Below are positions 1-59,504 of a DNA stretch of 59,504 bases, one piece after another (position 1 is the first letter of the stretch; each line of letters opens with the position of its first letter). The notes beneath the pieces are model-generated. The model saw nothing but the letters and a program-made list of their open reading frames with translations. It did not search any database and was not told the origin of the DNA. Position numbers and translations under genes: made by a program. Location of the stretch: the NCBI GenBank assembly GCA_014191755.1, contig BJHE01000012.1:1-59504 (forward strand). The letters run 5' to 3'. Origin of the DNA: Cyanobium sp. Lineage in GTDB: Bacteria; Cyanobacteriota; Cyanobacteriia; PCC-6307; Cyanobiaceae.

Positions 1-630
1 GCCGAGCTGCATGACCCCGACTTCTCCGACGGCCTGACGCCAAGCCAGCACCTTGACGTGCTGCGCGGTGGGCCGGACCCTCGGGCTGCTGCTGCGGCAT
101 CGCCTGGGCTTCCTCCCCGCGTAGGCCACATTGAGCGGTTGGTCGAGATCATCAGGGAAGTGGACCTCCAAAACCACTCCGACACCTTTGTGGTAGGTGC
201 TGCTGCGCTTGCTGAGGCGATCCTGGCGCATCCTGGGTTCAGCGGCTGCCACGATGGCCCCGTGGCCTCGCCAGCGCAGGGGGAGGTGAATGAACTGGTG
301 GCAGCGCTGGAGGCCGACGCGGAGTGCGTTGCAGCAGAGCAGCCCGATCTGATGCAGTTGACCGACAAGCAACTGACCCGCATCGCCCAGCTACTGAAAA
401 CAAGCACGCAGCCTGCCGATATAGACCCCGGCTTCAGTGCCGACTTGTTGCGGTATGAGTTTTCTGTCCATGACAACCATCTGGAGTTATTTGGGGGCGA
501 TGCTGCAACCTTTGGCGAAGTCTTAGCTGAAGGCCGCAACTACCTTTCCCGGTACAGCAAAGATGGTCCGCTTAAGCTTGAATTTCGCTGTGTTCAAGTG
601 ATGGAATATTCGGAGCCCGCCAATGCTTGA
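1..630 (+). CDS. Hypothetical accessory protein, 5' partial
   Basis: The frame is open from the first base, so the true start lies upstream of the window. The visible 209 residues contain an Ala-rich stretch (about 30-38) and then a segment reading HIERLVEIIREVDL followed by ALAEAILAHPGF. I associate this type of segment with small proteins of picocyanobacteria and their phages (family impression, not a search). The centre is acidic and Ala-rich, and no catalytic motif is visible. It overlaps the next gene by 8 nt (ATGCTTGA), which implies translational coupling. Function unknown. Confidence 0.6.
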   Translation, partial: AELHDPDFSDGLTPSQHLDVLRGGPDPRAAAAASPGLPPRVGHIERLVEIIREVDLQNHSDTFVVGAAALAEAILAHPGFSGCHDGPVASPAQGEVNELVAALEADAECVAAEQPDLMQLTDKQLTRIAQLLKTSTQPADIDPGFSADLLRYEFSVHDNHLELFGGDAATFGEVLAEGRNYLSRYSKDGPLKLEFRCVQVMEYSEPANA

Positions 631-1000
631 CACCAACGACCCCGCCTTCCGCGAGCAATACCCCAACGGCGCCACCTTCTACGACCGCACCGGGCGCAGG
701 ATCAGCGGCGTGGTGGCCTGTGACCCGGAGACGGGCGAGGTGATCACCTATGACACCTCGGAGCTGACGCAGGCCGTGATTTGGTTTGTACGCCGCAATT
801 CCCCAAGGGCCTGGAGGTTGCGGCTGCAGGGATGGCGGTCAATCAAAGTGGTGCGTAGGGATACGACGGGGATTTTTGATGAATACCACGACGAAACGTT
901 CCGCCGCCACGGCTTCTGGCCCGCGCCGCTGACGATCAGGGCAAACATGCCACCGCCCCCTAGGCACCCGATGTGCCGGTCTATTTTTATCACCCCCTAG
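623..1000 (+). CDS. Hypothetical protein
   Basis: 125 residues, starting at an ATG that overlaps the preceding stop by 8 nt. The N-terminal part (NGATFYDRTGRRI...VACDPETGEVITYD) looks like a small soluble beta-rich protein. The C-terminal third is rich in Arg and Pro. The last two codons and the stop (ITP then TAG) lie inside a 14-base direct repeat (989-1002) that recurs at 1260-1273, so the present C-terminus may have been made by the insertion of the next gene. No family recognised. Confidence 0.6.
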   Translation: MLDTNDPAFREQYPNGATFYDRTGRRISGVVACDPETGEVITYDTSELTQAVIWFVRRNSPRAWRLRLQGWRSIKVVRRDTTGIFDEYHDETFRRHGFWPAPLTIRANMPPPPRHPMCRSIFITP

Positions 1001-1273
1001 CCACCACCATGGACACCCCGGCATTCCCTGCCACTACTGAAGTTTCACTGCTTAGTGGTCCTTGTGACGGTAAAAAGATAAGCATATCCGGTCGTCCTTA
1101 CGAGTTTTGGGTGCCGAACGATGATCCGCAAATGTTACCATTAGATATTAGCCGAATATCCTATTCTAGAACGTCTCAGTGGGTAGCAATCTACATAAGG
1201 GTAGCAGACAAAAATCAATACAAATTCCTTGAGATGCGTCGAATAAGATCCTGCTTCTGATCACCCCCTAGCC
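989..1273. repeat. 14-bp direct repeat flanking a low-GC gene
   Basis: The sequence atcaccccctagcc occurs at 989-1002 and again at 1260-1273 and continues with partial similarity (ccacc against cgccg). The right copy is the end of the Mu-F-like gene read on the minus strand. The left copy therefore looks like a duplicated fragment of that gene end. The segment between them is exactly the low-GC gene 1009-1260. Confidence 0.7.
1009..1260 (+). CDS. Hypothetical low-GC moron-like gene
   Basis: 83 residues from the ATG at 1009; an in-frame start at 973 is possible but would run through the upstream gene. The N-terminus reads VSLLSGPCDGKKISISGRPYEFWVP. A 'GPCDGK' turn near the start is common in small phage proteins of unknown role. 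Base composition is clearly more AT-rich than the flanks, which suggests recent acquisition. It is convergent with the Mu-F-like gene and ends 1 nt before that gene's stop. Its position between direct repeats fits an independently inserted accessory gene. Confidence 0.6.
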   Translation: MDTPAFPATTEVSLLSGPCDGKKISISGRPYEFWVPNDDPQMLPLDISRISYSRTSQWVAIYIRVADKNQYKFLEMRRIRSCF

Positions 1274-2400
1274 GCCGCCCTCCTAGCCGCCAGCTCCCCT
1301 ATCGCCTCGCTGAACGTCCGCCCATCCATCGGGGCATCCAACGGCGCCGAGGGTGGGATACTGCGCTTGCGATCGGGGAACAGATACCGCTCACTGGCCG
1401 TTGGTGTCGTCAGAGCCCGCTGTAGCAGCCCCCGCGCCTTCTCCTCACTGATCCCCTCGGCCTTGGCCAGTGCCCGCACGCCTGCCGCCTGCTCCTCCCG
1501 CCAGAACTCACCATCGAGCAGGGTGTCACGAATCACCGCATCCTCTTCCAGTACCTCATTGGCAGGCACCGGAACCGGTGTGCAGCGGCACTGCGGGTGG
1601 GCAGGGATCACCACCTGATCTGCCGGGAAGATCTGCCCATGGCGGCTGAGGCACCACCGACAGGCCCGCTCATCGGTGGCAGCGACCCACCGGATGAACG
1701 CGTAGCCTTCCTTCAGGTTGTGATCAATCGCCCCCTTCACATAGGCATTGGCCAGCTCACTGCGAGCGATCACCTCAGCCCGCTGCCTGAGCCCCATACG
1801 CGAGGTCTTGCCCGTGGGGTCGGTTGTGCCCTCCAGCGCCCCGAGGATCTGCCGCTCCAGCCGCCTGGAGCCCCAGCCACGGGCTACCCCCTCGCTGACG
1901 ATCTGGGCAATCTGATCACGGAACCGGGCCGTTTCGCCCTGCATGAAGGCGGTGGCCGCCTGCGTGGCAGCTCGGACCGCCAGTGGGTTGGCACCGGCAT
2001 AGGTGGCAGTGGCACCGGTCACGATGCCCTGAAGTGCTGCAGCCGCCTCACCACCAACGGATAGGGCCTCGACTAGATCGGTGGTGAACCGCCGCTGCCA
2101 AGCTGCGATCTCCTCAGGCGGCAGGAACTGCTGAGCATCCCTGAGGATGGCCTGGTATTTCGCTGCCGCCTCGCCAGAGCTGTAGGCACCGGGGGCCCTG
2201 ATCGGGTTCCCCTCGGGGTCCAGGGCCTCGGGGCCCACGGCGTTCAGATAGGCGGTGTAATGCCGCTTCAGGTCGCCTAGGACGCGATCCAGGGCGGTGC
2301 GGAGCATGGCAGTGGTGTTCTCCACCATCCGCCCCTCCAGCTCGTCAAGGATGGCGGCGTAGCTGTCAACGCTGCGGATTATGCGGTCGCCCTGGGCCAT
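1261..2400 (-). CDS. Mu-F-like minor head protein (first packaging module)
   Basis: 379 residues. The C-terminal half contains the arrangement of Phage_Mu_F proteins: ARSELANAYVKGAI, then RWVAATDERACRWC with a Cys pair, then AHPQCRC near residue 280. In known phages this protein sits beside the portal and is a minor virion or morphogenesis component. The first 120 residues are helical and Ala-rich. It is the last gene of the leftward packaging operon, 26 nt after a 56-residue gene. In related phages scaffold and capsid genes normally follow, but here the strand switches to unrelated plus-strand genes. The module therefore appears truncated. Confidence 0.8.
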   Translation of the reverse strand: MAQGDRIIRSVDSYAAILDELEGRMVENTTAMLRTALDRVLGDLKRHYTAYLNAVGPEALDPEGNPIRAPGAYSSGEAAAKYQAILRDAQQFLPPEEIAAWQRRFTTDLVEALSVGGEAAAALQGIVTGATATYAGANPLAVRAATQAATAFMQGETARFRDQIAQIVSEGVARGWGSRRLERQILGALEGTTDPTGKTSRMGLRQRAEVIARSELANAYVKGAIDHNLKEGYAFIRWVAATDERACRWCLSRHGQIFPADQVVIPAHPQCRCTPVPVPANEVLEEDAVIRDTLLDGEFWREEQAAGVRALAKAEGISEEKARGLLQRALTTPTASERYLFPDRKRSIPPSAPLDAPMDGRTFSEAIGELAARRAAARG

Positions 2401-2426
2401 GGATTAGGCGGTTGCAACTGGGGCTT

Positions 2427-2597
2427 TCACTCGCCCACCACCTCGTAACCCTCCTCCCCTTCCTCGTCGCCATCTTTCAGAGCAGCCATCAGCACATCCT
2501 GCTTGGCCGTCTCCAGAATGCCGACCACCTCGAACACGCTGCACAGCGATTTGGAGATGGCAGAGCTGATCGCCTCGTAAAGCTCATCCGCAGTCAT
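2427..2597 (-). CDS. Small acidic protein between portal and Mu-F gene
   Basis: A 56-residue gene between the portal stop (2630) and the Mu-F-like gene. It begins MTADELYEAISSAISK, has Val and Leu spaced like an amphipathic helix in the middle, and ends in a very acidic tail (DGDEEGEEGYEVVGE). Size and charge resemble small adaptor or scaffold-like proteins of head operons, but no family is recognised. The ATG, gap-free placement and coding-like composition support it as real. Confidence 0.6.
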   Translation of the reverse strand: MTADELYEAISSAISKSLCSVFEVVGILETAKQDVLMAALKDGDEEGEEGYEVVGE

Positions 2598-2629
2598 GGG
2601 GCCTCTGCTGTTACGGCTTAGCTTTCCGC

Positions 2630-4141
2630 TCAGGCTGCCGCCGTCGGCTCCACTTCATCCAGCGGTGTGCTCAGATCCGGCGGCGTGGTCGTGTCGTTCC
2701 GCCCTGGTGTTGGCGCCCCCAGCGTCGGCCGCTCCTTGCGAATCCGCTCCAACTCGTCTTCCACGCTGCTCGTTGCCCGGTTGAACCCACCGCGCTGCAG
2801 CTCCTCCACGGCGCTCTCCTGGCTGATCAGCGGCTCGCCACCGGTTAGGTCCATCAGCGCCTTGGCACCCTGCGCATCGAGTGGCGGGACAAAGGCGTTC
2901 TCGTCCATCGTGAGGCCAGCCCCGACAGGTAGCTCCTCCCCGGTATAGAGGCACCAGATCGCCAGGATGGACTGCATCGCGGACTTCTTACGCTCGCCCA
3001 GGGACTTAATGCTCACCTGAGTCCTGCCGCCTTCCAGTTGCGCCTGGGTGGCCGTCTTGGTGATCTTGCTATCACCGCTGAGGAAGCCCAGCAGCTGCTG
3101 ATTGATCAGTTCCTCCACTTCCTTGATCTGCTCTCGCTGCTCGGCCAGAGAGGTTGCCGAGGGCTCACGGAAGAAGAAGTCCCCGTCCTTGTCAAGATCG
3201 ACAGCCGTGTTAGGGCCAATCACCAGCGGTGTGACTGCTTGGCCAGGCATTGGCGGCGGGGCACCCTTTCGCACTGGCACCGGCATGGCGCACTTGTGGG
3301 TTTTCTCCTTCAGGTCAGAGCGCATCTGGAAGTGCTCGATGCTGTGCTCTACTACCTGCCGCAATGGCTGCCCACCTTTGCCGAACCCGGCCTTCTCGGC
3401 TGGATACCAAACTACCGGGCAGATCGGCAGCGGCTTCTGCTTGGCGTCCAGGTATTGGCCATTGCTCACCTCGTCAATAGTTAGCCTGCCGTCTGCCTGC
3501 TTGGTCAGCTTGTACAGCGTCCACTTCCCCGCCTCGATCACCCGGTAGCGCTCCTCATAGATCACCCCAAAGTCACCATCGGGGGAATCAACCTCAGCCC
3601 ATTCCAGGAATGTGCAGCGGGTCACAACCTCCACCGAATTGATGATGGCGGTCCGCCAATTCAGGCACGTTGAACGGGTGCGGCTGACCAGGTACGGGCG
3701 CCGCTTCAGTGCAGCCTCGCTGGCCCCATCGGTAGGCTTGCCATCGGGCATCTCCACCAGGACCGGCACCCCGCCATCCCGGAGGCATAGGGCATCCACG
3801 GTGAGCCACCATGCCTCAAGGCTATTGCCCTCTAGGTCAATGTTGTCCTTCGCCTTCTCAAAGGTCGGCGGCGGGTTTACTAGGTCGCTGCGCGATAGCA
3901 CCCCTGCGAAGGCTTCGATACCAGCTTTGAAGAAGTCTGCGAACACCGCACGACCCAGCCTGCCCTCATAGGCATTAGGTGGTTCCGCTGGTTCGGCCGG
4001 CAAATACTTACGCTTGGTCGCCTCACCCGTCAGGCAATACCAGGCGTCATACGCTCGCTCCAGATCCTGGGCGTGCTCCCTCAGGATCGGATGCCGGAAC
4101 GATGGCAACTTCGGGTCGGTTCCAGGATGTTCAGATTGCAC
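2630..4141 (-). CDS. Portal protein, DUF4055-type (first packaging module)
   Basis: 503 residues. The N-terminus (FRHPILREHAQDLERAYD) and the segment AFADFF...AGVLSRSDLVNPP match what I know of DUF4055 phage portal-like proteins. Portals form the dodecameric ring through which DNA enters the capsid. Residues about 300-420 (DGDFFFREPSATSLAEQREQ and the following helices) fit the long stem and wing helices. It lies 39 nt downstream of the sigma-like gene and is unrelated in sequence to the second portal at 25888-27444. It appears full length and intact. Confidence 0.8.
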   Translation of the reverse strand: MQSEHPGTDPKLPSFRHPILREHAQDLERAYDAWYCLTGEATKRKYLPAEPAEPPNAYEGRLGRAVFADFFKAGIEAFAGVLSRSDLVNPPPTFEKAKDNIDLEGNSLEAWWLTVDALCLRDGGVPVLVEMPDGKPTDGASEAALKRRPYLVSRTRSTCLNWRTAIINSVEVVTRCTFLEWAEVDSPDGDFGVIYEERYRVIEAGKWTLYKLTKQADGRLTIDEVSNGQYLDAKQKPLPICPVVWYPAEKAGFGKGGQPLRQVVEHSIEHFQMRSDLKEKTHKCAMPVPVRKGAPPPMPGQAVTPLVIGPNTAVDLDKDGDFFFREPSATSLAEQREQIKEVEELINQQLLGFLSGDSKITKTATQAQLEGGRTQVSIKSLGERKKSAMQSILAIWCLYTGEELPVGAGLTMDENAFVPPLDAQGAKALMDLTGGEPLISQESAVEELQRGGFNRATSSVEDELERIRKERPTLGAPTPGRNDTTTPPDLSTPLDEVEPTAAA

Positions 4142-4180
4142 CGCCGCCTGTACTCACAGCCTCGTATCTGATCTTTCCGC

Positions 4181-5095
4181 TTAGAGCTTCACCGCCTTGG
4201 GATGGGGTTTGCGGCGTTGGAACAGGGACGGCTGCACCACCTCGACCGGTGCGGGTCTGGGCTGGCGGGGGCGCCGCTCACGGCGTGCAGGGGCAACGGT
4301 GGCAACGTCCAGCCCTAGCAGCCCTTGCCGGAACTGCTCCAGGGTGCGGCCACGTAGCTGGGTCTTCAGGCGGTTATGGAACTGAATCATCGGCCCCGAG
4401 GGGTAGGCCCGCTTGAATGGATCAGCTGCCCACCGCTCTAGGAGGCCACGATCAGCGGGGCGCAGGTTGGCGAACGCTGCATCAGTGAGGGCATAGAGCG
4501 CGGGGGCAAGGGCTGCCTCCGTGGCCTGGGGCTGGTGTTGGCTGAATAGGGTCAGCTCGTCTTCCAGCTCGATGGTGCCGACCATGCCGCCGAGCATCTC
4601 GGTGATCTCGTCTTCGGTGAAGCAGGGCAGGGCCTCGACAACCTGGGCGAGCGTCTGCCCCTCGGCCAGCATCCGGCGAACACGGGGATAATGCTCGCGC
4701 CACTTACTGGGCATCTTCACGTCGTAGCCGTGGTCCCTAATGTGGTGTTTGATGGCCCCCTCGATGTACATGCACACCAAGGTTGAGAGCGCATAGGGCC
4801 GGTCTGTGGCGGGGTTGATCTTGTGCGGGTCATAGCGGCGGCACCCGTTGACCAGCCCCTCCAGGGCGGGGCCGATGAAGTCTTCAAAGGGCCGGCTGCA
4901 GCGGCGGGACCACTTAGCGGCGGCTGCCTCGGCTAACCCCTGGTTCTCGACAATCAGCCGCTCGGATAGCTCCGTGCGTGGTGGTGCTCCAGGTTTGGCC
5001 GGTTGCTCTAGCGGCGCACCCTTGCGCTCCCGGAGCCTGCGCTTGGGGGGCTCCGGGAGGGTATCGGTGGGTTGTGGGGTGAGGGTGGTGATCAT
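4181..5095 (-). CDS. Sigma-70-like protein in the packaging operon
   Basis: 304 residues. Residues 46-120 follow the order of sigma region 2: LIVENQGLAEAAAAKW, then RPFEDFIGPALEGLVNG, RYDP, and YALSTLVCMYIEGAIKHHIR. Then come KMPSKW and a region-3-like helix pair (QTLAQVVEAL...DEITEMLG). This resembles cyanobacterial SigF/SigB-type factors (...FEDL..GLI.A..RFDP...Y..P.IRG.I.HYLRD). A clear region 4 is missing; LRPADRGLLERWA near residue 215 may be its remnant. The C-terminus is basic and Pro/Arg-rich. It overlaps the upstream gene by 4 nt. It could direct late transcription, or be a repurposed DNA-binding protein. Confidence 0.6.
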   Translation of the reverse strand: MITTLTPQPTDTLPEPPKRRLRERKGAPLEQPAKPGAPPRTELSERLIVENQGLAEAAAAKWSRRCSRPFEDFIGPALEGLVNGCRRYDPHKINPATDRPYALSTLVCMYIEGAIKHHIRDHGYDVKMPSKWREHYPRVRRMLAEGQTLAQVVEALPCFTEDEITEMLGGMVGTIELEDELTLFSQHQPQATEAALAPALYALTDAAFANLRPADRGLLERWAADPFKRAYPSGPMIQFHNRLKTQLRGRTLEQFRQGLLGLDVATVAPARRERRPRQPRPAPVEVVQPSLFQRRKPHPKAVKL

Positions 5096-5385
5096 AACCG
5101 GGCAGCCTTTCTGCTGGCATGGTCTTTGCGGAGAGCGTCTAGCGCATCGGAGTCCAGAAAAATGCGGCCGCCTGCATCGGCACCAATATCAACGTAGGCC
5201 TGCTGCCAACCAAGCAATGTACTTCCGGCGACTCCAGCAGGGTTACCTCCTTGATAGTCAATCCGGGTTTCAGGTATCTCACCAGGCCAGGTCTGCTCCA
5301 GCAGCCAATCGACAACCTCAGGCGGCGGAAGGTGCGGGTCGCGGGGTGTGGTGCTCATTGGCTGGGTGGGTTGGTGGGTGGTCAT
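5092..5385 (-). CDS. Hypothetical protein downstream of large terminase
   Basis: 97 residues, ATG overlapping the terminase stop by 4 nt; an internal ATG ten codons in is also possible. The sequence has a Pro-rich start, then VVDWLLEQTWPGEIPETRIDYQGG, AYVDIGADAGGRIFLDSDAL and a basic end. No family is recognised. The tight overlap on both sides places it in the packaging operon and implies co-translation with the terminase and the sigma-like protein. Confidence 0.6.
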   Translation of the reverse strand: MTTHQPTQPMSTTPRDPHLPPPEVVDWLLEQTWPGEIPETRIDYQGGNPAGVAGSTLLGWQQAYVDIGADAGGRIFLDSDALDALRKDHASRKAARL

Positions 5386-6962
5386 CGGAAGCCGGGGATA
5401 GCGGACCGCCGCCGGGGTGGTGGGGTCTCCGGCTGCTGCAGCAGTGCGGTAGAGCCGTGGCCGTAGGTGGCAGTGGTGATCCGCATGGGGCCGGTGCCCT
5501 GCATCGCGTTGATCGCCTGGCTCAAGGCGTCCACCTGGTCGTCAAATGTGTCGCCAGGGAACTTCAACAGCTGCGACGTAAGTAGCCCGGTCAGTGGGTG
5601 CCACCGGGGCAGGAACACCCGGCCCTTGTTGAACTCAGGCGTGGCAGCATTGGCCCTGGCCACCTTCCCGCCCACGGGATCAACTGCGTGAACAATGAAG
5701 CCAGCGGCGGCACGCTTTAGGGAGCTGATCACTGCGCTGCCATTTGCCTTGTCCTCAACAAACAACTCGCCAAAGCTCCAGGTCGGCCACATTGCCCCAA
5801 CGGTTTCCTCTGTTTTAGCAAAGTCCATCCGCTGATTCAGCAGGTCAACCAGCCACGCCCCAGAGCCGTCCTGTCCCCATAGCTGCATGGCCACCATGTC
5901 ACTGCCGGGGCTGTCCTTAAAGGTGCAATCAAGGCTTGCCAGCTTGCGTACAAAGCGATCGGGCAGTATCGCGTCATCTTCCAGCCCAGGGCGCTCGCGG
6001 GTGCCGTAGAAGCGGAACATCCCCGCATTGAACACCATGCCACCTGATGGCTGTGGGCGCTGCTGGTAAAGGGCTGCCCAGTCCCGATCTGGGGTGTTCA
6101 GCTGCTTTTTTCGTGCCCACTCGGCATCGTACCGATCGGGGTCCAGCGCTTCACCGGGTTGGCGATGGTCGGGCTCCAGGGTGAGTGTTGCCGGCACTGC
6201 AACCTGCACCGGCTCGGCAATGATCGACATCTGAATTACGTGCCACGGTTCGGCCGCGTCTGCGTTGCCGTCGCGCTCCAGTTCCTCAACCTGACTGATC
6301 AGCCAGCCGATCAGATCGGCATCGGCCCATCGAGTATGGGTGATCAGCTTGAGACAGCCGGGTTCTTCACGGGTATTGAGCACCGTGGACCACCAGTCGT
6401 AAAGCTGGCGGCGATATGCAGCAGATTCGGCCTCCTGCCGGTTTTTGATCGGATCGTCAACATTGATGAAATGGGCGGGCAGGCCGGTGCCCTTGCCGAC
6501 GCCAGCACCCCAGAATCCACCAAGCTGGCCAGCAACCTTCCAGCGGCCTTTGCCCGCGCTGCTGGGATCAAGGATGCCACCAGATGCAGTGAAGTAATCA
6601 CGGGCCGCCTGTCCAAACTCTTCGGCAAGTGGCTGGCTGTGGGCCCCCTGGCCCCAGGTGCGATCGGGGTAGCGACGGATGAACCAGGACGGCAGGCAGC
6701 GACTGAAGATGGTGGATTTGTAGTGGCGTGGCGGCAGCATGAGCAGCAGCCTGGTGAGTTCACCAATACCGACGCGCTGGCCGATTTCAATGAGGCGGTT
6801 GTTGTGCCTGGTAAATGGGAACTTGGGGTAAACCGCTGCGATGTGATCACCGAATGAGCAGGTGTAGGGCTCCTGTGGTGTGTTTGTACTGGCATTGGCA
6901 TCGCGCTCCAGCTCCAGCACGGCGAGGCGCGAGGAGGGGTCAGGGGCGCGGATGGGGGTCAT
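5382..6962 (-). CDS. terL: Terminase large subunit 1 (packaging ATPase-nuclease)
   Basis: 526 residues from the ATG at 6962, which overlaps the preceding stop by 4 nt. The ATPase part shows a Walker A-like LPPRHYKST (about 76-84) and a Walker B-like HFINVDDP (164-171). The C-terminal nuclease shows Asp345 in LASLDCTF, Glu403 in LFVEDKANG and the Asp cluster in DTFDDQVDALSQA (471-483). This is the full two-domain layout of Terminase_6-type enzymes, which pump DNA through the portal and cut it. It is unrelated to the second large subunit at 23740-25653 and looks functional. Confidence 0.88.
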   Translation of the reverse strand: MTPIRAPDPSSRLAVLELERDANASTNTPQEPYTCSFGDHIAAVYPKFPFTRHNNRLIEIGQRVGIGELTRLLLMLPPRHYKSTIFSRCLPSWFIRRYPDRTWGQGAHSQPLAEEFGQAARDYFTASGGILDPSSAGKGRWKVAGQLGGFWGAGVGKGTGLPAHFINVDDPIKNRQEAESAAYRRQLYDWWSTVLNTREEPGCLKLITHTRWADADLIGWLISQVEELERDGNADAAEPWHVIQMSIIAEPVQVAVPATLTLEPDHRQPGEALDPDRYDAEWARKKQLNTPDRDWAALYQQRPQPSGGMVFNAGMFRFYGTRERPGLEDDAILPDRFVRKLASLDCTFKDSPGSDMVAMQLWGQDGSGAWLVDLLNQRMDFAKTEETVGAMWPTWSFGELFVEDKANGSAVISSLKRAAAGFIVHAVDPVGGKVARANAATPEFNKGRVFLPRWHPLTGLLTSQLLKFPGDTFDDQVDALSQAINAMQGTGPMRITTATYGHGSTALLQQPETPPPRRRSAIPGFR

Positions 6963-7237
6963 CCCACCGGCCCCACGCGATACACGGCCCAGTAGGCACC
7001 GGGGCCTGGGTGGTCCGTAACCTCCAGCAATTGATGCTCGCGCAATGCCGCAATCCGCCTGCTCACAGTGGACTGCGAGCACTGCCACCGAGTCATCATC
7101 TCGGCGGTGGTGATCTCCGGGACAATGCCAGCCGCAATGCGCAGACCAAGCCATTCGGCAAGCTCCAGGCAATCAAGCAGGGTGCCTTCACTCACATAGG
7201 GCCGTCGTGCCAGCAGGGTGCGGACAAGATCGGTCAC
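6959..7237 (-). CDS. Winged-helix DNA-binding protein
   Basis: 92 residues with a recognisable winged-helix core: EITTAEMMTRWQCSQSTVSRR (helix-turn-helix) followed by IAALREHQLLEV and a wing ending GAYWAVYRVGPVG. It overlaps both neighbours by 4 nt, between small and large terminase genes. It is similar over its length to the protein at 55286-55558 (both have LLAxR near the start, a C-x-R-R helix and end RxGPV). Likely a regulator, or an accessory small-terminase-like DNA-binding subunit. Confidence 0.65.
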   Translation of the reverse strand: MTDLVRTLLARRPYVSEGTLLDCLELAEWLGLRIAAGIVPEITTAEMMTRWQCSQSTVSRRIAALREHQLLEVTDHPGPGAYWAVYRVGPVG

Positions 7238-7752
7238 GGTTCCCCCTCGTCTACCGCAGGCGTCCCGAGGCCACGGGCCTGGATCTGCAACAGCACGCGG
7301 CGCTCATCGTCTGGGGTAAGCCCAGCAGAGGCAAGGGCGTCCATCACGGTGGCAACGGTCTTGCGCTCTACGCGGCGATCGGCGGCAGCATCCGAGAAGT
7401 GATCACGCAGTCTGGGATGATGCGTCAGCAGCCAGGTTGCGGCCCAAGGGTTAGGCGGAGTGGAGGTGGTTCCTCTTGCCGCAAGACGCAAACCAGATAG
7501 CAGGTTTTCGCACTCTTTGGCATCCGCCAGAAAGATAGCTTGCCGAAATTGGCACTCAAGACTGTCTGCTTCTTTGCTTTCCGCGCTTTTGAGCCATGTG
7601 AAGGCTGTTCTGCGGCCAATGCCTAGCTGATCAGCGATCAACGCCATCGGGAGACCTGCTGCCGCCAAGGTGCCAGCTCTTTCCACCAGTTCAGGTGTGA
7701 GCTTGCTTGGGCGGCCAGCAGGCACGGGTAGCGCGGCGTTGCGGTCGCCCAT
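7234..7752 (-). CDS. Terminase small subunit 1
   Basis: 172 residues. The N-terminal part (GRPSKLTPELVERAGTLAAA then LPMALIADQLGIGRRTAFTW) is a helix-turn-helix of the sort found in terminase small subunits that recognise pac or cos DNA. A helical middle (about 60-110) and a C-terminal tail follow. Its place directly upstream of the large subunit, separated only by the winged-helix gene, supports the call. It begins the packaging set, 37 nt after the dCTP deaminase-like gene. Confidence 0.65.
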   Translation of the reverse strand: MGDRNAALPVPAGRPSKLTPELVERAGTLAAAGLPMALIADQLGIGRRTAFTWLKSAESKEADSLECQFRQAIFLADAKECENLLSGLRLAARGTTSTPPNPWAATWLLTHHPRLRDHFSDAAADRRVERKTVATVMDALASAGLTPDDERRVLLQIQARGLGTPAVDEGEP

Positions 7753-7789
7753 AGTCTAAGCCATAATTGCCGTTTGGGAACGGCAACGG

Positions 7790-8305
7790 CTACCCACGCG
7801 ATGAAGTCACAGCGGTATCTCCGTTGTACCTTCCGACCTCGGCATAGGACGCAAGGGGGGTGGAGTCCATGCGTAGGAACTTCATTTGCCCGATCTTGAG
7901 GCCTGGGTAGATACCAACCCAGTGGAGCTGGCGGACGTTTTTCAGCTCCAGGGTGAGGCGTGAGCCGTTCCAGCCTGGGTCGCACCATCCGGCTAGCAGG
8001 TGCTGCAGACCCTCGCGGGCGCGGGAGGACTTGAGCACGAACTGTGCGGCGATGCACTTAGGCAGGTTGAAGATTGGCTCCCCTTCTGCAAGCAGGAACT
8101 GTCCCGGCACCATGCGATAGGGGTCGTCTGCGGTGTGGTGGGCCATGCAGTAGGGCACAAGGCCGGGGCCCTCGGCGGACTCGATCAGGATGTTCGAGCC
8201 CAGACGAAGGTCCAGGCTTGCGGGGTTGAGAAGGGCAGGATCGAAGGGTGTGACCATGCCAGTTTCACACAGGGCACGGATCTGAAAGTCAGCGAGAACG
8301 GTCAT
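7790..8305 (-). CDS. dcd: dCTP deaminase (Dcd family)
   Basis: 171 residues. It carries the Dcd/dUTPase signatures LNPASLDLRLG (26-36), VLKSSRAREGL (90-100) and DPGWNGSRLTLELKN (109-123), in which Glu120 is at the position of the catalytic Glu of bacterial Dcd. The protein ends GRYNGD, as Dcd proteins commonly end GRYQG. Dcd converts dCTP to dUTP and ammonia, feeding dTTP synthesis. Some phages use it to shift host nucleotide pools. Overlaps the upstream gene by 4 nt. Confidence 0.85.
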   Translation of the reverse strand: MTVLADFQIRALCETGMVTPFDPALLNPASLDLRLGSNILIESAEGPGLVPYCMAHHTADDPYRMVPGQFLLAEGEPIFNLPKCIAAQFVLKSSRAREGLQHLLAGWCDPGWNGSRLTLELKNVRQLHWVGIYPGLKIGQMKFLRMDSTPLASYAEVGRYNGDTAVTSSRG

Positions 8306-8484
8306 TTGATGGGTTCGTAGATGGTGCGGGCTTGGTGCTGGGCGATCTGGCGGAGGTCCGTCCAGAACGGTGCTTCGTGATCTGGGGGGAGGATCAGTGC
8401 CTCGGGTGTGCCGTTGGTGGAGCGCACCTTGAGGATGCGGAGGCCCCAGCCGGGGGTTTTGGTGGTGGTCATGGTGTCAGACAT
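8302..8484 (-). CDS. Small hypothetical protein, family repeated at the right end
   Basis: 60 residues, starting at an ATG that overlaps the previous stop by 8 nt (ATGTCTGA); a second ATG four codons in is possible. The N-terminal half reads TPGWGLRILKVRSTNGTPEAL. The DNA for it (8394-8472) recurs with about 90 percent identity at 58982-59060, where it is fused out of frame to another gene. The C-terminal half continues ILPPDHEAPFW. Function unknown. Confidence 0.6.
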   Translation of the reverse strand: MSDTMTTTKTPGWGLRILKVRSTNGTPEALILPPDHEAPFWTDLRQIAQHQARTIYEPIK

Positions 8485-8854
8485 TGCCATCGCTCTTCTG
8501 GAACTGCTCGCCATCGGAGCCCCGGAAACGATCGTCCGATCCCCAGCCATTGCGCTGGTACTCCATCAGGAACACCAGGCAGCAGCCGGCGTGGGCTAGA
8601 TGGCTCAGGCCGGTTTCAGGGTCGAGATCCTGGCCGCGCCACCAAGCGAACAGGTGCCTCAGCAGAGCGGCGTAGTACCTGCCCCAGCGGGCACCTCGAC
8701 ACCAGTTGTTGGCGCCGTATTTGGTGGCCCCGAAAGTCAGCACCTCCGCGATGGCTTCCATTGCTGGTGGCGGCAGCAGGTCAAGGCGGGGCTTGCTCGC
8801 GCTTTCGGCGGATTTACGGGCTTCGCCTGCCGGTTCATCGAAGTAATCAGCCAT
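8477..8854 (-). CDS. DUF5664 / dATP-dGTP diphosphohydrolase N-domain protein
   Basis: 125 residues. The core RLDLLPPPAMEAIAEVLTFG, ATKYGANNW, RYYAALLRHLFAWWRGQD and TGLSHLAHAGCCLVFLMEY matches the helical domain known as DUF5664 (Pfam dGTP_diPhyd_N). It is related to enzymes that hydrolyse dATP/dGTP to monophosphates, and the Glu/His/Asp-rich helices are the expected metal-binding surface. It sits two genes from dCTP deaminase, so the pair may adjust dNTP pools. No PurZ-like gene is present, so 2-aminoadenine DNA is not implied. Confidence 0.75.
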   Translation of the reverse strand: MADYFDEPAGEARKSAESASKPRLDLLPPPAMEAIAEVLTFGATKYGANNWCRGARWGRYYAALLRHLFAWWRGQDLDPETGLSHLAHAGCCLVFLMEYQRNGWGSDDRFRGSDGEQFQKSDGNV

Positions 8855-9266
8855 GGCTTTCCTCCTGCACGGTTTGCCCGGCCCCCGGCGTGTGGCACCC
8901 CACCCCGTCAAGGAAGTCGGCGGTGGTGCTGCTGCCGTGACGCTCCCTGAGAATGGCGGCCAGTTCGTGGGCGACGGCGGCGGAGTCGCGGCGGCAGTCG
9001 CTGCAGATCTCCTCGACCGGGCATGGGCCACCGGTTGGGCAGGCGCCACGGCACACCGCCAGGGCCAGGCGTTCGGCGAGAGTGCGATCAGCAACGACGG
9101 AGGCCGGTCCCCTGCTCTCGGGCACAGCCGGTCCATCGGTCTTCCATGGCAACCCAGCCTTAGGCGCCGGGATCGGTCGCCAAGGTCCGTTCTGGTGGTC
9201 GGCGCCCTGCCATTCATCGCCGCGCTGGCGGACGTAGCAGGGGAAGTCGGGAAGGCATTCAAGCAT
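8847..9266 (-). CDS. Hypothetical Cys-rich accessory protein (duplicated at the window end)
   Basis: 139 residues from the ATG at 9266, which overlaps the upstream stop by 8 nt (ATGCTTGA). It starts MLECLPDFPCYVRQRGDEW. A Cys cluster (CRGACPTGGPCPVEEICSDC, about 77-96) suggests a metal site. It then has AAILRERHGSSTTADFLDGV and a polar tail. Bases 8881-9007 recur exactly at 59378-59504, where a second copy of the gene is cut by the window edge. Overlaps the DUF5664 gene by 8 nt. Function unknown. Confidence 0.65.
   Translation of the reverse strand: MLECLPDFPCYVRQRGDEWQGADHQNGPWRPIPAPKAGLPWKTDGPAVPESRGPASVVADRTLAERLALAVCRGACPTGGPCPVEEICSDCRRDSAAVAHELAAILRERHGSSTTADFLDGVGCHTPGAGQTVQEESHG
8881..9007. 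repeat. 127-bp exact repeat, internal copy
   Basis: Identical to 59378-59504; the base before it differs (g at 8880, t at 59377). It lies inside the coding region 8847-9266. A length of exactly 127 with the second copy ending at the last base of the window is what a k=127 de Bruijn assembler leaves at an unresolved repeat. Confidence 0.9.
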
Positions 9267-10536
9267 TGGTGCCCTCCAGCTCGGCGGCCCATGACTGCAG
9301 ATCCGAAACCCGGACGACTGCGATCTTCCCGTCAGCGGGATCAACCATGTACTCGCCGTGGTCCGTGGCGGCGCGGAGTACAGCGGCCGCAACCTCTTCA
9401 TCCCAAAACGCATCGGCCTCGCCAATCGCGTCTTTCACCGCCTGCGCGGCGGGGGAAAGTGGGGGCGGGTTAGTCATTGGCAGTGGGCGGCTTTTTTGGT
9501 CGCGGATATAATTACTTGGTGCTGGGATGGCGCTGGCGGGGAGCCAGTGGCTGTGGTAAGACTCCAGGTGGCCCCTCCAGAGCAAAGTCCATTTCGGGTC
9601 TGGTGTGGCCGACCGTGGCATGAGGACCCAACACCTCCCCTCCGCATCGCAATCCCCTCCCTCTGACTCGGGGCGCGAGTCCGGCAGCCGCTCACTCACC
9701 GCCACCGGCACCACCGCCGGGGCGGGCGCGGTTAGCTGCTGGAGCAGGGCGGCGGCGCGGGTGAGCTTCGCGACCCAGCGGTGGTGCCACTGAAGGGTAC
9801 GCAGGATCTGGGCAATCTCGCTCAGGCCAGCCACCAACTCCCCCACCTCCCCCACCTCCGGCGCAGGCGGGGCGACTGGAACGACACAGGAGCAGGCTCC
9901 TGGCGTCGGGCAGCCTCGGGGCTCAATCGCTACCGGCTGGCCTGGCGGGTTCTCGCGCAGCCAGTTGCCGAGGTGCGCCGCTAACTGCTGGCGCACCTCG
10001 GCAACGGTTATTCCTACCGAGTTATCCAGCCGGGCCACCTCCTGCAACAGGGGGCGGGCGGCAAGGGCCTCGGCAGGTGAGTCGGGCGCGGGCCCCTGCG
10101 CAGGCGGGGCGGTGGGGCGGCCCCAGCGGGCGAGGACGGCAGTCAGCAAATCGATCAGCTCACAATGAGCTGATTCCAGGCAGCCGCCAGCCTTCAGCCA
10201 AGTTGCCCAAGGCTCCCGTCCGTAGGCGAAGGCGATCAAGTTTACATGGTCCGGCCCCTCCACCTCCGGCTGAGCCAGTAGGTCACCAGCCGCCACCAAC
10301 AACTGCTGGAGCGGACTGCCGCTTTCGGCCTCGGCGGCTGCTTCGTGGCAGCCCCGTGCCACTGACGCTGGGCACTGCAACTCTCTCAGCCCCTCCCGCT
10401 CCGGCTGGGCCAGGGCGGTGGTAGCAGCGGCGATGGCCAATTGCCATGCCTGCGCGGCTGGCTTGGAGCGCATTGTGATGTTGGATTTGTCTAGCTCAAC
10501 CAGCCGCTCCAGGGCGGCGCGAATGTCGTTGCTCAT
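9259..10536 (-). CDS. Hypothetical accessory protein, Ala/Pro-rich
   Basis: 425 residues. It begins MSNDIRAALERLVELDKSN and carries several Ala-rich helices separated by Pro-rich linkers (for example AALLQQLTAPAPAVV). The middle (DCDAEGRCWVLMP...WLPASAIPAP) looks like a small folded domain. The last 70 residues, from an internal Met at 9477, could be a separate gene (MTNPPPLSPAAQAVKDAIGE). I associate 'RAALERLVEL' openings with picocyanobacterial phage proteins (impression only). It overlaps both neighbours. Function unknown. Confidence 0.55.
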   Translation of the reverse strand: MSNDIRAALERLVELDKSNITMRSKPAAQAWQLAIAAATTALAQPEREGLRELQCPASVARGCHEAAAEAESGSPLQQLLVAAGDLLAQPEVEGPDHVNLIAFAYGREPWATWLKAGGCLESAHCELIDLLTAVLARWGRPTAPPAQGPAPDSPAEALAARPLLQEVARLDNSVGITVAEVRQQLAAHLGNWLRENPPGQPVAIEPRGCPTPGACSCVVPVAPPAPEVGEVGELVAGLSEIAQILRTLQWHHRWVAKLTRAAALLQQLTAPAPAVVPVAVSERLPDSRPESEGGDCDAEGRCWVLMPRSATPDPKWTLLWRGHLESYHSHWLPASAIPAPSNYIRDQKSRPLPMTNPPPLSPAAQAVKDAIGEADAFWDEEVAAAVLRAATDHGEYMVDPADGKIAVVRVSDLQSWAAELEGTNA

Positions 10537-11027
10537 CGGTCGGCCTCCAGTTTCAGCACGGCATCAATCAGCCTGTCTGCAAGCTCTACTGGCGTCATAG
10601 TTGAATAACCGTCATAAGAGCGAGAACACCTAATAAGCTGCTCAAAAATTTCCCGCAATTCCGCCACCCGCTCCCCCAACCCCCCGGCAGGCGTGGCGGG
10701 CTGAGCGACTGGGAGCCGAAAAGATAGGAACAGTGGCCGGGGGTTTAGCCATCGAGTTGTGTCTTCAAAGCGATCGGTAAGACCAACACAAGTACCGTCT
10801 TCCCGGAAATTGCCCCAGGCCACGGGCACGGCTGGCAGTGCGTCTGGTGACTGGGCGGCGCCGTACTGGCGGCCTAGGTCGTGAATGGCGCGACGGCCAG
10901 CGGCAGCCGCGCCATTAATGCCGTGGCCAACTTTAAGGGCATCTTCGACCGCCTGCGCATAGCAGCGCACCAGCCTATTGCACTGGCGCAGCCAGGCAAG
11001 GTCTTCAGGCGACAGTGAGTTGCTCAT
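10533..11027 (-). CDS. Hypothetical accessory protein
   Basis: 164 residues, starting MSNSLSPEDLAWLRQCNRL. The N-terminal 60 residues are predicted helical (CYAQAVEDALK, AAGRRAIHDLGRQYG). The centre (VPVAWGNFREDGTCV...NPRPLFLSF) resembles the folded segment found in its neighbour. The end (MTPVELADRLIDAVLKLEA) is another helix. Four-nt overlaps on both sides mark it as part of the same operon. No family recognised. Confidence 0.6.
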   Translation of the reverse strand: MSNSLSPEDLAWLRQCNRLVRCYAQAVEDALKVGHGINGAAAAGRRAIHDLGRQYGAAQSPDALPAVPVAWGNFREDGTCVGLTDRFEDTTRWLNPRPLFLSFRLPVAQPATPAGGLGERVAELREIFEQLIRCSRSYDGYSTMTPVELADRLIDAVLKLEADR

Positions 11028-11191
11028 CCCTTCACCTCCAAGGGCAGGATTCGCACCTCCATTCCTTCGGCCAACAGCGCTTCGGTGCGCGTTGACGCTT
11101 CGGTGAACAGTTCAAAGCGCTCTGTGCCGACGAGTGCGCGGCGGCCGGGGCCAGGCGTGCGCTTGATGTACCAACTGATCTGATAGGTCAT
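11024..11191 (-). CDS. Small hypothetical protein
   Basis: A 55-residue gene between two ATGA overlaps: it starts in the stop of the Cys-motif gene and ends in the start of the next. It reads MTYQISWYIKRTPGPGRRAL, then a helix (FELFTEASTRTEALLAEG) and a beta strand (MEVRILPLEVKG). The double overlap and a coding-like beta-alpha-beta pattern support it. Function unknown. Confidence 0.65.
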   Translation of the reverse strand: MTYQISWYIKRTPGPGRRALVGTERFELFTEASTRTEALLAEGMEVRILPLEVKG

Positions 11192-11529
11192 TTAAGGGGA
11201 TCCTCAAAGGGTTCGTCGTAGGTGAGCACTGACGGGTCGGCAGGCTTTGCTGGTTGGTCGTCGGTGGGTAGCACTGGGATCCCGTCAAGCAGGGGCATTG
11301 CGATTGCGCCTGCATTGCGTGCCAGGAACTCGGCAAACAGCTCGTCAGCGCTGAGCGGCTGGGCCCATTCGCCGCACCAGTCGTGAGGCAGCACCCACGG
11401 CCACTCAGCCCAGGCTTCTTCTTGCGCTGGCCTAGGGGCGTAGCGTTTGCAGGTGCCATGCCCATCGTCTTGCACGACGTAGAACCGGCAGTTAGCGCAG
11501 CAGGGCGCTATGCCATTCGCTTCGCTCAT
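11188..11529 (-). CDS. Small four-Cys protein
   Basis: 113 residues. The N-terminal motif APCCANCRFYVVQDDGHGTC then KRYAP (about 8-32) is a four-Cys arrangement seen in many small phage proteins, in which CxNC and GxCxRYPP pairs probably bind one metal ion. It continues with PWVLPHDWCGEW, giving a fifth Cys. The C-terminus is acidic and Pro-rich. Overlaps both neighbours by 4 nt. Its role is not known. Confidence 0.65.
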   Translation of the reverse strand: MSEANGIAPCCANCRFYVVQDDGHGTCKRYAPRPAQEEAWAEWPWVLPHDWCGEWAQPLSADELFAEFLARNAGAIAMPLLDGIPVLPTDDQPAKPADPSVLTYDEPFEDPLK

Positions 11530-11699
11530 CGGGCCCTCGGTGCTACGTGGCGTTCGTGCAGCAGCTGCTGATGTGCGTCCCGCAGGGCTAGTGCTTGACC
11601 AAGGATGACGGCCCCCAGCAATAGCAGGATGACCAGGATTGTGGGTCCTACTCGGCGATCGGAGGCTTCACTGCGGCGGCGGCGCTCGGCCTGGAGCAC
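11526..11699 (-). CDS. Small single-pass membrane protein
   Basis: 57 residues if it starts at the GTG at 11699; the frame is open further upstream, so the start is uncertain. A highly charged N-terminal segment (AERRRRSEASDRR) is followed by one strong membrane helix (TILVILLLLGAVILGQALAL), then a His/Gln-rich tail. It ends in an ATGA overlap with the four-Cys gene, which supports the stop. It overlaps another tiny membrane frame at 11648-11764. Function unknown. Confidence 0.4.
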   Translation of the reverse strand: MLQAERRRRSEASDRRVGPTILVILLLLGAVILGQALALRDAHQQLLHERHVAPRAR

Positions 11700-11764
11700 C
11701 TCCTCTGCGCGATCAGCAGCACTAGCAGTGCGGCGATTAGGAACCGTGGGAAGTGACGGCTCAA
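11648..11764 (-). CDS. Possible 38-residue membrane peptide
   Basis: A TTG at 11764 overlaps the preceding stop by 4 nt (TTGA), the same arrangement used by the gene at 18035. The peptide begins MSRHFPRFLIAALLVLLIAQ, a basic start plus one membrane helix, then RRCSRPS and a short tail. It overlaps the 57-residue membrane frame in another register. It is too short for statistics, and the neighbouring frame may be the only real gene. Confidence 0.3.
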   Translation of the reverse strand: MSRHFPRFLIAALLVLLIAQRRCSRPSAAAAVKPPIAE

Positions 11765-11964
11765 GCGAGCACCTCGCACGGGATGGCGTCACAACGAAGG
11801 ACCACGGCGCCGGGGTGCCGGGCCTCGAAGTCTTGCTTGGCTTTGTGGGCGCTCCAGCTATCGGGAGTGATCCATTCGATGTGCCGGGTGTCGCCGGACT
11901 GGAAGATGCTGGGGAGGATGGTATTCGCACGGGTCGGGCGGTGGTAGGTGATCGAGAAGGCCAC
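11761..11964 (-). CDS. Small hypothetical protein
   Basis: 67 residues from a GTG at 11964. The frame is open to an ATG at 12096, but the upstream part looks non-coding. It reads AFSITYHRPTRANTILPSIF, then DTRHIEWITPDSWSAHKAKQ and FEARHPGAVVLRCDAIPCEV. The alternation of strand and helix, and the pattern W(T/V)P...SxxxAxxxFxxxHP, are typical of small phage proteins. It would be the first gene of the operon that runs down to 1261. The start is uncertain. Confidence 0.5.
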   Translation of the reverse strand: MAFSITYHRPTRANTILPSIFQSGDTRHIEWITPDSWSAHKAKQDFEARHPGAVVLRCDAIPCEVLA

Positions 11965-12350
11965 GGATGGTGATGAAAGGGTTCGGGGTCTAACAGGCGC
12001 TGCGCTTGCTGCCGCTCTCTCTTGGGGCATGAAGACCCTGGAATCAACGGCAGACCTCGACGGGTCCCGATACAGGCGAGAGGCCATGTGTTCCACCGCT
12101 TAACCCGAGCAGTGGATGGCATCACCAGGGAGCGCAGGTAGTCCGGCAACTCACCGGGCCATGCCCCGAGGGTCAGAGCAGTTCCTTACCGGTGAAAGAG
12201 AGGGAGGCCGGCAGATAGAACGCGGTGGGGTGGTTCCCCGTGATGCCATCATCCGCGCCCCAACCCTGCCCCGCCTAGCGTCTGTTACACATCTTCACAA
12301 AGAAAGGCCCGCCCCAGTGGAGCGGGCCTTGGCCCATCACCCGGCCTCGA
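11965..12350. other. 386-bp intergenic region with a terminator
   Basis: No convincing gene is seen on either strand. The right part holds the terminator of the RecE-RecT-SSB operon (12304-12330). The left part should hold the promoter of the accessory and packaging operon, but I see no clear -35/-10 pair. Confidence 0.5.
12304..12330 (-). terminator. Rho-independent terminator after ssb
   Basis: aaggcccgc at 12304-12312 pairs perfectly with gcgggcctt at 12322-12330 around a 9-nt loop. Read on the minus strand the stem is followed by tttcttt. It lies 21 nt past the ssb stop and ends the leftward recombination operon. Confidence 0.8.
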
Positions 12351-12830
12351 TTAAAACGGCGGGTCCGACGACTGCCACGCCGGTGCGGCTGGGGCCGCAG
12401 GAGCAGGCGCTGGGGCCGGGGCCGCCACCGCAGGCGCTGCTGCTGGCTGCTGCGCTGGAGCTGCCGCCGGTGCCGGTGCCGCCTGGCCGCCCTGGGGCGT
12501 CGACAGCACCTTCCAGCTCTCTACCCTGCAGCACAACTTCATCTTCTCCTCGCCAGTGCCTCGATCCGTCCAGCGGTCGGTCTTCACTCGCCCCAACACC
12601 TGCACCTGGTAGCCCTTGCGGGCGGCATCAGCAAAGGCCTGGCCAGAATCGCCCCAGACCTCCAGTTTGATCCAGTCCATCTGGTCCTTATCAGACAGCC
12701 AGTTAATGCCGATGTTGACGTTGGCGACACACTTGCCGCCCTCGAAGTAACGAACCTCAGGATCCCTCCCAAGGCGGCCGATGAACTGATGCAGGCTTGC
12801 ACGGGCAAGAATTGAGATTGGGTCGTTCAT
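12351..12830 (-). CDS. ssb: Single-stranded DNA-binding protein
   Basis: 159 residues. The OB-fold portion reads HQFIGRLGRDPEVRYFEGGK, CVANVNIGINW, DWIKLEVWGDSGQAFADAA and KGYQVQVLGRVKTDRWTDR, the normal order of bacterial SSB. A disordered Ala/Pro/Gln-rich linker follows (about 115-150). The C-terminal tip is DPPF, the acidic-hydrophobic tail that recruits partner enzymes. It overlaps the HTH gene by 4 nt and is co-transcribed with RecE/RecT. It protects single strands during replication and annealing. Confidence 0.92.
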   Translation of the reverse strand: MNDPISILARASLHQFIGRLGRDPEVRYFEGGKCVANVNIGINWLSDKDQMDWIKLEVWGDSGQAFADAARKGYQVQVLGRVKTDRWTDRGTGEEKMKLCCRVESWKVLSTPQGGQAAPAPAAAPAQQPAAAPAVAAPAPAPAPAAPAAPAWQSSDPPF

Positions 12831-13036
12831 GTCGCTTGTGGTTGTTGATCTTCCGCGTTGCCGAAATTGCTCGACTTCTCGAAAGCGTTGATCCCCTCAA
12901 CGGGGTAGAGAACCCGGCTGCCAACCCGGATGAATCGCGGGCCTTTGCCCGCATAACGCCAGTTGGCCAACGTCTGGTCACTGAGCCGCCACCGATCGGA
13001 CAACTCCTTACTCGTCAGAAACGCTTTCTCTCCCAT
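12827..13036 (-). CDS. Excisionase-like helix-turn-helix protein
   Basis: 69 residues from the ATG at 13036, chosen because AAGAGG lies 7 nt upstream; the GTG at 13042 is too close to it. The sequence FLTSKELSDRWRLSDQTLAN then RYAGKGPRFIRVGSRVLYPV is the MerR/AlpA-type fold of DNA-binding domain HTH_17, found in excisionases and small phage regulators. It lies between recT and ssb, so it may regulate this operon or act as recombination directionality factor for the integrase at 55919-57076. Confidence 0.7.
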   Translation of the reverse strand: MGEKAFLTSKELSDRWRLSDQTLANWRYAGKGPRFIRVGSRVLYPVEGINAFEKSSNFGNAEDQQPQAT

Positions 13037-13047
13037 AGGCACACCTC

Positions 13048-13956
13048 TTAGAAGGGATCTTTTTTAACTGCAGATTGGTTCTCATCCTGCAGCACCGCCA
13101 CAGGTTCGACCGTTACTTCTTCGCCAGACTCCGTCAGTGACACTGCAACGGCTTCGCCATGCCCTAAGGCCATAGCCTGCTGGCCTGCCGCGATCTGGCG
13201 GTTCAGGGCGGCAACGGAAACCGACTCGGTCTGCCCAACTGATTGGTCAGTCACCTGAGCCGGGACAATCGGCTCATAGTTCACGTTGTCGCTATCCAAC
13301 ACCCGATCCAGATCGTTGCTGCTTGGCAGACGCTTCGACAGCCGGCGGATAACGGTCTTTTTCGCCATCTCTCCCCAGTCGCTGGACCAACAAGCCTTGC
13401 CAATGCCCGTGGCTTTCGCGCGGATCTTCTCAATTTGCGCCACGCTCATCACCTCGCGCTGGATGTCCCCATCTTTGAAGCGGGCGATGGCGTAGGCCGC
13501 CAATGGCTTGCCGCCTTGGGCAGATAGGCTTGGCTTGTGCAAGATGCGCTCTTCGTCGCCAAGCTCGTACTCGAACACATCGCCTTCGTAGACGACGTGC
13601 GCGCGGATGCTGCTGATCTCCCCGCTCTGGCGGATCTTCTTCATGATGCCGCCCACCATCGGCAGGTAGGCGACCGTCTGGCCGCCGTTCTTCCGGTCGT
13701 TGTAAACGCTCAGGCCAGCCTCACGGCCGTCGAGCAGCAGTCCGTCCTGGGCAGCCTTCATGCAGCTGCTGATCAGCGTGCGGCGGTCGGCCTCAAGCAG
13801 CTCCGGTTGCATCTGCACCGCCGTGACGATGGTGCGAACGAACCGATCGACCGGGATTTGCTGAGGCAATGCGGCCTCGAACTCCCGGTTCATCCGGGAA
13901 AGGTCTGCTCTTAGGTTGGAGACCTGGGCCGGGAGCTGTAACTGGGAATCGGTCAT
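13048..13956 (-). CDS. recT: RecT single-strand annealing protein
   Basis: 302 residues. RecT family signatures are present: VDRFVRTIVTAVQMQPELLE, TLISSCMKAAQDGLLLDGRE, TVAYLPMVGGIMKKIRQSGE, and WGEMAKKTVIRRLSKRLPSS near residue 210. RecT coats single strands made by RecE and anneals them to homologous DNA. It is encoded 39 nt downstream of the RecE-like gene in the same operon. The C-terminal 70 residues are a Gln/Glu/Val-rich tail of unknown use. Length and motif order look intact. Confidence 0.9.
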   Translation of the reverse strand: MTDSQLQLPAQVSNLRADLSRMNREFEAALPQQIPVDRFVRTIVTAVQMQPELLEADRRTLISSCMKAAQDGLLLDGREAGLSVYNDRKNGGQTVAYLPMVGGIMKKIRQSGEISSIRAHVVYEGDVFEYELGDEERILHKPSLSAQGGKPLAAYAIARFKDGDIQREVMSVAQIEKIRAKATGIGKACWSSDWGEMAKKTVIRRLSKRLPSSNDLDRVLDSDNVNYEPIVPAQVTDQSVGQTESVSVAALNRQIAAGQQAMALGHGEAVAVSLTESGEEVTVEPVAVLQDENQSAVKKDPF

Positions 13957-13995
13957 GGGCTTAATGCAAGCGGTTCTCAGTAGGTGGGTTAGTGG

Positions 13996-14805
13996 TCAGT
14001 CCCGGCACCAGCCGGGGAGGTCGATCGGCTCCTGCAGCAAGTCGCCATAGCCAGGCCAGCGGCCCGACTTCCAGCAGTCGGCCAGAAGCTCCATCGCCGC
14101 CCCGATCCGCCGTTGGCCGGCAGTGATCAGAGCGTCGCTTGCCGGGTAGACCGCAACGGCATAGGGCCGCTGGCTCTCGACCGCGATCGTCAAGAACTGT
14201 TCAGCGCCTAGGGCCCACAGGTTCCAGCCCGCCTGCACGTGATAGTCGTAGTTGGCGATGCTGCGGGAGAACTCAGCACGGCTGGCGTCCTTGGTGGTCT
14301 TGACATCCACCACGATTCGCCGGTCTTCGCTGTGCCAGTCCGGTCTGGTCTTGCACTCCAGCCCCGTAGTCGAATCGGTCCACGTGTAGCTGGCCTCCCG
14401 CCGCCCGGGGAGCTCCAGCAGGAAGGCAGCGGCGGGGTGCTTGCGCACGGCATCGGCCATACGGCGCACCTGGTCCGCGTCATCCGGGGAGAGCACAATC
14501 TTGCCCGCGCTCTCGCGCTCGAACTCAGCCGCCAGCTCTTTGCCCACCTTCGTGCGGCGGTCGAAGCTATGCGGCGGCACCGCGATGGTGCTGTCCCACA
14601 GCTGGGGCTCCAGAACAGCAGTGTGCAAGGCGGTGCCCAGCAGCATTGCCGGGGTCGACTCGCGTTTCTCCCGGTCCTCTGCCAGGAAGGTGTCGTAGTA
14701 ATGCAAGGGGCTGCGGCCCAGCACCTTGATCTGGCTGGGCGAGACAGCCTTGAGGCTGTGGTAGGCCTCGTTGCTGAGGCCGGGGTGGTGGATCAGCTTA
14801 GGCAT
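13996..14805 (-). CDS. recE: RecE-like PD-(D/E)XK exonuclease
   Basis: 269 residues from the ATG at 14805, which has AAGGAG about 10 nt upstream and overlaps the previous stop by 8 nt. Nuclease motifs: GTALHTAVLEP (His61), TRPDW (Asp156), VVDVKTT (Asp167, Lys169) and YHVQAG (Gln191). This is the RecE C-terminal nuclease layout. It degrades the 5' strand of duplex DNA to expose 3' tails for RecT. Together with recT and ssb it forms a recombination cassette. Confidence 0.85.
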   Translation of the reverse strand: MPKLIHHPGLSNEAYHSLKAVSPSQIKVLGRSPLHYYDTFLAEDREKRESTPAMLLGTALHTAVLEPQLWDSTIAVPPHSFDRRTKVGKELAAEFERESAGKIVLSPDDADQVRRMADAVRKHPAAAFLLELPGRREASYTWTDSTTGLECKTRPDWHSEDRRIVVDVKTTKDASRAEFSRSIANYDYHVQAGWNLWALGAEQFLTIAVESQRPYAVAVYPASDALITAGQRRIGAAMELLADCWKSGRWPGYGDLLQEPIDLPGWCRD

Positions 14806-14974
14806 CGCCGGCATACTCCTTGTCACCCGAAGATGTCCAGCTCTTTGATAGAAGCAATGCCATAAACAGGAACCAACCCCAGCCGGCGATGCCATGAAGC
14901 GCCAGCAAAGTTGCGCAGACAACGGCGGCCACGCTGCCCATGTTGACCACAAAGGCAATTCCAAGAGTCTTCAT
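14798..14974 (-). CDS. Small membrane protein
   Basis: 58 residues, ATG at 14974 overlapping the previous stop. Two hydrophobic stretches, GIAFVVNMGSVAAVVCATLL and GIAGWGWFLFMALLLS, suggest a two-helix hairpin in the cytoplasmic membrane, followed by a polar tail. It overlaps the RecE-like gene by 8 nt. Possibly an antiholin-like or superinfection-exclusion protein, but nothing in the sequence decides this. Confidence 0.55.
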   Translation of the reverse strand: MKTLGIAFVVNMGSVAAVVCATLLALHGIAGWGWFLFMALLLSKSWTSSGDKEYAGDA

Positions 14975-15222
14975 CAGCTGGCTTCCCAAGGCACCGGCAG
15001 GCCGCGGCGGCGCAGCTCGGGATAGCAAACGGCCTGAAGCTCTTCATCGGTCATCGCCCGCAGCTGGGCCAGTTGCCGGGCCGCACGGGCAAATTGTTTG
15101 TTCTGCCGCTGGCGTTCCGCCAGCCTTGCCTCCCGGATGTCGCAGAAGGTCCACCAGGTTGCCCTGATGGCGTCGATCAAATCCCTCATCACCTGTGAAT
15201 TGCGGGGGTCGTTCATGACCAT
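14974..15222 (-). CDS. Small hypothetical helical protein, first gene of the leftward operon
   Basis: 82 residues if it starts at the ATG at 15222, which has GGGAAG 5 nt upstream; starts at 15240 and 15216 are alternatives. The protein is helical and basic: VMRDLIDAIRATWWTFCDIR, EARLAERQRQNKQFARAARQ, and an end DEELQAVCYPELRRRGLPVP. The final segment (Leu-x-Ala-x-x-Tyr-Pro-Glu) recalls small phage proteins but no family is assigned. It is the first gene left of the divergent region. Confidence 0.55.
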   Translation of the reverse strand: MVMNDPRNSQVMRDLIDAIRATWWTFCDIREARLAERQRQNKQFARAARQLAQLRAMTDEELQAVCYPELRRRGLPVPWEAS

Positions 15223-15349
15223 ACAGACTTCCCGGCGCATACCGCTTTATCCCGTCATATACCGTTACATACTTGCGTAAGGTCTTGATTTCGCGGGAGG
15301 ATCGGGCACTCTCACCAAACTGTCAACCCCATAGCCTGCGCCCTCACCA
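15223..15349. promoter_or_regulatory. Divergent control region between the two main early operons
   Basis: 127 bp separate the leftward recombination operon from the rightward replication operon. Its left part is the most AT-rich stretch here (cccgtcatataccgttacat at 15251-15270) and is the best place for back-to-back promoters and an operator. No perfect -35/-10 pair or clear operator repeat can be named. The plus-strand gene starts without a Shine-Dalgarno sequence, as is common in cyanobacteria. Confidence 0.45.
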
Positions 15350-16753
15350 ATGGTCTCTCTCCGTCCATTCCAGGCCACCGGCGTCACCGAGATTCGCGGT
15401 GCCTACATGGCCGGCCACCGCCGCGTTCTCTATGTGTTACCTACCGGCGGCGGCAAGACCTACACCTTCGTCTACATCGCCGAGCAGGCGGCGAGCCGCG
15501 GCAATCGGGTCTGCATCCTGGTTCACCGACAGGAGCTGGTGGATCAGTCCTCGCGCTCCCTGCACGCCATCGGCTGCCAGCACGGCGTCATCGCCTCCGG
15601 CTACCGCCAGGACCTCCGCCACACCGTCCAGGTGGCCAGCGTCCAGACCCTGGCGCGGCGGCTCCACACGATCCCGGCCGAGTTCTTCCAGCTGGTGATC
15701 GTCGACGAGGCACACCATGCCGTCGCAGGCACCTGGTCGAAGGTGCTGGCTGCCATGCCCCGGGCCCACATCCTTGGCGTCACCGCCACCCCCGAGCGGC
15801 TCGATGGCCGCGGCCTCGGTGATCAGTTCGACGTGATGATCGAGGGCCCCGACGCCGGCTGGCTCACCGACGAGGGTTTCCTGGTCAATGCTCGGATTTT
15901 CGCCCCGCCTGGCATCGATCTGTCCGCGGTGAAGCGGTTTGACACTAAAAAGGGCCGCACCGACTCCGACACCATCCTTCGCCAAGGCCAGGCCATGGGC
16001 GATGCCGTCACTCACTATCGGCGCACCATCGAGGACAAACACAACGGCACCGCCATCGCCTTCTGCTGTTCCGTTGCTCACGCCGAAACCCTGGCCCAGG
16101 CCTTCAACGATCAAGGAATCGCCGCCGCCACCCTCGACGGCACCATGGATCGCGGCATCCGCCGCCGCACCATTAACGACCTCGGCACCGGCCAACTGAA
16201 AGTGCTCACCTCCTGCGACATCATCAGCGAGGGCACCGACATCCCATCGGTCACCGGCGCGATCCTGCTACGGCCCACCGACTCACTGGGCCTGCACCTT
16301 CAGCAAGTCGGCCGCGTGCTCCGCCCATGCCCCGGCAAGCCTCACGCGGTAATCAACGACCACGTGGGCAACACCCTCCGCCACGGCCTTCCCACCGATC
16401 CCCGCGAATGGAGTCTGGGGGGCCGGCCCAAGGGCAAAGGCAAAAAGCCCAGCCAGGCCATCCCCATCCGCATCTGCATGGCCTGTTTTGCCGCCATACC
16501 TTCAGCCGCCAACCCATGCCCTGAGTGCGGCCACGTCCTTGAGCAGGCCCGCCGTGAGCTGAAGGTGATCGAAGGTGACCTACGCGAGCTTACCGGCGCC
16601 GAAATGCGCCGACAGGAGCGCCGCGAGGTCGCCCAGGCCCGCACTCGCGAGGAGCTTGAAGCGATCGCCAAAGAGCGCGGCTACAAGGCAGGATGGGTCG
16701 CGCACATGCTCCAAGCCCGAGGACAACGACATGGCCAGGCGGCGTTCCGATGA
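15350..16753 (+). CDS. SF2 DEAH-type helicase with C-terminal zinc ribbon
   Basis: 467 residues. Motif I VLPTGGGKT (29-37), motif II VDEAHH (118-123), motif III VTATPERLDG (144-153) and the C-terminal helicase motif QQVGRVLRPCPGK near 325 are all present. Such ATP-dependent helicases (Ssl2/XPB-like) unwind DNA at phage origins or recombination sites. After the helicase core, CMACFAAIPSAANPCPECGH (about 382-401) forms a four-Cys zinc ribbon. First gene of the rightward operon, overlapping the VRR-NUC gene by 23 nt. Confidence 0.88.
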   Translation: MVSLRPFQATGVTEIRGAYMAGHRRVLYVLPTGGGKTYTFVYIAEQAASRGNRVCILVHRQELVDQSSRSLHAIGCQHGVIASGYRQDLRHTVQVASVQTLARRLHTIPAEFFQLVIVDEAHHAVAGTWSKVLAAMPRAHILGVTATPERLDGRGLGDQFDVMIEGPDAGWLTDEGFLVNARIFAPPGIDLSAVKRFDTKKGRTDSDTILRQGQAMGDAVTHYRRTIEDKHNGTAIAFCCSVAHAETLAQAFNDQGIAAATLDGTMDRGIRRRTINDLGTGQLKVLTSCDIISEGTDIPSVTGAILLRPTDSLGLHLQQVGRVLRPCPGKPHAVINDHVGNTLRHGLPTDPREWSLGGRPKGKGKKPSQAIPIRICMACFAAIPSAANPCPECGHVLEQARRELKVIEGDLRELTGAEMRRQERREVAQARTREELEAIAKERGYKAGWVAHMLQARGQRHGQAAFR

Positions 16754-17126
16754 GGGCAAGGTTTCCGCAGACATCGGCCTCGCGTTCGGCCACGGCGACT
16801 GCCGCCTGCTCCGCAACAACGTCGGCATGCTGCCCGATCGCACCGGCCGCCCCGTGGCCTACGGCCTTGGCTCGATGGGCGGCAAACCCTTTCGTGGATC
16901 TCTCGACTGGATCGGCTGGAGAACCGTCACGATTACACCCGACATGGTTGGCCGTCGCATCGCGATCTTTGCTGCCATCGACGCTAAGGACATGGCAAAG
17001 CCAAGGCCAGAGCAGATCACCTTCACCGATAACGTGCTCAACGCAGGCGGCTTGGCTGGCTTTGCCCACAACCTTGACGAGGCCCAGGCAATCCTTTTTC
17101 CTCCACACCTGCCGCCTGCTTTGTAA
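16731..17126 (+). CDS. VRR-NUC domain nuclease
   Basis: 131 residues. Typical VRR-NUC elements: LLRNNVGMLPDRTGRPVAYG, then a Gly-rich loop, SLDWIGWRTVTITPDMVGRR, AIFAAIDAK and EQITFTDNVLNAGGLAG. The acidic residues in SLDW and in AIDAK (Asp where many relatives have Glu) plus Lys form the PD-(D/E)XK-like site. Single-domain phage VRR-NUC proteins are thought to cut branched or flap DNA. It follows the helicase, with which it may act on replication intermediates. Confidence 0.8.
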   Translation: MARRRSDEGKVSADIGLAFGHGDCRLLRNNVGMLPDRTGRPVAYGLGSMGGKPFRGSLDWIGWRTVTITPDMVGRRIAIFAAIDAKDMAKPRPEQITFTDNVLNAGGLAGFAHNLDEAQAILFPPHLPPAL

Positions 17127-17196
17127 AGCACTGTTGCAATCAGCAGGCATCCAGCGGCTGCCGCTCGTAGCGTCGGTGGGCACTCCGCATCCCACC

Positions 17197-17496
17197 ATGA
17201 CCATCGCCCCCGAGACCGCCATGGTCCGCCTTCGTCGCCTTTTCCGCGACGCCAACCACTGCTCTCCCCACTCCAACGAGCAGGCCTTCAACTGGGCCCT
17301 TAAGCCTGAGATCTGGGCCGAGCAGCAGGTCAGGTTTAGGAACTGGAGCTGGTTAGCTGCTGAAGCCACCGTCAGGCACTGCCGCATCCTTACCAACCGG
17401 ATCGTCCGCGCTGCCCAAAAACAGGGCCTTACCGCCGAGGCCTTGGTGGCCGGCTTCCCGTTCCCTGCCTCCCCAGAGCTGGAGCCTGAGGCATGA
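17197..17496 (+). CDS. Hypothetical protein in the replication operon
   Basis: 99 residues from the ATG at 17197. It is helical and basic with many aromatic residues: MVRLRRLFRDANHCSPHSNE, AFNWALKPEIWAEQQVRFRN and TVRHCRILTNRIVRAAQKQG. It overlaps the PolX-like gene by 4 nt. The 70 bases before it, after the VRR-NUC stop, show nothing notable. No family recognised; a DNA-associated role is suggested only by context. Confidence 0.6.
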   Translation: MTIAPETAMVRLRRLFRDANHCSPHSNEQAFNWALKPEIWAEQQVRFRNWSWLAAEATVRHCRILTNRIVRAAQKQGLTAEALVAGFPFPASPELEPEA

Positions 17497-18038
17497 GCAG
17501 CGCAACCAACCGCCTTCCATTGGCACAAGCACAGGAGATTGCCGTCGGCGTGCTGCTTCAGCTGGAGCCGCATTGCGAGGTGATCAGCTTCGCTGGCAGC
17601 ATTCGCCGCGAACGACCAACCATTGGCGACATCGAGATCGTCTGCGTGCCCAAGGCCTACGACGCTTCGCCCCTGTTCGCCAGCGGCCTGGCAACGGTCG
17701 TGAACCAGTGGCCCAAGGTGCTTGGCGAGCTGCCCTGCAAATACACAAAGCGCATGTTGCCCGAAGGCATCCCGCTCGATCTGTTCATGGTCCACCCTGA
17801 CGGCTACGGCCTGCAGCGGGCGATCCGAACTGGGTCATCGGAATGGTGCCGCACCGTGCTAGCCCCGGCTTGGGTCCGGGCCGGTTACCGCTCCAAAGGC
17901 GGCCTTTTGCGCCGTGTTGACAACACTGGGGGCATCTACGCCCTTGGATTTGTTGTGCCATGTCGCACAGAGTCAGAACTGTTTGCTCGAATTGGCCTGC
18001 GGTGGGTGGATCCTCGCGATAGGGAGGTCCAACCTTGA
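17493..18038 (+). CDS. PolX-like nucleotidyltransferase domain protein
   Basis: 181 residues. The pol-beta nucleotidyltransferase signature is clear: FAGSIRRERPTIGDIEIVCV, with Gly35-Ser36 and the metal ligands Asp46 and Glu48, and a third acidic residue in PLDLFMV (Asp96). A C-terminal region (GLLRRVDNTGGIYALGFVVP...RIGLRWVDPRDREV) completes the palm-thumb-like layout of small phage PolX homologues. Without helix-hairpin-helix or PHP domains it is probably a minimal nucleotidyltransferase rather than a full polymerase. Overlaps both neighbours. Confidence 0.75.
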   Translation: MSSATNRLPLAQAQEIAVGVLLQLEPHCEVISFAGSIRRERPTIGDIEIVCVPKAYDASPLFASGLATVVNQWPKVLGELPCKYTKRMLPEGIPLDLFMVHPDGYGLQRAIRTGSSEWCRTVLAPAWVRAGYRSKGGLLRRVDNTGGIYALGFVVPCRTESELFARIGLRWVDPRDREVQP

Positions 18039-18235
18039 GTGACCGCGACATCCTTGCCATTCCCGACTCGCTCGCCTGGGATGCTGGCGTGCATCACGAG
18101 CGCGAGCGCAACCTGCGCATCATCCAGCAGCTGCTGGAGCAGTCGCCCCTTGATAGCCGCTTTTCTCGCAACTCCAGGCTTGGGTTCGATCTCGCCCTAC
18201 AGCGGGCCGCCGACGCCATTCGGGAAGCCCCGTGA
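18035..18235 (+). CDS. Small hypothetical protein, TTG start
   Basis: 66 residues. The TTG at 18035 overlaps the previous stop (TTGA) and the stop overlaps the primase GTG (GTGA), so translation is probably coupled on both sides. The protein is helical and charged: LAWDAGVHHERERNLRIIQQ, then DSRFSRNSRLGFDLALQRAA. No family recognised. Confidence 0.6.
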   Translation: MSDRDILAIPDSLAWDAGVHHERERNLRIIQQLLEQSPLDSRFSRNSRLGFDLALQRAADAIREAP

Positions 18236-20490
18236 CCCAACAGCTCCTTCAGCAGCTCCAGGCCTTGCCTGATGGCTGGCCCCTGGTGGCCGTCGACGGT
18301 AACAAGCGCGCCTACCACAAGGCCTGGCAAACCAACCCTCTCACTAAAGAGGAGGTGGCCGTGGAGATCCGCGCCGGCCGCGCTGTCGCTGTAGGTGTTA
18401 TTGCTGGCCCAATCTCTGGGCTTCTGTTCGTCGATCACGACGGCATCACGGCAACCACTCAACTGGAGCGACTGGGGATTCCATTGCGGGATCTTCCCAA
18501 GTCGCTCGCAATGACTTCCGGCCGCGATGGCCGCTTTCAGATTATTTATCGCGTTCCGCAGGAGTTTTGGCCAGCGCTGCGCGGTCGCCGCTTTTGGCAC
18601 ACCGGAAACCCTGACCCTGCCACGGGCAAGCCCACAAAGGTGATCGGTGTTGACGGCAAGGCTGAGCAGATTGATTTCCGCTGGGCAGGCCATTACTCGG
18701 TCGTGATCGGTGCCCATCCCGAGACCACTGGCTATCGATGGCTTAATGGCCGCGGCCCCACAGAGCAGGCCCTGGCCGATGCGCCAACTGCGCTTATCGA
18801 GCTCCTCCTGGATCAGCCAGAGCCCGAACCCGAGCAGTTGCCGCTCATCACCTCCGACAACCGGCCCGCATCACCACCACCAGTTGATGGTCCGCTGCCG
18901 CTTCTCGACTTCATCAGCCGCACCTCACGCGACCTGATTGACTCCGGCGGCACCCCAGGCTCCTGGAACGATGACCAGTTGGCCCTTGCCCTTGATCTAC
19001 GCGGCACCGAGGCCTGGATTCGCGCCCAGGGCCACACCCCCGATCTCACCGCCTCGCAGGCCTTCGCCCTTCACATCCAGGCCGCCCGGGTCAAGGCCCG
19101 CGACTTTGATGAGCGCAAGGCCTGGCATCGGTTTGATGGTGCCGAGGCCCGCAGCCCCAGGCCCTCCACGCCTGAGGGCAAGCTCAACGATCGGCTCCGC
19201 TACCACACCCGTACGCAGCGGCCTGTTCTGCCGCCGCCCCTCACGGCCCAGCAGCAGGCCAGCCAAGCCAACCATTCAGAACCGCCAGATAGTTCGCCCC
19301 AGCAGAGCACCCAGCAGGCCTACGCCCCATCCCTCGCAAAGCCCCAGAAGCTCGAAGCGGCTGAGCTCCTCTTCATGCTGCGCCACCAATCTCAGGACGG
19401 GCAGCGCATCCGTTGGAACGTCTTCCACCAACAGGTCGAGGTTGATGGCGCTCCCCTCGAAGGGGCCGAGCGCTTCTACCTCTCGCTCGCCGATCAGGGC
19501 TTCAAGGTCTCCAAAGAGCTCGCCGTCGATGCCCTTGTGCAGGTGGCTCGTGAGCACCCATACGATCCGGTGACCCTCTACCTGGAGCACGTCGCCGCCA
19601 CTGTTCAACCGGCTTACATCGACGGCCTCGCCACCGCCTATCTCCGCCCTGGAGATGCCGCCCACGGACAGCCCACCCTTTACGACCACATGCTCCGCTG
19701 CACCCTCATCGGTGCAGTCCGCCGCGCTTTCGAGCCTGGCACCAAGCACGACACCACCTGCATCCTCAGCGGCGATCAGGGCGCCCGCAAATCCTCGTTT
19801 TGGTCCGTCCTTGGCGGGCCATTTTTTTCCGACTCCCTCGGCGATCTCAGCAGCAAGGACGACCTCCTCAAGCTCCACCGCTCCTGGATCATGGAATGGG
19901 CTGAGCTCGATCACGTGACCAGCAGGAAGCACGCCGGCCAGATCAAGTCCTTCCTAACCACCCAGTCCGACCTCTTTAGGGCCCCCTACGGCAAGGCTGT
20001 GGAGCACACACCACGTCGCGGGATCATCGTCGGCTCGACCAACCGCACCGAGGGCTTCCTGGTCGATGACACCGGCAACCGGCGCTTCTGGGTGATCCCC
20101 ACCACTCGCCATGAGGCCGAGCCGATCGACACCGGCACCCTCGCCGCCGAGCGCGACGCCATCTGGTCCGCTGCCGTACATGCACACCGCGCCGGGGAGC
20201 CCAACTACCTCCCCCTCGATCTCTCCATGCAGGTCAACCGAGAGAACGAGGCCTACCAGGTCTCCAACCCCTGGCGCGAGCCCATCGAGGCTTGGCTGCG
20301 CTCTCCAGCCAACTTTCACCGGGTCATAACTTCGGAGCTCCTGTTGACCGAAGCCGTCCTGAAACCCATCGGTCAGCAGACACGTGCCGACCAAATGCAG
20401 GTTGGAAACATCATGCGTGAGGTTGGATGGGCCAAGCGAAGGGCCACCGTTGAAGGTCGCCTCAAGTGGGTGTTCTTCCAACCTCGCTAA
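18232..20490 (+). CDS. Primase-helicase: bifunctional primase N-domain plus VapE ATPase
   Basis: 752 residues from a GTG. The N-terminal 200 residues (LPDGWPLVAVDGNKRAYHKA, GVIAGPISGLLFVDHDG, FRWAGHYSVVIGAHPE) fit the prim-pol domain of phage replication proteins. A Pro/Gln-rich linker (about 340-370) leads to a VapE-type ATPase: Walker A CILSGDQGARKSS (about 511-523), SWIMEWAELDHVT, and IIVGSTNRTEGFLVDDTGNR with RRFWVIP. It primes and unwinds DNA at the phage origin. A repeat-rich, possible origin region follows directly. Confidence 0.85.
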   Translation: MTQQLLQQLQALPDGWPLVAVDGNKRAYHKAWQTNPLTKEEVAVEIRAGRAVAVGVIAGPISGLLFVDHDGITATTQLERLGIPLRDLPKSLAMTSGRDGRFQIIYRVPQEFWPALRGRRFWHTGNPDPATGKPTKVIGVDGKAEQIDFRWAGHYSVVIGAHPETTGYRWLNGRGPTEQALADAPTALIELLLDQPEPEPEQLPLITSDNRPASPPPVDGPLPLLDFISRTSRDLIDSGGTPGSWNDDQLALALDLRGTEAWIRAQGHTPDLTASQAFALHIQAARVKARDFDERKAWHRFDGAEARSPRPSTPEGKLNDRLRYHTRTQRPVLPPPLTAQQQASQANHSEPPDSSPQQSTQQAYAPSLAKPQKLEAAELLFMLRHQSQDGQRIRWNVFHQQVEVDGAPLEGAERFYLSLADQGFKVSKELAVDALVQVAREHPYDPVTLYLEHVAATVQPAYIDGLATAYLRPGDAAHGQPTLYDHMLRCTLIGAVRRAFEPGTKHDTTCILSGDQGARKSSFWSVLGGPFFSDSLGDLSSKDDLLKLHRSWIMEWAELDHVTSRKHAGQIKSFLTTQSDLFRAPYGKAVEHTPRRGIIVGSTNRTEGFLVDDTGNRRFWVIPTTRHEAEPIDTGTLAAERDAIWSAAVHAHRAGEPNYLPLDLSMQVNRENEAYQVSNPWREPIEAWLRSPANFHRVITSELLLTEAVLKPIGQQTRADQMQVGNIMREVGWAKRRATVEGRLKWVFFQPR

Positions 20491-20528
20491 CCGAGGTTAG
20501 CAAGGCCAAACCCCTTGCCCTCCAAGGC

Positions 20529-20690
20529 GTCTTCTATCCTTTCTAACCTTCTAACCTAAATGGGATAGTAGATATAGAAGGGGGAAATAGGGGGTAAAGG
20601 GGGGCTTGTGGACCCGCGTAAGGGAAATGGTTGGAAGGTTGGTCAGGTTGGAAAGTTGGAAAGTTGGAAAGCCCAGAAGGTTGGCAGACT
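20529..20690. repeat. GTTGGAA iteron-like repeats, possible origin
   Basis: Direct copies of (AG)GTTGGAA(A) lie at 20629-20636, 20637-20642, 20645-20654, 20655-20662, 20663-20670 and 20678-20684. Two inverted relatives (aaccttctaacct) are at 20545-20557, and an AT/A-purine-rich stretch (20562-20600) lies between. The arrangement right after the primase-helicase gene resembles an iteron origin. The repeats could instead be read in frame as an N-terminal extension of the gpZ gene. Confidence 0.45.
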
Positions 20691-20709
20691 GGACCCACAG
20701 GAGGCACCC

Positions 20710-21330
20710 ATGGCAGACATCAGCGTCAACCTGTCAGCGCGCCTCATCGGCGACACCCAGCTGGCTCAGGCATTGGCCCGCATTTCCAGCCACGACGTTC
20801 CCAAAGCCATCGAAGCCGGCGTGCGCTACGCCGCTCGCTCCGGCAAAGTCGTCATGGTTGCCGAGATGCGCCGCGCTGGCGTCGTCGTTTCCTCCGCCCG
20901 CATTAAGGAAGACCTCTTCGTGCAGGTCAACGGTGCAACGGCTCAGATCTGGGCCAACGCTCAACCTGTCTCCGCACAGCACTTCAAGCCCCGACAGGCC
21001 AAGGCCGGCTTAAACCTCACCTTCTACCGAGGCCAGAAGACCCTCATCAAATCGGGCTTCCTGCAGTACAACCGCTCCCAGCGATCCAGAGGCAAGCTCG
21101 CCTTCAAGCCCACCACAGCACGCCGCTACAGCTACGACCGCACCCGCAACAGCCCACGCAAGGGCATGCAATTCGTCTTCGGTCTCTCGGTCGCCTCCAT
21201 GTACCTAGGCGGCAAGCACAAGGACCGCATCCAGGCTGCTGTGGAGAATCGCATCGAGGAGCGATTAGAGACGGGCATCCTCCGCGCCCTGGGGGCTGCC
21301 GCCAGGGGCTACGGGGCCAGCGCGCGCTGA
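20710..21330 (+). CDS. Minor tail protein Z-like (gpZ)
   Basis: 206 residues from the ATG at 20710, which has ACAGGAGG 6 nt upstream. The order ALARISSHDVPKAIEAGVRY, MRRAGVVVSSARIKEDLFVQ, a basic middle rich in Tyr/Arg and FGLSVASMYLGGKHKDRIQA matches what I know of the lambda gpZ-type tail completion family. Such proteins act at the head-proximal tip of the tail. It stands apart from the other tail genes, upstream of the second terminase cluster. Confidence 0.6.
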   Translation: MADISVNLSARLIGDTQLAQALARISSHDVPKAIEAGVRYAARSGKVVMVAEMRRAGVVVSSARIKEDLFVQVNGATAQIWANAQPVSAQHFKPRQAKAGLNLTFYRGQKTLIKSGFLQYNRSQRSRGKLAFKPTTARRYSYDRTRNSPRKGMQFVFGLSVASMYLGGKHKDRIQAAVENRIEERLETGILRALGAAARGYGASAR

Positions 21331-21614
21331 TGCGCAACCTGGTTGCGCTACCACCCCCCCCCACCCCCAGGCCTTTGGGTCCTCCTGGCTCGAACCATCC
21401 GCGCACCACCGTGCCCCGATTTTTCGCTAGAGCCAGCGTTTTGAGGGGGTTGCAGAACCCTGTCCCTGACTGGGTTTCTCAACAAGCCCAGATCTATTGC
21501 GAATGAGTTTGGGGAGAATAGAGGGGGTTCGCGCCAGAAATTGATCAGGAATGATCTGGCGGTAGGGGGACGGCTGGTTGCGCAACGATGGGCTGTGATG
21601 GCCTGATGTGCGGC
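21331..21614. promoter_or_regulatory. Intergenic region with two palindromes; possible cos or control region
   Basis: gcgcaacc-t-ggttgcgc at 21332-21348 is a perfect 8-bp inverted repeat directly after the gpZ stop. A related perfect palindrome, gttgcgcaac, lies at 21577-21586 just before the ParB-like gene. Between them are a C-tract (21351-21360) and a 5-bp hairpin, gggttgcagaaccc. Position upstream of a GpA-type terminase cluster would suit a cos or packaging site, and the hairpins could also act in transcription. No gene is seen here. Confidence 0.5.
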
Positions 21615-22334
21615 ATGAGCGAGAGCATTCCTGCGATGGCGAAGCGGCTGGAGATGTGGCCGCTGGAGCGGCTGCGGCCCTATGCCAACAACGCGCGGGT
21701 CCACAGCGAGCGGCAAGTGGAAAAGATCGCGCGGAGCATCCGCGAGTTCGGCTTCACGGCGCCGATCCTGGTGGACAGCGAGGACGGGATCCTGGCGGGC
21801 CATGGGCGGCTGCAGGCTGCGCAGCTGCTGGGGCTGGCCGAGGCGCCGGTGGTGGTGCTCGACCACCTGGATGCAGAGCAGCGGCGAGCGTACCTGCTGG
21901 CGGACAACCGGCTGGCGGAGGATGCCAGCTGGGACCATGAGCTGCTGGCGAAGGAGCTGGCCGCGATCGACCTGGACCCAAGGGTGCTGGGGTTCGACGA
22001 GGACGACCTGGCGCGACTGCATGATGGGCTGGAGCTCGAGGCGCTGGAGGTGATGGCGACACCGCGCGCGGGAACGGAGCGAGTGGAGCCTGAGCACGGG
22101 ATGCCGGGTGCGGCCGCGCCGGAGCCAGAGGACGACGGGACGACCGCCGAGGCTGAGAGCGGCGAGGTGGATGAGCGGCACGTGTTCTCGGTCAACCTGC
22201 GATGGGACGATCGGGAGGTGGTGCTGGCCGCGGTGCGGATGGCGAAGGAGCGATGGGGGCTGGAGGGAATGCCCGAGGCCCTGGCGGCGCTTTGCAGGGA
22301 GTGGATGGATGAGCAAGGCGCTGGAGCTGATTGA
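21615..22334 (+). CDS. ParB/Srx-fold nuclease-like protein
   Basis: 239 residues from the ATG at 21615. The N-terminal domain carries WPLERLRPYANNARVHSERQ, IARSIREFGFTAPILVDSED and ILAGHGRLQAAQLLGL, the ParB/sulfiredoxin fold with its GHGRL phosphate loop. In phages this domain often precedes the terminase, sometimes fused to methyltransferases; here it has an acidic Glu/Pro linker and a C-terminal VFSVNLRWDDREVVLAAVRM domain. It may bind or nick DNA before packaging. Overlaps the next gene by 26 nt. Confidence 0.8.
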   Translation: MSESIPAMAKRLEMWPLERLRPYANNARVHSERQVEKIARSIREFGFTAPILVDSEDGILAGHGRLQAAQLLGLAEAPVVVLDHLDAEQRRAYLLADNRLAEDASWDHELLAKELAAIDLDPRVLGFDEDDLARLHDGLELEALEVMATPRAGTERVEPEHGMPGAAAPEPEDDGTTAEAESGEVDERHVFSVNLRWDDREVVLAAVRMAKERWGLEGMPEALAALCREWMDEQGAGAD

Positions 22335-22530
22335 GCTGGGGCACGGGCTGCTGCGGGATCTGCCGGACTGCCGGCTGTGGGGCGTGGATGACGGCGTGCC
22401 ACAGCGCGAGATCCGGAAGCGGCTGGGGATGGAAGCCGAGGAAGTGATCAGGCTGCTGAACCGGTCTGAGATGCCTGCGCAGGCGGGAGGCGGTAGCTTC
22501 AGTGCATCCTGGAAGCCGGGCAAGGGATGA
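22309..22530 (+). CDS. Small hypothetical protein
   Basis: 73 residues from the ATG at 22309, inside the end of the ParB-like gene. It reads KALELIELGHGLLRDLPDCR, then QREIRKRLGMEAEEVIRLLN, which looks like two helices and could be a small DNA-binding or adaptor protein. It ends in a 4-nt overlap with the PRTase-like gene. No family recognised. Confidence 0.55.
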   Translation: MSKALELIELGHGLLRDLPDCRLWGVDDGVPQREIRKRLGMEAEEVIRLLNRSEMPAQAGGGSFSASWKPGKG

Positions 22531-22895
22531 TCCTGCAGCTCACCTGGGCCGGCTTCGACGCAGCGGTTGATGTGATTGCGGCGCAATGCCCACGCGACCG
22601 CCTGGGCGTGCATGGCGTGGATCGCGGCGGGCAGCTGCTGGCGTGGGCGCTGAGCGAGCGGCTGGGGATCGAGCTGATGCGCCGGCCTGGCAGCGGGATG
22701 CTGCAGCTCCATGGCGTGTCGGTGTCACAGCCGCGGCTGCTGTGGGGTGACGCGATGGTGTTGGCGTGGATCGACGCGACGCCAGGACAGAACCTGATGG
22801 CGGTGTGCAAGGCGACGCCGGGCACCACGGTGCTGATGCCCTGGCAGGATGCTCCTGCATCTCGGCGGCCGTTTGTGCCGGGCTTCGATGATTGA
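22527..22895 (+). CDS. Degenerate phosphoribosyltransferase-like protein
   Basis: 122 residues. The opening LTWAGFDAAVDVIAAQC, then LGVHGVDRGGQLLAWALSER and AWIDATPGQNLMAVCK, follows the strand-helix order of PRTase-fold proteins, where GVxGVPRGG.LA.AL is a common first motif. The PRPP-binding signature (VDDxxxTG) is not present: the corresponding segment reads LQLHGVSVSQ. If the fold assignment is right, the protein is probably inactive as a transferase. It lies in the pre-terminase cluster with short overlaps. Confidence 0.4.
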   Translation: MILQLTWAGFDAAVDVIAAQCPRDRLGVHGVDRGGQLLAWALSERLGIELMRRPGSGMLQLHGVSVSQPRLLWGDAMVLAWIDATPGQNLMAVCKATPGTTVLMPWQDAPASRRPFVPGFDD

Positions 22896-23166
22896 GGTTG
22901 CGAGCATCCGCTATGGCTGCCAGTGGGGCCCGGATGGGCACGTGCGCGGCTGGCCGATGCGGATCGAGTTCGGCGCTGTCGGCCCTGAGGTGCCGGTGGA
23001 TGAAATGCTGGAAGGCCGCGGCCATGCAGTGCTGCTGATCGACCAGCTGGTGGCGCTGGTGCGTGGGATGACCGGGTTGGACACACCACTCGAGCTGGTG
23101 CAGCCCGTGCCGCCTGGGCTGGGCGTCAAGCTGGTTGAGGCCGGGTTCTACGTCGCGTTGTGCTGA
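22888..23166 (+). CDS. Hypothetical protein upstream of the small terminase
   Basis: 92 residues from the ATG at 22888, overlapping the previous stop by 8 nt (ATGATTGA). It reads IEVASIRYGCQWGPDGHVRG and then AVLLIDQLVALVRGMTGLDT, probably a small alpha-beta protein. It overlaps the GTG of the Nu1-like gene by 7 nt. No family recognised. Confidence 0.55.
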   Translation: MIEVASIRYGCQWGPDGHVRGWPMRIEFGAVGPEVPVDEMLEGRGHAVLLIDQLVALVRGMTGLDTPLELVQPVPPGLGVKLVEAGFYVALC

Positions 23167-23759
23167 TCAGCGTTGCCGAGTTTGCCGCCAGGATGGGCGT
23201 GAGCCCGCAGGCAGTGCGGAAGGCGATCAAGGCCGGGCGACTGTCGCGCAGCGCGCAACTGGAGAAGACGAAGCCGAAGGGCCAGACGGGCCGGCCTGCG
23301 TGGGTGATCGACCCTGAGATTGCGGAGCTGGAGTGGAGCCGCAACACGGAGCCGCAGTTTCAACGCACCGCGGCGCAGATCAACGCCGGGAAGGCGCGCG
23401 CGCGCGGCGAGGACGTGCCTGACCTTGAGCCTGTGGCGCCGCCTGGCAACCGGGGCGGTGCGGGAACCTACGCCAGCGCCAAGGCCGCAGCCGAAGGCTA
23501 CAAGGCGATGCTGCTCAAGCTCGACTACGAGGAGCGGAGCGGCAAGCTGCTGGACAAGGCGGCGACAGAGCGTGGGTTCGCGGCAGCCGGGATGCAGGTG
23601 CGTGATGCGGTGATGCGCACGAGCCAGCAGATGGTGGGCGAGATCGCGACGGCGGTCGGCGGCCTGAGCCAGGAGCAGCGTGCAGCGGTGCTGCAGGTGA
23701 TCGACCGGCATCATGTAAGGGCGTTGGAGGAGTTGGTGCGTGCCGCTGGCGTCCGTTGA
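23160..23759 (+). CDS. Terminase small subunit 2, Nu1-like
   Basis: 199 residues from a GTG at 23160. The N-terminal winged helix (ISVAEFAARMGVSPQAVRKA then IKAGRLSRSAQ) and a C-terminal helical domain (TYASAKAAAEGYKAMLLKLD...GKLLDKAATERGFAAAG) are the layout of lambda gpNu1-type packaging proteins. These bind cos DNA and recruit the GpA-type large subunit encoded immediately downstream with a 20-nt overlap. It is unrelated in sequence to the small subunit at 7234-7752. Confidence 0.8.
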   Translation: MLISVAEFAARMGVSPQAVRKAIKAGRLSRSAQLEKTKPKGQTGRPAWVIDPEIAELEWSRNTEPQFQRTAAQINAGKARARGEDVPDLEPVAPPGNRGGAGTYASAKAAAEGYKAMLLKLDYEERSGKLLDKAATERGFAAAGMQVRDAVMRTSQQMVGEIATAVGGLSQEQRAAVLQVIDRHHVRALEELVRAAGVR

Positions 23760-25653
23760 TGATGCGCTGCTGGCGTTCTGGCGCAGCATGCGCCCGGACC
23801 CGCTGCTGACGGTGAGCGAGTGGGCGGATCAGCGGCGGGTGTTGAGCCAGAAGGCGAGCAGCGAACACGGGGAGTGGAAGACATCCAGGACGCCGTATCT
23901 CCGCAAGCCGATGAACGACTTGTCGGCGACGAGCACGGTGCAGGAGGTGGTGCTGGTGTTCGGCGCGCAGATGGGGAAGAGCGAGATGCTCAACAACTGG
24001 ATGGGCTACGTGATGGACATCCAGCCGGGGCCGGCGCTGTTCGTGCAGCCGACGATCGACATGGCGAAGCGCTACAGCAAGATGCGAATCGCGCCGATGA
24101 TCGAGGCGACGCCAAGCCTGGGCGAGAAGGTGAAGGCGCCGCGCGAGCGCGACTCGGGCAACACGCAGCTGATGAAGGAGTTCACCGGCGGCTTCCTGAT
24201 CCTGGGCGGGGCCAATGCAGCGAGCGGCCTGGCGTCGATGCCGATCCGGTTCCTGGGTGGCGATGAGATCGACCGCTGGCCGGCGGACGTGGACGAGGAA
24301 GGGAGCCCGCTGGCGATCGTGAGCGCGCGGACGCGGACGTTCGGCGTGCGGAAGAAGCAGGCATGGACCAGCACGCCAACGATCGCGGGCCGCAGCCCGA
24401 TCTGGTCGAAGTGGGAGACGAGCAATCAGCAGCAGCTGAAGCTGCCCTGTCCGCGCTGCGGGCATCGGCAGATGATCGAGTGGGACCGGATCCGGTACGA
24501 CCCGAAGGATCCGGGCCTGCCGAACACGCTGCGGCAGCCGCCGGTGCTGATCTGCGAGGCGTGCGGCGAGGGCATCAGCGAGGACGCGAAGGCTTGGTGG
24601 TACGACCCGGAGGTGTTCGACGAGGAATGGTGGGATCCGCTGTTCCCGGAGCGCGAGGTTCAGGGCTACCACTGCTCGGCGCTCTACTCACCCCTGGGCT
24701 GGTTCAGCTGGACTGAAGCAGCGGTCGGCTATGAGCAGGCAAAGGACAACCCGGCGGACTTGAAGCCGTGGTGGAACACGGTGCTGGCGGAGTGCTGGAA
24801 CGACGACGGCGAGGCCCCGGACTGGGAGGCGCTCTACAACCGGCGGGAGCTCTACGAGCTGGGCACGGTGCCCGACGGGGTGGTGTTCATCACCTGCGGC
24901 GTGGACGTGCAGATGGACCGCCTCGAGTTGGAGGTGGTGGGCTGGGGCCCTGGGATGGAGAGCTGGAGCCTGGACTACCAGGTGCTCGCCGGCGACACGG
25001 CGCAGCCGGCGGTGTGGCGCGAGCTGTCGAAGTTCATCCGCAGTGAGTTCGGCCGCGGCGATGGGCAGCGGCTGCCGATCCGGATGACGGCGATCGACTC
25101 TGGCTTTAGGAGCCAGGAGGTCTACCGGTGGGTGCGGGGCCAGGCCGGCAACCGGGTGATCGCGGTGAAAGGCCAGGAGAGCCAGACGGCGATCATCGGC
25201 ACGCCGGGCCGCGTGGAGGTGCTGCGCAACGGCAAGGCCCTGCGTGGTGGCGTCAAGGTCTGGCCGGTGGGCGTGAGCACCGTGAAGAGCGAGCTCTACG
25301 GCTGGCTGCGACGTCCGATGCCTGATGACGGCGACGGGCTGCCGCATGGCTGGTGCCACTTCCCGCAACACGGCGAGGAATGGTTCCGGCAGCTGTGCGC
25401 CGAGCGGCTGACGAACACGATCGACCGGCGAGGGTACAACCGCTTCGAGTGGATCAAGACGCGGCCACGCAACGAGGCCCTGGACTGCAGGGTCTACGCG
25501 CGCGCTGCTGCAGCGCTGACTGGCGCTGATCGCTGGGGTGATGAGCGATGGGAGAAGGAGCGCAACGGTGGGATCGAGCGCGACGAGCGACGGCCGGCGC
25601 CGGCGCAGGAGGAAGACGCGCCGGCACGGTCGGGGTCTTCGTTCTGGGACTGA
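23740..25653 (+). CDS. Terminase large subunit 2, GpA family
   Basis: 637 residues from a GTG. The lambda gpA-type features are present: PYLRKPMNDLSATSTVQEVV, Walker A-like VFGAQMGKSE (73-82), Walker B-like FLGGDEIDRW (171-180) and a zinc-finger pair CPRCGH and CEACGEG. The nuclease domain begins near TCGVDVQMDRLELEVVGWGP. This family cuts at cos and packages DNA into lambda-like capsids. Length is normal and the reading frame intact. A second, unrelated large terminase lies at 5382-6962. Confidence 0.92.
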   Translation: MPLASVDDALLAFWRSMRPDPLLTVSEWADQRRVLSQKASSEHGEWKTSRTPYLRKPMNDLSATSTVQEVVLVFGAQMGKSEMLNNWMGYVMDIQPGPALFVQPTIDMAKRYSKMRIAPMIEATPSLGEKVKAPRERDSGNTQLMKEFTGGFLILGGANAASGLASMPIRFLGGDEIDRWPADVDEEGSPLAIVSARTRTFGVRKKQAWTSTPTIAGRSPIWSKWETSNQQQLKLPCPRCGHRQMIEWDRIRYDPKDPGLPNTLRQPPVLICEACGEGISEDAKAWWYDPEVFDEEWWDPLFPEREVQGYHCSALYSPLGWFSWTEAAVGYEQAKDNPADLKPWWNTVLAECWNDDGEAPDWEALYNRRELYELGTVPDGVVFITCGVDVQMDRLELEVVGWGPGMESWSLDYQVLAGDTAQPAVWRELSKFIRSEFGRGDGQRLPIRMTAIDSGFRSQEVYRWVRGQAGNRVIAVKGQESQTAIIGTPGRVEVLRNGKALRGGVKVWPVGVSTVKSELYGWLRRPMPDDGDGLPHGWCHFPQHGEEWFRQLCAERLTNTIDRRGYNRFEWIKTRPRNEALDCRVYARAAAALTGADRWGDERWEKERNGGIERDERRPAPAQEEDAPARSGSSFWD

Positions 25654-25654
25654 G

Positions 25655-25660
25655 TAGCAT
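25655..25660 (+). promoter_or_regulatory. TAGCAT -10-like element before gpW
   Basis: The context is ctgagTAGCATgacc, 21 nt before the gpW ATG and overlapping the terminase stop. Upstream context is the same as at 37691-37701 (ctgagTAGAAT). It is one of five related elements found in gaps ahead of structural genes. Confidence 0.4.
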
Positions 25661-25681
25661 GACCGGAAGGAGGTGGCCCGG

Positions 25682-25891
25682 ATGAGCACATTCACGCAGG
25701 CGCATCTGGCGGCCATCGAGGAAGCGATCGCCGGCGGCTACCTGGAGGTGCGCTACGACGACAAGGTGGTGAAGTACCAGTCGATGAGCGACCTGATGAA
25801 GGCACGCAACCTGATCGCGAGCAGCCTGGCCGCGGCCACCGCTCCGGCGGTGCGGATCGACTATCCGGCCGTGGTGCGGGACTACGAATGA
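25682..25891 (+). CDS. Head-to-tail joining protein gpW
   Basis: 69 residues, ATG at 25682 with GGAAGGAGG upstream. It reads STFTQAHLAAIEEAIAGGYL, EVRYDDKVVKYQSMSDLMKA and ARNLIASSLA, matching the lambda gpW fold of two helices and a beta hairpin and its usual length of 68 residues. gpW closes the portal after packaging. It sits between the large terminase and the portal as in lambda. Confidence 0.85.
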   Translation: MSTFTQAHLAAIEEAIAGGYLEVRYDDKVVKYQSMSDLMKARNLIASSLAAATAPAVRIDYPAVVRDYE

Positions 25892-27444
25892 ACCCTTTCG
25901 AGCAGCTGCTGGCCGCCATTGCCCCCAGGGCGGCGCTGAAGCGTCAGGCGGCCCGCCTCCAGCTGGAGCAGATGCGTCGCTACGACGGCGCCGCGCGAGG
26001 GCGTCGCACCGACAACTGGGTGACGCAGGGCAGCTCTGCCGATGCTGCGACTGCGCGCGGGTTCGGGATCATGCGCGACCGCGCGCGCGACCTGGTGCGC
26101 AACAACCCCTACGCGAAAAAGGCGGTTGAGTCGTGGGTGACCAACCTGATCGGCGCTGGGTGGAGCTTCAAGGCGAAGCAAAGCCGGCGCAACGGCCGCC
26201 AGGGCGAGCGGGTGACGGAGATCATGCGGGCGTGGATGGCGGACCCGCGCCAGTGCGACTACCACGGCATCCAGAACTTCGACGGCCTGATGGCGCAGGC
26301 GGTGCGCTGCTGGAAGGAATCGGGCGAGGTGCTGATCAGGATGCGCACGCCAAGCCGCCAGGCTGTGCAGCGCCTGGGCCTGACGATCCCACTGCAGCTG
26401 CAGGTGATGGAGGGCGACTGGATTGACGAGACGCACGACACGCCGGCGATGAGCGACACCGCCGGCTGGACGAAGCGCGGCATTGTCTACGACGCCGAGG
26501 GCCGCCGCGATCGGTTCTGGATTTACAACTACCACCCGGGTGAGAGCGCGGTGCAGGCAACGGCGATCACCAGCAACACGGTGCCGGCCGACGAGATCAT
26601 CCACCTGTTCACGCCAGAGCGTCCTGGGATGACGCGGGGCGTGAGCTGCCTAGCCCCGGTGATGGTGCGGCTGAGAGATCTGGGCGATCTGCTCGATGCG
26701 CGGCTGATGAAGGAGAAGGTCGCGGCCTGCCTGTCGGCGGCCGTGGTCGACCTGGATGGCACGAGCGATCAGAAGAGCACGATCGGCGAGCGACTGGAGC
26801 CCGGCGCTGTGGTGCGCCTGGGCCCTGGCCAGGACATCAGGGCGATCAACCCGCCGGCTGCAGGCGAGATCGACCGCGTGATCAAGACCTACCTGCTGGA
26901 GATCGCAGCGGGCATCGGCATCACCTACGAGGAGCTCACCGGCGACTACAGCGGCGGCAGCTTCACGCAGGGCCGGATGGGGTGGATCGGGTTCCAGCGC
27001 CGGCTGCAGAGCGACACCTGGCAGGTGCTGGCGCCGCTGGCGTTCAACCGTGTGGCGGAGTGGGCGTTCAACGCGATGAACGCAGTCGGCATCGCGACCG
27101 ATGGCATCGCCGCTGACTGGACGCCACCGCGGCGCGAACTCTTCGATCCGCAGAGCGAGACGAACAGCACGATCTCGCGCGTGCGTGCGGGCCTGCTGCC
27201 GCCGCAAGAAGCGATCCGCGCTGATGGCTACGAACCCGATGAAGTGGTGCGGCTGATCCAGGAGTGGAACCAGCTGCTGGATGCAGCCGGCATCGTGCTC
27301 GATACCGACCCGCGGAAGGTGTCGGCAGCGGGCCTGACGCAGGTGCGGCCGCTGGGGTCAACGCTGCCGCCGACCGGTGAACCGCCGGTTGAAGCTGAGC
27401 AACCGCCAGCGCCTGCAGCGCCAAGATCCCCGTCAGCAGGCTGA
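25888..27444 (+). CDS. Portal protein, lambda gpB family (second module)
   Basis: 518 residues. Family signatures include GFGIMRDRARDLVRNNPYAK, KAVESWVTNLIGAGWSFKAK, HLFTPERPGMTRGVSCLAPV and GDYSGGSFTQGRMGWIGFQR, the standard order in lambda gpB-type portals. It forms the DNA entry ring and docks gpW and the GpA terminase. It overlaps gpW by 4 nt. The C-terminal 30 residues are Pro/Ala-rich. It is unrelated to the other portal at 2630-4141. Confidence 0.92.
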   Translation: MNPFEQLLAAIAPRAALKRQAARLQLEQMRRYDGAARGRRTDNWVTQGSSADAATARGFGIMRDRARDLVRNNPYAKKAVESWVTNLIGAGWSFKAKQSRRNGRQGERVTEIMRAWMADPRQCDYHGIQNFDGLMAQAVRCWKESGEVLIRMRTPSRQAVQRLGLTIPLQLQVMEGDWIDETHDTPAMSDTAGWTKRGIVYDAEGRRDRFWIYNYHPGESAVQATAITSNTVPADEIIHLFTPERPGMTRGVSCLAPVMVRLRDLGDLLDARLMKEKVAACLSAAVVDLDGTSDQKSTIGERLEPGAVVRLGPGQDIRAINPPAAGEIDRVIKTYLLEIAAGIGITYEELTGDYSGGSFTQGRMGWIGFQRRLQSDTWQVLAPLAFNRVAEWAFNAMNAVGIATDGIAADWTPPRRELFDPQSETNSTISRVRAGLLPPQEAIRADGYEPDEVVRLIQEWNQLLDAAGIVLDTDPRKVSAAGLTQVRPLGSTLPPTGEPPVEAEQPPAPAAPRSPSAG

Positions 27445-27447
27445 CCC

Positions 27448-27453
27448 TAGAAT
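27448..27453 (+). promoter_or_regulatory. TAGAAT -10-like element before the capsid gene
   Basis: Context ctgacccTAGAATCgcaacg, in the 33-nt gap after the portal stop and 24 nt before the capsid ATG. A good Shine-Dalgarno (GGAGGAG, 27463-27469) follows. No obvious -35 box is seen. Confidence 0.45.
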
Positions 27454-27477
27454 CGCAACGATGGAGGAGTGCACATC

Positions 27478-29367
27478 ATGAGCGACGGTCTTCTACAGAC
27501 CCGCGCGATGTTCGCGCCGGAGACGATCAACGTCGAAGAGCGAACTGTTGAGCTGGTCTGGTCGACCGGCGCCCAGGTGCGACGCGCCAGCTGGTCGCGT
27601 GGTGACTACATCGAGGAGCTGAGCATGGCGCCTGGCGCCGTGCGGATGGAGCGCCTGAACAAAGGCGCACCGCTGCTCGATGCGCACGACTCCTTCTCGC
27701 TGCGCAGCCAGATCGGTGTGGTGCAGCGAGCATGGCTGGACGGCAACCAAGGCCGCGCCCTGGTGAAGTTCAGCCGGCGTGATGACGTGGAGCCCATCTT
27801 CCAGGATGTGCAAGACGGCATCTACCGCAACGTGTCTGTGGGCTACAAGGTCCACAAGACGGAGCGCGACGAGACCGGCGCTGTGCCGGTTGAGCGCGCT
27901 GTGGACTGGGAGCCCTATGAGCTCTCGCTTGTCCCGATCCCGGCCGACGCCGGGGCCCAGGTGCGCTCCGAAGAGCCGCCTGCAACCCAACCTGAAAAGG
28001 AACGATCCATGACCCTTCCCGTTGATGGGGTGCAGGCTCCCGAGCCCACCACCCAGGAGACTGTGACCCGCGCCGCTGCTCCGGTGGCACCCGCTGCGCC
28101 GGTGGTGAACGCCGATGAGGTGCGCGCTGAAGAGCGCCGCCGCACCGCCGGGATCCTCGACGCCGCCCGCAAGCTGAAAGTCGGCGACGAGCTGGCCCAC
28201 CAGCTGATCGCTGATGGCGTGAGCCTCGACGAGGCCCGCCTGCAGCTGATCGACGCCAAGGCCCAGGACGAACAGCGCACCCCCGCGCAGTCCCGCGTTG
28301 AGGTCACCAAGGACCACGGCCAAAAGCGGTTCGACGCCAAGCTGGAGCACCTGAAGTTCCGCTCCAACCTGGGCGACATGACCGACGCTGCTCGCGAGTA
28401 TCGCGGCAGCACGCTGCTCGACATGGCCCGCGAGTCGCTGGATCTGGCCGGCATCAGCCACCGCGGGATGGACAAGAGCGAGATCGCCGTTCGCGCGATG
28501 CACAGCACCAGCGACTTCCCGCTGCTGATGGCCTCCATCCAGCGTGTGACCCTGAAGGCGGCTTACGCCGAAGAGCAGCAGACCTGGCGCCCCCTGGCGG
28601 AGCAGCGCAACCTGCCTGACTTCCGCGAGATGAAGGAGATCGAGGTGGGCGGCCAGATGCTGCCTGAGGAGATCAAGGAAGGCGGCGAGTACAAGACCGG
28701 CACCATCCAGGAGCAACAGGGCAGCTGGAGCCTTACCGAGTACGGCAAGAAGCTGGTGATCGGCCGCCGCCTGATCATCAACGACAACCTGGGCTACATC
28801 ACCCGCGCTGTGCAGGTGCTGGCCCGTGGTGTCGCCACCTTCGAGGCCAACCAGATGTGGGGTCTCATCACTGGCAACGCCAAGTGCATGAGCGACGGCC
28901 TGGCCCTGTTCCACGCCAGCCACAACAACACCGGCACCGGTGTGATCGGTGAGACCGCCATTTCGGCCGCGCGTCAGGCGATGCGCAACCAGAAGGACTT
29001 CACCGGCAAGAACCCCCTGTACGTGGTGCCGCAGTACATCCTGCTGCCGACCACCCTGGAGACCGCGTTTGACAAGTTCAACGCCACCATCACTCCCAAC
29101 CAGACCAGCAGCGTCAACATCTTCTCGGGCTACCTGCAGAAGATCGTGGAGCCCCGCCTGGATGCTTCGAGCACCGCGCAGTTCTACATCACCGGCAACT
29201 ATCCCGGCGTGACGAAGCTGATCTACGGCTACCTCGAAGGCGAGGCCGGCCCGACGATCGAATCTGAGATCAAGCGTGATCCTGACGGCATCGTGACCTA
29301 TCTGCGTCACGACTTCGGCTGCGCCATCGGCCAGCACCAGGGCTTCTACCGCTCCACCGGCGCCTGA
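27478..29367 (+). CDS. Prohead protease-major capsid fusion protein
   Basis: 629 residues from the ATG at 27478, chosen because GGAGGAG lies 8 nt upstream. Residues 1-165 form a prohead-protease-like domain (PGAVRMERLNKGAPLLDAHD, VSVGYKVHK, WEPYELSLVPIPADAGAQVR). A Pro/Ala-rich linker and a delta-like helical segment (180-290) follow. The rest is the capsid domain (YGKKLVIGRRLIINDNLGYI, GNAKCMSDGLALFHASHNN, LLPTTLETAFDKFN). Fused protease-capsid proteins are an established phage family. It is the only capsid gene in the window, although two packaging systems are present. Confidence 0.88.
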   Translation: MSDGLLQTRAMFAPETINVEERTVELVWSTGAQVRRASWSRGDYIEELSMAPGAVRMERLNKGAPLLDAHDSFSLRSQIGVVQRAWLDGNQGRALVKFSRRDDVEPIFQDVQDGIYRNVSVGYKVHKTERDETGAVPVERAVDWEPYELSLVPIPADAGAQVRSEEPPATQPEKERSMTLPVDGVQAPEPTTQETVTRAAAPVAPAAPVVNADEVRAEERRRTAGILDAARKLKVGDELAHQLIADGVSLDEARLQLIDAKAQDEQRTPAQSRVEVTKDHGQKRFDAKLEHLKFRSNLGDMTDAAREYRGSTLLDMARESLDLAGISHRGMDKSEIAVRAMHSTSDFPLLMASIQRVTLKAAYAEEQQTWRPLAEQRNLPDFREMKEIEVGGQMLPEEIKEGGEYKTGTIQEQQGSWSLTEYGKKLVIGRRLIINDNLGYITRAVQVLARGVATFEANQMWGLITGNAKCMSDGLALFHASHNNTGTGVIGETAISAARQAMRNQKDFTGKNPLYVVPQYILLPTTLETAFDKFNATITPNQTSSVNIFSGYLQKIVEPRLDASSTAQFYITGNYPGVTKLIYGYLEGEAGPTIESEIKRDPDGIVTYLRHDFGCAIGQHQGFYRSTGA

Positions 29368-29404
29368 TCCGGCCCCCTCTCATTCAATCTCTGAGGACTG
29401 ATCC

Positions 29405-29746
29405 ATGAAGAACTTTGTGCAAGAGGGGTGCTACGTGGAGGTGACTCTCCCGTATGCCCGCCTGTCTGGTGAAGGCGTGCTGGTTGGCACCAGCCTGTTC
29501 GGCGTGTGTGTGGTGGATGGCGCCTCTGGTGCTTCCATCAACATCCACACCGAAGGCGTGTACGACCTGACCGCCGCCACCGGCGCCGGCACTGATGCTG
29601 TGGTGGGTGCCAAGGCCTACTGGGACAACACCAACAAGCGCATCACGCCGGTGGCCACCAGCAACACCTACGTCGGTGTGTTCCTGGCCGCCAAAGCCAC
29701 GGCTGACGCCCTGGCCCGCGTTCGCCTGAACGAGATGGTGGTCTGA
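29405..29746 (+). CDS. DUF2190-like capsid decoration protein
   Basis: 113 residues with the beta-rich pattern of DUF2190 proteins: NFVQEGCYVEVTLPYARLSG, GVLVGTSLFGVCVVDG, GAKAYWDNTNKRITPVATSN and YVGVFLAAKATADALARVRL. In related phages this small protein follows the capsid gene and stabilises or decorates the shell. It overlaps the FII-like gene by 1 nt. Confidence 0.8.
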   Translation: MKNFVQEGCYVEVTLPYARLSGEGVLVGTSLFGVCVVDGASGASINIHTEGVYDLTAATGAGTDAVVGAKAYWDNTNKRITPVATSNTYVGVFLAAKATADALARVRLNEMVV

Positions 29747-30111
29747 TGCTGCCCGACATCGCCAGCCTGGCCCTGAAGGCGGTGGTGAAGGTGATGGGGG
29801 AGCGATCCCCTATCACCTACCGCCGAGGCTCCACGGCCTACCAGGTTGGCGGCGTCTACCAGGCCAGCCACGTTGGGCTGGATCCTGAGACTGGAGTGCA
29901 GGTGCGTTCGACGCAGCCAGTCCTGCTGATCAACGGCAGCGAGCTGGGTGTCGAGCCGAAGCAGGGCGATGAGGTGGAGGTGCGCGACGGCCTGTTCAAG
30001 GTGCGCGACCCGCAGCCTGATGGCCATGGCGGCTGGCTGCTGATGCTGCATCGTCTGCCAGCACCTGCAGTGTTCAACGCCGGAGTCTTCGAGGCTGGAG
30101 TGTTTGCCTGA
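29746..30111 (+). CDS. Head-tail joining protein, gpFII-like
   Basis: 121 residues. After an N-terminal helix (LPDIASLALKAVVKVMGE) come beta strands PITYRRGSTAYQVGGVYQAS, QPVLLINGSELGVEPKQGDE and LFKVRDPQPDGHGGWLLMLH. This matches lambda gpFII, which attaches to the gpW-closed portal and provides the tail docking site. Its position after the decoration gene is as expected. It overlaps the next gene by 1 nt. Confidence 0.75.
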   Translation: MLPDIASLALKAVVKVMGERSPITYRRGSTAYQVGGVYQASHVGLDPETGVQVRSTQPVLLINGSELGVEPKQGDEVEVRDGLFKVRDPQPDGHGGWLLMLHRLPAPAVFNAGVFEAGVFA

Positions 30112-31595
30112 TGCCACTGAATCTGATCCGGCGACTGGTCAAGGGTTCACCGCTGACGGCGGCGGACCATGACGGCAACCTCGATGTGCTGGAAACGGCG
30201 ATCGCGGTGAAGGAGACTGCGGGCGCGGCGACAGCGGCGGTGGCTGCGCACGTGGCGGCTGCAGATCCGCACCCCGGCTACCTGACCGCAGCGGAGGGCA
30301 ATGCGGCCTACGCACCGGCTGGACAGGGCCTGCTGGCCACGACGGCGGTGCAGCCTGGTGCGATCGGCAGCAGCGGCCTGACGATGACGGCGGGGATCCT
30401 GGGCCGCGAGAGCGGCTCGGGTGCGCCGCAGGTGTTCACGCTGGGCTCGGGCCTGTCGATCGTGGGCGGGGCCCTGACCGCCACGGCCGGCCCTGGTGGT
30501 GGGTATCCGTCGCTGAGCATGCCGACGGGCTTCAGCGTCAGCGGCAGCGGCACCGCCTCGCTGGGGGTGACGTTCGCCGCCGGCTACAGCCTGCCGACGA
30601 CCGCGAAGCAGACCGAGTGGGACACGGCCTACAGCGAGCGGCTGCGCTGGGACGGCAGCAGCACGGGCCTGAACGCAACGACCGCCCGCACCAGCCTGGG
30701 GCTGGGATCGGCCGCGCAGTCAGCTACCACCGACTTCGCCGCAGCCACTGCTCCAGCGGCGGTGGTGTCGGCGCATCAGGCCGCGACCGACCCGCACCCG
30801 CAGTACCTGACGACCGCCGAGGGGAACGCGGCCTATGCCACCACAGCGCAGGGGGCCCTGGCCGCGACGGCTGTGCAACCGGCGGCCCTCGCTGGCTACG
30901 TTCAAACCAGCGACAGCCGCCTCAGCGACTCTCGCGAGTGGAGCGCAGCCACGGTCGCGCAAGCCACCGCAGAGGCTGGCATCAGCACCACGCGAGTTGC
31001 GTACAACCCGCTGCGGGTGTTCCAAAGCATCGCGGCCTACATTGCTGCCAACTTCACCGCCACGGGCCAGGCCCTGGCCACCGCCGCCTCTGCTGCCGCT
31101 GCGCGCACCACGCTGGGGCTGGGCAGCTTGGCCACGCAGTCCGGCACTTTCAGCGGCACCAGCAGCGGCACCAACACCGGGGACCAGGATCTGTCCGCCT
31201 TGGCGGTGAAGGCCAACAACCTGAGCGACCTGGCCAGTGCCGCGACGGCCAGGGCCAACCTGGGGCTTCCGGCATCGGTCACTACCGACACCACCAACGC
31301 CTCGAACATCAGCAGTGGCACCCTGGAGGCGGCAAGGCTGCCGAGCAGCGGTGTCACGGCGGGCAGCTACGGCTCGTCCTCCTTGGTGCCAGTGGTGACC
31401 GTGGACTCCGCGGGCCGCATCACGGCTGTGACCACTGCTGCTGTCAGTGGCGGCGGCGGCGGCGGCGGCATTGGAAATCCAGCGTTCATCCAAGCCACTC
31501 AGCCATCCGCACTAGAGTTAGCTGGTGCCACTCGCTACGCCTGGTGGGACACGTCAGGCGGGGATCTTACACTGTGGATTGAGGATGGAACCTGA
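30111..31595 (+). CDS. Fibre-like protein within the head-completion cluster
   Basis: 494 residues. The opening LIRRLVKGSPLTAADHDGNL is a usual start of fibre proteins. Two copies of a fibre repeat occur (DPHPGYLTAAEGNAAYA and DPHPQYLTTAEGNAAYA), then QTSDSRLSDSREWSAATVAQ, many ATARANLGL-type repeats, a Gly run near 445-455 and a C-terminal TRYAWWDTSGGDLTLWIEDG knob. Trimeric fibre architecture is likely. It sits between FII and gpU-like genes, so it may be a head or neck fibre. Confidence 0.7.
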   Translation: MPLNLIRRLVKGSPLTAADHDGNLDVLETAIAVKETAGAATAAVAAHVAAADPHPGYLTAAEGNAAYAPAGQGLLATTAVQPGAIGSSGLTMTAGILGRESGSGAPQVFTLGSGLSIVGGALTATAGPGGGYPSLSMPTGFSVSGSGTASLGVTFAAGYSLPTTAKQTEWDTAYSERLRWDGSSTGLNATTARTSLGLGSAAQSATTDFAAATAPAAVVSAHQAATDPHPQYLTTAEGNAAYATTAQGALAATAVQPAALAGYVQTSDSRLSDSREWSAATVAQATAEAGISTTRVAYNPLRVFQSIAAYIAANFTATGQALATAASAAAARTTLGLGSLATQSGTFSGTSSGTNTGDQDLSALAVKANNLSDLASAATARANLGLPASVTTDTTNASNISSGTLEAARLPSSGVTAGSYGSSSLVPVVTVDSAGRITAVTTAAVSGGGGGGGIGNPAFIQATQPSALELAGATRYAWWDTSGGDLTLWIEDGT

Positions 31596-31873
31596 TGGCT
31601 CTCCGCAATGCGTTCGAGGCACTAGGACTGGACAGCACCCTGCAGTCCATCCGCGATCGGCTTGGGATGTTGGCGCTGCTGACGTTCGACAGCTCGGCCC
31701 GCCTGCGGGTGGTGTCGGACTCGATGACGATCGCAGGCACGCCTTCGGTGAATATCACAGGCACGCCTTCGGTCAATCAAACCCAGATTGGTGGATTGGC
31801 AGCCAATGATCACATCCCGGCCTTGATGATGATGAGGGCCGACAACCTACGTCGCAACATCACGGTTACCTAA
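31595..31873 (+). CDS. Small fibre-associated protein
   Basis: 92 residues. After a helix (NAFEALGLDSTLQSIRDRLG) it has two copies of AGTPSVNI-like strands (IAGTPSVNITGTPSVNQTQI), a beta-repeat of the kind found in fibre tips and adaptors. It overlaps the fibre gene by 1 nt and ends just before the propeller-like gene. No family recognised. Confidence 0.55.
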   Translation: MALRNAFEALGLDSTLQSIRDRLGMLALLTFDSSARLRVVSDSMTIAGTPSVNITGTPSVNQTQIGGLAANDHIPALMMMRADNLRRNITVT

Positions 31874-31874
31874 A

Positions 31875-33740
31875 ATGCCTACCACCAACACCAACCGAAA
31901 GATCCTTGACCTGAAGCGGTGGGAGCAAACAACGCCAGCGCCATCTGCAACGGCGACGGGTGCTTTTATCGCCAGCAGCAGGCACTTCAGGCAGCAGCAA
32001 CTCTACGTTGCCAGCACGACTACAGCATGGCTTTACAACCCAAGCGAAGACGGATTTGTGCAACTTCCGAGCCCGGCACTGGCGGGCTCGTTTGGCGCGG
32101 GCACCAGCGGGTGCGCGGGTGCGTTCAGCCTGGGCAACGCGCTCGCCTCCACCACTATCGCGGCGGGCAGTAACGGAGCTGCGCTCCCGCAGGCCACCAT
32201 CAACGTGGCGTCCACCACCGGCTTCCCGCTGGCCGGGGCGTTCTTTGTCGATACCGCAGACCGTGGTCGCCAGCTAATCACGTACACGTCGGTTATCTCT
32301 GGCACGCAGCTTGGTGGCTGCTCCGGTGGCGCGGGGACGCTGGCGACCAACCAAGTGGTGTCATTCGCGGGGCTGGCCGCGCTGTCTGGCACAACATCCA
32401 GCATTGTGACAAATCAGCAGCTCGCCCGCGACCTGCGCGGCTACTCGCTGCACGTCATGAGCGGCCCCAATGCGGGTGCCACGCTGGAGATCCAGGGCAA
32501 CACCACGTCGACAGGCTCGACGACGATTGCGGCCGGCTCCAACGGCGTGGCGTTGCCCACCGGCACCATCAATGTCGCCAGCACGACCGGCTTCCCGACC
32601 TCGGGCCAGGCCCTGATCACGATCAGCGGCGCACAAGTGCTGGTGAGCTACACCGGCATCACCGCCACTAGCTTCACGGGTTGCACGGGTGGCTCCGGCA
32701 CGCTGGCCACGTCGCAGGCCGTGCATTTTGCGTCCACGATCACCCTGCCCACGCAGGGCAGTGCGTTTACCACCGCGACCGTGTTCCGCCTGATGACCCC
32801 GTCGTGGTACGTCGTCGGCGCCGGCACCTTGGCCGCAGGCTCGTTCCGCAAGTACGACTTCGCCACCAACCAGTGGACGAGCGGCACGATCACCGGCTTG
32901 CCGGCCTCGTTGGGCACGGACGGCAAGCTGATGTCCACGCCTTCGTGGTCTGATACGGCCTACAAGCAGTTCGCCGCAGGCACGGCCACGAGCGGCAGCA
33001 ACACCACGCTGGTGCAGACGGGTAAGACGTGGGCAGTGAACCAGTGGGCCAACTACCAGGTTCGAATTGTCGGCGGGACGGGCGCGGGTCAGATTCGGCT
33101 TATCGTCAGCAACACCGCAGACACGCTGACTGTGAGCGGGTGGAACACCAACCCCGACACCACCTCGACCTACAGCATTGAGGGCAACGACGACTTTCTG
33201 TATTACGCCGGCAACAACGCCGTGACGATGTACCGCTACAGCATCGTCAGCAACGCCTGGACAACGCTGTCGCCTGCGGTGGCCCGCGCAGCCGCGCCCG
33301 GTGCCGGCATGTCGCTGGAGTGGATTCACTCGGTCAGCACGAGCGACTGGACAAGCGAATCGGCCAACATCAACGGCCGGCGGATGTACAGCTTCCGTGG
33401 CGGTGCGGGCAGCGCTCTGGACTACTACGACATCCCGAGCAATACATGGGTCAACGCCATCGGCCCGACACCGGCCACGGAAACGTTCACCACTGGTACC
33501 AAGTGGGCGTATCGCGGCGACTTTTGGTACTTCCAGAAGGACGGGACTGGCCGCTGGTTCCGATACGACTTTGTGAGAAATGCAATCGAAGGCTGGACGA
33601 CAATGCTCTATCCCAATGGCGCGGCTGTCGTAGGAGATACAGCTTTTACGGTGTCCTACTTCGATGGGGCTACTGAGATCCTTTACGTCTACATGATCCT
33701 GAACAGCTCGGCCATTATGCTTCGCCAAATGGTGATCTAA
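31875..33740 (+). CDS. Large adhesin-like protein with Ig-like repeats and kelch-like propeller
   Basis: 621 residues. Two similar blocks, STTIAAGSNGAALPQATINV (about 95) and STTIAAGSNGVALPTGTINV (about 217), are each followed by ASTTGFP, a strand with TYT/SYTG and a CSGGAGTLAT or CTGGSGTLAT turn. They are duplicated beta domains. The C-terminal half has kelch-like blades (FRKYDFATNQWTSGT, YRYSIVSNAWTTLSP, LDYYDIPSNTWVNA, FRYDFVRNAIEGWTTM). Such proteins bind host or surface glycans. It probably forms a capsid or neck adhesin. Confidence 0.65.
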   Translation: MPTTNTNRKILDLKRWEQTTPAPSATATGAFIASSRHFRQQQLYVASTTTAWLYNPSEDGFVQLPSPALAGSFGAGTSGCAGAFSLGNALASTTIAAGSNGAALPQATINVASTTGFPLAGAFFVDTADRGRQLITYTSVISGTQLGGCSGGAGTLATNQVVSFAGLAALSGTTSSIVTNQQLARDLRGYSLHVMSGPNAGATLEIQGNTTSTGSTTIAAGSNGVALPTGTINVASTTGFPTSGQALITISGAQVLVSYTGITATSFTGCTGGSGTLATSQAVHFASTITLPTQGSAFTTATVFRLMTPSWYVVGAGTLAAGSFRKYDFATNQWTSGTITGLPASLGTDGKLMSTPSWSDTAYKQFAAGTATSGSNTTLVQTGKTWAVNQWANYQVRIVGGTGAGQIRLIVSNTADTLTVSGWNTNPDTTSTYSIEGNDDFLYYAGNNAVTMYRYSIVSNAWTTLSPAVARAAAPGAGMSLEWIHSVSTSDWTSESANINGRRMYSFRGGAGSALDYYDIPSNTWVNAIGPTPATETFTTGTKWAYRGDFWYFQKDGTGRWFRYDFVRNAIEGWTTMLYPNGAAVVGDTAFTVSYFDGATEILYVYMILNSSAIMLRQMVI

Positions 33741-33742
33741 CC

Positions 33743-33910
33743 ATGACAATCCAGGGGCTCATCGACCTGCTAACTCGCCGCCTGACACATTGCAGCCAGC
33801 TTCGCACTGTTGCGGCAAATGATGGTGATGTGAAGCGGGTGACGGCACTTGATGAGGAAATGGCGGAGGTGGAAACCACGCTATCGGCGCTGCAAAAGAT
33901 CGTTTTGTGA
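33743..33910 (+). CDS. Small coiled-coil protein
   Basis: 55 residues, ATG at 33743, two bases after the adhesin stop. It reads MTIQGLIDLLTRRLTHCSQL and ends DEEMAEVETTLSALQKIVL, two helices with heptad-like Leu/Val spacing. Its stop overlaps the GTG of the gpU-like gene (GTGA). It could be an adaptor or chaperone for the adhesin upstream or the tail completion protein downstream. Confidence 0.6.
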   Translation: MTIQGLIDLLTRRLTHCSQLRTVAANDGDVKRVTALDEEMAEVETTLSALQKIVL

Positions 33911-34506
33911 CCCACCCTCGCACGCAACTCCGCGCCGCCTTCGTCACGCAACTCCGCGAGGCCATCCCCTCGCTGGGGCAGCAGGTCTACTCCGGCCGGC
34001 TCATGCCGATCGAAGAGCCCGAGCTGCCGGCGATCGTCGTTCACACCCGCGAGCCCGAGCAGATTGTCGACCGCTCCACCTCCGGCTTCGATGGCTTTGA
34101 GCGTCGCCGCTGCATCGTCTCCGTCATCTGCGTCGCGCAGTCCTACGACGACCTGGACGAGAATCTCGACACCATGGCCCAGCAGGTGGAGGCAGCCCTC
34201 CAGGCCTGGATCATCCCAGGCTTCGAGTCTGCCGACGCCATGCTGATGGACACCAGCTCCGAGCCGCCAGACGTCGACGGCAGCCTCACCACCAACGCCA
34301 CCACCCTTCGCTACGCGGTCGAGTACAACACCCCCTATCGGACCTGCAGCAACCCCTACGTCATCAGCGACGGCTCCCTGGAGCAGTCCGGTGCCTACCC
34401 TGGTGGGCAGGTCACCCCCGGCTGTCCTGCCGACAGCATCGGCACCGTCTGCCCCACCGGCGGCGCGACAATCATCGTCAACGGCACCCCGGATCCCACA
34501 CCCTGA
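33907..34506 (+). CDS. Tail terminator, gpU-like
   Basis: 199 residues from a GTG. Residues 1-130 follow the minor tail protein U layout: RTQLRAAFVTQLREAIPSLG, VYSGRLMPIEEPELPAIVVH, GFERRRCIVSVICVAQSYDD, NLDTMAQQVEAALQA. This hexameric protein ends tail-tube growth and joins the head. The C-terminal 60 residues are Pro/Gly/Thr-rich and not part of the core. Overlaps the connector gene by 1 nt. Confidence 0.7.
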   Translation: MTHPRTQLRAAFVTQLREAIPSLGQQVYSGRLMPIEEPELPAIVVHTREPEQIVDRSTSGFDGFERRRCIVSVICVAQSYDDLDENLDTMAQQVEAALQAWIIPGFESADAMLMDTSSEPPDVDGSLTTNATTLRYAVEYNTPYRTCSNPYVISDGSLEQSGAYPGGQVTPGCPADSIGTVCPTGGATIIVNGTPDPTP

Positions 34507-34820
34507 TGGCCACCACCCGCCGCCGCAAGGCACCCCCACCCCCACCGCCGCCCCTTGACCTTTCCCTTGAGGCGCTGGAAGGCTTCATCGGCACCACCAT
34601 CGACGCTGACCGGGCCCGCTTCGCCCTGGAGCGTGCGACCGCCGCGGCCGAGGCCTTCATCGGCCGGCCCATCACCGACCCTTGCTCCCACCCCATCAGG
34701 CAGGGCATCTTCCTGTACGCCTCCCAGCTGCTGATGCTGCCCGACGGCAGCCCCGCCGCTGAGCCCTCCCTCGTCACTCGCGCCATGTGGCAGCCCCATG
34801 TTTCAACTCCAGCGGGATGA
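34506..34820 (+). CDS. Head-tail connector-like protein
   Basis: 104 residues. A basic start and a run of seven Pro (10-16) lead into helices LEALEGFIGTTIDADRARFA, LERATAAAEAFIGRPI and IRQGIFLYASQLLMLPDGSP. The pattern is that of small helical head-tail connectors (HK97 gp6/SPP1 gp15 type), which extend the portal. It overlaps the gpV gene by 23 nt in a different frame. Confidence 0.6.
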   Translation: MATTRRRKAPPPPPPPLDLSLEALEGFIGTTIDADRARFALERATAAAEAFIGRPITDPCSHPIRQGIFLYASQLLMLPDGSPAAEPSLVTRAMWQPHVSTPAG

Positions 34821-35412
34821 CCAGATCACCAGCGGTGTCGGCGGCCGCGAAGCGACTGATCACGCGCGCCGGCTGAGCAACGTCGCTCGCTACGGCACCG
34901 TGGCGGAAGCGGACTACAGCGGCGAGACGGCCGGCTTCCCCGCGATCCGCGTCTCCCTACAGGATGGGGCGATCCTCACCGACTGGCTGCCCTGGTTTAG
35001 CCCCCGCGCCGGCAAAGATCGCGTGTGGGATCCGCCGGAGGTGGGCGAGGTGGTCATGCTCCTGGCCCCGTCGGGTGAGCTAACCAATGGCGTCGCCATC
35101 CCCGGCCTGTTCAGCGATGGCAACGCGAACGGCGATCGTGCGGGCCTTCACCGCCGCACCTACGACGACGGCACCGTGGTCGAGTACGACCGCGAGAACC
35201 ACACCTTTACGGTCGACGCCAGCGATAGCAATTCCCAGGTGGTGTTTAAGGCAAAGCGCATCAGGCTCTGCACCGCCGAGATCAGCGTGGATGCGGAGGC
35301 CGGCGGCGACGACCTGCCGGAAGCAACGATCCACGTGAAGCGCCTGCTGGTCGAAGCCGAGGAGTTCATCAAGCTCAGCGCCCCGCAGTTGCAGCTCAAC
35401 CCGGGGGGCTGA
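34798..35412 (+). CDS. Baseplate spike assembly protein gpV-like
   Basis: 204 residues. The OB-fold region GTVAEADYSGETAGFPAIRV, TDWLPWFSPRAGKDRVWDPP and GEVVMLLAPSGELTNGVAIP matches P2 gpV. The beta-helix part follows as GTVVEYDRENHTFTVDASDS and repeated short strands (IRLCTAEISVDAE, ATIHVKRLLVEAEE). gpV forms the trimeric membrane-piercing spike under the baseplate hub. The PAAR tip protein is encoded immediately downstream with a 1-nt overlap. Confidence 0.85.
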   Translation: MFQLQRDDQITSGVGGREATDHARRLSNVARYGTVAEADYSGETAGFPAIRVSLQDGAILTDWLPWFSPRAGKDRVWDPPEVGEVVMLLAPSGELTNGVAIPGLFSDGNANGDRAGLHRRTYDDGTVVEYDRENHTFTVDASDSNSQVVFKAKRIRLCTAEISVDAEAGGDDLPEATIHVKRLLVEAEEFIKLSAPQLQLNPGG

Positions 35413-35669
35413 TGCCAGCCGTCATTCGCATCGGTGATCCAGGCAGCCACGGTGGCGCGGTCACCACCGGCAGTTCAGACACGACCGCCAACGGCATCGC
35501 GGTCGCCCGTGTGGGTGACACATACAACTGCCCGATCCACGGGCCCAACGCCATCGTCACCGGCAGTCCCGACACCACCGCCAACGGCCAGGCCGTCGCC
35601 CGCGTGGGGGATCAGACTGCATGTGGTGCCACCCTCCAGGGCGGCAGTCCTGATGTGGAGGTGAACTGA
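35412..35669 (+). CDS. PAAR-domain spike tip
   Basis: 85 residues with the PAAR repeat pattern: IRIGDPGSHGGAVTTGSSDT, ANGIAVARVGDTYNCPIHGP, IVTGSPDTTANGQAVARVGD and TACGATLQGGSPDVEVN. The spaced His and Cys residues bind one metal ion and sharpen the tip of the gpV spike. PAAR proteins cap contractile injection systems and phage spikes. Normal size. Confidence 0.9.
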   Translation: MPAVIRIGDPGSHGGAVTTGSSDTTANGIAVARVGDTYNCPIHGPNAIVTGSPDTTANGQAVARVGDQTACGATLQGGSPDVEVN

Positions 35670-36007
35670 TGGCCGGCATGAGCCGCACAACTGGCGCTGC
35701 GTTGGAAGGTTTCGACCACCTGAAGCAGTCGATCGCCGACATCCTTTCCACCCCCCTGGGGACGCGGGTGCATCGACGCGACTACGGCTCACGCCTCATG
35801 GGCCTGGTCGATCGACCCATCAACCAGTTCCTCGTCGCTGACATGGTGGCAGCAGCGGCCGAGGCCCTCGACCGTTGGGAGCCGCGGCTGAAGGTGGAGC
35901 GGCTCACGATCGACAGGGTGACGGCCGATGGGCGGATCGAGCTCAGCCTGTCTGGCTACTATCTGATCAACGGCCAGCAGGTCACGTTCGAGGGGTTGGT
36001 GCTCTGA
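35669..36007 (+). CDS. Baseplate wedge protein gpW/gp25-like
   Basis: 112 residues. GFDHLKQSIADILSTPLGTR, VHRRDYGSRLMGLVDRPINQ and EALDRWEPRLKVERLTIDRV follow the gp25-like (P2 gpW) fold, where the RR/GS segment nucleates sheath assembly at the baseplate. It overlaps its neighbours by 1 nt, in the order V, PAAR, W, J, I typical of P2-like phages. Confidence 0.88.
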   Translation: MAGMSRTTGAALEGFDHLKQSIADILSTPLGTRVHRRDYGSRLMGLVDRPINQFLVADMVAAAAEALDRWEPRLKVERLTIDRVTADGRIELSLSGYYLINGQQVTFEGLVL

Positions 36008-36846
36008 TGGCCACGATCGACTTCTTGACTATTCCTGATCCGGAGATCATCGAGCCGCTCGACTTCGAGACGATCCTGCAGGAGATGCTGGCGGACCTGC
36101 AGGCCCGGGACCCCAGCTACACCGAGATCCTGGAAAGCGATCCGGGGGTGAAGATCCTGGAGGTGGCGGCGGCCCGCGAGCTGATCCTGAGGCAGCGGGT
36201 GAACGATGCGCTGCGCGCCACCCTGCTGCGCTACGCGGCCGGCCCCGATCTCGATAACCTCGCCGCGTTTTATGGCGTCACTCGCCTGGCTGGCGAAACC
36301 GATGCAGCGCTGCAAAGCAGGACGATCGACCGGATCATGGGCAGCAGCTCTGCCGGCGGCGCGTTCTGGTACCGCTACCACGCGCTGTCCGCTGACCCAG
36401 ATGTGCGCGACGTGTCGGTGAGCTCCCCCGCCCCGGGCGAAGTGTTGGTGGCGGTGCTGAGCAAGACCGGCACGGGGCTGGCAAGCGCCGAGCTGCTTGA
36501 GGCAGTGGACTCCATGCTGCAGAGCGACAGCGTGCGAGTGGTGACGGACACCGTGCTGGTGATCAGCGCGGCAATCACCACGGTGCCGGTGACGGCCTCG
36601 ATCTATTTGCTGCCCAGCACGCCGACGACGGTGTTTGATGGGCTGGCCTCGACGCTTGCCACTGCCTTCACCGCACAGTCAGGCCTTGGCTGGAACGTCA
36701 CCCGCTCCTGGCTCATCGCCACCCTCCATGCCGCCGGTGTGCAGCGTGTGCAGCTCACCGCCCCGGCGGCCGATGTGATCTGCGACCCAATCACCGCCCC
36801 GGCCCTTGGCGCGGTGTCGCTTATCTTCGCGGGCGTTGATCGATGA
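36007..36846 (+). CDS. Baseplate wedge protein gpJ-like
   Basis: 279 residues. LTIPDPEIIEPLDFETILQE, DLQARDPSYTEILESDPGVK, ILEVAAARELILRQRVNDAL and DNLAAFYGVTRLAGETDAAL are standard P2 gpJ (Baseplate_J) signatures. The C-terminal half has the expected strand-rich region. gpJ with gpW and gpI builds the baseplate wedges that open to trigger contraction. Overlaps gpI by 4 nt. Confidence 0.9.
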   Translation: MATIDFLTIPDPEIIEPLDFETILQEMLADLQARDPSYTEILESDPGVKILEVAAARELILRQRVNDALRATLLRYAAGPDLDNLAAFYGVTRLAGETDAALQSRTIDRIMGSSSAGGAFWYRYHALSADPDVRDVSVSSPAPGEVLVAVLSKTGTGLASAELLEAVDSMLQSDSVRVVTDTVLVISAAITTVPVTASIYLLPSTPTTVFDGLASTLATAFTAQSGLGWNVTRSWLIATLHAAGVQRVQLTAPAADVICDPITAPALGAVSLIFAGVDR

Positions 36847-37694
36847 CGGCAAGCCGCTACGACCTGCTGCCGCTCAATGCCACCACGCTGGAGCGCGACC
36901 TATCGCGGGTCACTTCCAGCCTGGTGCGCGCCGGGGCCCCGGTGCCAACGATCCGCACCGCCAAGCGGGTGGACATCCCCGACAGCGTGGTGCCGTGGCT
37001 GGTGTTCGAGTACGGCCTGGCCGAGATCCTGCCGTATCTGACCGACCAGCGTGCAGCGATCGAGGGTGGTGTGCAGTGGCAGCAGATCCGTGGTACCCCC
37101 GCCGCGATTCTCCAGGCGCTCGGCTGGCTGAACTTCAATGGCGAGATCGACGAATCCGAGGGCGGTTCGTATCGCTGGGCGGAGTTCCAGATCGGCCTCG
37201 ATGCACCGACGAGCGGCGAGGCGATCATCAGCCAGATCACGGCGGTGGCACGGCTCAGCGCGCCGGTGCGGTCACGGCTGCAGCGAATCTATTCGGTCTA
37301 CGACTTCCGCCGCTTCGTGCTGGACGACAGCCTGCTGTCCGATGGCGCGATCCTCAGCGATCACAGTGGCGTGCGGCTGCGGCCGGACTGGCCGCAGATC
37401 AGTTACGGCGACTACCGCAGCAGCAGCGTCAACGCAGATTTCACGGTCGTCAGCGGTGGCCTGTCGGTGATCGGCATTGAGGTGAGCAACTCCAACCGCT
37501 TCATCTTGGATCACAGCCTGATGGATGAGGAGTGGCATGTGCTGAATGGCGACGGCGCTCGCACCGAGTACCTGCCGACAACCGCCAGCCGGTTCGATGC
37601 CGGCACTAACTGGTCGTCGCTGCTGGCCTGGGGTGACTTCCCGTGGGAGGGAAGCGCCTACCTGGTGAGCAGCAAGATCACCACGATGACCTGA
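36843..37694 (+). CDS. Tail protein I-like baseplate protein
   Basis: 283 residues. The N-terminal part (YDLLPLNATTLERDLSRVTS, VPWLVFEYGLAEILPYLTDQ and IRGTPAAILQALGWLNFNGE) matches gpI-type baseplate proteins that link the wedge to fibres. The C-terminal half has repeats RFVLDDSLLSDGAILSDHSG and RFILDHSLMDEEW, strand-rich and probably fibre-docking. It is followed by a promoter-like TAGAAT element. Confidence 0.7.
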   Translation: MTASRYDLLPLNATTLERDLSRVTSSLVRAGAPVPTIRTAKRVDIPDSVVPWLVFEYGLAEILPYLTDQRAAIEGGVQWQQIRGTPAAILQALGWLNFNGEIDESEGGSYRWAEFQIGLDAPTSGEAIISQITAVARLSAPVRSRLQRIYSVYDFRRFVLDDSLLSDGAILSDHSGVRLRPDWPQISYGDYRSSSVNADFTVVSGGLSVIGIEVSNSNRFILDHSLMDEEWHVLNGDGARTEYLPTTASRFDAGTNWSSLLAWGDFPWEGSAYLVSSKITTMT

Positions 37695-37695
37695 G

Positions 37696-37701
37696 TAGAA
37701 T
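37696..37701 (+). promoter_or_regulatory. TAGAAT -10-like element before the fibre genes
   Basis: Context cctgagTAGAATCcgaggg, in the 28-nt gap after the gpI stop and 21 nt before the next ATG. A GAGGGAGGGG ribosome binding site follows. It could start a transcript for the fibre cluster 37723-45166. Confidence 0.45.
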
Positions 37702-37722
37702 CCGAGGGAGGGGCACGAGGCG

Positions 37723-38208
37723 ATGGCTGCTGTTCTGACACTAAGCGGGCGAACCGCCATCGCCACGGCGATCAAGGCACGGACCGCTCACATGGCCTGG
37801 GGCAGCGGCAACACCGGTTGGGGCTCCACTCCGCCGCAACCTGCCGTGAGCGACACCGCCCTGGTTGCGGAGGTGGGCCGCCGCAAGGCCAGCCAGGTCG
37901 AGTACGTGGTTCCCGATGCCGACGGCGCCATCGAAACGCCGCAAGGCAAGTACAGCATCAGCGTCATTCCCACTGTGGCGCTCTACTTCAAGTTTTTCTT
38001 TGACTTTGGCGATGGCGTCGGATCAACGATCCGCGAGCGCGCCATCTTCGTAGACACGGTGGCTGCCACCGGTGTACCTGTAGGTCAGATGTACCTCCAA
38101 CCGAATGAGGTGCAGAGCCCTGGCACGCTGCTGGTGATCGAGCGCAATGCGCCGATCGTCCGCGAGGTCACCACCCGCCAGCTTTTCGAGTTCGTCGTGA
38201 CATTCTGA
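37723..38208 (+). CDS. Fibre or baseplate-associated structural protein
   Basis: 161 residues. It reads LTLSGRTAIATAIKARTAHM, WGSGNTGWGSTPPQPAVSDT, then LVAEVGRRKASQVEYVVPDA and IRERAIFVDTVAATGVPVGQ. This beta-rich pattern resembles tail-collar or fibre-attachment proteins encoded between gpI and the fibres. The ending LFEFVVTF fits a packed strand. No precise family is assigned. Confidence 0.55.
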   Translation: MAAVLTLSGRTAIATAIKARTAHMAWGSGNTGWGSTPPQPAVSDTALVAEVGRRKASQVEYVVPDADGAIETPQGKYSISVIPTVALYFKFFFDFGDGVGSTIRERAIFVDTVAATGVPVGQMYLQPNEVQSPGTLLVIERNAPIVREVTTRQLFEFVVTF

Positions 38209-38212
38209 GGCC

Positions 38213-40171
38213 ATGACTCTTACCGGCTACTACAACCGCTTCGACGCCGCAGACCGTTACGACGAGCTGCTGTTCCGCGCTGGCAAGGGACTCCAGTCTG
38301 CCGAGTTTAACGAGGCCCAGAGCACTATCATCGACCGGCTGAAGCGCATCGCCGATGCGGTCTTCACCGATGGCACGGTGATCGAGGGCACGCCCCCGGT
38401 CATCAACCTCACCACCGGATCCACCACCTGTCCCGCGAGCAAGGTCTACCTGCGGGCTGCGGTGCGATCGGTGCCGACCCGAACCTTCACTATCTCCCTC
38501 ACCGGGCTGGTGCGCATCGGCATCTTCCTCCTAGTGGAGGAGATCACCGAGCTGCAAGATCCTGATCTGCGCGATCCCGCCGCCGGCACCCGGAACTACA
38601 CCGAGCCTGGCGCTGGCCGCCTCCGCATCACCCCCACCTGGGGCCACAGCGGCGAGTCCCTCGCGGGCGAGTTCTATCCCGTCTACGTGGTGATCGACGG
38701 GTCGATGCTGAACCAGCAGGGGGCAGCAGGCGACGGGGCGTTCATGGAGGCCCTGGCCCGGTACGACCGGGAGAGCAACGGCAACTACATCGTCGATGGG
38801 CTGAGCGTCCGCCCCGCTGGCTACTCCCTCGGCGTCAACACCCTCAGCATCCGCGAGGGCGTTGGCAACATCTTTGGCTACAAGGTCGACAAGCCCACCG
38901 CAAGCCGCCTCACCTACAACGAGGATCCGGACCTGGAGGTGGTGACCTCCGAGCCTGACGTGTTCACCGGCACCACTGGCGGCACCGCAACGGTGCAGCT
39001 GAATCGCGCCCCGCTCGATGCCGTGCTGGGCGTGGTGATCACCCGGCAGAAGACCGTGACGCTCACCCGTGGCGGCTTCTCAGGTGGCCAGGACACGCTG
39101 CCTGATGTGTCGGTGCTATCGATCATCAGCCTCACCCAGGGAGGCACCACCTACCAGAGCCCACGGGACTTCTTCCTGAACGGCGACAAGGTGGACTGGA
39201 GCCCCACCGGCGGCGGCGCGATCGAGCCCTCCCCTGGTTCCAGCTACTCGATCACCTACCAGTACCTGGGCGCGGTGACGCCGGATGCGATCAACCTGCA
39301 GACCGGCGTGGTGACGATCACCGGTGCGGTGAACGGCAGCCTGGTGCTGACCGATTACCGGTGGAAGCTGCCCCGCTACGACCGCCTCTGCATCGACCGC
39401 GACGGGGCGTTCAGCCGAGTAAAGGGCATCAGCTCCCGGTTCAACCCGCTGCCGCCGGCAGTGCCCAGCAACCTGCTCAGCCTGGCCACCCTTTACTGGA
39501 ACTGGGGCGCAGCGCCGACCATCCTTAACGACGGCATCCGGGCGATCCCCTTCGACCAGCTGGAGCGGATGCGGTCGTTGATCGTCGACCTGTTCGACCT
39601 GGTGGCACAGGAGCGGCTGCGGAACGACATCAGCAGCCGCGAGCCCAGCAGCAAGCGCGGTGTGTTCGTCGACCCCTTCCTGGACGACGACCTACGAGAT
39701 CAGGGCATCACGCAGACCGCTGCGGTGGTGAACGGCACGCTGCAACTGCCGATCGCGCTCACCGCCTACCAGGCCCCGACGAACAACACGCAGGACTGGA
39801 TGCTCCCCTACACCGAGGAGATCATCCTGCAGCAGACGCAGCAGACGGGCAGCAGCGCGATCAACCCGTATCAGGCTTTCGATCCGATCCCGGCCGCCAT
39901 CACTCTCACCCCAGCGGTGGATCGTTTCACGCTGATCGACACCATCTGGACATCACCGATCACCGAGCAGATCGGCACCTGGCTGGATGCGACCGGAACG
40001 TTCTTGATCCAGAGCGTCACCAGCACCACCAGAACGGAGCTGCTGAGTGAGAGCCAGCGGCCGGCGCAGTTCCTCCGATCCATCACCATCAACTTCACCC
40101 TGGAGGGCTTTGATCCCGGTGAGACGCTCACCGAGGTGAAGTTCGACGGGATCACCGTCACGCCTCCCTGA
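38213..40171 (+). CDS. DUF4815-type tail structural protein
   Basis: 652 residues. The N-terminus YYNRFDAADRYDELLFRAGK then GLQSAEFNEAQSTIIDRLKR is the signature of DUF4815 proteins, large tail proteins found with P2-like and T4-like baseplates. Repeated strands (QTAAVVNGTLQLPIALTAYQ, FLIQSVTSTTRTELLSESQR) follow. It is four bases after the previous gene. It probably forms part of the fibre network at the baseplate rim. Function is inferred from family and location only. Confidence 0.7.
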   Translation: MTLTGYYNRFDAADRYDELLFRAGKGLQSAEFNEAQSTIIDRLKRIADAVFTDGTVIEGTPPVINLTTGSTTCPASKVYLRAAVRSVPTRTFTISLTGLVRIGIFLLVEEITELQDPDLRDPAAGTRNYTEPGAGRLRITPTWGHSGESLAGEFYPVYVVIDGSMLNQQGAAGDGAFMEALARYDRESNGNYIVDGLSVRPAGYSLGVNTLSIREGVGNIFGYKVDKPTASRLTYNEDPDLEVVTSEPDVFTGTTGGTATVQLNRAPLDAVLGVVITRQKTVTLTRGGFSGGQDTLPDVSVLSIISLTQGGTTYQSPRDFFLNGDKVDWSPTGGGAIEPSPGSSYSITYQYLGAVTPDAINLQTGVVTITGAVNGSLVLTDYRWKLPRYDRLCIDRDGAFSRVKGISSRFNPLPPAVPSNLLSLATLYWNWGAAPTILNDGIRAIPFDQLERMRSLIVDLFDLVAQERLRNDISSREPSSKRGVFVDPFLDDDLRDQGITQTAAVVNGTLQLPIALTAYQAPTNNTQDWMLPYTEEIILQQTQQTGSSAINPYQAFDPIPAAITLTPAVDRFTLIDTIWTSPITEQIGTWLDATGTFLIQSVTSTTRTELLSESQRPAQFLRSITINFTLEGFDPGETLTEVKFDGITVTPP

Positions 40172-40176
40172 TTGCC

Positions 40177-41604
40177 ATGCCCCTCACAGCTAACGGATCT
40201 GGACAGATCACGGGGTCGTTCACGATCCCGGCCAACGTGCCAGTCGGCACCAAGCGCGTCACGTTCCTGGGCAACCAGGGATCCTTTGGCGCAGCGCGGT
40301 TCATCGGCGCTGGCACGATCGTCACCCGCACCCAGCGGCAGCTCACCACGATCGAGACCAGGTTCTGGGATCCGCTGGCGCAGACCTTCCGCCTTGATCA
40401 ATCCCGGCACGTCACCGGCGTCGACTTCAAGTTCACCGCGAAGGGCAGCAGCAGCAACAAGGTCTACCTGGAGATCCGGGAGACGGAGCTTGGCCTGCCG
40501 AACGCGACCACCCTGGCGGAGGGTGTGCTGCAGGGCAGCGCCATCACGGTAGGGGCCTGGAACAAGGTCAGCCTCACCCGGCCGGTCTACCTCCAGGCGG
40601 GCGTGGAGTACGCCATGGTGCTGCTCACCGATGACCCCACCCATGCAGTGGGTCTGGCAGAGCTGGGTAAGTTCGACTCGGTGGCCAATGCGTTCGTCAC
40701 CAGCCAGCCGTACACGATCGGCACGATGCTGAAGAGCAGCAATGCCTCGACCTGGACGCCGGTGCAGGAGTCGGACCTCACCTTCCGCATGTACGGGGCC
40801 AACTTCACCAGCACCAACCGCACTGTCTCCCTGGGCCCGCTTCGCAGCGGTACGGTCACGATCACAAGGAGCGGGACGACCGCGACAGCCACATGGGTCG
40901 GGGGTGCTCACCCCTTCATAACCGGACAGAAGGTGGTCCACAGCGGCGCTACGCAGAGCGAGTACAACGGCGCGGTCACGATCACCTCGACTGGAGCCAG
41001 CACCTACACGTTCACCGTGAGCGGCAGTCCGGCGACGCCCGCCACCGGCACCATCCTGGCGGCGGTGGGCGATACCACCGACCTAGTGGCGCTTGCCGGT
41101 GTGGAGCGGGTGAGCAGCGCCACCCATGTGCAGTTCGTTTTTACCAAGCCCGACGGCGGCACGATCCGAGGTGCCGACAATGCCCGCATCCAGCTGGCGG
41201 AGGACATCAACGTGCCGCTCACCCTCTCGGCGGTGCTGAGCGGCACCACGACCGAGAGCCCGCTGCTATTCGCCGGCACCCAGGCGGTGCTGGGCAACCT
41301 GGGCGAGACCGGCACTTACGTGTCCCGGGCGATTCCCTGCGCGGCCAACGCAAAGGTGAGCTGCACCTTCGAGTCGCTGCTGCCCGCGGCATCGAGCGTG
41401 ACGGTGGAGTTCCAGAAGTCGGACGGCACCTGGCAGTCCGTCAGCCAGACCAGCAGCACGGCAGTGGGCGATGGTTGGATCGAGCAGGTTTTTACGGTGG
41501 CGAGCTTCACCTCCGGCGGCAGCACCACCAGGGTGCGGCTCACCCTCACCGGCACCGCTGCGGCCCGGCCGCAGATCCGGCAGCTCCGTCTTGTGGTGAT
41601 CTGA
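40177..41604 (+). CDS. Tail fibre-associated protein (DUF4815 partner)
   Basis: 475 residues. The first half (FWDPLAQTFRLDQSRHVTGV, FKFTAKGSSSNKVYLEIRET, WNKVSLTRPVYLQAGVEYAM) is the usual companion of DUF4815 proteins. A middle Ig-like segment (GAHPFITGQKVVHSGATQSE, TFTVSGSPATPATGT) and a C-terminal carbohydrate-binding-like beta domain (VEFQKSDGTWQSVSQTSSTA) follow. Probably extends the tail fibre and contacts host glycans. Confidence 0.6.
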   Translation: MPLTANGSGQITGSFTIPANVPVGTKRVTFLGNQGSFGAARFIGAGTIVTRTQRQLTTIETRFWDPLAQTFRLDQSRHVTGVDFKFTAKGSSSNKVYLEIRETELGLPNATTLAEGVLQGSAITVGAWNKVSLTRPVYLQAGVEYAMVLLTDDPTHAVGLAELGKFDSVANAFVTSQPYTIGTMLKSSNASTWTPVQESDLTFRMYGANFTSTNRTVSLGPLRSGTVTITRSGTTATATWVGGAHPFITGQKVVHSGATQSEYNGAVTITSTGASTYTFTVSGSPATPATGTILAAVGDTTDLVALAGVERVSSATHVQFVFTKPDGGTIRGADNARIQLAEDINVPLTLSAVLSGTTTESPLLFAGTQAVLGNLGETGTYVSRAIPCAANAKVSCTFESLLPAASSVTVEFQKSDGTWQSVSQTSSTAVGDGWIEQVFTVASFTSGGSTTRVRLTLTGTAAARPQIRQLRLVVI

Positions 41605-41608
41605 TCCC

Positions 41609-42472
41609 ATGCCCATCAACGACGTCACAGCCACGCAGGGCTTCCAGAAGCCCAACGCAGCGAACCTGCTGATCGAGGACGTGGTGCGGCTGCGCGCGGC
41701 GCTCGATGCACTCGACACCGAGATCAACGCCTTGGAGCAGAGCCGGGCCCCGCTCGCCAACCCGACATTTACCGGCACCCCGGCAGCGCCGACGGCTGGG
41801 GTCAACACCAACACCCCGCAGCTGGCGACGACCGCCTTCGTGGTCGGCCAGGCGGGCACCGCCACCCCGCAGGCAGACGGGACGGCAGCGGTGGGCACCT
41901 CACTGCGGTTCGCGCGGCAGGATCACGTCCACCCGACGGACACCACCAGGGCCCCGCTGGCATCGCCGACATTTACCGGCACCCCGGCAGCGCCGACGGC
42001 TGGGGTCGACACCAACACCCCGCAGCTGGCGACGACCGCCTTCGTGGTCGGCCAGGGCTATCTGAAGGCCGCCGCTGCGGCTGGCACCTATGCGCCGCTG
42101 GCATCGCCGACATTCACCGGCAACGTCACCCTGCAAGGGGCGTCCTACAGCAGCAGCATCAGCAGCACCGCGACCGGATGGCTTGGCTTGCCGTCAGGCA
42201 GCACCGCTCAGCGTGGCTCGCCCGCTGGCCCAAGCCTCAGGTTCAACACCTCTTTCAGCCAGTTCGAGGGCTTCAACGGCACCGATTGGACTCCTCTGGG
42301 GCAGGGAGCAGCAGGCGGCGGCGGCGACCAAATCTTTCAGGAGAACGGCCAGGTTGTCACGCAGAATTACACCATCGCCAACGGCAAGAACGCTGTAAGC
42401 GCTGGCCCCATTACAGTGAACGCGGGGGTGACCGTGACCATCTCTGCCGGGTCAACGTGGGTGATCGTCTGA
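41609..42472 (+). CDS. Tail fibre with PTFTGTPAAPTA repeats
   Basis: 287 residues. The classical fibre repeat SPTFTGTPAAPTAGVDTNTP followed by QLATTAFVVGQ occurs twice (about 51-80 and 119-148), with a third partial copy (SPTFTGNVTLQG). Between them is FARQDHVHPTDTT, a frequent fibre hinge. The C-terminus FNTSFSQFEGFNGTDWTPLG is a common fibre knob start. The DNA for the two full repeats is 91 bp with one mismatch, so the fibre can gain or lose units by recombination. Confidence 0.85.
   Translation: MPINDVTATQGFQKPNAANLLIEDVVRLRAALDALDTEINALEQSRAPLANPTFTGTPAAPTAGVNTNTPQLATTAFVVGQAGTATPQADGTAAVGTSLRFARQDHVHPTDTTRAPLASPTFTGTPAAPTAGVDTNTPQLATTAFVVGQGYLKAAAAAGTYAPLASPTFTGNVTLQGASYSSSISSTATGWLGLPSGSTAQRGSPAGPSLRFNTSFSQFEGFNGTDWTPLGQGAAGGGGDQIFQENGQVVTQNYTIANGKNAVSAGPITVNAGVTVTISAGSTWVIV
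41762..42056. repeat. 91-bp tandemly arranged fibre repeat
   Basis: 41762-41852 and 41966-42056 are identical except one base (gtcaac against gtcgac). They encode the PTFTGTPAAPTA unit of the tail fibre. The low divergence between copies points to recent duplication or gene conversion. Confidence 0.85.
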
Positions 42473-42672
42473 TGGCGCTTCGACTGCAAGGCAACGGCGA
42501 GATCGCGGGCCTCGACCTGAGGTTTCAAACACCGGATGGCGTGGAGCAGTCGCGGCTGCGAGGTGAGATCCTGGAGCGCGAAGTGGTTACGGAGCTGACG
42601 GTAGAAGAGAAGCTGGCGAGAATTGGCCTTACCTTGGCGGAACTGCGCGAGGCACTGGAGGTAACACCATGA
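42472..42672 (+). CDS. Small fibre-associated protein
   Basis: 66 residues, ATG overlapping the fibre stop by 1 nt. It reads ALRLQGNGEIAGLDLRFQTP then LRGEILEREVVTELTVEEKL and ARIGLTLAELREALEVTP. The opening 'LRLxGxxxG' is shared with the next protein (TLRLNGSTSGFVELDAP), so both may use the same short beta motif to join the fibre. The C-terminal helices could be a chaperone-like tail. Confidence 0.6.
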   Translation: MALRLQGNGEIAGLDLRFQTPDGVEQSRLRGEILEREVVTELTVEEKLARIGLTLAELREALEVTP

Positions 42673-43259
42673 CCCTGCGGCTCAACGGCTCGACCAGCGG
42701 GTTCGTGGAGCTCGATGCTCCAGCCGTCGCTGACGGGCAGCGGTACCAGGTGCCGGATGATCTGGGCATTCCTGCAGGTGCGGTTCTTCCCTTTGCCGGC
42801 AACGTGGCCCCGGCTGGCTGGCTGAAAGCCAATGGCGCAGTCATCAGCAGGGCGACCTATCCGAAGCTTTGGGCTTGGGCGCAGGCTTCAGGCAACCTCG
42901 CCGCCAGCGAGGGCGCGAAGCAGGCGGGCCAGTTCGGCCCCGGCGATGGATCTTCCACGTTCAGTCTGCCCGATCTCCGTGGAGAGTTTATTCGTGGTTT
43001 GGACGACAGCCGGGGCATTGATTCTGGACGCGCAATAGGCACGGCGCAGTCTGACGGCCTCAAGAATCACACGCACAGACTTGAGCTTAATGCAACAGTA
43101 GGAAGCTCTCCCGCTTTTGACGGAGACTCTTTTTGCGGGTCAAGTGTGGACAATGCGAACGGTAATTTTAATGCGTTCCCTCCGCAAAATATTGGATCTA
43201 CCGGCGGCACCGAAACCCGTCCGCGCAACATTGCGCTGCTGTACTGCATCAAATACTGA
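42669..43259 (+). CDS. Phage tail collar domain protein
   Basis: 196 residues. The collar domain is clear: PAGAVLPFAGNVAPAGWLKA, NGAVISRATYPKLWAWAQAS, FGPGDGSSTFSLPDLRGEFI and RGLDDSRGIDSGRAIGTAQS, ending RPRNIALLYCIKY. Collar domains sit at fibre ends or links and fold as trimers. The last third has slightly lower GC than its neighbours. Overlaps the upstream gene by 4 nt. Confidence 0.9.
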   Translation: MTLRLNGSTSGFVELDAPAVADGQRYQVPDDLGIPAGAVLPFAGNVAPAGWLKANGAVISRATYPKLWAWAQASGNLAASEGAKQAGQFGPGDGSSTFSLPDLRGEFIRGLDDSRGIDSGRAIGTAQSDGLKNHTHRLELNATVGSSPAFDGDSFCGSSVDNANGNFNAFPPQNIGSTGGTETRPRNIALLYCIKY

Positions 43260-43262
43260 CTC

Positions 43263-44381
43263 ATGAGCAACCTCCGCGTCCAGCAGCTGCAGCACCCCAG
43301 CGCATCCACCCCGGCACTCACCCTGGCAAACGACGGGACTGCTGCTGCGCAACTCAGCGCCATCAACGGTGGGCCGCTGGCCGGCTTCCGCAACGCCATC
43401 ATCAACGGAAACTTCGACGTCTGGCAGCGCGGCACCAGCTTCAATACATCGGCCTTCGCCGCCGACCGCTGGCTTAATAACTACGTCGGCAGTAGCGCGG
43501 TGATGAGCCGCCAGCCCTTCACCCTGGGCCAGAGCAACGTTCCCGGTGAGCCGCGGTTTTTCAACCGCACCGTCGTCACATCCGTGGCAGGAGCCAGCAA
43601 CTACTCGCTCCTGCTGCAGTATATTGAGGGCGTGCGCACCTTCGCCGGCCAGACGGTCACCATCAGCTTCTGGGCCAAGGCTGATGCCAGCCGATCGATC
43701 GCGGTGGAGCTGATGCAGTGGTTCGGCACCGGCGGTTCACCTAGTGCCGTGGTGTCGGGGATCGGCGCGACAAAGTTCAGCCTCACCACAGCTTGGCAGC
43801 AGATCAGCCTGACGGTCACCGTCCCTTCTATCAGCGGCAAGTTGCTCGGCACAGCTGGCAACGACTACCTATCGCTCAACATCTGGTTCGACGGCGGCAG
43901 CAGCTTCAACGCCCGCAACGGCACCCTTGGCCAGCAGTCGGGCACCTTCGACATCGCGCGCGTGCAGATGGAACCCGGGGCGTTCCGCACCCCGTTCGAG
44001 CTGCGGCCATCCGGCACCGAACTGGCGCTGTGCCAGCGCTACTACGAGAAGTCCTACGACCTCGACACCATCCCCGGCACTGCCACGGATACCGGCCTGG
44101 TGGGCGGGCAGTGCATCTATTTTTTCTCGACCACTGGTTACGCGCCCCCTGCGCCAGCGGTGTCTTATCGCGTCACGAAGCGCGGCACCCCGCAGCTCAA
44201 TTTTTGGAACCGCTCGGGCACCGCCAACCAGTACAGCCAGTATTACAACGGGGTGTGGGCGAACCAGGCCACCGCGCCGTTCGTGCTCTCCAACAGCACG
44301 AACGGGTTCCTGGTCTACCCCAACGCCTACGTCGCCAGCATGCTCTTCCACTTTGCTGCTGACGCCGAGATCGCCTTCTGA
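43263..44381 (+). CDS. Receptor-binding tail protein with carbohydrate-binding-like domain
   Basis: 372 residues. After a short fibre-type start (VQQLQHPSASTPALTLANDG), the segment FRNAIINGNFDVWQRGTSFN...FAADRW begins a jelly-roll carbohydrate-binding domain common in phage tail proteins. QTVTISFWAKADASRSIAVE and DIARVQMEPGAFRTPFELRP complete it. The remainder is a C-terminal beta domain. It probably recognises host polysaccharide. Overlaps the next gene by 1 nt. Confidence 0.7.
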   Translation: MSNLRVQQLQHPSASTPALTLANDGTAAAQLSAINGGPLAGFRNAIINGNFDVWQRGTSFNTSAFAADRWLNNYVGSSAVMSRQPFTLGQSNVPGEPRFFNRTVVTSVAGASNYSLLLQYIEGVRTFAGQTVTISFWAKADASRSIAVELMQWFGTGGSPSAVVSGIGATKFSLTTAWQQISLTVTVPSISGKLLGTAGNDYLSLNIWFDGGSSFNARNGTLGQQSGTFDIARVQMEPGAFRTPFELRPSGTELALCQRYYEKSYDLDTIPGTATDTGLVGGQCIYFFSTTGYAPPAPAVSYRVTKRGTPQLNFWNRSGTANQYSQYYNGVWANQATAPFVLSNSTNGFLVYPNAYVASMLFHFAADAEIAF

Positions 44382-45166
44382 TGTCTGCTTTTTTGCACGG
44401 CATAGAGGTGCTTGATGGTGATAACGGCCGGCTGATTCGAGCATCGCGACCCCGCGTGAATGGCGTGATTGGGAGTGACACCAACTGGGTGACACTTGCA
44501 ACGACCTTCGCTGCTGATGCAGCGGTGGCTGTCGCGCCGCCCGAGCCATCAGTGCTGACATTCACAACATCTTCTATTGTCTATGTACCGAATCCCAACA
44601 TAACCAGCAATACCAGACCCTTACAGTTTAACCCGTCTGGAGGAGCGTTGAATACAGGAGCAACGCCAAATCAAAGAAATTTCATATACAAGGACTTAAC
44701 GTGTGACGATCCTTCTGTTATTTGGGTGCCTTCAGGGCAGTCCTTGTCTGCGGCTGTGAGCTTTACTAGCAGTAGCGCAGGGCTTTCCAACACTAGCCAA
44801 AGAGCACAGCGATTTGATTACTATTTTAACACGTCAACGTCATCCCAAGCCGGCCCGCCAGTCGTCTACACCTGGACAAACAGGTTTGACTTGTACTTTG
44901 GTGCTTTTTACCTTGACGGTTCTTACAGCTTTTGCGGGCCCGCAAATGTCGTCAACTTGGTCAGCGCTACGTCAACCGGAGTCGCACAGTTCACCGGAGA
45001 CGACGGAGCCTGGCTCAATAGAAACGCATTAAGCAGCAGCGCCTATAACATTACATTTGGAGCGTCCGGCAAGACTGGCACACTGCAATTCACTGCCTCT
45101 ACTGATGTGCAGGGCACGGGCAATCAGGTAAGCGGTGGGATTATCACAATCACTATAAACAACTAA
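44381..45166 (+). CDS. Adhesin-like protein carrying the sheath N-terminal segment
   Basis: 261 residues. Residues 3-32 (AFLHGIEVLDGDNGRLIRAS then RPRVNGVIG) align with residues 4-34 of the tail sheath (NFLHGVEVLQIDTGARPIQT then VRSSVVGVIG). After that the two differ completely: this protein has a Thr/Ser/Asn-rich beta region (TFTTSSIVYVPNPNITSNTR, TSSQAGPPVVYTWTNRFDLY, GKTGTLQFTASTDVQGTGNQ). GC content drops from about base 44560. In contractile tails the sheath N-terminus links subunits, so this segment could dock a decoration or receptor-binding domain to the sheath or baseplate. Confidence 0.6.
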   Translation: MSAFLHGIEVLDGDNGRLIRASRPRVNGVIGSDTNWVTLATTFAADAAVAVAPPEPSVLTFTTSSIVYVPNPNITSNTRPLQFNPSGGALNTGATPNQRNFIYKDLTCDDPSVIWVPSGQSLSAAVSFTSSSAGLSNTSQRAQRFDYYFNTSTSSQAGPPVVYTWTNRFDLYFGAFYLDGSYSFCGPANVVNLVSATSTGVAQFTGDDGAWLNRNALSSSAYNITFGASGKTGTLQFTASTDVQGTGNQVSGGIITITINN

Positions 45167-45175
45167 CGCAAAATG

Positions 45176-45181
45176 TAGAAT
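45176..45181 (+). promoter_or_regulatory. TAGAAT -10-like element in the gap before 45258
   Basis: Context aaatgTAGAATCaactg, 76 nt before the next ATG and 9 nt after the stop of the adhesin-like gene. It shares TAGAATCAAC with the element before the sheath gene (45702). The rest of this 91-nt gap holds nothing else recognisable. Confidence 0.4.
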
Positions 45182-45257
45182 CAACTGCGCTTAACGACCG
45201 TCTGCCGCTTCCGCTCCCCTAACCTGGATCCAACCTCTCTCTACCCTCGCGTGACCC

Positions 45258-45683
45258 ATGAACAAGATCGTCTACAACTCTTTCCTTGCGGACGTGTTTG
45301 CCGGTAACTGCAGCACCAGCCACACCTACAAAGGAATTTTGGTGGGCGCCGGTTACACCCAAAACCGGGCGACCCACACGAAAGCGTCTGATGTGACCTC
45401 TGAGATTTCCGGAACCGGTTACACCGCAGGTGGTAACACGGTGACTCTGAGCTTCTCCGTCAACAACACAACCAACATCGGCACACTCACAATCGGCCCC
45501 ACCACCTGGCCCAATTCCTCCCTCACCGCCAGGAAACTGGTTGTCAAGCGCGCGCGCGGGGGGCCCACCAGCGCTGACGAACTGGTGTGCTGCATCGACA
45601 ACAACATTGACGTGACGAGCTCCAACGGCACGCTCACCTTCCCAGGCGCCACCTGGACCATTCCGCTCCCAGCGCCGGTCTGA
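45258..45683 (+). CDS. Small virion-associated protein
   Basis: 141 residues. It opens NKIVYNSFLADVFAGNCSTS then GILVGAGYTQNRATHTKASD, VTSEISGTGYTAGGNTVTLS. The 'YNSFLxD...DVTxEVSGTGYTAGG' pattern is widespread in small phage proteins encoded near tails or capsids, thought to be decoration proteins. The C-terminal half is beta-rich. It lies between two TAGAAT elements and may be its own transcription unit. Confidence 0.6.
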   Translation: MNKIVYNSFLADVFAGNCSTSHTYKGILVGAGYTQNRATHTKASDVTSEISGTGYTAGGNTVTLSFSVNNTTNIGTLTIGPTTWPNSSLTARKLVVKRARGGPTSADELVCCIDNNIDVTSSNGTLTFPGATWTIPLPAPV

Positions 45684-45701
45684 TGGCCTGACGCTTCGGC
45701 C

Positions 45702-45707
45702 TAGAAT
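45702..45707 (+). promoter_or_regulatory. TAGAAT -10-like element before the sheath gene
   Basis: Context ttcggccTAGAATCaaccc, 25 nt before the sheath ATG, followed by ACAGGAGG as ribosome binding site. It is the best placed of the five copies, ahead of the genes needed in highest amount (sheath and tube). Confidence 0.5.
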
Positions 45708-45732
45708 CAACCCGACAGGAGGCTCCTCCACT

Positions 45733-47166
45733 ATGCCCACCAACTTTCTCCACGGCGTGGAGGTGCTCCAGATCGACACTGGCGCACGGCCCATCCAGAC
45801 CGTTCGATCCTCCGTGGTCGGTGTGATTGGCACCGCCCCCGATGCGGACGCCACCGCATTCCCACTCAACACTCCGGTGTTGATCGTTAGCAAGACCGAG
45901 TACGCCAGCCTCGGTGACGCCGGCACGCTGAAGCAATCCCTCGATCTGATCTACTCCCAGGCGGGGGCGGTCGTCGTGGTGATCCGCGTTACGGCTGGAG
46001 CCGGCGACGAGGCCACCATCACCAACGTGGTGGGCGGCACCAACGCTGGCACTGGCGCCTATGAAGGCGTCTACGGGTTCCTGGCATCGGAGAACGCCGT
46101 GGGCTTCGCACCCAAGGTGCTCATCGCTCCTGGCTTCAGCCATCAGCGGCACGCGAACGGCATCCTCACCATTCCCGTCACCACCCAGGGCGGGGGGTAC
46201 GTCACCGCACCGCCTGTGACCATCAGCGCCCCCGCCAGCGGCGGGGTGCAGGCCACGGCCACTGCGATCCTTGGCACCGGGGCCAATGCCGGCAAGGTGC
46301 TGAGCATTCGAATTGACAACCCCGGCACCACCTACACCGGCACCGTCACCGTCACGATCGGGGCTCCGCCTTCTGGTGGTGTCCAAGCGGTGGCCGGCAC
46401 CGCCACCAAAGGCACCGTCCGCAACAGGGTGGTTTCCGAGCTGCTCAGCATTGCTGATCGCCTCCGGGCCGTGATCATCGCTGACGGGCCCAACACCACC
46501 GACGCCGCCGCGATCCAGGCCGCCGATGACTTCGGCTCCCGCCGGGTCTACCTCGTCGATCCCTGGGTGGTCGTCGGTGGCGTCACCATGCCCGCCTCGC
46601 CCGCTGTCGCTGGCATCATCAACCGCACCGACAACGAGCTGGGCTTCTGGTGGTCCCCCTCCAACAAGGAGGTCTACGGCATCGAGGCCACCAGCCGCGC
46701 CATCGACTTCGCCCTGGGCGACGCCAACTCCCGCGCCAACCTGCTCAACGAGCAAAACGTCGCCACGATCATCCGTGAGGGCGGCTTCCGCCTCTGGGGC
46801 AACCGCACCCTCTCGATTGATCCGCTATACACCTTCCTGTCCGTGCAGCGCACGGCAGACATGATCAACGAGTCGATCCTCCGGGGGCACCTGTGGGCGG
46901 TTGATCGCTGCATCACCGCCACCTACCTCGAAGAAGTGATGGAGTCGGTGCGGCAGTACCTGCGCATTCTCAAGGCCCGCGGCGCCATCCTTGGCGGCGA
47001 CGTCTGGGTGGACCCTGAGCAGAACACCCCCACATCCATCGCCAATGGCCAGGTGGTGTTCGACTTCGAGTTTACGCCTCCCTATCCGGCCGAGCGCGTC
47101 ACGTTCCGCAGCCACCTGGTCAACACTTACGTGGTCGACCTGTTCGCTGCGCTCCCTGCCGCCTGA
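45733..47166 (+). CDS. Contractile tail sheath protein with an inserted beta domain
   Basis: 477 residues, P2 gpFI family. The start PTNFLHGVEVLQIDTGARPI, the core VSELLSIADRLRAVIIADGP, VWVDPEQNT and the end RVTFRSHLVNTYVVDLFAAL are typical. Residues about 140-228 hold an extra beta domain (VTTQGGGYVTAPPVTISAPA, GKVLSIRIDNPGTTYTGTVT, VTIGAPPSGGVQAVAG) that P2 sheath lacks; this repeat type occurs in surface proteins. It would point outward on the tail. The sheath contracts to drive the tube into the cell. Confidence 0.9.
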   Translation: MPTNFLHGVEVLQIDTGARPIQTVRSSVVGVIGTAPDADATAFPLNTPVLIVSKTEYASLGDAGTLKQSLDLIYSQAGAVVVVIRVTAGAGDEATITNVVGGTNAGTGAYEGVYGFLASENAVGFAPKVLIAPGFSHQRHANGILTIPVTTQGGGYVTAPPVTISAPASGGVQATATAILGTGANAGKVLSIRIDNPGTTYTGTVTVTIGAPPSGGVQAVAGTATKGTVRNRVVSELLSIADRLRAVIIADGPNTTDAAAIQAADDFGSRRVYLVDPWVVVGGVTMPASPAVAGIINRTDNELGFWWSPSNKEVYGIEATSRAIDFALGDANSRANLLNEQNVATIIREGGFRLWGNRTLSIDPLYTFLSVQRTADMINESILRGHLWAVDRCITATYLEEVMESVRQYLRILKARGAILGGDVWVDPEQNTPTSIANGQVVFDFEFTPPYPAERVTFRSHLVNTYVVDLFAALPAA

Positions 47167-47195
47167 TCAACACCCGCCCCACCGAGGACTGACCC

Positions 47196-47696
47196 ATGAT
47201 CCCAAGGATCCTCAAAAACTTCTCCCTGTTCGTCGACGGTCGCGGCCTCGCTGGCACCATCGACACCCTCACCCTGCCCACTCTTACCACCAAGGTCGAG
47301 GAGGTGCGCGCCGGCGGAATGGATGCCCCGATCGAGCACGACATGGGCATGGAGAAGCTGGAGGCCAGCTTCGACCTGCTGGAGTTCAACCCCGACATCA
47401 TCGCCCTCTACGGCCTTCCCGGCGCCGACAAGCAGCTGACCGCCCGTGGTGCGATGCGACGCGATGGTGAAGATGCGGTGGCCATTGTGGTCAACATGAC
47501 CGGCATGGTGAAGCAGCTGGAGCCCGGCGACTGGAAGGCTGGTGACACCACCAAGCCGAAGTTCACCGTGGGCCTTCGCTATTTCAAGTTCACCATTGGC
47601 GGCCGCGAGCTGGTCGAGGTCGACAAGGTGAACATGGTGCGGAAGATCGACGGCGTTGATCAGCTCGCTACGATCCGCCAGGCGATTGGGGTTTGA
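47196..47696 (+). CDS. Tail tube protein (P2 gpFII family)
   Basis: 166 residues. ILKNFSLFVDGRGLAGTIDT, LTLPTLTTKVEEVRAGGMDA, LEASFDLLEFNPDIIALYGL and GLRYFKFTIGGRELVEVDKV are tube signatures. It polymerises into the inner tube through which DNA passes. It follows the sheath by 29 nt with GAGG 8 nt before the ATG, and overlaps the chaperone gene by 1 nt. Normal length. Confidence 0.92.
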   Translation: MIPRILKNFSLFVDGRGLAGTIDTLTLPTLTTKVEEVRAGGMDAPIEHDMGMEKLEASFDLLEFNPDIIALYGLPGADKQLTARGAMRRDGEDAVAIVVNMTGMVKQLEPGDWKAGDTTKPKFTVGLRYFKFTIGGRELVEVDKVNMVRKIDGVDQLATIRQAIGV

Positions 47697-47977
47697 TGAT
47701 GGCAGCCAAACAGCAACGACCTGAGCCGACCGCCAAGGTGGTCTTCGACTTCCCGGAGACCATCAGCGGCGTGGAGGTGGATCACGTGATCATGCGCCGG
47801 CCCAAGGTCTGCGATCGCGTCGCCGCCTCCAAGGCCTCCAGCAACGAGGGCGAGCAGACTGTGCATCTCATCGCCAATCTCTGCGAGATCCTCTACGAAG
47901 ACGTCCTCCAGTTCGATGACGTCAACTGGGGCAAGCTGGAGGCGCAATTCGCGGCTTTCAGGGCGGCCAGGTCGTAG
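47696..47977 (+). CDS. Tail assembly chaperone E-like
   Basis: 93 residues from the ATG at 47696 (a second ATG is adjacent). It reads VVFDFPETISGVEVDHVIMR, then a helical part (DRVAASKASSNEGEQTVHLI, ANLCEILYEDVLQFDDVNWG). It occupies the position of P2 gpE between tube and tape measure. The downstream small gene (47980) is in the -1 frame, open well back into this gene, so a frameshifted longer product is possible as in P2 E/E'. Confidence 0.8.
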   Translation: MMAAKQQRPEPTAKVVFDFPETISGVEVDHVIMRRPKVCDRVAASKASSNEGEQTVHLIANLCEILYEDVLQFDDVNWGKLEAQFAAFRAARS

Positions 47978-47979
47978 CA

Positions 47980-48147
47980 GTGGACGACCTTCGCCGGGCG
48001 GTCATCATCCTGGCGAAGGCAACCGGCTGGGGCCTGGCTGAAATCCTGGATCTGGACCTGGATCACAGTCCCTTTGGCTTTTGGTCTTGGCTGCATTCGG
48101 CCGAGATGGTTGAGGATGAGATCGCGGAGGCGATGAAGCGGGCATGA
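47980..48147 (+). CDS. Tail assembly chaperone E'-like, -1 frame
   Basis: 55 residues from a GTG at 47980, two bases after the E stop. It reads LRRAVIILAKATGWGLAEIL, DLDLDHSPFGFWSWLHSAEM and ends in a helix, matching small E'-type proteins. The frame is -1 relative to E and open upstream to at least 47938. It could be made by reinitiation at the GTG or by -1 frameshifting; no canonical XXXYYYZ heptamer is seen in the overlap. Overlaps the tape measure start by 4 nt. Confidence 0.6.
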   Translation: MDDLRRAVIILAKATGWGLAEILDLDLDHSPFGFWSWLHSAEMVEDEIAEAMKRA

Positions 48148-50291
48148 TCGGCGGCAGCGGGCCACAGAAGATCACCGTCGAGATCGGCGGCAAGATCGCG
48201 GCAAGCCTCGGCCGCTCGATCAAGACTGCGCAGATGCAGGTGTCGTCGTTCGGGCGGAACGTGACCCGCACGATGAACGATGCGGCCATCAGCGGTCGCA
48301 AGGGCTTCAAGGGCATGTTCGACAATGCCCTCTGGCAGCAGGCCGCCATTGGCGCGACGGGCATCACGGTGGCGCTCGGGGCCAGCATTCGCACAGCGGC
48401 CAGCTTCGAGGCGGTGCTGAGCGACATCGGCAAGACCGCCAACGTTGGCGCGGTGGAGCTGAAGGGGCTGAGCAGCGAGGTGCTTCGGCTCAGCAGCCGG
48501 AACCTCACCAACCTGGCGCCGGAGAAGCTGGCCCAGGGCATCCAGGACCTGGTAGCCCAGGGCCTGGAGCTGAAGGATGCCGTCGCCTCAATGGAGGCAC
48601 TGGGCAAGGTGGCGACCGCCACCAACTCCGATCTGCTCGACGTCACCAAGACCGGCTTTCAGCTGCAGAACGCGCTGAAGATCCGCCCGACGGAGCTGAA
48701 GGCCACCTTCGATGCGCTGGCGTTCGCCGGCAAGCAGGGCGCCTTCGAGCTGAAGGACATGGCGCAGTTCATGCCCACCATCGCCGCTGCGGCAGGAACG
48801 CTTGGCATCCAGGGCCGGCAGGGTGCGGTGTCGCTGGCGGCAATGATGCAGATGGTGCGGAAGGATGCGCCAGATGCAGGCGCGGCAGCGACGCGCATGA
48901 CGGACGCGATGCTGAAGATGACCGCACCAGATGCGGTGAAGAATTTCAGCAAGTTCGGCGTCAACATTGAGCAGGTGTTGAAGAGCGCCAAGGCAAAGGG
49001 CATCAACCCGATGGAGGCCGCGTTGTCAGAACTGCAGCGCGTCACCGGCGGCGACGTGTTCAAGCTCTCCGAGATCTTCGGCGACAAGGAAGCGAAGCTG
49101 GGCCTGATGTCGCTGATGAAATACCGGCAGGAGTACGCGAAGCTGAAGGCTGATGCCGGCGGCACTGCTGCTGCCGGCACGGTGGAGAAGGATTTCCAGC
49201 GAAGCCTCGGGACGTTCCAGGGGACGCTGGCCAGCTTCCAGAACAGCGCGCAGCGGTTGGGCATCACCGTGGGCAATGCGCTGCTCCCGCCGCTCACGCG
49301 CATCGCAGAGTTCATCACGCCGGTGGTGGAGGGAATCGCCAATTGGGCAGCGGCAAACCCTGGCCTGATGACCGGCATCGTGGCGATCGGCGGCGCACTC
49401 GCGGGCCTGGTGATTGCGCTGCCGATCATCGCTGGTGTGGTTGTCTCGATCGGCATCATTGGCACAGCCATTGGTGGAGTGGCGGCCGCGTTCCCCGTGA
49501 TCGCCGGCCTTGGCACCGTGTTTATGGTCCTGGCCACAGGCCCAGTTGGGATTGCGGTAGCAGCCATCGCCGGCTTTGCTGCCCTGGCATTTGTGGTGAT
49601 CAAGAACTGGCAGCCGATCAGCGGCTTCTTCTCTCGCCTCTGGCAGAGCGTGGTGAGCATCACCATGACGGTGGGGCCCCGCCTGCTGGGGATCTTCTTG
49701 CCAATCCCCGCGCTGATCATCAACCTGTTCACCGGGGCCGGCATTGGCCAGCGGATCATCGGCAGCATCCTCGATGGCCTTAAGGCCCGGGCCGGAGCCC
49801 TCTTCTCCTGGGTCGGTGGTGCCGTGCAGCGCATCGGCTCGATGGTCTCTGGCGGTGGCGGCGGTGGCGCGACCGCGCCTGCTGCTCCAGTCGCGGTCGG
49901 ACCAACTCCGCAGCCCCGCGCCCTCGGCGGTCGTGTCATCGCCGGCATGGACTACCTGGTGGGCGAGCGGCGGCCCGAGATCTTCCGCCCCGATCGCTCC
50001 GGCCACATCCTCCCTCGCATCTCTCAGCTGGCGCCGACCGCCCAGCCTCGTGCAATGGGTGGGGGCAGCATCACCGCAGGCGAGCAACGTGCTGAGCGCT
50101 CATCTCGGATCATCCCCCGCGCTCCACGCCTTGCCGCCCCGGCCCCCAAACAGCTCACCTTCAACGCCGGCGGTATCACCATCAACGCTCCCAGCGGCAA
50201 CGGCCCCGACATCCGCGCTGCGGTGCTCGATGCGCTCGATGAGTTCCAGCGCAACCTGGCATCCACCTACCGTCTCGCCCTCAACGACTGA
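48144..50291 (+). CDS. Tape measure protein
   Basis: 715 residues. The TP901-type core is present: AASFEAVLSDIGKTANVGAV, LSSEVLRLSSRNLTNLAPEK, LAQGIQDLVAQGLELKDAVA and FQNSAQRLGITVGNALLPPL. A hydrophobic section (about 395-510: LMTGIVAIGGALAGLVIALP, IGIIGTAIGGVAAAFPVIAG) could enter the host membrane. A Gly run and Pro-rich C-terminus follow. It sets tail length and is short for a contractile phage, so the tail should be short to moderate. Confidence 0.92.
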   Translation: MIGGSGPQKITVEIGGKIAASLGRSIKTAQMQVSSFGRNVTRTMNDAAISGRKGFKGMFDNALWQQAAIGATGITVALGASIRTAASFEAVLSDIGKTANVGAVELKGLSSEVLRLSSRNLTNLAPEKLAQGIQDLVAQGLELKDAVASMEALGKVATATNSDLLDVTKTGFQLQNALKIRPTELKATFDALAFAGKQGAFELKDMAQFMPTIAAAAGTLGIQGRQGAVSLAAMMQMVRKDAPDAGAAATRMTDAMLKMTAPDAVKNFSKFGVNIEQVLKSAKAKGINPMEAALSELQRVTGGDVFKLSEIFGDKEAKLGLMSLMKYRQEYAKLKADAGGTAAAGTVEKDFQRSLGTFQGTLASFQNSAQRLGITVGNALLPPLTRIAEFITPVVEGIANWAAANPGLMTGIVAIGGALAGLVIALPIIAGVVVSIGIIGTAIGGVAAAFPVIAGLGTVFMVLATGPVGIAVAAIAGFAALAFVVIKNWQPISGFFSRLWQSVVSITMTVGPRLLGIFLPIPALIINLFTGAGIGQRIIGSILDGLKARAGALFSWVGGAVQRIGSMVSGGGGGGATAPAAPVAVGPTPQPRALGGRVIAGMDYLVGERRPEIFRPDRSGHILPRISQLAPTAQPRAMGGGSITAGEQRAERSSRIIPRAPRLAAPAPKQLTFNAGGITINAPSGNGPDIRAAVLDALDEFQRNLASTYRLALND

Positions 50292-50296
50292 CGAAC

Positions 50297-51208
50297 ATGG
50301 CATCCCTTTTCCAGCTTGGCGAGTTCCAGTTCACCTTGGCGAACGGTGCGCCCCAGACCCTTGAGCGCACTGCCGACTACCGCTGGGAGATGCAGGAGCG
50401 ACTGCTGCGTGAGCCCGCTGCCCAGTTCCTCGGCCCTGGGGAGCAGACCATCACCCTCGATGGCACCCTTTACCCCGGCTTCTCCGGCACGCAGGGGACG
50501 ATCCAACAACTGCGAGACGTGGCGGTGAAGGGCGAGCCGCTGATGCTTACCGATGGCCTCGGCCGCGTCCACGGGAAGTGGGCCCTCCGGCGTGTGCGAG
50601 AGGGGCAGTCAACCTTCATGGCCAACGGTGCCGCCAGGGCCATCACCTTCTCCCTGGATCTCGCCCGCTACGGGGAGGACAACCCAGGGGCAGCCGCCGC
50701 ACCGGGCAGCGTCGCTGGCATCACGGCCGTTGGTGCTGCGTTGCCGGCCGTCGCCAGCCTGGCGCAGTTCACCGGGGCCGGTTCCGCCGCCGCCGTCGTC
50801 AACACCATCGCCGCACCCGTGGTGCAGGCCGCGCGCGGGGCAGGCTTCAACATCGGCCAGCTGGCGACCATCGCCGGATCCCTCGCCAGCGGCAACTACG
50901 TCGGTGCGGCGCTCAACGCCTTTGGCCTTGCCGGCCTCTCCATCCCGCAGCAGGGAATCTGGGGGCAGCTCGGCATCCAGGGCCTGCAGATGGTCCAGCA
51001 GATGGCCCTCGGCCGCGGCGCACCAGCGATGAGCGTCGCGCTTCAAGCATTGCGGCCCGCCACTACCGCCATGCTCAACACCCTTGGTGGTGGACTGGAG
51101 AACGGACAAGTCCTCGGCAGCCTGATCAGCAACGCGGCCACGATCTCAACCATCCTGGATGTCGATCCCTTCGTCACCCAGTCCGTCCGCCAGCTGGTCC
51201 AGCCATGA
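50297..51208 (+). CDS. Tail terminator gpU-like (P2) with C-terminal extension
   Basis: 303 residues. The first 130 residues (LFQLGEFQFTLANGAPQTLE, YRWEMQERLLREPAAQFLGP, TITLDGTLYPGFSGTQGTIQ) match P2 gpU, which ends tail growth and is about 160 residues long. The extra 150 residues are Ala/Gly-rich and apolar (AALPAVASLAQFTGAGSAAA, LATIAGSLASGNYVGAALNA), resembling tape-measure-like or membrane-active helices. Overlaps gpX by 4 nt. Confidence 0.8.
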   Translation: MASLFQLGEFQFTLANGAPQTLERTADYRWEMQERLLREPAAQFLGPGEQTITLDGTLYPGFSGTQGTIQQLRDVAVKGEPLMLTDGLGRVHGKWALRRVREGQSTFMANGAARAITFSLDLARYGEDNPGAAAAPGSVAGITAVGAALPAVASLAQFTGAGSAAAVVNTIAAPVVQAARGAGFNIGQLATIAGSLASGNYVGAALNAFGLAGLSIPQQGIWGQLGIQGLQMVQQMALGRGAPAMSVALQALRPATTAMLNTLGGGLENGQVLGSLISNAATISTILDVDPFVTQSVRQLVQP

Positions 51209-51414
51209 CCCAGTACATCACCCGTCAGTTCGATGAGCTCGACGCCATCTGCCACCGGTTCTACGGTCGCACGCAGGGCACCGTCGAGACGGTGATGGCG
51301 GTGAACCGCGACCTGTCGGACCTGATGCCGATTCTGCCGCAGGGCCTCGTCATCGAGCTGCCGGATCTGCCGCAGCCGGAGGCGACCGAGACGCTGCGCA
51401 TCTGGAGCACATGA
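51205..51414 (+). CDS. Tail protein X (gpX-like)
   Basis: 69 residues. ITRQFDELDAICHRFYGRTQ, TVETVMAVNRDLSDLMPILP and GLVIELPDLPQPE form the LysM-like fold of P2 gpX. Small gpX proteins act at the tail hub beside gpU and gpD and may bind peptidoglycan. Gene order U, X, D is conserved here. Overlaps on both sides by 4 nt. Confidence 0.88.
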   Translation: MTQYITRQFDELDAICHRFYGRTQGTVETVMAVNRDLSDLMPILPQGLVIELPDLPQPEATETLRIWST

Positions 51415-52838
51415 CCACACCAGCGTTCAAGATCGTGGCCGATGGCGATGACGTCACCAGGGCGGTGGCGGATCGCCTTGTCTCGCTGCGGATCACCGAT
51501 GAGGCAGGGCAGACGAGCGACAGCCTGGAGATTACCCTCGATGATCGGGCCAGCCGGGTCCCGGTGCCCCGCAGCGGCGCGTGGCTGAAGGTCTGGCTGG
51601 GCTACAGCACCGGCGGCAAGCTGCCGGTCTACATGGGCAGCTTTGCGGTCGATGACGTCCATCTCTCCGGCGGGCCCAGAAGCATGACGATCAAGGCCAC
51701 CGCCGCCCAGACCGCACCGGAGCTTGTGAAGGGGCAGAAGTCCCAGAGCTGGCACGGCAAGACGCTGGGGGAGGTGGCGCAAGAGATCGGGAAGCGCAAC
51801 GGCCTGCAGGTGGTAATCAAGGGCAACCTGGCCAGCACCCAGATCAAGCACGAGGACCAGACCAACGAGAGCGATCAGGCCTTCCTCACCCGCCTGGCAG
51901 AGAAGCACAAGGCCACCATCAAGCCCGCCGACGGCAAGCTGGTACTGGTGCCCCGGGGCGAGGGTCAGGCCGGCGCGACGATCACCCTTAAGCCCACCGA
52001 TGTGATCTCCTGGCGGGCGAACCTGAAGAACCGGGGAGCCTACGGCAAGGTCACCGCCCGCTACCTCGATCGCACCACCCAGAAAGAGAAGACGATCAAC
52101 GCCGGGGCCGATGCCGGGGGCCTGCCGGTATTCGAGGATCGCCAGCTCTACCCCTCCCAGGCGGAGGCGCAGAAGGCTGCCGACAGCCGCCTCCAGTCCC
52201 TCCGCGCTGGCGAGGTGCGGGTGTCGATCACGATGCCGGGCCGGCCGGAGCTCAACGCCGAGGGACTCATCACCCTGCAGGGCTTCCGCCCGGAGGTGGA
52301 TGGCACGTGGAACGTGAAGAGCGTGACTCACGACCTGTCGGGCAGCGGCGGCTACACCAGCTCGATCGAATGCGGCACTCAGGGCGACGAGAACGACGGG
52401 TGGGCGACTGGCCGCGGCGCGAACGATGGCCTCCCGCCCAGCCGCAAGGCATCAGCGCTGGCTAGTGCCGCAACTCGCGCGCGCGGGATCAACACCAGGG
52501 GCGGCCCCGACGGCGGCAACAATGCTTGCGTCTACGCCGTGAACAAGGTACTCAGGAGCGCTGGCATCACCCCTCCCTGGGGCAGCAGCAACTACGTGCC
52601 CAACGCCAGGGCGGCGCTCGCGGCCGGCGGCGGCACCCTCCTTTCTGGCCCAGAGCCTGGCGCCATCGCGATCATGCGCGACAACGGCAGCCCCCCATAC
52701 CCTCACATCGGCATCGTGCAGAACGACGGCAGCATCATCAGCAACAGCTCCAGCCGGGGCACTTTCTCCTGGGTTGCATCGCCTGGCGGCTACACCAGCT
52801 ACTACGGCCGCAGCCCGGAATACTGGCGGCTGAAATAG
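51411..52838 (+). CDS. Hub protein gpD fused to a CHAP/NlpC-like peptidase
   Basis: 475 residues. Residues 1-340 are gpD (TPAFKIVADGDDVTRAVADR, LKVWLGYSTGGKLPVYMGSF, LGEVAQEIGKRNGLQVVIKG, RPELNAEGLITLQGFRPEVD), the hub to which the gpV spike is attached. After a short linker a second domain begins: GGNNACVYAVNKVLRSAGI (Cys about 372), PGAIAIMRDNGS, PHIGIVQNDGSIISNS (His about 431), EYWRLK. This is a CHAP/NlpC-P60-type arrangement. It may cut peptidoglycan during injection. Confidence 0.75.
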   Translation: MTTPAFKIVADGDDVTRAVADRLVSLRITDEAGQTSDSLEITLDDRASRVPVPRSGAWLKVWLGYSTGGKLPVYMGSFAVDDVHLSGGPRSMTIKATAAQTAPELVKGQKSQSWHGKTLGEVAQEIGKRNGLQVVIKGNLASTQIKHEDQTNESDQAFLTRLAEKHKATIKPADGKLVLVPRGEGQAGATITLKPTDVISWRANLKNRGAYGKVTARYLDRTTQKEKTINAGADAGGLPVFEDRQLYPSQAEAQKAADSRLQSLRAGEVRVSITMPGRPELNAEGLITLQGFRPEVDGTWNVKSVTHDLSGSGGYTSSIECGTQGDENDGWATGRGANDGLPPSRKASALASAATRARGINTRGGPDGGNNACVYAVNKVLRSAGITPPWGSSNYVPNARAALAAGGGTLLSGPEPGAIAIMRDNGSPPYPHIGIVQNDGSIISNSSSRGTFSWVASPGGYTSYYGRSPEYWRLK

Positions 52839-52846
52839 ACTCCCCC

Positions 52847-53128
52847 ATGACGGACACCCTTCCCATGCCCGAGCAGCACGACGTCAGCCATGGCGACATC
52901 CTTCGCGCGATCGGCAAACTGGAGGGCAAGATCGAGGGGATGCTCCTGACTGTGCAGACAAGCCAAAGCGACATCGCCGAGGCGTTCCGCCGCTTGAACA
53001 AGGCCGAGCAGCGCATAGCACAGGGGGTGATCCTCGCCGTGGTGATCAGCATCGTCATGCCGATTCTGGTGACGATGGCTGCCCCCCGCCTAGAGTTCGG
53101 GCCAGCCCGCGTCGAGCGCTCGCAATGA
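52847..53128 (+). CDS. Holin-like membrane protein with N-terminal coiled coil
   Basis: 93 residues. A polar helical segment (HGDILRAIGKLEGKIEGMLL, SDIAEAFRRLNKAEQRIAQG) leads to one membrane helix (VILAVVISIVMPILVTMAAP) and a short polar end. The topology is that of small phage proteins in lysis cassettes. It lies 8 nt after gpD and overlaps the C39-like gene by 4 nt. It could be a holin, spanin-like or membrane adaptor; the sequence does not decide. Confidence 0.5.
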   Translation: MTDTLPMPEQHDVSHGDILRAIGKLEGKIEGMLLTVQTSQSDIAEAFRRLNKAEQRIAQGVILAVVISIVMPILVTMAAPRLEFGPARVERSQ

Positions 53129-53832
53129 TCGACGACATCATCCCTTTCTTCGAGCACTGGAAGGACCTCACCCACCAGCGGGCGGCGGTGCAGCAACTCT
53201 GGGAGGCCGTGCCCGCCAGCCTGAAAAAGGACGACGCGGCCTGGTACGAGGCCTGGAAGGCAGCGGGGCTGCAGCAGACCACTCGCGAGTTCACCAACCC
53301 TCTACGCGTCCCCTACTACAGCCAGCGCGACAGCCAGACGGCGCACGCGCTGCGCATGTGCTTCTCTAGCTCCTGCGCGATGCTCCTTGAGGCGATCCGC
53401 CCCGGCACCCTCCAGGGCCCCAACGGCGATGATGCCTACCTCGGCCGGGTGCTGCGCTACGGCGACACCACCGACAGCGTGAGCCAGCTCAAGGCGCTCC
53501 AGTCATTCGGCGTCAACGCCAGCCTCACCCATGGCGCGGACTGGCTGACCATCCAACGGCAGATCGATGCCGGCTTCCCGGTGCCGATCGGCATCCTTCA
53601 CAAGGGGCCAGTCAGCGCACCCCAGGGCGGGGGTCACTGGATTTGCGCGATCGGCTATGCCGACGATGCGCTGATCGTCCACGATCCCTTCGGCAACCTG
53701 GACCTGGTGAACGGCACCTACACCAACAACTTGGGCGCACGGCTGAGGTACTCGAAGCGCAATCTTGGGCCACGGTGGATGGTGGAAGGGCCCGGCACCG
53801 GCTGGGCGATCATCGCGAAGGCGGCAGCCTGA
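53125..53832 (+). CDS. C39-like cysteine peptidase
   Basis: 235 residues. After a helical N-terminus the domain reads LRVPYYSQRDSQTAHALRMC with FSSSCAML (Cys79 probably catalytic), then VPIGILHKGPVSAP, GGGHWICAIGYADD (His171) and IVHDPFG (Asp187). This is the Cys-His-Asp order of peptidase C39-like domains, used by phages as endolysins or wall-cutting virion enzymes. It lies directly before the 2OG oxygenase gene with a 1-nt overlap. Confidence 0.8.
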   Translation: MIDDIIPFFEHWKDLTHQRAAVQQLWEAVPASLKKDDAAWYEAWKAAGLQQTTREFTNPLRVPYYSQRDSQTAHALRMCFSSSCAMLLEAIRPGTLQGPNGDDAYLGRVLRYGDTTDSVSQLKALQSFGVNASLTHGADWLTIQRQIDAGFPVPIGILHKGPVSAPQGGGHWICAIGYADDALIVHDPFGNLDLVNGTYTNNLGARLRYSKRNLGPRWMVEGPGTGWAIIAKAAA

Positions 53833-54377
53833 TGGATCTGATCCGCGTCTACCCCGGAGCGCTGCCGGCCGCGCTGTGCCGCCAGCTCATCACCGGCTTT
53901 GAAGCCCTGGAGGCGGAGCACGTGGGCCTCGCAGAGGAGGCCCCGGCCGCGCCGCGCTTCACCGAGATCAACCTCACCCAGTCCTGGCAAAAGGGTCACG
54001 AGCAAGCGTTCGAGGCGGTCCTGCCTTTGTTCGAGCGCTACAGCCGCGACCTGGCCATCAGCCCCGCACAGTGGCCCGCTAAGCTGGCGTTCGAGGAGCT
54101 GCGGATCAAGCGCTACCGCCCCGGCGGCGGCGACCAGTTCCCGGAGCACGTGGACGTAGGCGACCACGCCAGTGCTCGTCGGTTTCTGGCGGCATTGATC
54201 TACCTCAACGATGTGGAGGAAGGCGGTCACACGGAGTTCCCCGGCTGGGGGCTGAAGATCAGCCCGCGCGTCGGCACTGCCGTCCTGTTCCCCCCCCTTT
54301 GGCCCTGGCTCCATGCCGGCCGCCCGCCTGTCTCAGAGTCGAAGTACATTCTGAGTACTTACCTGCACTACACCTGA
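53832..54377 (+). CDS. 2OG-Fe(II) oxygenase, prolyl-4-hydroxylase-like
   Basis: 181 residues, ATG overlapping the peptidase stop. The iron ligands are HVD (His106, Asp108) in DQFPEHVDVGDHASARRF and His161 in WPWLHAGRPPVSESKY. Lys171 takes the 2-oxoglutarate-binding place. The core LAALIYLNDVEEGGHTEFPG is typical of P4H-like oxygenases. Many cyanophages carry such genes with unknown substrates. Here it is embedded between two wall-lytic genes, which suggests a virion or lysis target. Confidence 0.85.
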   Translation: MDLIRVYPGALPAALCRQLITGFEALEAEHVGLAEEAPAAPRFTEINLTQSWQKGHEQAFEAVLPLFERYSRDLAISPAQWPAKLAFEELRIKRYRPGGGDQFPEHVDVGDHASARRFLAALIYLNDVEEGGHTEFPGWGLKISPRVGTAVLFPPLWPWLHAGRPPVSESKYILSTYLHYT

Positions 54378-54385
54378 GGGACAAA

Positions 54386-54583
54386 ATGTCTTTTTCTCTT
54401 GAACGCATCCCTGATTACATCGCCCTCGCTGTTGCGCTGCATGGTGTGGCGCTTCTCATCTGCAACCTCACTCCGAGCCCGAAGGACAACGAGGCGCTCG
54501 GAACGCTCAGCGTCTTGGCGGTGAAGCTCTACCGCGCGATGGAGATCATCGCTGGCATCGTCACCCCCCTGGCGAAGCGCTGA
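54386..54583 (+). CDS. Small membrane protein next to lysozyme, possible holin
   Basis: 65 residues. A hydrophobic helix (PDYIALAVALHGVALLICNL) is followed by TPSPKDNEALGTLSVLAVKL and a short second apolar helix (AMEIIAGIVTPLAKR). Such 60-70 residue proteins often precede phage lysozymes. The stop overlaps the lysozyme ATG by 1 nt, implying co-translation. Holin function is inferred from topology and place only. Confidence 0.55.
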   Translation: MSFSLERIPDYIALAVALHGVALLICNLTPSPKDNEALGTLSVLAVKLYRAMEIIAGIVTPLAKR

Positions 54584-55026
54584 TGGTCGACCGCCAGGCG
54601 ATGGTGAGGCAGCTCCGCCTCCACGAGGGGGAGCGCCTCAGGCCCTACCGCTGCACCGCCGGGAAGCTGACGATCGGCGTCGGCCGCAACCTGGAGGACC
54701 GTGGCATCACCCGCGACGAGTCCGCCATGCTGCTGTTGAACGACATCGGCGCGATGGAGACGGAGGTGCTGCGTGCGCTGCCGTGGGTGACGCAGCTGAA
54801 CGAGGTGCGCCAGCGGGTGCTGGTCGACATGGCGTTCAACATGGGCCTCGTGGGCCTGCTGAACTTCAAGCGCACCCTGGCAACGATCCAGGCCGGGCAC
54901 TACCAGCAGGCGGCGACCATGATGCTTGACTCGAAGTGGGCCGGGCAGGTGGGCCAACGTGCGGAGCGACTGGCCCGGATGATGGCGACCGGCATGGATC
55001 CCCGCGAGCTGTGGCCGGCCGCCTAG
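54583..55026 (+). CDS. GH24 lysozyme (endolysin), E-C-T type
   Basis: 147 residues. The active-site segment HEGERLRPYRCTAGKLTIGV has Glu15, Cys24 and Thr30 with the spacing E-8-C-5-T; T4 lysozyme has Asp where Cys24 stands. Cys-containing triads are known in natural phage lysozymes. VDMAFNMGLVGLLNFKRTLA and the C-terminal MMATGMDPRELW complete the family. It cleaves the peptidoglycan glycan chain at lysis. There is no signal sequence, so a holin or other export route is needed. Confidence 0.9.
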   Translation: MVDRQAMVRQLRLHEGERLRPYRCTAGKLTIGVGRNLEDRGITRDESAMLLLNDIGAMETEVLRALPWVTQLNEVRQRVLVDMAFNMGLVGLLNFKRTLATIQAGHYQQAATMMLDSKWAGQVGQRAERLARMMATGMDPRELWPAA

Positions 55027-55211
55027 ACGGCCAGCAGGCGGCGGACCGTGGTGCGGCTGCAGCCGAGGCGATCGGCGATCCGCTGTTGAGTCCAGCCGGC
55101 GCGACGCCAGCGGCGTGCGCGTTGCTTGCGGCTCTCGGTGGCCCAGGCCAGGAACAGGATGGGCAGGAGCAGCAGGGCGAGGGCCCAGGCGGTGATGCAG
55201 GTGAGAGACAT
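55023..55211 (-). CDS. Membrane-anchored helix-turn-helix protein
   Basis: 62 residues from the ATG at 55211. Residues 1-24 are a membrane helix (MSLTCITAWALALLLLPILF). Residues about 32-62 are basic and read RWRRAGWTQQRIADRLGCSR then TTVRRLLAV, a resolvase-type HTH_7. The stop overlaps the lysozyme stop in convergent orientation (CTAG). A membrane-tethered DNA-binding protein is unusual in phages. Alternatively only the C-terminal HTH is functional and the helix is an export signal. Confidence 0.5.
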   Translation of the reverse strand: MSLTCITAWALALLLLPILFLAWATESRKQRARRWRRAGWTQQRIADRLGCSRTTVRRLLAV

Positions 55212-55285
55212 GGCGGTGAATGGTGAGAGGTGGGACGGTGGCGCGCTCGGCCTCCCGTCCCCCACAACCTATCCACCGGCCAGCG

Positions 55286-55558
55286 TCAGGCCGCCTGGCT
55301 GTCGCATTTCGTAACAGGCCCCAGGCGGTGGATCTCGTAGCACCCCCGCCCGGCGCTGTACCCGAGCAGTCCTGATGCCGCGAGGCGGGCGAGGCGGCGG
55401 CACACGCCGCCCCGGCCGCAGTGCCAGTGGGCCTGAAGCTGCCGGGTGGCGATCTTCCCTGGGACTACGACCAGGGTGGAGAGCTCGGCCCAGTCCATCA
55501 ACGCACCATCGGTGGCGCGATGCCGCTGTGCCAGCAGGTCGGCGGTGGAGGGAATCAT
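55286..55558 (-). CDS. Winged-helix DNA-binding protein, paralogue of 6959-7237
   Basis: 90 residues from the ATG at 55558, which overlaps the stop of the extended upstream frame by 4 nt. KIATRQLQAHWHCGRGGVCR then RLARLAASGLLGYSAGRGCY is a winged helix, ending EIHRLGPV as in the protein at 6959-7237. Both also share the LLAxR start. It is probably a regulator in the integrase-side operon. The paralogue lies between the terminase subunits of the other arm. Confidence 0.65.
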   Translation of the reverse strand: MIPSTADLLAQRHRATDGALMDWAELSTLVVVPGKIATRQLQAHWHCGRGGVCRRLARLAASGLLGYSAGRGCYEIHRLGPVTKCDSQAA

Positions 55559-55851
55559 CGGCCGGCCTCCTCGCGGGCCTCGGCGCGCAGCTGCAGCAGG
55601 ATCTCCTCGGCGGCGAGGCGGACGGCGCGGGGCTGGTGGTTCTACACGCGCGCCTGGCTGCGGTTGGGGTCGTGCCCTCGACGTCGAGCGCAGAGGGAGC
55701 AGAGCGGCAACCAGCGATCGGTGAAGCACCGGGCCCCGCAACTGGGGCAGATGGGCAGCGGCGGCAGCAGGCCGGCCTTGCGCATGCGGCTGCGCTTCAC
55801 GGCGGCGTAGTTCTTCTGCCGCTGAAACTCAGCGGCTTGCGGACTGGTCAT
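55555..55851 (-). pseudogene. Zinc-finger protein interrupted by an in-frame TAG
   Basis: From the ATG at 55851 the frame gives 69 residues with a zinc-finger pair (PICPSCGARCF and LCSLCARRRGH), then a TAG at 55642-55644. Without it the same frame continues 28 codons (ending ILLQLRAEAREEAGR) to a TGA that overlaps the next ATG by 4 nt, the normal arrangement here. So the TAG looks like a nonsense mutation, a sequencing error or a suppressed stop. Other genes (gpD, lysozyme, chaperone E) end in TAG, which argues against recoding. Confidence 0.55.
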
Positions 55852-55918
55852 GGGTTGGGAGCAAACACCGTGACGGTAAGGCTCTACCTGGCCCAGCCGG
55901 CGCGGCAGCAGCAATTCT

Positions 55919-57076
55919 TCACATCCCCAGATCGTCGCTTACCCGCTCCACCGCCGCCCGCGCCGCGTCGTCCACCAGGTGGGCGTACCGGCTGGTGGTC
56001 TGCGTGCTCCGGTGCCCCAGCAGCTGGCCCACCGTCCCCAGCGTCTGGCCCCCGCTCAGCGAGTAGCTGGCGAAGGTGTGCCGCAAATCATGCACCCGCA
56101 GCCCGACAATTCCGGCATCGGCCAGCAGCGCCAGCCACAGCTTCCGGTAGCCCACCAGCGGACGCTCGCCTGTCTCGCCGGGGATCACCCAGGGCGCGCC
56201 ACCGCCCGCCACCCCCTGGGCCTCCAGCAGGTCGCGCAGCACCGCCACCGCGCGCTCGCTCAGCCGCACCTCCGCCGCCCCCGTCTTCCCCCGCTCCAGC
56301 GGCACCCGCAGCACACCCCGCTGCCAGTCGATCTCCGACCACTGCGCGTTCATCACCTCCCGCAGCCGCGCCCCGGTGAGCAGCAGCAGGCGCACCAGCT
56401 GGATGAACCGCCACCGCACCGCCAGCGGCCCCGCCTCCTCCCACCGATGCATCGCAGCACGGAGCCGGGCCAGCTCCTCCTGGCTGGCGTATCGGCGGCG
56501 CTGGCGTTCCGGATGCGCCTTCACCCCCCGGGCCGGGTTGCTGCCGGCCGGCCGCCAGCCCCACTCCTCCGCCAGCCCCATCGCCACCCCGAGCACCTCC
56601 AGGGCCCGGTTGGCGGTCGCTGGCTGCGGGTGGCAGACGTGCCACTCGCGCACCTGCTCGCGCGTGAGGGTGGCCACTCGCACGCGGGCGAAGGCCGGCA
56701 GCAGGTGGCGTCGCCAGAGGATCTCATCGTTGCGGCCCGATCGCTTCCGGCTGGCGTGGGCCTGCAGGTGCCTGGCGGCGAGGGCCTCGATGGTGGGCGC
56801 CACCCTGGCTGCTCGGCGCTCCGCCCCAGGGTCCCCTCCTGCGCGCACGCGCGCGAGGGCCTCCCGGGCCAGCTCTCGCGCCTGGTCGGGGGAGAGCTCT
56901 GCTGGGGTGCCGAGCTTCAGCTCCCGCTGGGCACCGTCCACCCGATGGCGCAGGTAGTAGGTGCGGGCCCCCGACGGCAGCACCAGCAGGCAGAGGCCGG
57001 GCACCAGGCTGTCGTTGAGGCGGTAGCGGCGGGGTCGGGGGAGGGCGCGATCAACGGCCGTCTTCGTCAGCTTCAT
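55919..57076 (-). CDS. int: Tyrosine recombinase (P4-type integrase)
   Basis: 385 residues from the ATG at 57076, which lies inside the end of the upstream zinc-finger gene. The N-terminal arm-binding domain (TKTAVDRALPRPRRYRLNDS, GARTYYLRHRVDGAQRELKL) is the DUF4102 type. The catalytic residues are visible: Arg237 in LLLTGARLRE, His329 and Arg332 in HDLRHTF, His355 in LLGHRSTQTT and Tyr364 in SRYAH. It catalyses integration and excision. The attP-like array and a tRNA-fMet gene lie about 0.9 kb upstream. Confidence 0.92.
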   Translation of the reverse strand: MKLTKTAVDRALPRPRRYRLNDSLVPGLCLLVLPSGARTYYLRHRVDGAQRELKLGTPAELSPDQARELAREALARVRAGGDPGAERRAARVAPTIEALAARHLQAHASRKRSGRNDEILWRRHLLPAFARVRVATLTREQVREWHVCHPQPATANRALEVLGVAMGLAEEWGWRPAGSNPARGVKAHPERQRRRYASQEELARLRAAMHRWEEAGPLAVRWRFIQLVRLLLLTGARLREVMNAQWSEIDWQRGVLRVPLERGKTGAAEVRLSERAVAVLRDLLEAQGVAGGGAPWVIPGETGERPLVGYRKLWLALLADAGIVGLRVHDLRHTFASYSLSGGQTLGTVGQLLGHRSTQTTSRYAHLVDDAARAAVERVSDDLGM

Positions 57077-57428
57077 GGGCAGCCTCCCTGCGCAGGGTGC
57101 GCTCAGCGTGGCGGCGGCGACGCAGCATCCCGGCGTAGGCGATGCGGGCATCGCGGCTATCAACTCGATCGCTGAAATCGAAGTCTTCGGACAGGCACTC
57201 CGCCAAGCCTCCAAGCCCGTAGCAACCCAACAGCGTGCGGCCGATCACGCTGCAGGCGACACACGTCTTGTGGGTAGACCATTGCCCCTCCCACAGGCAG
57301 CGGATCTCCTCATAGCAACTACGTGGCTCAATCAGGCCAAGGCACTCGCCGCAGCGGTGCCGCTTCCTGGCCCGCCGGGTAACCTCCTCATAGACGGCAG
57401 GAGGCTCGAAATCGCTGCAGTCACACAT
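57051..57428 (-). CDS. Zinc-finger-like phage protein
   Basis: 125 residues from the ATG at 57428, overlapping the previous stop by 8 nt (ATGTGTGA). It reads DCSDFEPPAVYEEVTRRARK then RHRCGECLGLIEPRSCYEE, and later THKTCVACSVIG; the Cys pairs (CGEC, CVAC) are arranged to bind metal. The 'D(Y/F)EPP...RARK.HRCxEC' pattern is common in small phage proteins of unknown role. The C-terminal third is a basic helix. Overlaps the integrase start by 26 nt. Confidence 0.65.
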   Translation of the reverse strand: MCDCSDFEPPAVYEEVTRRARKRHRCGECLGLIEPRSCYEEIRCLWEGQWSTHKTCVACSVIGRTLLGCYGLGGLAECLSEDFDFSDRVDSRDARIAYAGMLRRRRHAERTLRREAAHEADEDGR

Positions 57429-57726
57429 CGCCCTGCTCCTCCCACGGCTCACCAAACGAGGGGTCAAAGAAGCTGTCGACCTCATCCACTGGCACATGGA
57501 TCTTGCGGGCCAGCTCCAGCAGGCTCGGGCGGCTGGGGTCGAGCTGCACGCGGAACCAGTGGCCGTGGCCCAGTGCCTGCCTGGCCTCGATCCGCCGCCC
57601 CCTGGCCCTGCGCGCGCGGCGCTTCCGGCCAATGGTGGGGCCAGGAGGTGGAGCCAGCAGCCAGCGGCGGAACCAACCAGGTGTGCCGCGCTGAGGTGCG
57701 ATCACCCGAAAGGTGAGGTCAGCCAT
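57421..57726 (-). CDS. Hypothetical basic protein
   Basis: 101 residues, first gene of the integrase operon. It begins ADLTFRVIAPQRGTPGWFRR, has a very basic centre (IGRKRRARRARGRRIEARQA) and an acidic end (VDEVDSFFDPSFGEPWEEQG). The centre could bind nucleic acid. It overlaps the next gene by 8 nt. No family recognised. Confidence 0.55.
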   Translation of the reverse strand: MADLTFRVIAPQRGTPGWFRRWLLAPPPGPTIGRKRRARRARGRRIEARQALGHGHWFRVQLDPSRPSLLELARKIHVPVDEVDSFFDPSFGEPWEEQGDV

Positions 57727-58150
57727 CGGCCCGCTCCTGGTCGGCTGGGATGCCGGTGTTGTTCATGGCTGGTGCTGCGGTGGGGGTGCGGGATGGATGC
57801 GGAGATTGCCGACGATCTGGCAGGCTCCCCGCGGGCCAGGGGCCGAGGCCCCGGAGGAGGCGGTTGCCTCCCGATGCCCACATCATCCGGCCGCCGATGC
57901 CATCCGCTCACGCTCTCGCAACAATCCGTAACATTCCCACACCGTTCCCACAATTCCCGCGGATCGGCAGGGATACCCGAGGAAGGGCCGGTAGTCCAGT
58001 CCCAGGAGAATCAAGGCTCAGTGATGCGCAGTGATCCCACGGTAGGCCCGAGCGTCATGCTCATAACCTGACGCTCCATCGCAAGAAATTGAGGCGGTGC
58101 AATGGGTTACAGGTCACAGTGCAGGATTGTTCCCACACAGTGACCACTGA
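57727..58150. other. 424-bp intergenic region upstream of the integrase operon
   Basis: No convincing gene; plus-strand frames here are antisense or low-complexity. The left part should contain the promoter of the integrase operon. The right part holds the attP-like array described separately, followed directly by the tRNA gene. Confidence 0.6.
57934..58137. other. attP-like array: TTCCCACA arm-type repeats around an inverted-repeat core
   Basis: TTCCCACA occurs at 57934-57941 and 57945-57952 (11 nt apart, one helical turn), with a related TTCCCGC at 57954-57960 and another TTCCCACA at 58130-58137. Between them GAGCGTCA (58050-58057) and TGACGCTC (58069-58076) form a perfect 8-bp inverted repeat around tgctcataacc. 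The 10 bases gctcataacc equal the anticodon loop region of the tRNA at 58151. This is the layout of an integrase attachment site with a core matching a tRNA anticodon loop. Confidence 0.5.
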
Positions 58151-58227
<77 letters not shown>

Positions 58228-58229
58228 GA

Positions 58230-58658
58230 TCACCGGAGCCGGTTCTTCTCGTAGGCGTTGTTTCGCAGCGCTGCGGGACGGTCGGCATAGGGGACCACAG
58301 CCTGGCGCTTCCAGTGGCCCTCAGCAACAGTGCGGCGCCGGTGGCAGTTGCAGCAGCGCACGTCGCACTTCTCGATCTCAGCCTGGAGCCTGGCGAGGCC
58401 CCAGCCGGACCTCCCCACGATGTCGCCGATGTTGCCGATCTTGTTTGCGGGGTCGCGGTGGTCGAACTCCAGCACCACCGGATCGGATTCGCCGCAATCA
58501 ACGCAGGGGTGAGCCGCCAGGTAGTCGAAGATCCAGGCTCGCTGCTGGATCCGCTTTTGCTTGGTGTGTTCTTTGGCGCGGGCGATCATCGTCTCGCGGT
58601 TTTTTTTGTAGTGGCGGCGGGCAGCTTCGCGCTGCTTGGCCTTGTCGCGGGCTGGCAA
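58230..58658 (-). CDS. HNH endonuclease-like protein
   Basis: 142 residues from a TTG at 58658; no in-frame ATG precedes it before a stop. A basic helix (KAKQREAARRHYKKNRETMI) is followed by the HNH core: HPCVDCGESDPVVLEFDHRD, then CDVRCCNCHRRRT, with CxxC and CxxCH zinc-binding pairs and the catalytic DH. Phage HNH proteins nick DNA, sometimes with terminase, or act as homing nucleases. The stop lies 2 nt beyond the tRNA 3' end in convergent orientation. Confidence 0.8.
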   Translation of the reverse strand: MPARDKAKQREAARRHYKKNRETMIARAKEHTKQKRIQQRAWIFDYLAAHPCVDCGESDPVVLEFDHRDPANKIGNIGDIVGRSGWGLARLQAEIEKCDVRCCNCHRRRTVAEGHWKRQAVVPYADRPAALRNNAYEKNRLR

Positions 58659-58688
58659 CAGTTCATAAGCGGGGCCTGCCGACTATAA

Positions 58689-58714
58689 AGCCCGCAGGTG
58701 TGTCCCTGCGGGCT
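58689..58714 (-). terminator. Rho-independent terminator
   Basis: agcccgcagg (58689-58698) pairs with cctgcgggct (58705-58714). On the minus strand the hairpin is followed by ttatagt, a short T-rich run. It ends transcription from the genes at 58756-59504 before the HNH gene. Confidence 0.7.
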
Positions 58715-58755
58715 GCTATGTCTTGGACGGTGGTGCGCAGTGACCACAGATGGGG

Positions 58756-58986
58756 TCAGCCAGGGTGGCGCGCGGTGATGTTGGGCCCAGGGCCGCCGGG
58801 CCGCTTCTCGACCTCGACCCCTTCAATTCGGGTCACGTCGAACCACTGGCTGTAGGGCATTCCATTCCCATCGCAGGCTGCCAACTGGATCTGATCGCAC
58901 CCAGTCATGTAGGTAGCGGAGGCCACTGCCACGCCTTCAACACCGAGAATGATGTCTCGGTATGTCTGACCCAGTGTGAATTCAGT
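58756..58986 (-). pseudogene. Start-less copy of a conserved small phage protein
   Basis: The frame reads EFTLGQTYRDIILGVEGVAV, ASATYMTGCDQIQLAACD and ends in a basic tail. The pattern 'F.LG..YRD.I.G.EG.....TYMTGC.Q' is a conserved small phage protein family. Its native start is missing: the 5' end is replaced at about 58982 by the 79-bp segment copied from the gene at 8302-8484, in a different frame. It may be silent, or made by frameshift or reinitiation. Confidence 0.55.
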
Positions 58987-59060
58987 GCCTCGGGGGTGCG
59001 GTTGGTGGAGCGGACCTTGTGGATGCGGAGGCCCCAGCCGGGGCGCTTGGGGGTGGTCAT
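58905..59060 (-). pseudogene. Chimeric 51-residue frame, 5' copy of the gene at 8302-8484
   Basis: The ATG at 59060 overlaps the upstream stop by 4 nt. The first 26 residues (MTTPKRPGWGLRIHKVRSTN then RTPEAL) match the gene at 8302-8484, and the DNA 58982-59060 is about 90 percent identical to 8394-8472 (8 mismatches in 79). After the junction the frame runs out of register through the neighbouring gene and stops at 58905. It is a recombination product. Confidence 0.6.
58982..59060. repeat. 79-bp diverged copy of 8394-8472
   Basis: The two segments start together at tcagtgcctcggg and end at the shared ATG (ggtcat on the plus strand). The abrupt loss of similarity on the left defines the recombination junction at about 58982. 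Confidence 0.8.
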
Positions 59061-59353
59061 GAGTAGGCAACCGGATCGGCAGCGGACTCAAGCCGTTCCC
59101 ATGCGTTGGTCATGTCTCTGCCGGTTTCCCATATCCCGCGCCACTGGGTTGAGTGCCGGTTGTGCAGGGCTCGCAGCCTGGCGATTCCGCGTGTCCCGCC
59201 CACAATCGTGTCCACCTGCCAATCCTTCCCGCGAGGGGATCGCCACATGTCGCCGAGGCGGAAGCGGTCGGCGGGTGGTGGGTCGGGCGAGCGGAGAGGG
59301 TTGTGAAGAAGGCCGATCATGACTGTCCCTTTTGCATGGTTTGCACGGTTCAT
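59057..59353 (-). CDS. Hypothetical accessory protein
   Basis: 98 residues from the ATG at 59353, overlapping the stop of the partial gene by 4 nt. It reads RFRLGDMWRSPRGKDWQVDT, IVGGTRGIARLRALHNRHST and QWRGIWETGRDMTNAWERLE. The first part looks like a small beta-barrel protein that binds or mimics a regulator; no family is assigned. It separates the two duplicated genes, unlike the order near 8.3-9.3 kb, so the copy here is rearranged. Confidence 0.55.
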   Translation of the reverse strand: MNRANHAKGTVMIGLLHNPLRSPDPPPADRFRLGDMWRSPRGKDWQVDTIVGGTRGIARLRALHNRHSTQWRGIWETGRDMTNAWERLESAADPVAYS

Positions 59354-59504
59354 TGCCCCTCCTGCACGGCTTGCCCTGCCCCCGGCGTGTGGCACCCCAC
59401 CCCGTCAAGGAAGTCGGCGGTGGTGCTGCTGCCGTGACGCTCCCTGAGAATGGCGGCCAGTTCGTGGGCGACGGCGGCGGAGTCGCGGCGGCAGTCGCTG
59501 CAGA
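59350..59504 (-). CDS. Second copy of the gene 8847-9266, 5' partial
   Basis: The visible C-terminal 50 codons read ADFLDGVGCHTPGAGQAVQE then GQ and stop. They are identical in DNA to the copy at 8847-9266 over 59378-59504 and differ only in the last codons. The gene is cut by the window edge. Its stop overlaps the next ATG by 4 nt, whereas the other copy overlaps the DUF5664 gene by 8 nt. Confidence 0.7.
   Translation of the reverse strand, partial: CSDCRRDSAAVAHELAAILRERHGSSTTADFLDGVGCHTPGAGQAVQEGQ
59378..59504. repeat. 127-bp exact repeat, terminal copy
   Basis: Identical to 8881-9007 and ending exactly at the window end. See the internal copy. The neighbouring 20 bases before it are also similar (two mismatches), so the true homology extends further left. 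Confidence 0.9.

Follow-up and report, generated by a model that had tools for sequence, protein, structure and literature searches.

Two phage packaging systems on a single Cyanobium contig likely come from two viruses joined during assembly

Results

Why should one stretch of cyanobacterial phage DNA encode two unrelated packaging motors and two portals? The window analyzed here, that is, the whole stretch of DNA under study, is an entire contig of 59,504 nt. An initial sequence-only reading had treated its two packaging sets as one element and offered four options: a phage carrying a second motor and portal, a satellite that steals capsids, two joined prophages, or an assembly join near 15.2 kb. 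Our analysis points strongly to a join, at a different place. Very probably the contig is an assembly chimera: part of one phage (A, on the left) has been joined, through a stretch that the two likely have in common, to the complete circular genome of another (B, on the right), with the two packaging systems likely coming from two different viruses. The genes of both sets are genuine; it is most likely their linkage that is not. We infer the join itself from the assembled sequence rather than from reads or coverage; the A piece would run from base 1 to somewhere within 8.9-12.3 kb, and the B piece from 8881 to 59504.

Gene content of parts A and B. The packaging genes listed in the sequence-only reading were all found where it had placed them, with Pfam or PHROG matches in both sets; both are intact, have no internal stops, and belong to different families. 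Part A combines a Terminase_6 large terminase (TerL), a DUF4055 portal, and a Mu-F-like protein (MuF), all on the minus strand. MuF, a minor head protein (1261-2400; Phage_Mu_F PF04233, E = 1.2e-12; phrog_16619, 7.2e-32), is followed by the portal (2630-4141; PF13264, 1.7e-12; phrog_145 portal, 1.4e-70), a sigma-factor-like gene (4181-5095; phrog_36098, 2.6e-14; phrog_351, 1.8e-14) whose position between TerL and portal is kept in many A-type loci, and TerL of the Terminase_6C type (5382-6962; PF17289, 1.3e-8; phrog_38 TerL, 4.8e-77), which has 30 relatives among viral contigs. Beyond these lie a small winged-helix protein (6959-7237) that falls under the Pfam cut-offs and sits between the small terminase (TerS) and TerL in A-type loci, e.g., L008-L010 and L016-L018, then a TerS with a weak match (7234-7752; phrog_4102, 7.1e-7) and a dCTP deaminase-like gene (7790-8305; PF22769, 3.5e-24). 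Three small plus-strand genes (1-630, 623-1000, and 973-1260, together spanning 1-1260) are convergent with MuF; in A-type records G001 and G002, relatives of the first two (up to 86% identity) have this convergent placement after MuF, and relatives of all three are so placed in L164. The part of the contig left over once B is closed into a circle (see below), 1-8880, is predicted to belong to a siphophage.

The closest A-type relatives are metagenomic viral contigs, with TerL up to 93% identical over nearly the full length and MuF up to 98%. Every match to an annotated phage was below 60% identity; the best for TerL (34-35%) and portal (36-39%) fell in the same phage records, those of the cyanosiphoviruses S-CBS2, S-CRES1-3, and PSS2, which we take to be siphoviruses. 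Megablast of 1-8880 against annotated phages gave no match, and none of 17 candidates for A TerL in GTDB genome contigs was confirmed. Among 400 genomes of the host family, A TerL has matches in 58, one of them the window's own, with the next best at 56% and 44% and others at ≤50%; this is a match to TerL alone and has no bearing on linkage.

Part B carries packaging, capsid, sheathed-tail, lysis, and integrase genes, as a temperate lambda-head myophage would. An early left arm on the minus strand (12351-15240: SSB, HTH, RecT, exonuclease, and a small gene), assigned to phage B by nucleotide matches of 12.5-15.0 kb to B-type loci, is followed on the plus strand by a helicase, a nucleotidyltransferase-like gene, and a prim-pol/VapE replication protein (15350-20490), also found in B-type loci. 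The plus-strand head module (23160-29746) bears out the composition first read for the right set: a Nu1-like TerS (23160-23759; phrog_57, 1.1e-16), GpA with ATPase and nuclease (23740-25653; 6.8e-76 and 1.7e-88), the gpW-like head-tail adaptor Ad1 (25673-25891; phrog_2545, with no Pfam match), a lambda-type portal (Phage_portal_2, 25888-27444; 6.6e-84), and a protease-capsid fusion (27469-29367; phrog_4523, 6.3e-191), with a decoration protein after them. Tail terminator, baseplate, sheath, tape measure, hub, and lysis genes occupy 33907-55026 (plus strand), and a tyrosine integrase lies at 55919-57214 (minus strand; PF00589, 1.7e-21; PF13356, 2.3e-17). A tRNA-Met predicted by ARAGORN (58151-58227, plus strand) adjoins the integrase and is a possible attachment site; next to it is a minus-strand gene (58230-58682) that we take to be HNH-like from its Cys/His pattern, to which a 51-residue fragment of B-type record G012 is 96% identical and G010 52%. 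G012 likewise has a tRNA-Met between integrase and HNH. B resembles lambda-type GpA modules in its GpA ATPase plus nuclease, Ad1, Phage_portal_2, and protease-capsid fusion. The best annotated-phage match of B TerL, at 46-47%, is phage WO of Wolbachia, a comparison confined to TerL; B's nearest relatives lie elsewhere, among viral contigs from metagenomes (TerL identity reaching 98%) and in a contig of a Synechococcaceae MAG (88%). Megablast of 15000-39000 against annotated phages gave no match.

A 127-base repeat at the contig end. The last 127 bases of the contig (59378-59504) are an exact copy of 8881-9007, with no strand assigned to either copy; mismatches occur at 8873 and at 8880, the base immediately left of the exact part. 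A second case was found in the same assembly, where bases 1-127 of contig C57 equal 2653-2779 of C115 with a mismatch at base 128. Seven true contig ends were examined and two had a 127-base overlap, namely, the end of the window's own contig (C12) and the start of C57; the start of C12 had no match in the whole assembly, and for C115 and C122, each end was checked against only a few sequences of their own assembly. Since the same overlap length recurs at two contig ends, the contigs likely end at vertices of a de Bruijn graph with k = 127. The source PMC5481147 gives 127 as the largest k of SPAdes and describes overlaps that it creates at contig ends, and PMC11443906 states that de Bruijn assemblers cannot pair upstream with downstream contigs across a conserved region. 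The window resembles k-mer-overlap chimeras of the SPAdes family in having a contig end that overlaps an internal position by 127 exact bases; it differs from them in that two phage types, not strains of one, are involved, and the assembler is unrecorded in the data used.

With an assembler using k = 127, the paths ending at 8880 and 59377 would merge at a 127-base vertex; copy 1 (8881-9007) is likely that vertex, where 1-8880 and 9008-59377 meet. The base after 59504 would then be 9008. We rejected reading the 147-bp repeat as an att site: it lies inside an open frame, homology goes on along the same side (8394-8473 versus 58982-59061, 90%), and its exact part matches in length the overlap at another contig end. 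No second contig of the assembly shared 127 bases with 8500-23000 of the window, so the presumed other branch of A is unseen.

Closing the contig at the 127-base overlap would give a circle of 50,497 bp, which we take to be the genome of phage B. Its size is near those of G010 (50,182) and G016 (50,653). The circle would have a rightward late arm (helicase, VapE, packaging, capsid, sheathed tail, and lysis) and a leftward early arm (exonuclease, RecT, SSB, the early-gene cassette described below, HNH, and integrase). The path predicted by closure, with SSB on one contig with integrase, hub and/or lysozyme in the expected order, was seen in 7/9 B-type records with the early side fetched (G010, G012, G014, G015, G016, G017, and G019; G013 and G018 end first, and G011, G020, and G021 are outside the count).

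The two terminases exclude each other. From 110 TerL loci (30 for A; for B, the best 80 of 155), we picked public records for their length, 9 of A type and 12 of B type, at 31-67 kb. A TerL was present in 9/9 A-type and 0/12 B-type records, and B TerL in 12/12 B-type and 0/9 A-type records; none of the 110 loci had both. Twelve further records were searched, and 11 lacked B TerL, the exception being G022 (39%). Read whole, G022 has relatives of the B-type TerS, TerL, portal, and capsid, with A's TerS, TerL, portal, and MuF all absent at E = 1e-3. Most of the public records are metagenomic and possibly fragmentary, and records near the window's own genome may be missing from the collection. The initial reading had named finding the arms only apart in homologous genomes as an outcome that would refute it, and this was the outcome: each arm occurs without the other in 21/21 records searched for both terminases, most of which may be fragments, with a 123-base exact terminal overlap, as for a complete circle, in G003 (A-type). 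This absence of co-occurrence, together with the end repeat read as a de Bruijn k-mer overlap, speaks against both sets belonging to one element. A literature search for two large terminases with portal, prophage, and capsid found no paper.

These observations bear on two readings in which the linkage would be real. One is a mosaic phage, a B-type genome that gained an A-type packaging module; the contig would then be linear just as assembled, and 59378-59504 would be a true duplicate of the gene end at 8881-9007. Such a phage is suggested by the genes at 9-12 kb, where a natural recombination point could lie, since they usually adjoin A-type packaging genes; yet it would take a coincidence for a true repeat to run out at the contig end after exactly the length that another contig end also shows, the terminases exclude each other in 21/21 records, and the circular reading restores B-type gene order and size. 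We consider a mosaic highly improbable. The other is a cointegrate, the product of a single crossover at the shared cassette that inserted circular B into a phage or prophage A. Its order would be A-left, repeat, B, repeat, A-right on one molecule of about 95 kb or more, perhaps about 100 kb, and each of its two complete packaging systems would cut this common DNA and fill a capsid of its own. A cointegrate predicts identical short-read results, with A at the left, B central, and the repeat at both ends, and the cassette is a plausible homology arm. However, it needs an extra event, its length would exceed the capacity of either head if each packs 45-50 kb, both TerLs occur together in no record searched, and no other repeat-carrying contig, as A-right would be, was found in the assembly; we regard it as very unlikely.

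Place of the join. Between the two parts lies an early-gene cassette on the minus strand seen in both phage types (8847-12350, with genes at 8847-9425, 9259-10536, 10533-11027, and 11188-11529), the right limit of which is deduced. A-type packaging genes adjoin the 8847-9425 gene in 17/20 loci, and cassette relatives at 9-12 kb have mostly A-type neighbors (these 17/20 and, in a second count, 15/17 loci). G022, of the GpA type, has relatives of 9259-10536, 8847-9425, and 59057-59353, in that order, and is the one record with a GpA-type neighbor of the cassette; the 8847-9425 and 59057 proteins had no match in the nine B-type records with early sides fetched. The assignment of the cassette to B as well is based on closure and on G022. 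A nucleotide map, read for 1-20 kb and 54-59.5 kb, matched 1-7.5 kb to A-type loci only and 12.5-15.0 kb to 9-11 B-type loci per 500-bp bin with no A-type locus; the very end of the contig (59.0-59.5 kb) matched three A-type and no B-type loci.

The join likely lies at 8.9-12.3 kb, within the cassette common to both types. Because the cassette and contig end are found mostly beside A-type genes, the join point is only bracketed. A sharp A/B border at 8880, our first reading, was softened since relatives usually carry the 9-12 kb genes next to A-type genes, and for the same reason the shared stretch likely ends somewhere before 12.35 kb. The assembly join suggested initially is therefore upheld among the four options and displaced: there is no sign of it at 15.2 kb, where B's two arms start divergently (15.3 kb), contiguous in B-type loci L043, L064, L101, and L111. 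That both phage types encode integrases could suggest two real prophages, adjacent to each other in the host chromosome. We find this scarcely credible, as the transition falls among early phage genes, the B integrase and tRNA-Met sit at the opposite contig end, and no host-like gene was noticed in passing between the A and B parts.

The capsid of phage A. It had also been proposed that only the right set has a capsid. This holds within the window, which extends 1.26 kb past MuF, and probably fails as a trait of the phage: in 6/7 A-type records examined, a scaffold and a capsid (phrog_212, 2.4e-62) are found 17-23 kb beyond MuF, the seventh, G005, ending about 6 kb past MuF. Given this spacing, the "missing" capsid most likely reflects a contig that ends too soon, with A's own capsid and tail expected off the left end. 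A G003-type tape measure, sought as the rest of phage A, had no match in the assembly, and the phrog_212-like capsids on its contigs C57, C115, and C122 (n = 3) were only 44-49% identical to that of G003. Within the window, a terminase, portal, and MuF set with no capsid of its own could look like a satellite diverting packaging into B's capsid. The relatives of the left set are instead siphophages with their own scaffold and capsid in those 6/7 records; they also have relatives of the tape measure, and G003, G005, and G023 encode an integrase. We rejected a capsid-stealing satellite, since the A-type relatives carry a capsid, and consider it extremely unlikely.

Discussion

The preferred reading, a chimeric contig, assigns each motor to its own head: B would package with GpA into the B capsid, and A with its Terminase_6-type motor into the A capsid. 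The apparent two-motor virus is most likely an artifact and ought not to enter any tally of new phage or satellite types. The end repeat points to a quick chimera test for phage contigs in assembled genomes: looking for a contig end that duplicates an internal stretch exactly, over k bases. The likely cause of the join is itself modestly informative: an early-gene cassette appears to be exchanged between a siphophage and a myophage whose picocyanobacterial hosts are related.

Packaging genes and gene content

Family searches confirmed that the packaging genes named in the sequence-only reading are real: all are present, in uninterrupted open frames, and of the kinds named. The window takes in all of contig C12 (59,504 bases), one of 220 contigs in a 3.53-Mb assembly. 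Its right arm, in the lambda-head myophage part with a GpA-type large terminase subunit (TerL) (B, 8881-59504), is a complete virion module. For the head it encodes the small terminase subunit (TerS), GpA TerL, Ad1, a lambda-type portal, a protease-capsid fusion, a decoration protein, and head closure; tail terminator, baseplate, sheath, tape measure, hub, and lysis genes are also present. PHROGs assigns the gene at 47196-47696 to head closure, although its position had suggested a tail tube. Near the end of the right arm lie a tyrosine integrase (55919-57214) and an adjoining tRNA-Met (58151-58227), which shares 91% identity over 76 bases, with the anticodon part exact, with a tRNA-Met on another contig of the assembly (C16, 25883-25958); this tRNA is a possible attachment site. 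A tRNA-SeC called by ARAGORN at 31155-31243, within a long open frame (30111-31595), is probably a chance fold. Direct repeats at 41745-42122 (108 bases at 94%, spacing 204) fall within the open frame 41609-42472. Since a relative of the B TerL (88%) occurs on a Synechococcaceae MAG contig, the host is suggested to be a freshwater picocyanobacterium.

On the left, the Terminase_6-type siphophage part (A, from 1-8880 on) encodes a sigma-factor-like protein (4181-5095) between TerL and portal, as do many related loci, an odd site for a transcription gene. In the window, 229 bases separate the portal and MuF genes; in a related public record (G001, locus L008 14942-20424), the gap is 5.5 kb long and contains several small open frames.

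The two packaging sets in related phages

Searches of viral contigs returned 30 loci for the A TerL and 155 for the B TerL, 80 of which were kept; both TerLs occurred together at none of these 110 loci, read to at most 10 kb per side. Twenty-one longer records (31-67 kb), 9 from the A TerL loci (A-type) and 12 from the B TerL loci (B-type), were each searched whole for both proteins. The A TerL was found in 9/9 A-type and 0/12 B-type records, and the B TerL in 12/12 B-type and 0/9 A-type records. The B TerL was also absent from 11 of 12 further records found via genes of an early-gene cassette seen in both phage types; the twelfth, G022, carries a relative at 39%. Read whole, G022 contains relatives of five B proteins (TerS, TerL, portal, capsid, and decoration protein); at E 1e-3, it showed no relative of the TerS, TerL, portal, or MuF of A. 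The proposal that both sets belong to one element was not confirmed: the TerLs are separate in 21/21 records, and arms never found together is the outcome that the sequence-only reading had itself named as refuting it. The linkage of the two sets is very likely an assembly artefact, in which an A fragment was joined to a circular B genome via a short common sequence. A real cointegrate or mosaic, which would join both sets in one genuine molecule, is very improbable, both options taken together.

A predicted circle and the site of the probable join

The final 127 bases of the contig, ending at 59504, repeat 8881-9007 exactly. Leftward, the repeat alignment continues for another 20 bases, in which positions 8873 and 8880 are mismatched; the exact match thus begins just right of 8880 and ends where the contig stops. 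Among the other contigs of this assembly that were fetched, C57 has a similar start: its first 127 bases equal C115 2653-2779, and base 128 is the first mismatch. A passage of PMC5481147 gives 127 as the largest k of SPAdes and describes overlaps arising at contig ends; one in PMC11443906 describes the pairing of upstream and downstream contigs across a conserved region as undecidable for de Bruijn assemblers. In such a graph, a contig stops at the vertex where it runs into sequence already used. The path from 59377 through 8881-9007 to 9008 would close a 50,497-bp circle, leaving 1-8880 as a second path into the same vertex.

The early side was read in 9 of the 12 B-type records, where the circle predicts exonuclease, RecT, HTH, SSB, a few kb, HNH, and integrase, followed by lysozyme, hub, and tape measure. 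Seven of the nine (G010, G012, G014, G015, G016, G017, and G019) carry this path on a single contig, with the integrase undetected in G014, the lysozyme undetected in G012, and only integrase and SSB found in G017 and G019; the contigs of G013 and G018 stop short of the closure region. The SSB lies 3.1-8.1 kb from the relative of 58756-58989 in the four records having both (G010, G014, G016, and G019) and about 3.9 kb from it in the closed window. G010 (50,182) and G016 (50,653) are close to the predicted circle size, completeness being proved for neither; terminal overlap is absent in G010 and G014.

We mapped nucleotide matches to A-type and B-type loci over 1-20 kb and 54-59.5 kb. Matches were A-type only at 1-7.5 kb, mixed at 7.5-12.5 kb (bins 9.5-10 and 10.5-11 kb matching neither type), and B-type only at 12.5-15.0, 16.5-20, and 54-58.5 kb. 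At 15-16.5 kb most were B-type, alongside one or two weak matches (66-70%) to A-type loci. The bin at 58.5-59.0 kb was mixed, and 59.0-59.5 kb had three A-type and no B-type matches. Across 20-54 kb, protein comparison confined the B genes to B-type loci. The cassette comprises genes at 8.8-11.5 kb and 58.9-59.4 kb, and its proposed extent in the window is 8847-12350 plus 58905-59504. A-type packaging genes adjoin it at 17/20 loci for the 8847-9425 protein and 15/17 for the 59057 protein; one GpA-type record, G022, carries it in the gene order that closure predicts. This distribution suggests exchange of the cassette between two kinds of phage whose hosts are related. An identical cassette stretch common to A and B would run from 8881 to somewhere before 12.35 kb; the assembler would have collapsed it and then taken the wrong exit. 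No other contig of the assembly overlaps window 8500-23000 by 127 bases, so the right end of the stretch is unseen, which is the weakest point of this interpretation.

The capsid of the left arm

The observation that only the right set has a capsid holds within the window, where the left set has none; among A-type records, 6/7 examined (G001, G002, G003, G004, G023, and G024) carry a capsid relative 17-23 kb past MuF. G003, which has a 123-base exact terminal overlap, is ordered TerS, TerL, portal, MuF, tail, scaffold, major head protein, integrase, with the scaffold (phrog_206, 3.1e-14) and major head protein (phrog_212, 2.4e-62) 17 kb past MuF. The other five capsids are 44-74% identical to that of G003; the seventh record, G005, stops about 6 kb past MuF. 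Since the window holds 1.26 kb past MuF, with convergent small genes resembling those of G001 and G002, the missing capsid most likely reflects truncation at the contig end. Three phrog_212-like capsids in the assembly (C57, C115, and C122) share 44-49% identity with that of G003, and the A-type tape measure had no match there; the remainder of A is probably absent from this assembly or has diverged beyond detection. These capsids, and distant relatives of the A TerL (38%) on C57 and C123, are further phage pieces in the assembly.

Implications for packaging

The closest annotated relatives of the A TerL and portal are in S-CBS2, S-CRES1-3, and PSS2 (34-39%), and those of the B TerL are in phage WO (46-47%). 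If the contig is a chimera, its packaging biology is ordinary: B would use GpA, of a family in which cos-type cutting is typical, to fill its own capsid, and A would fill its own via its Terminase_6-type motor.
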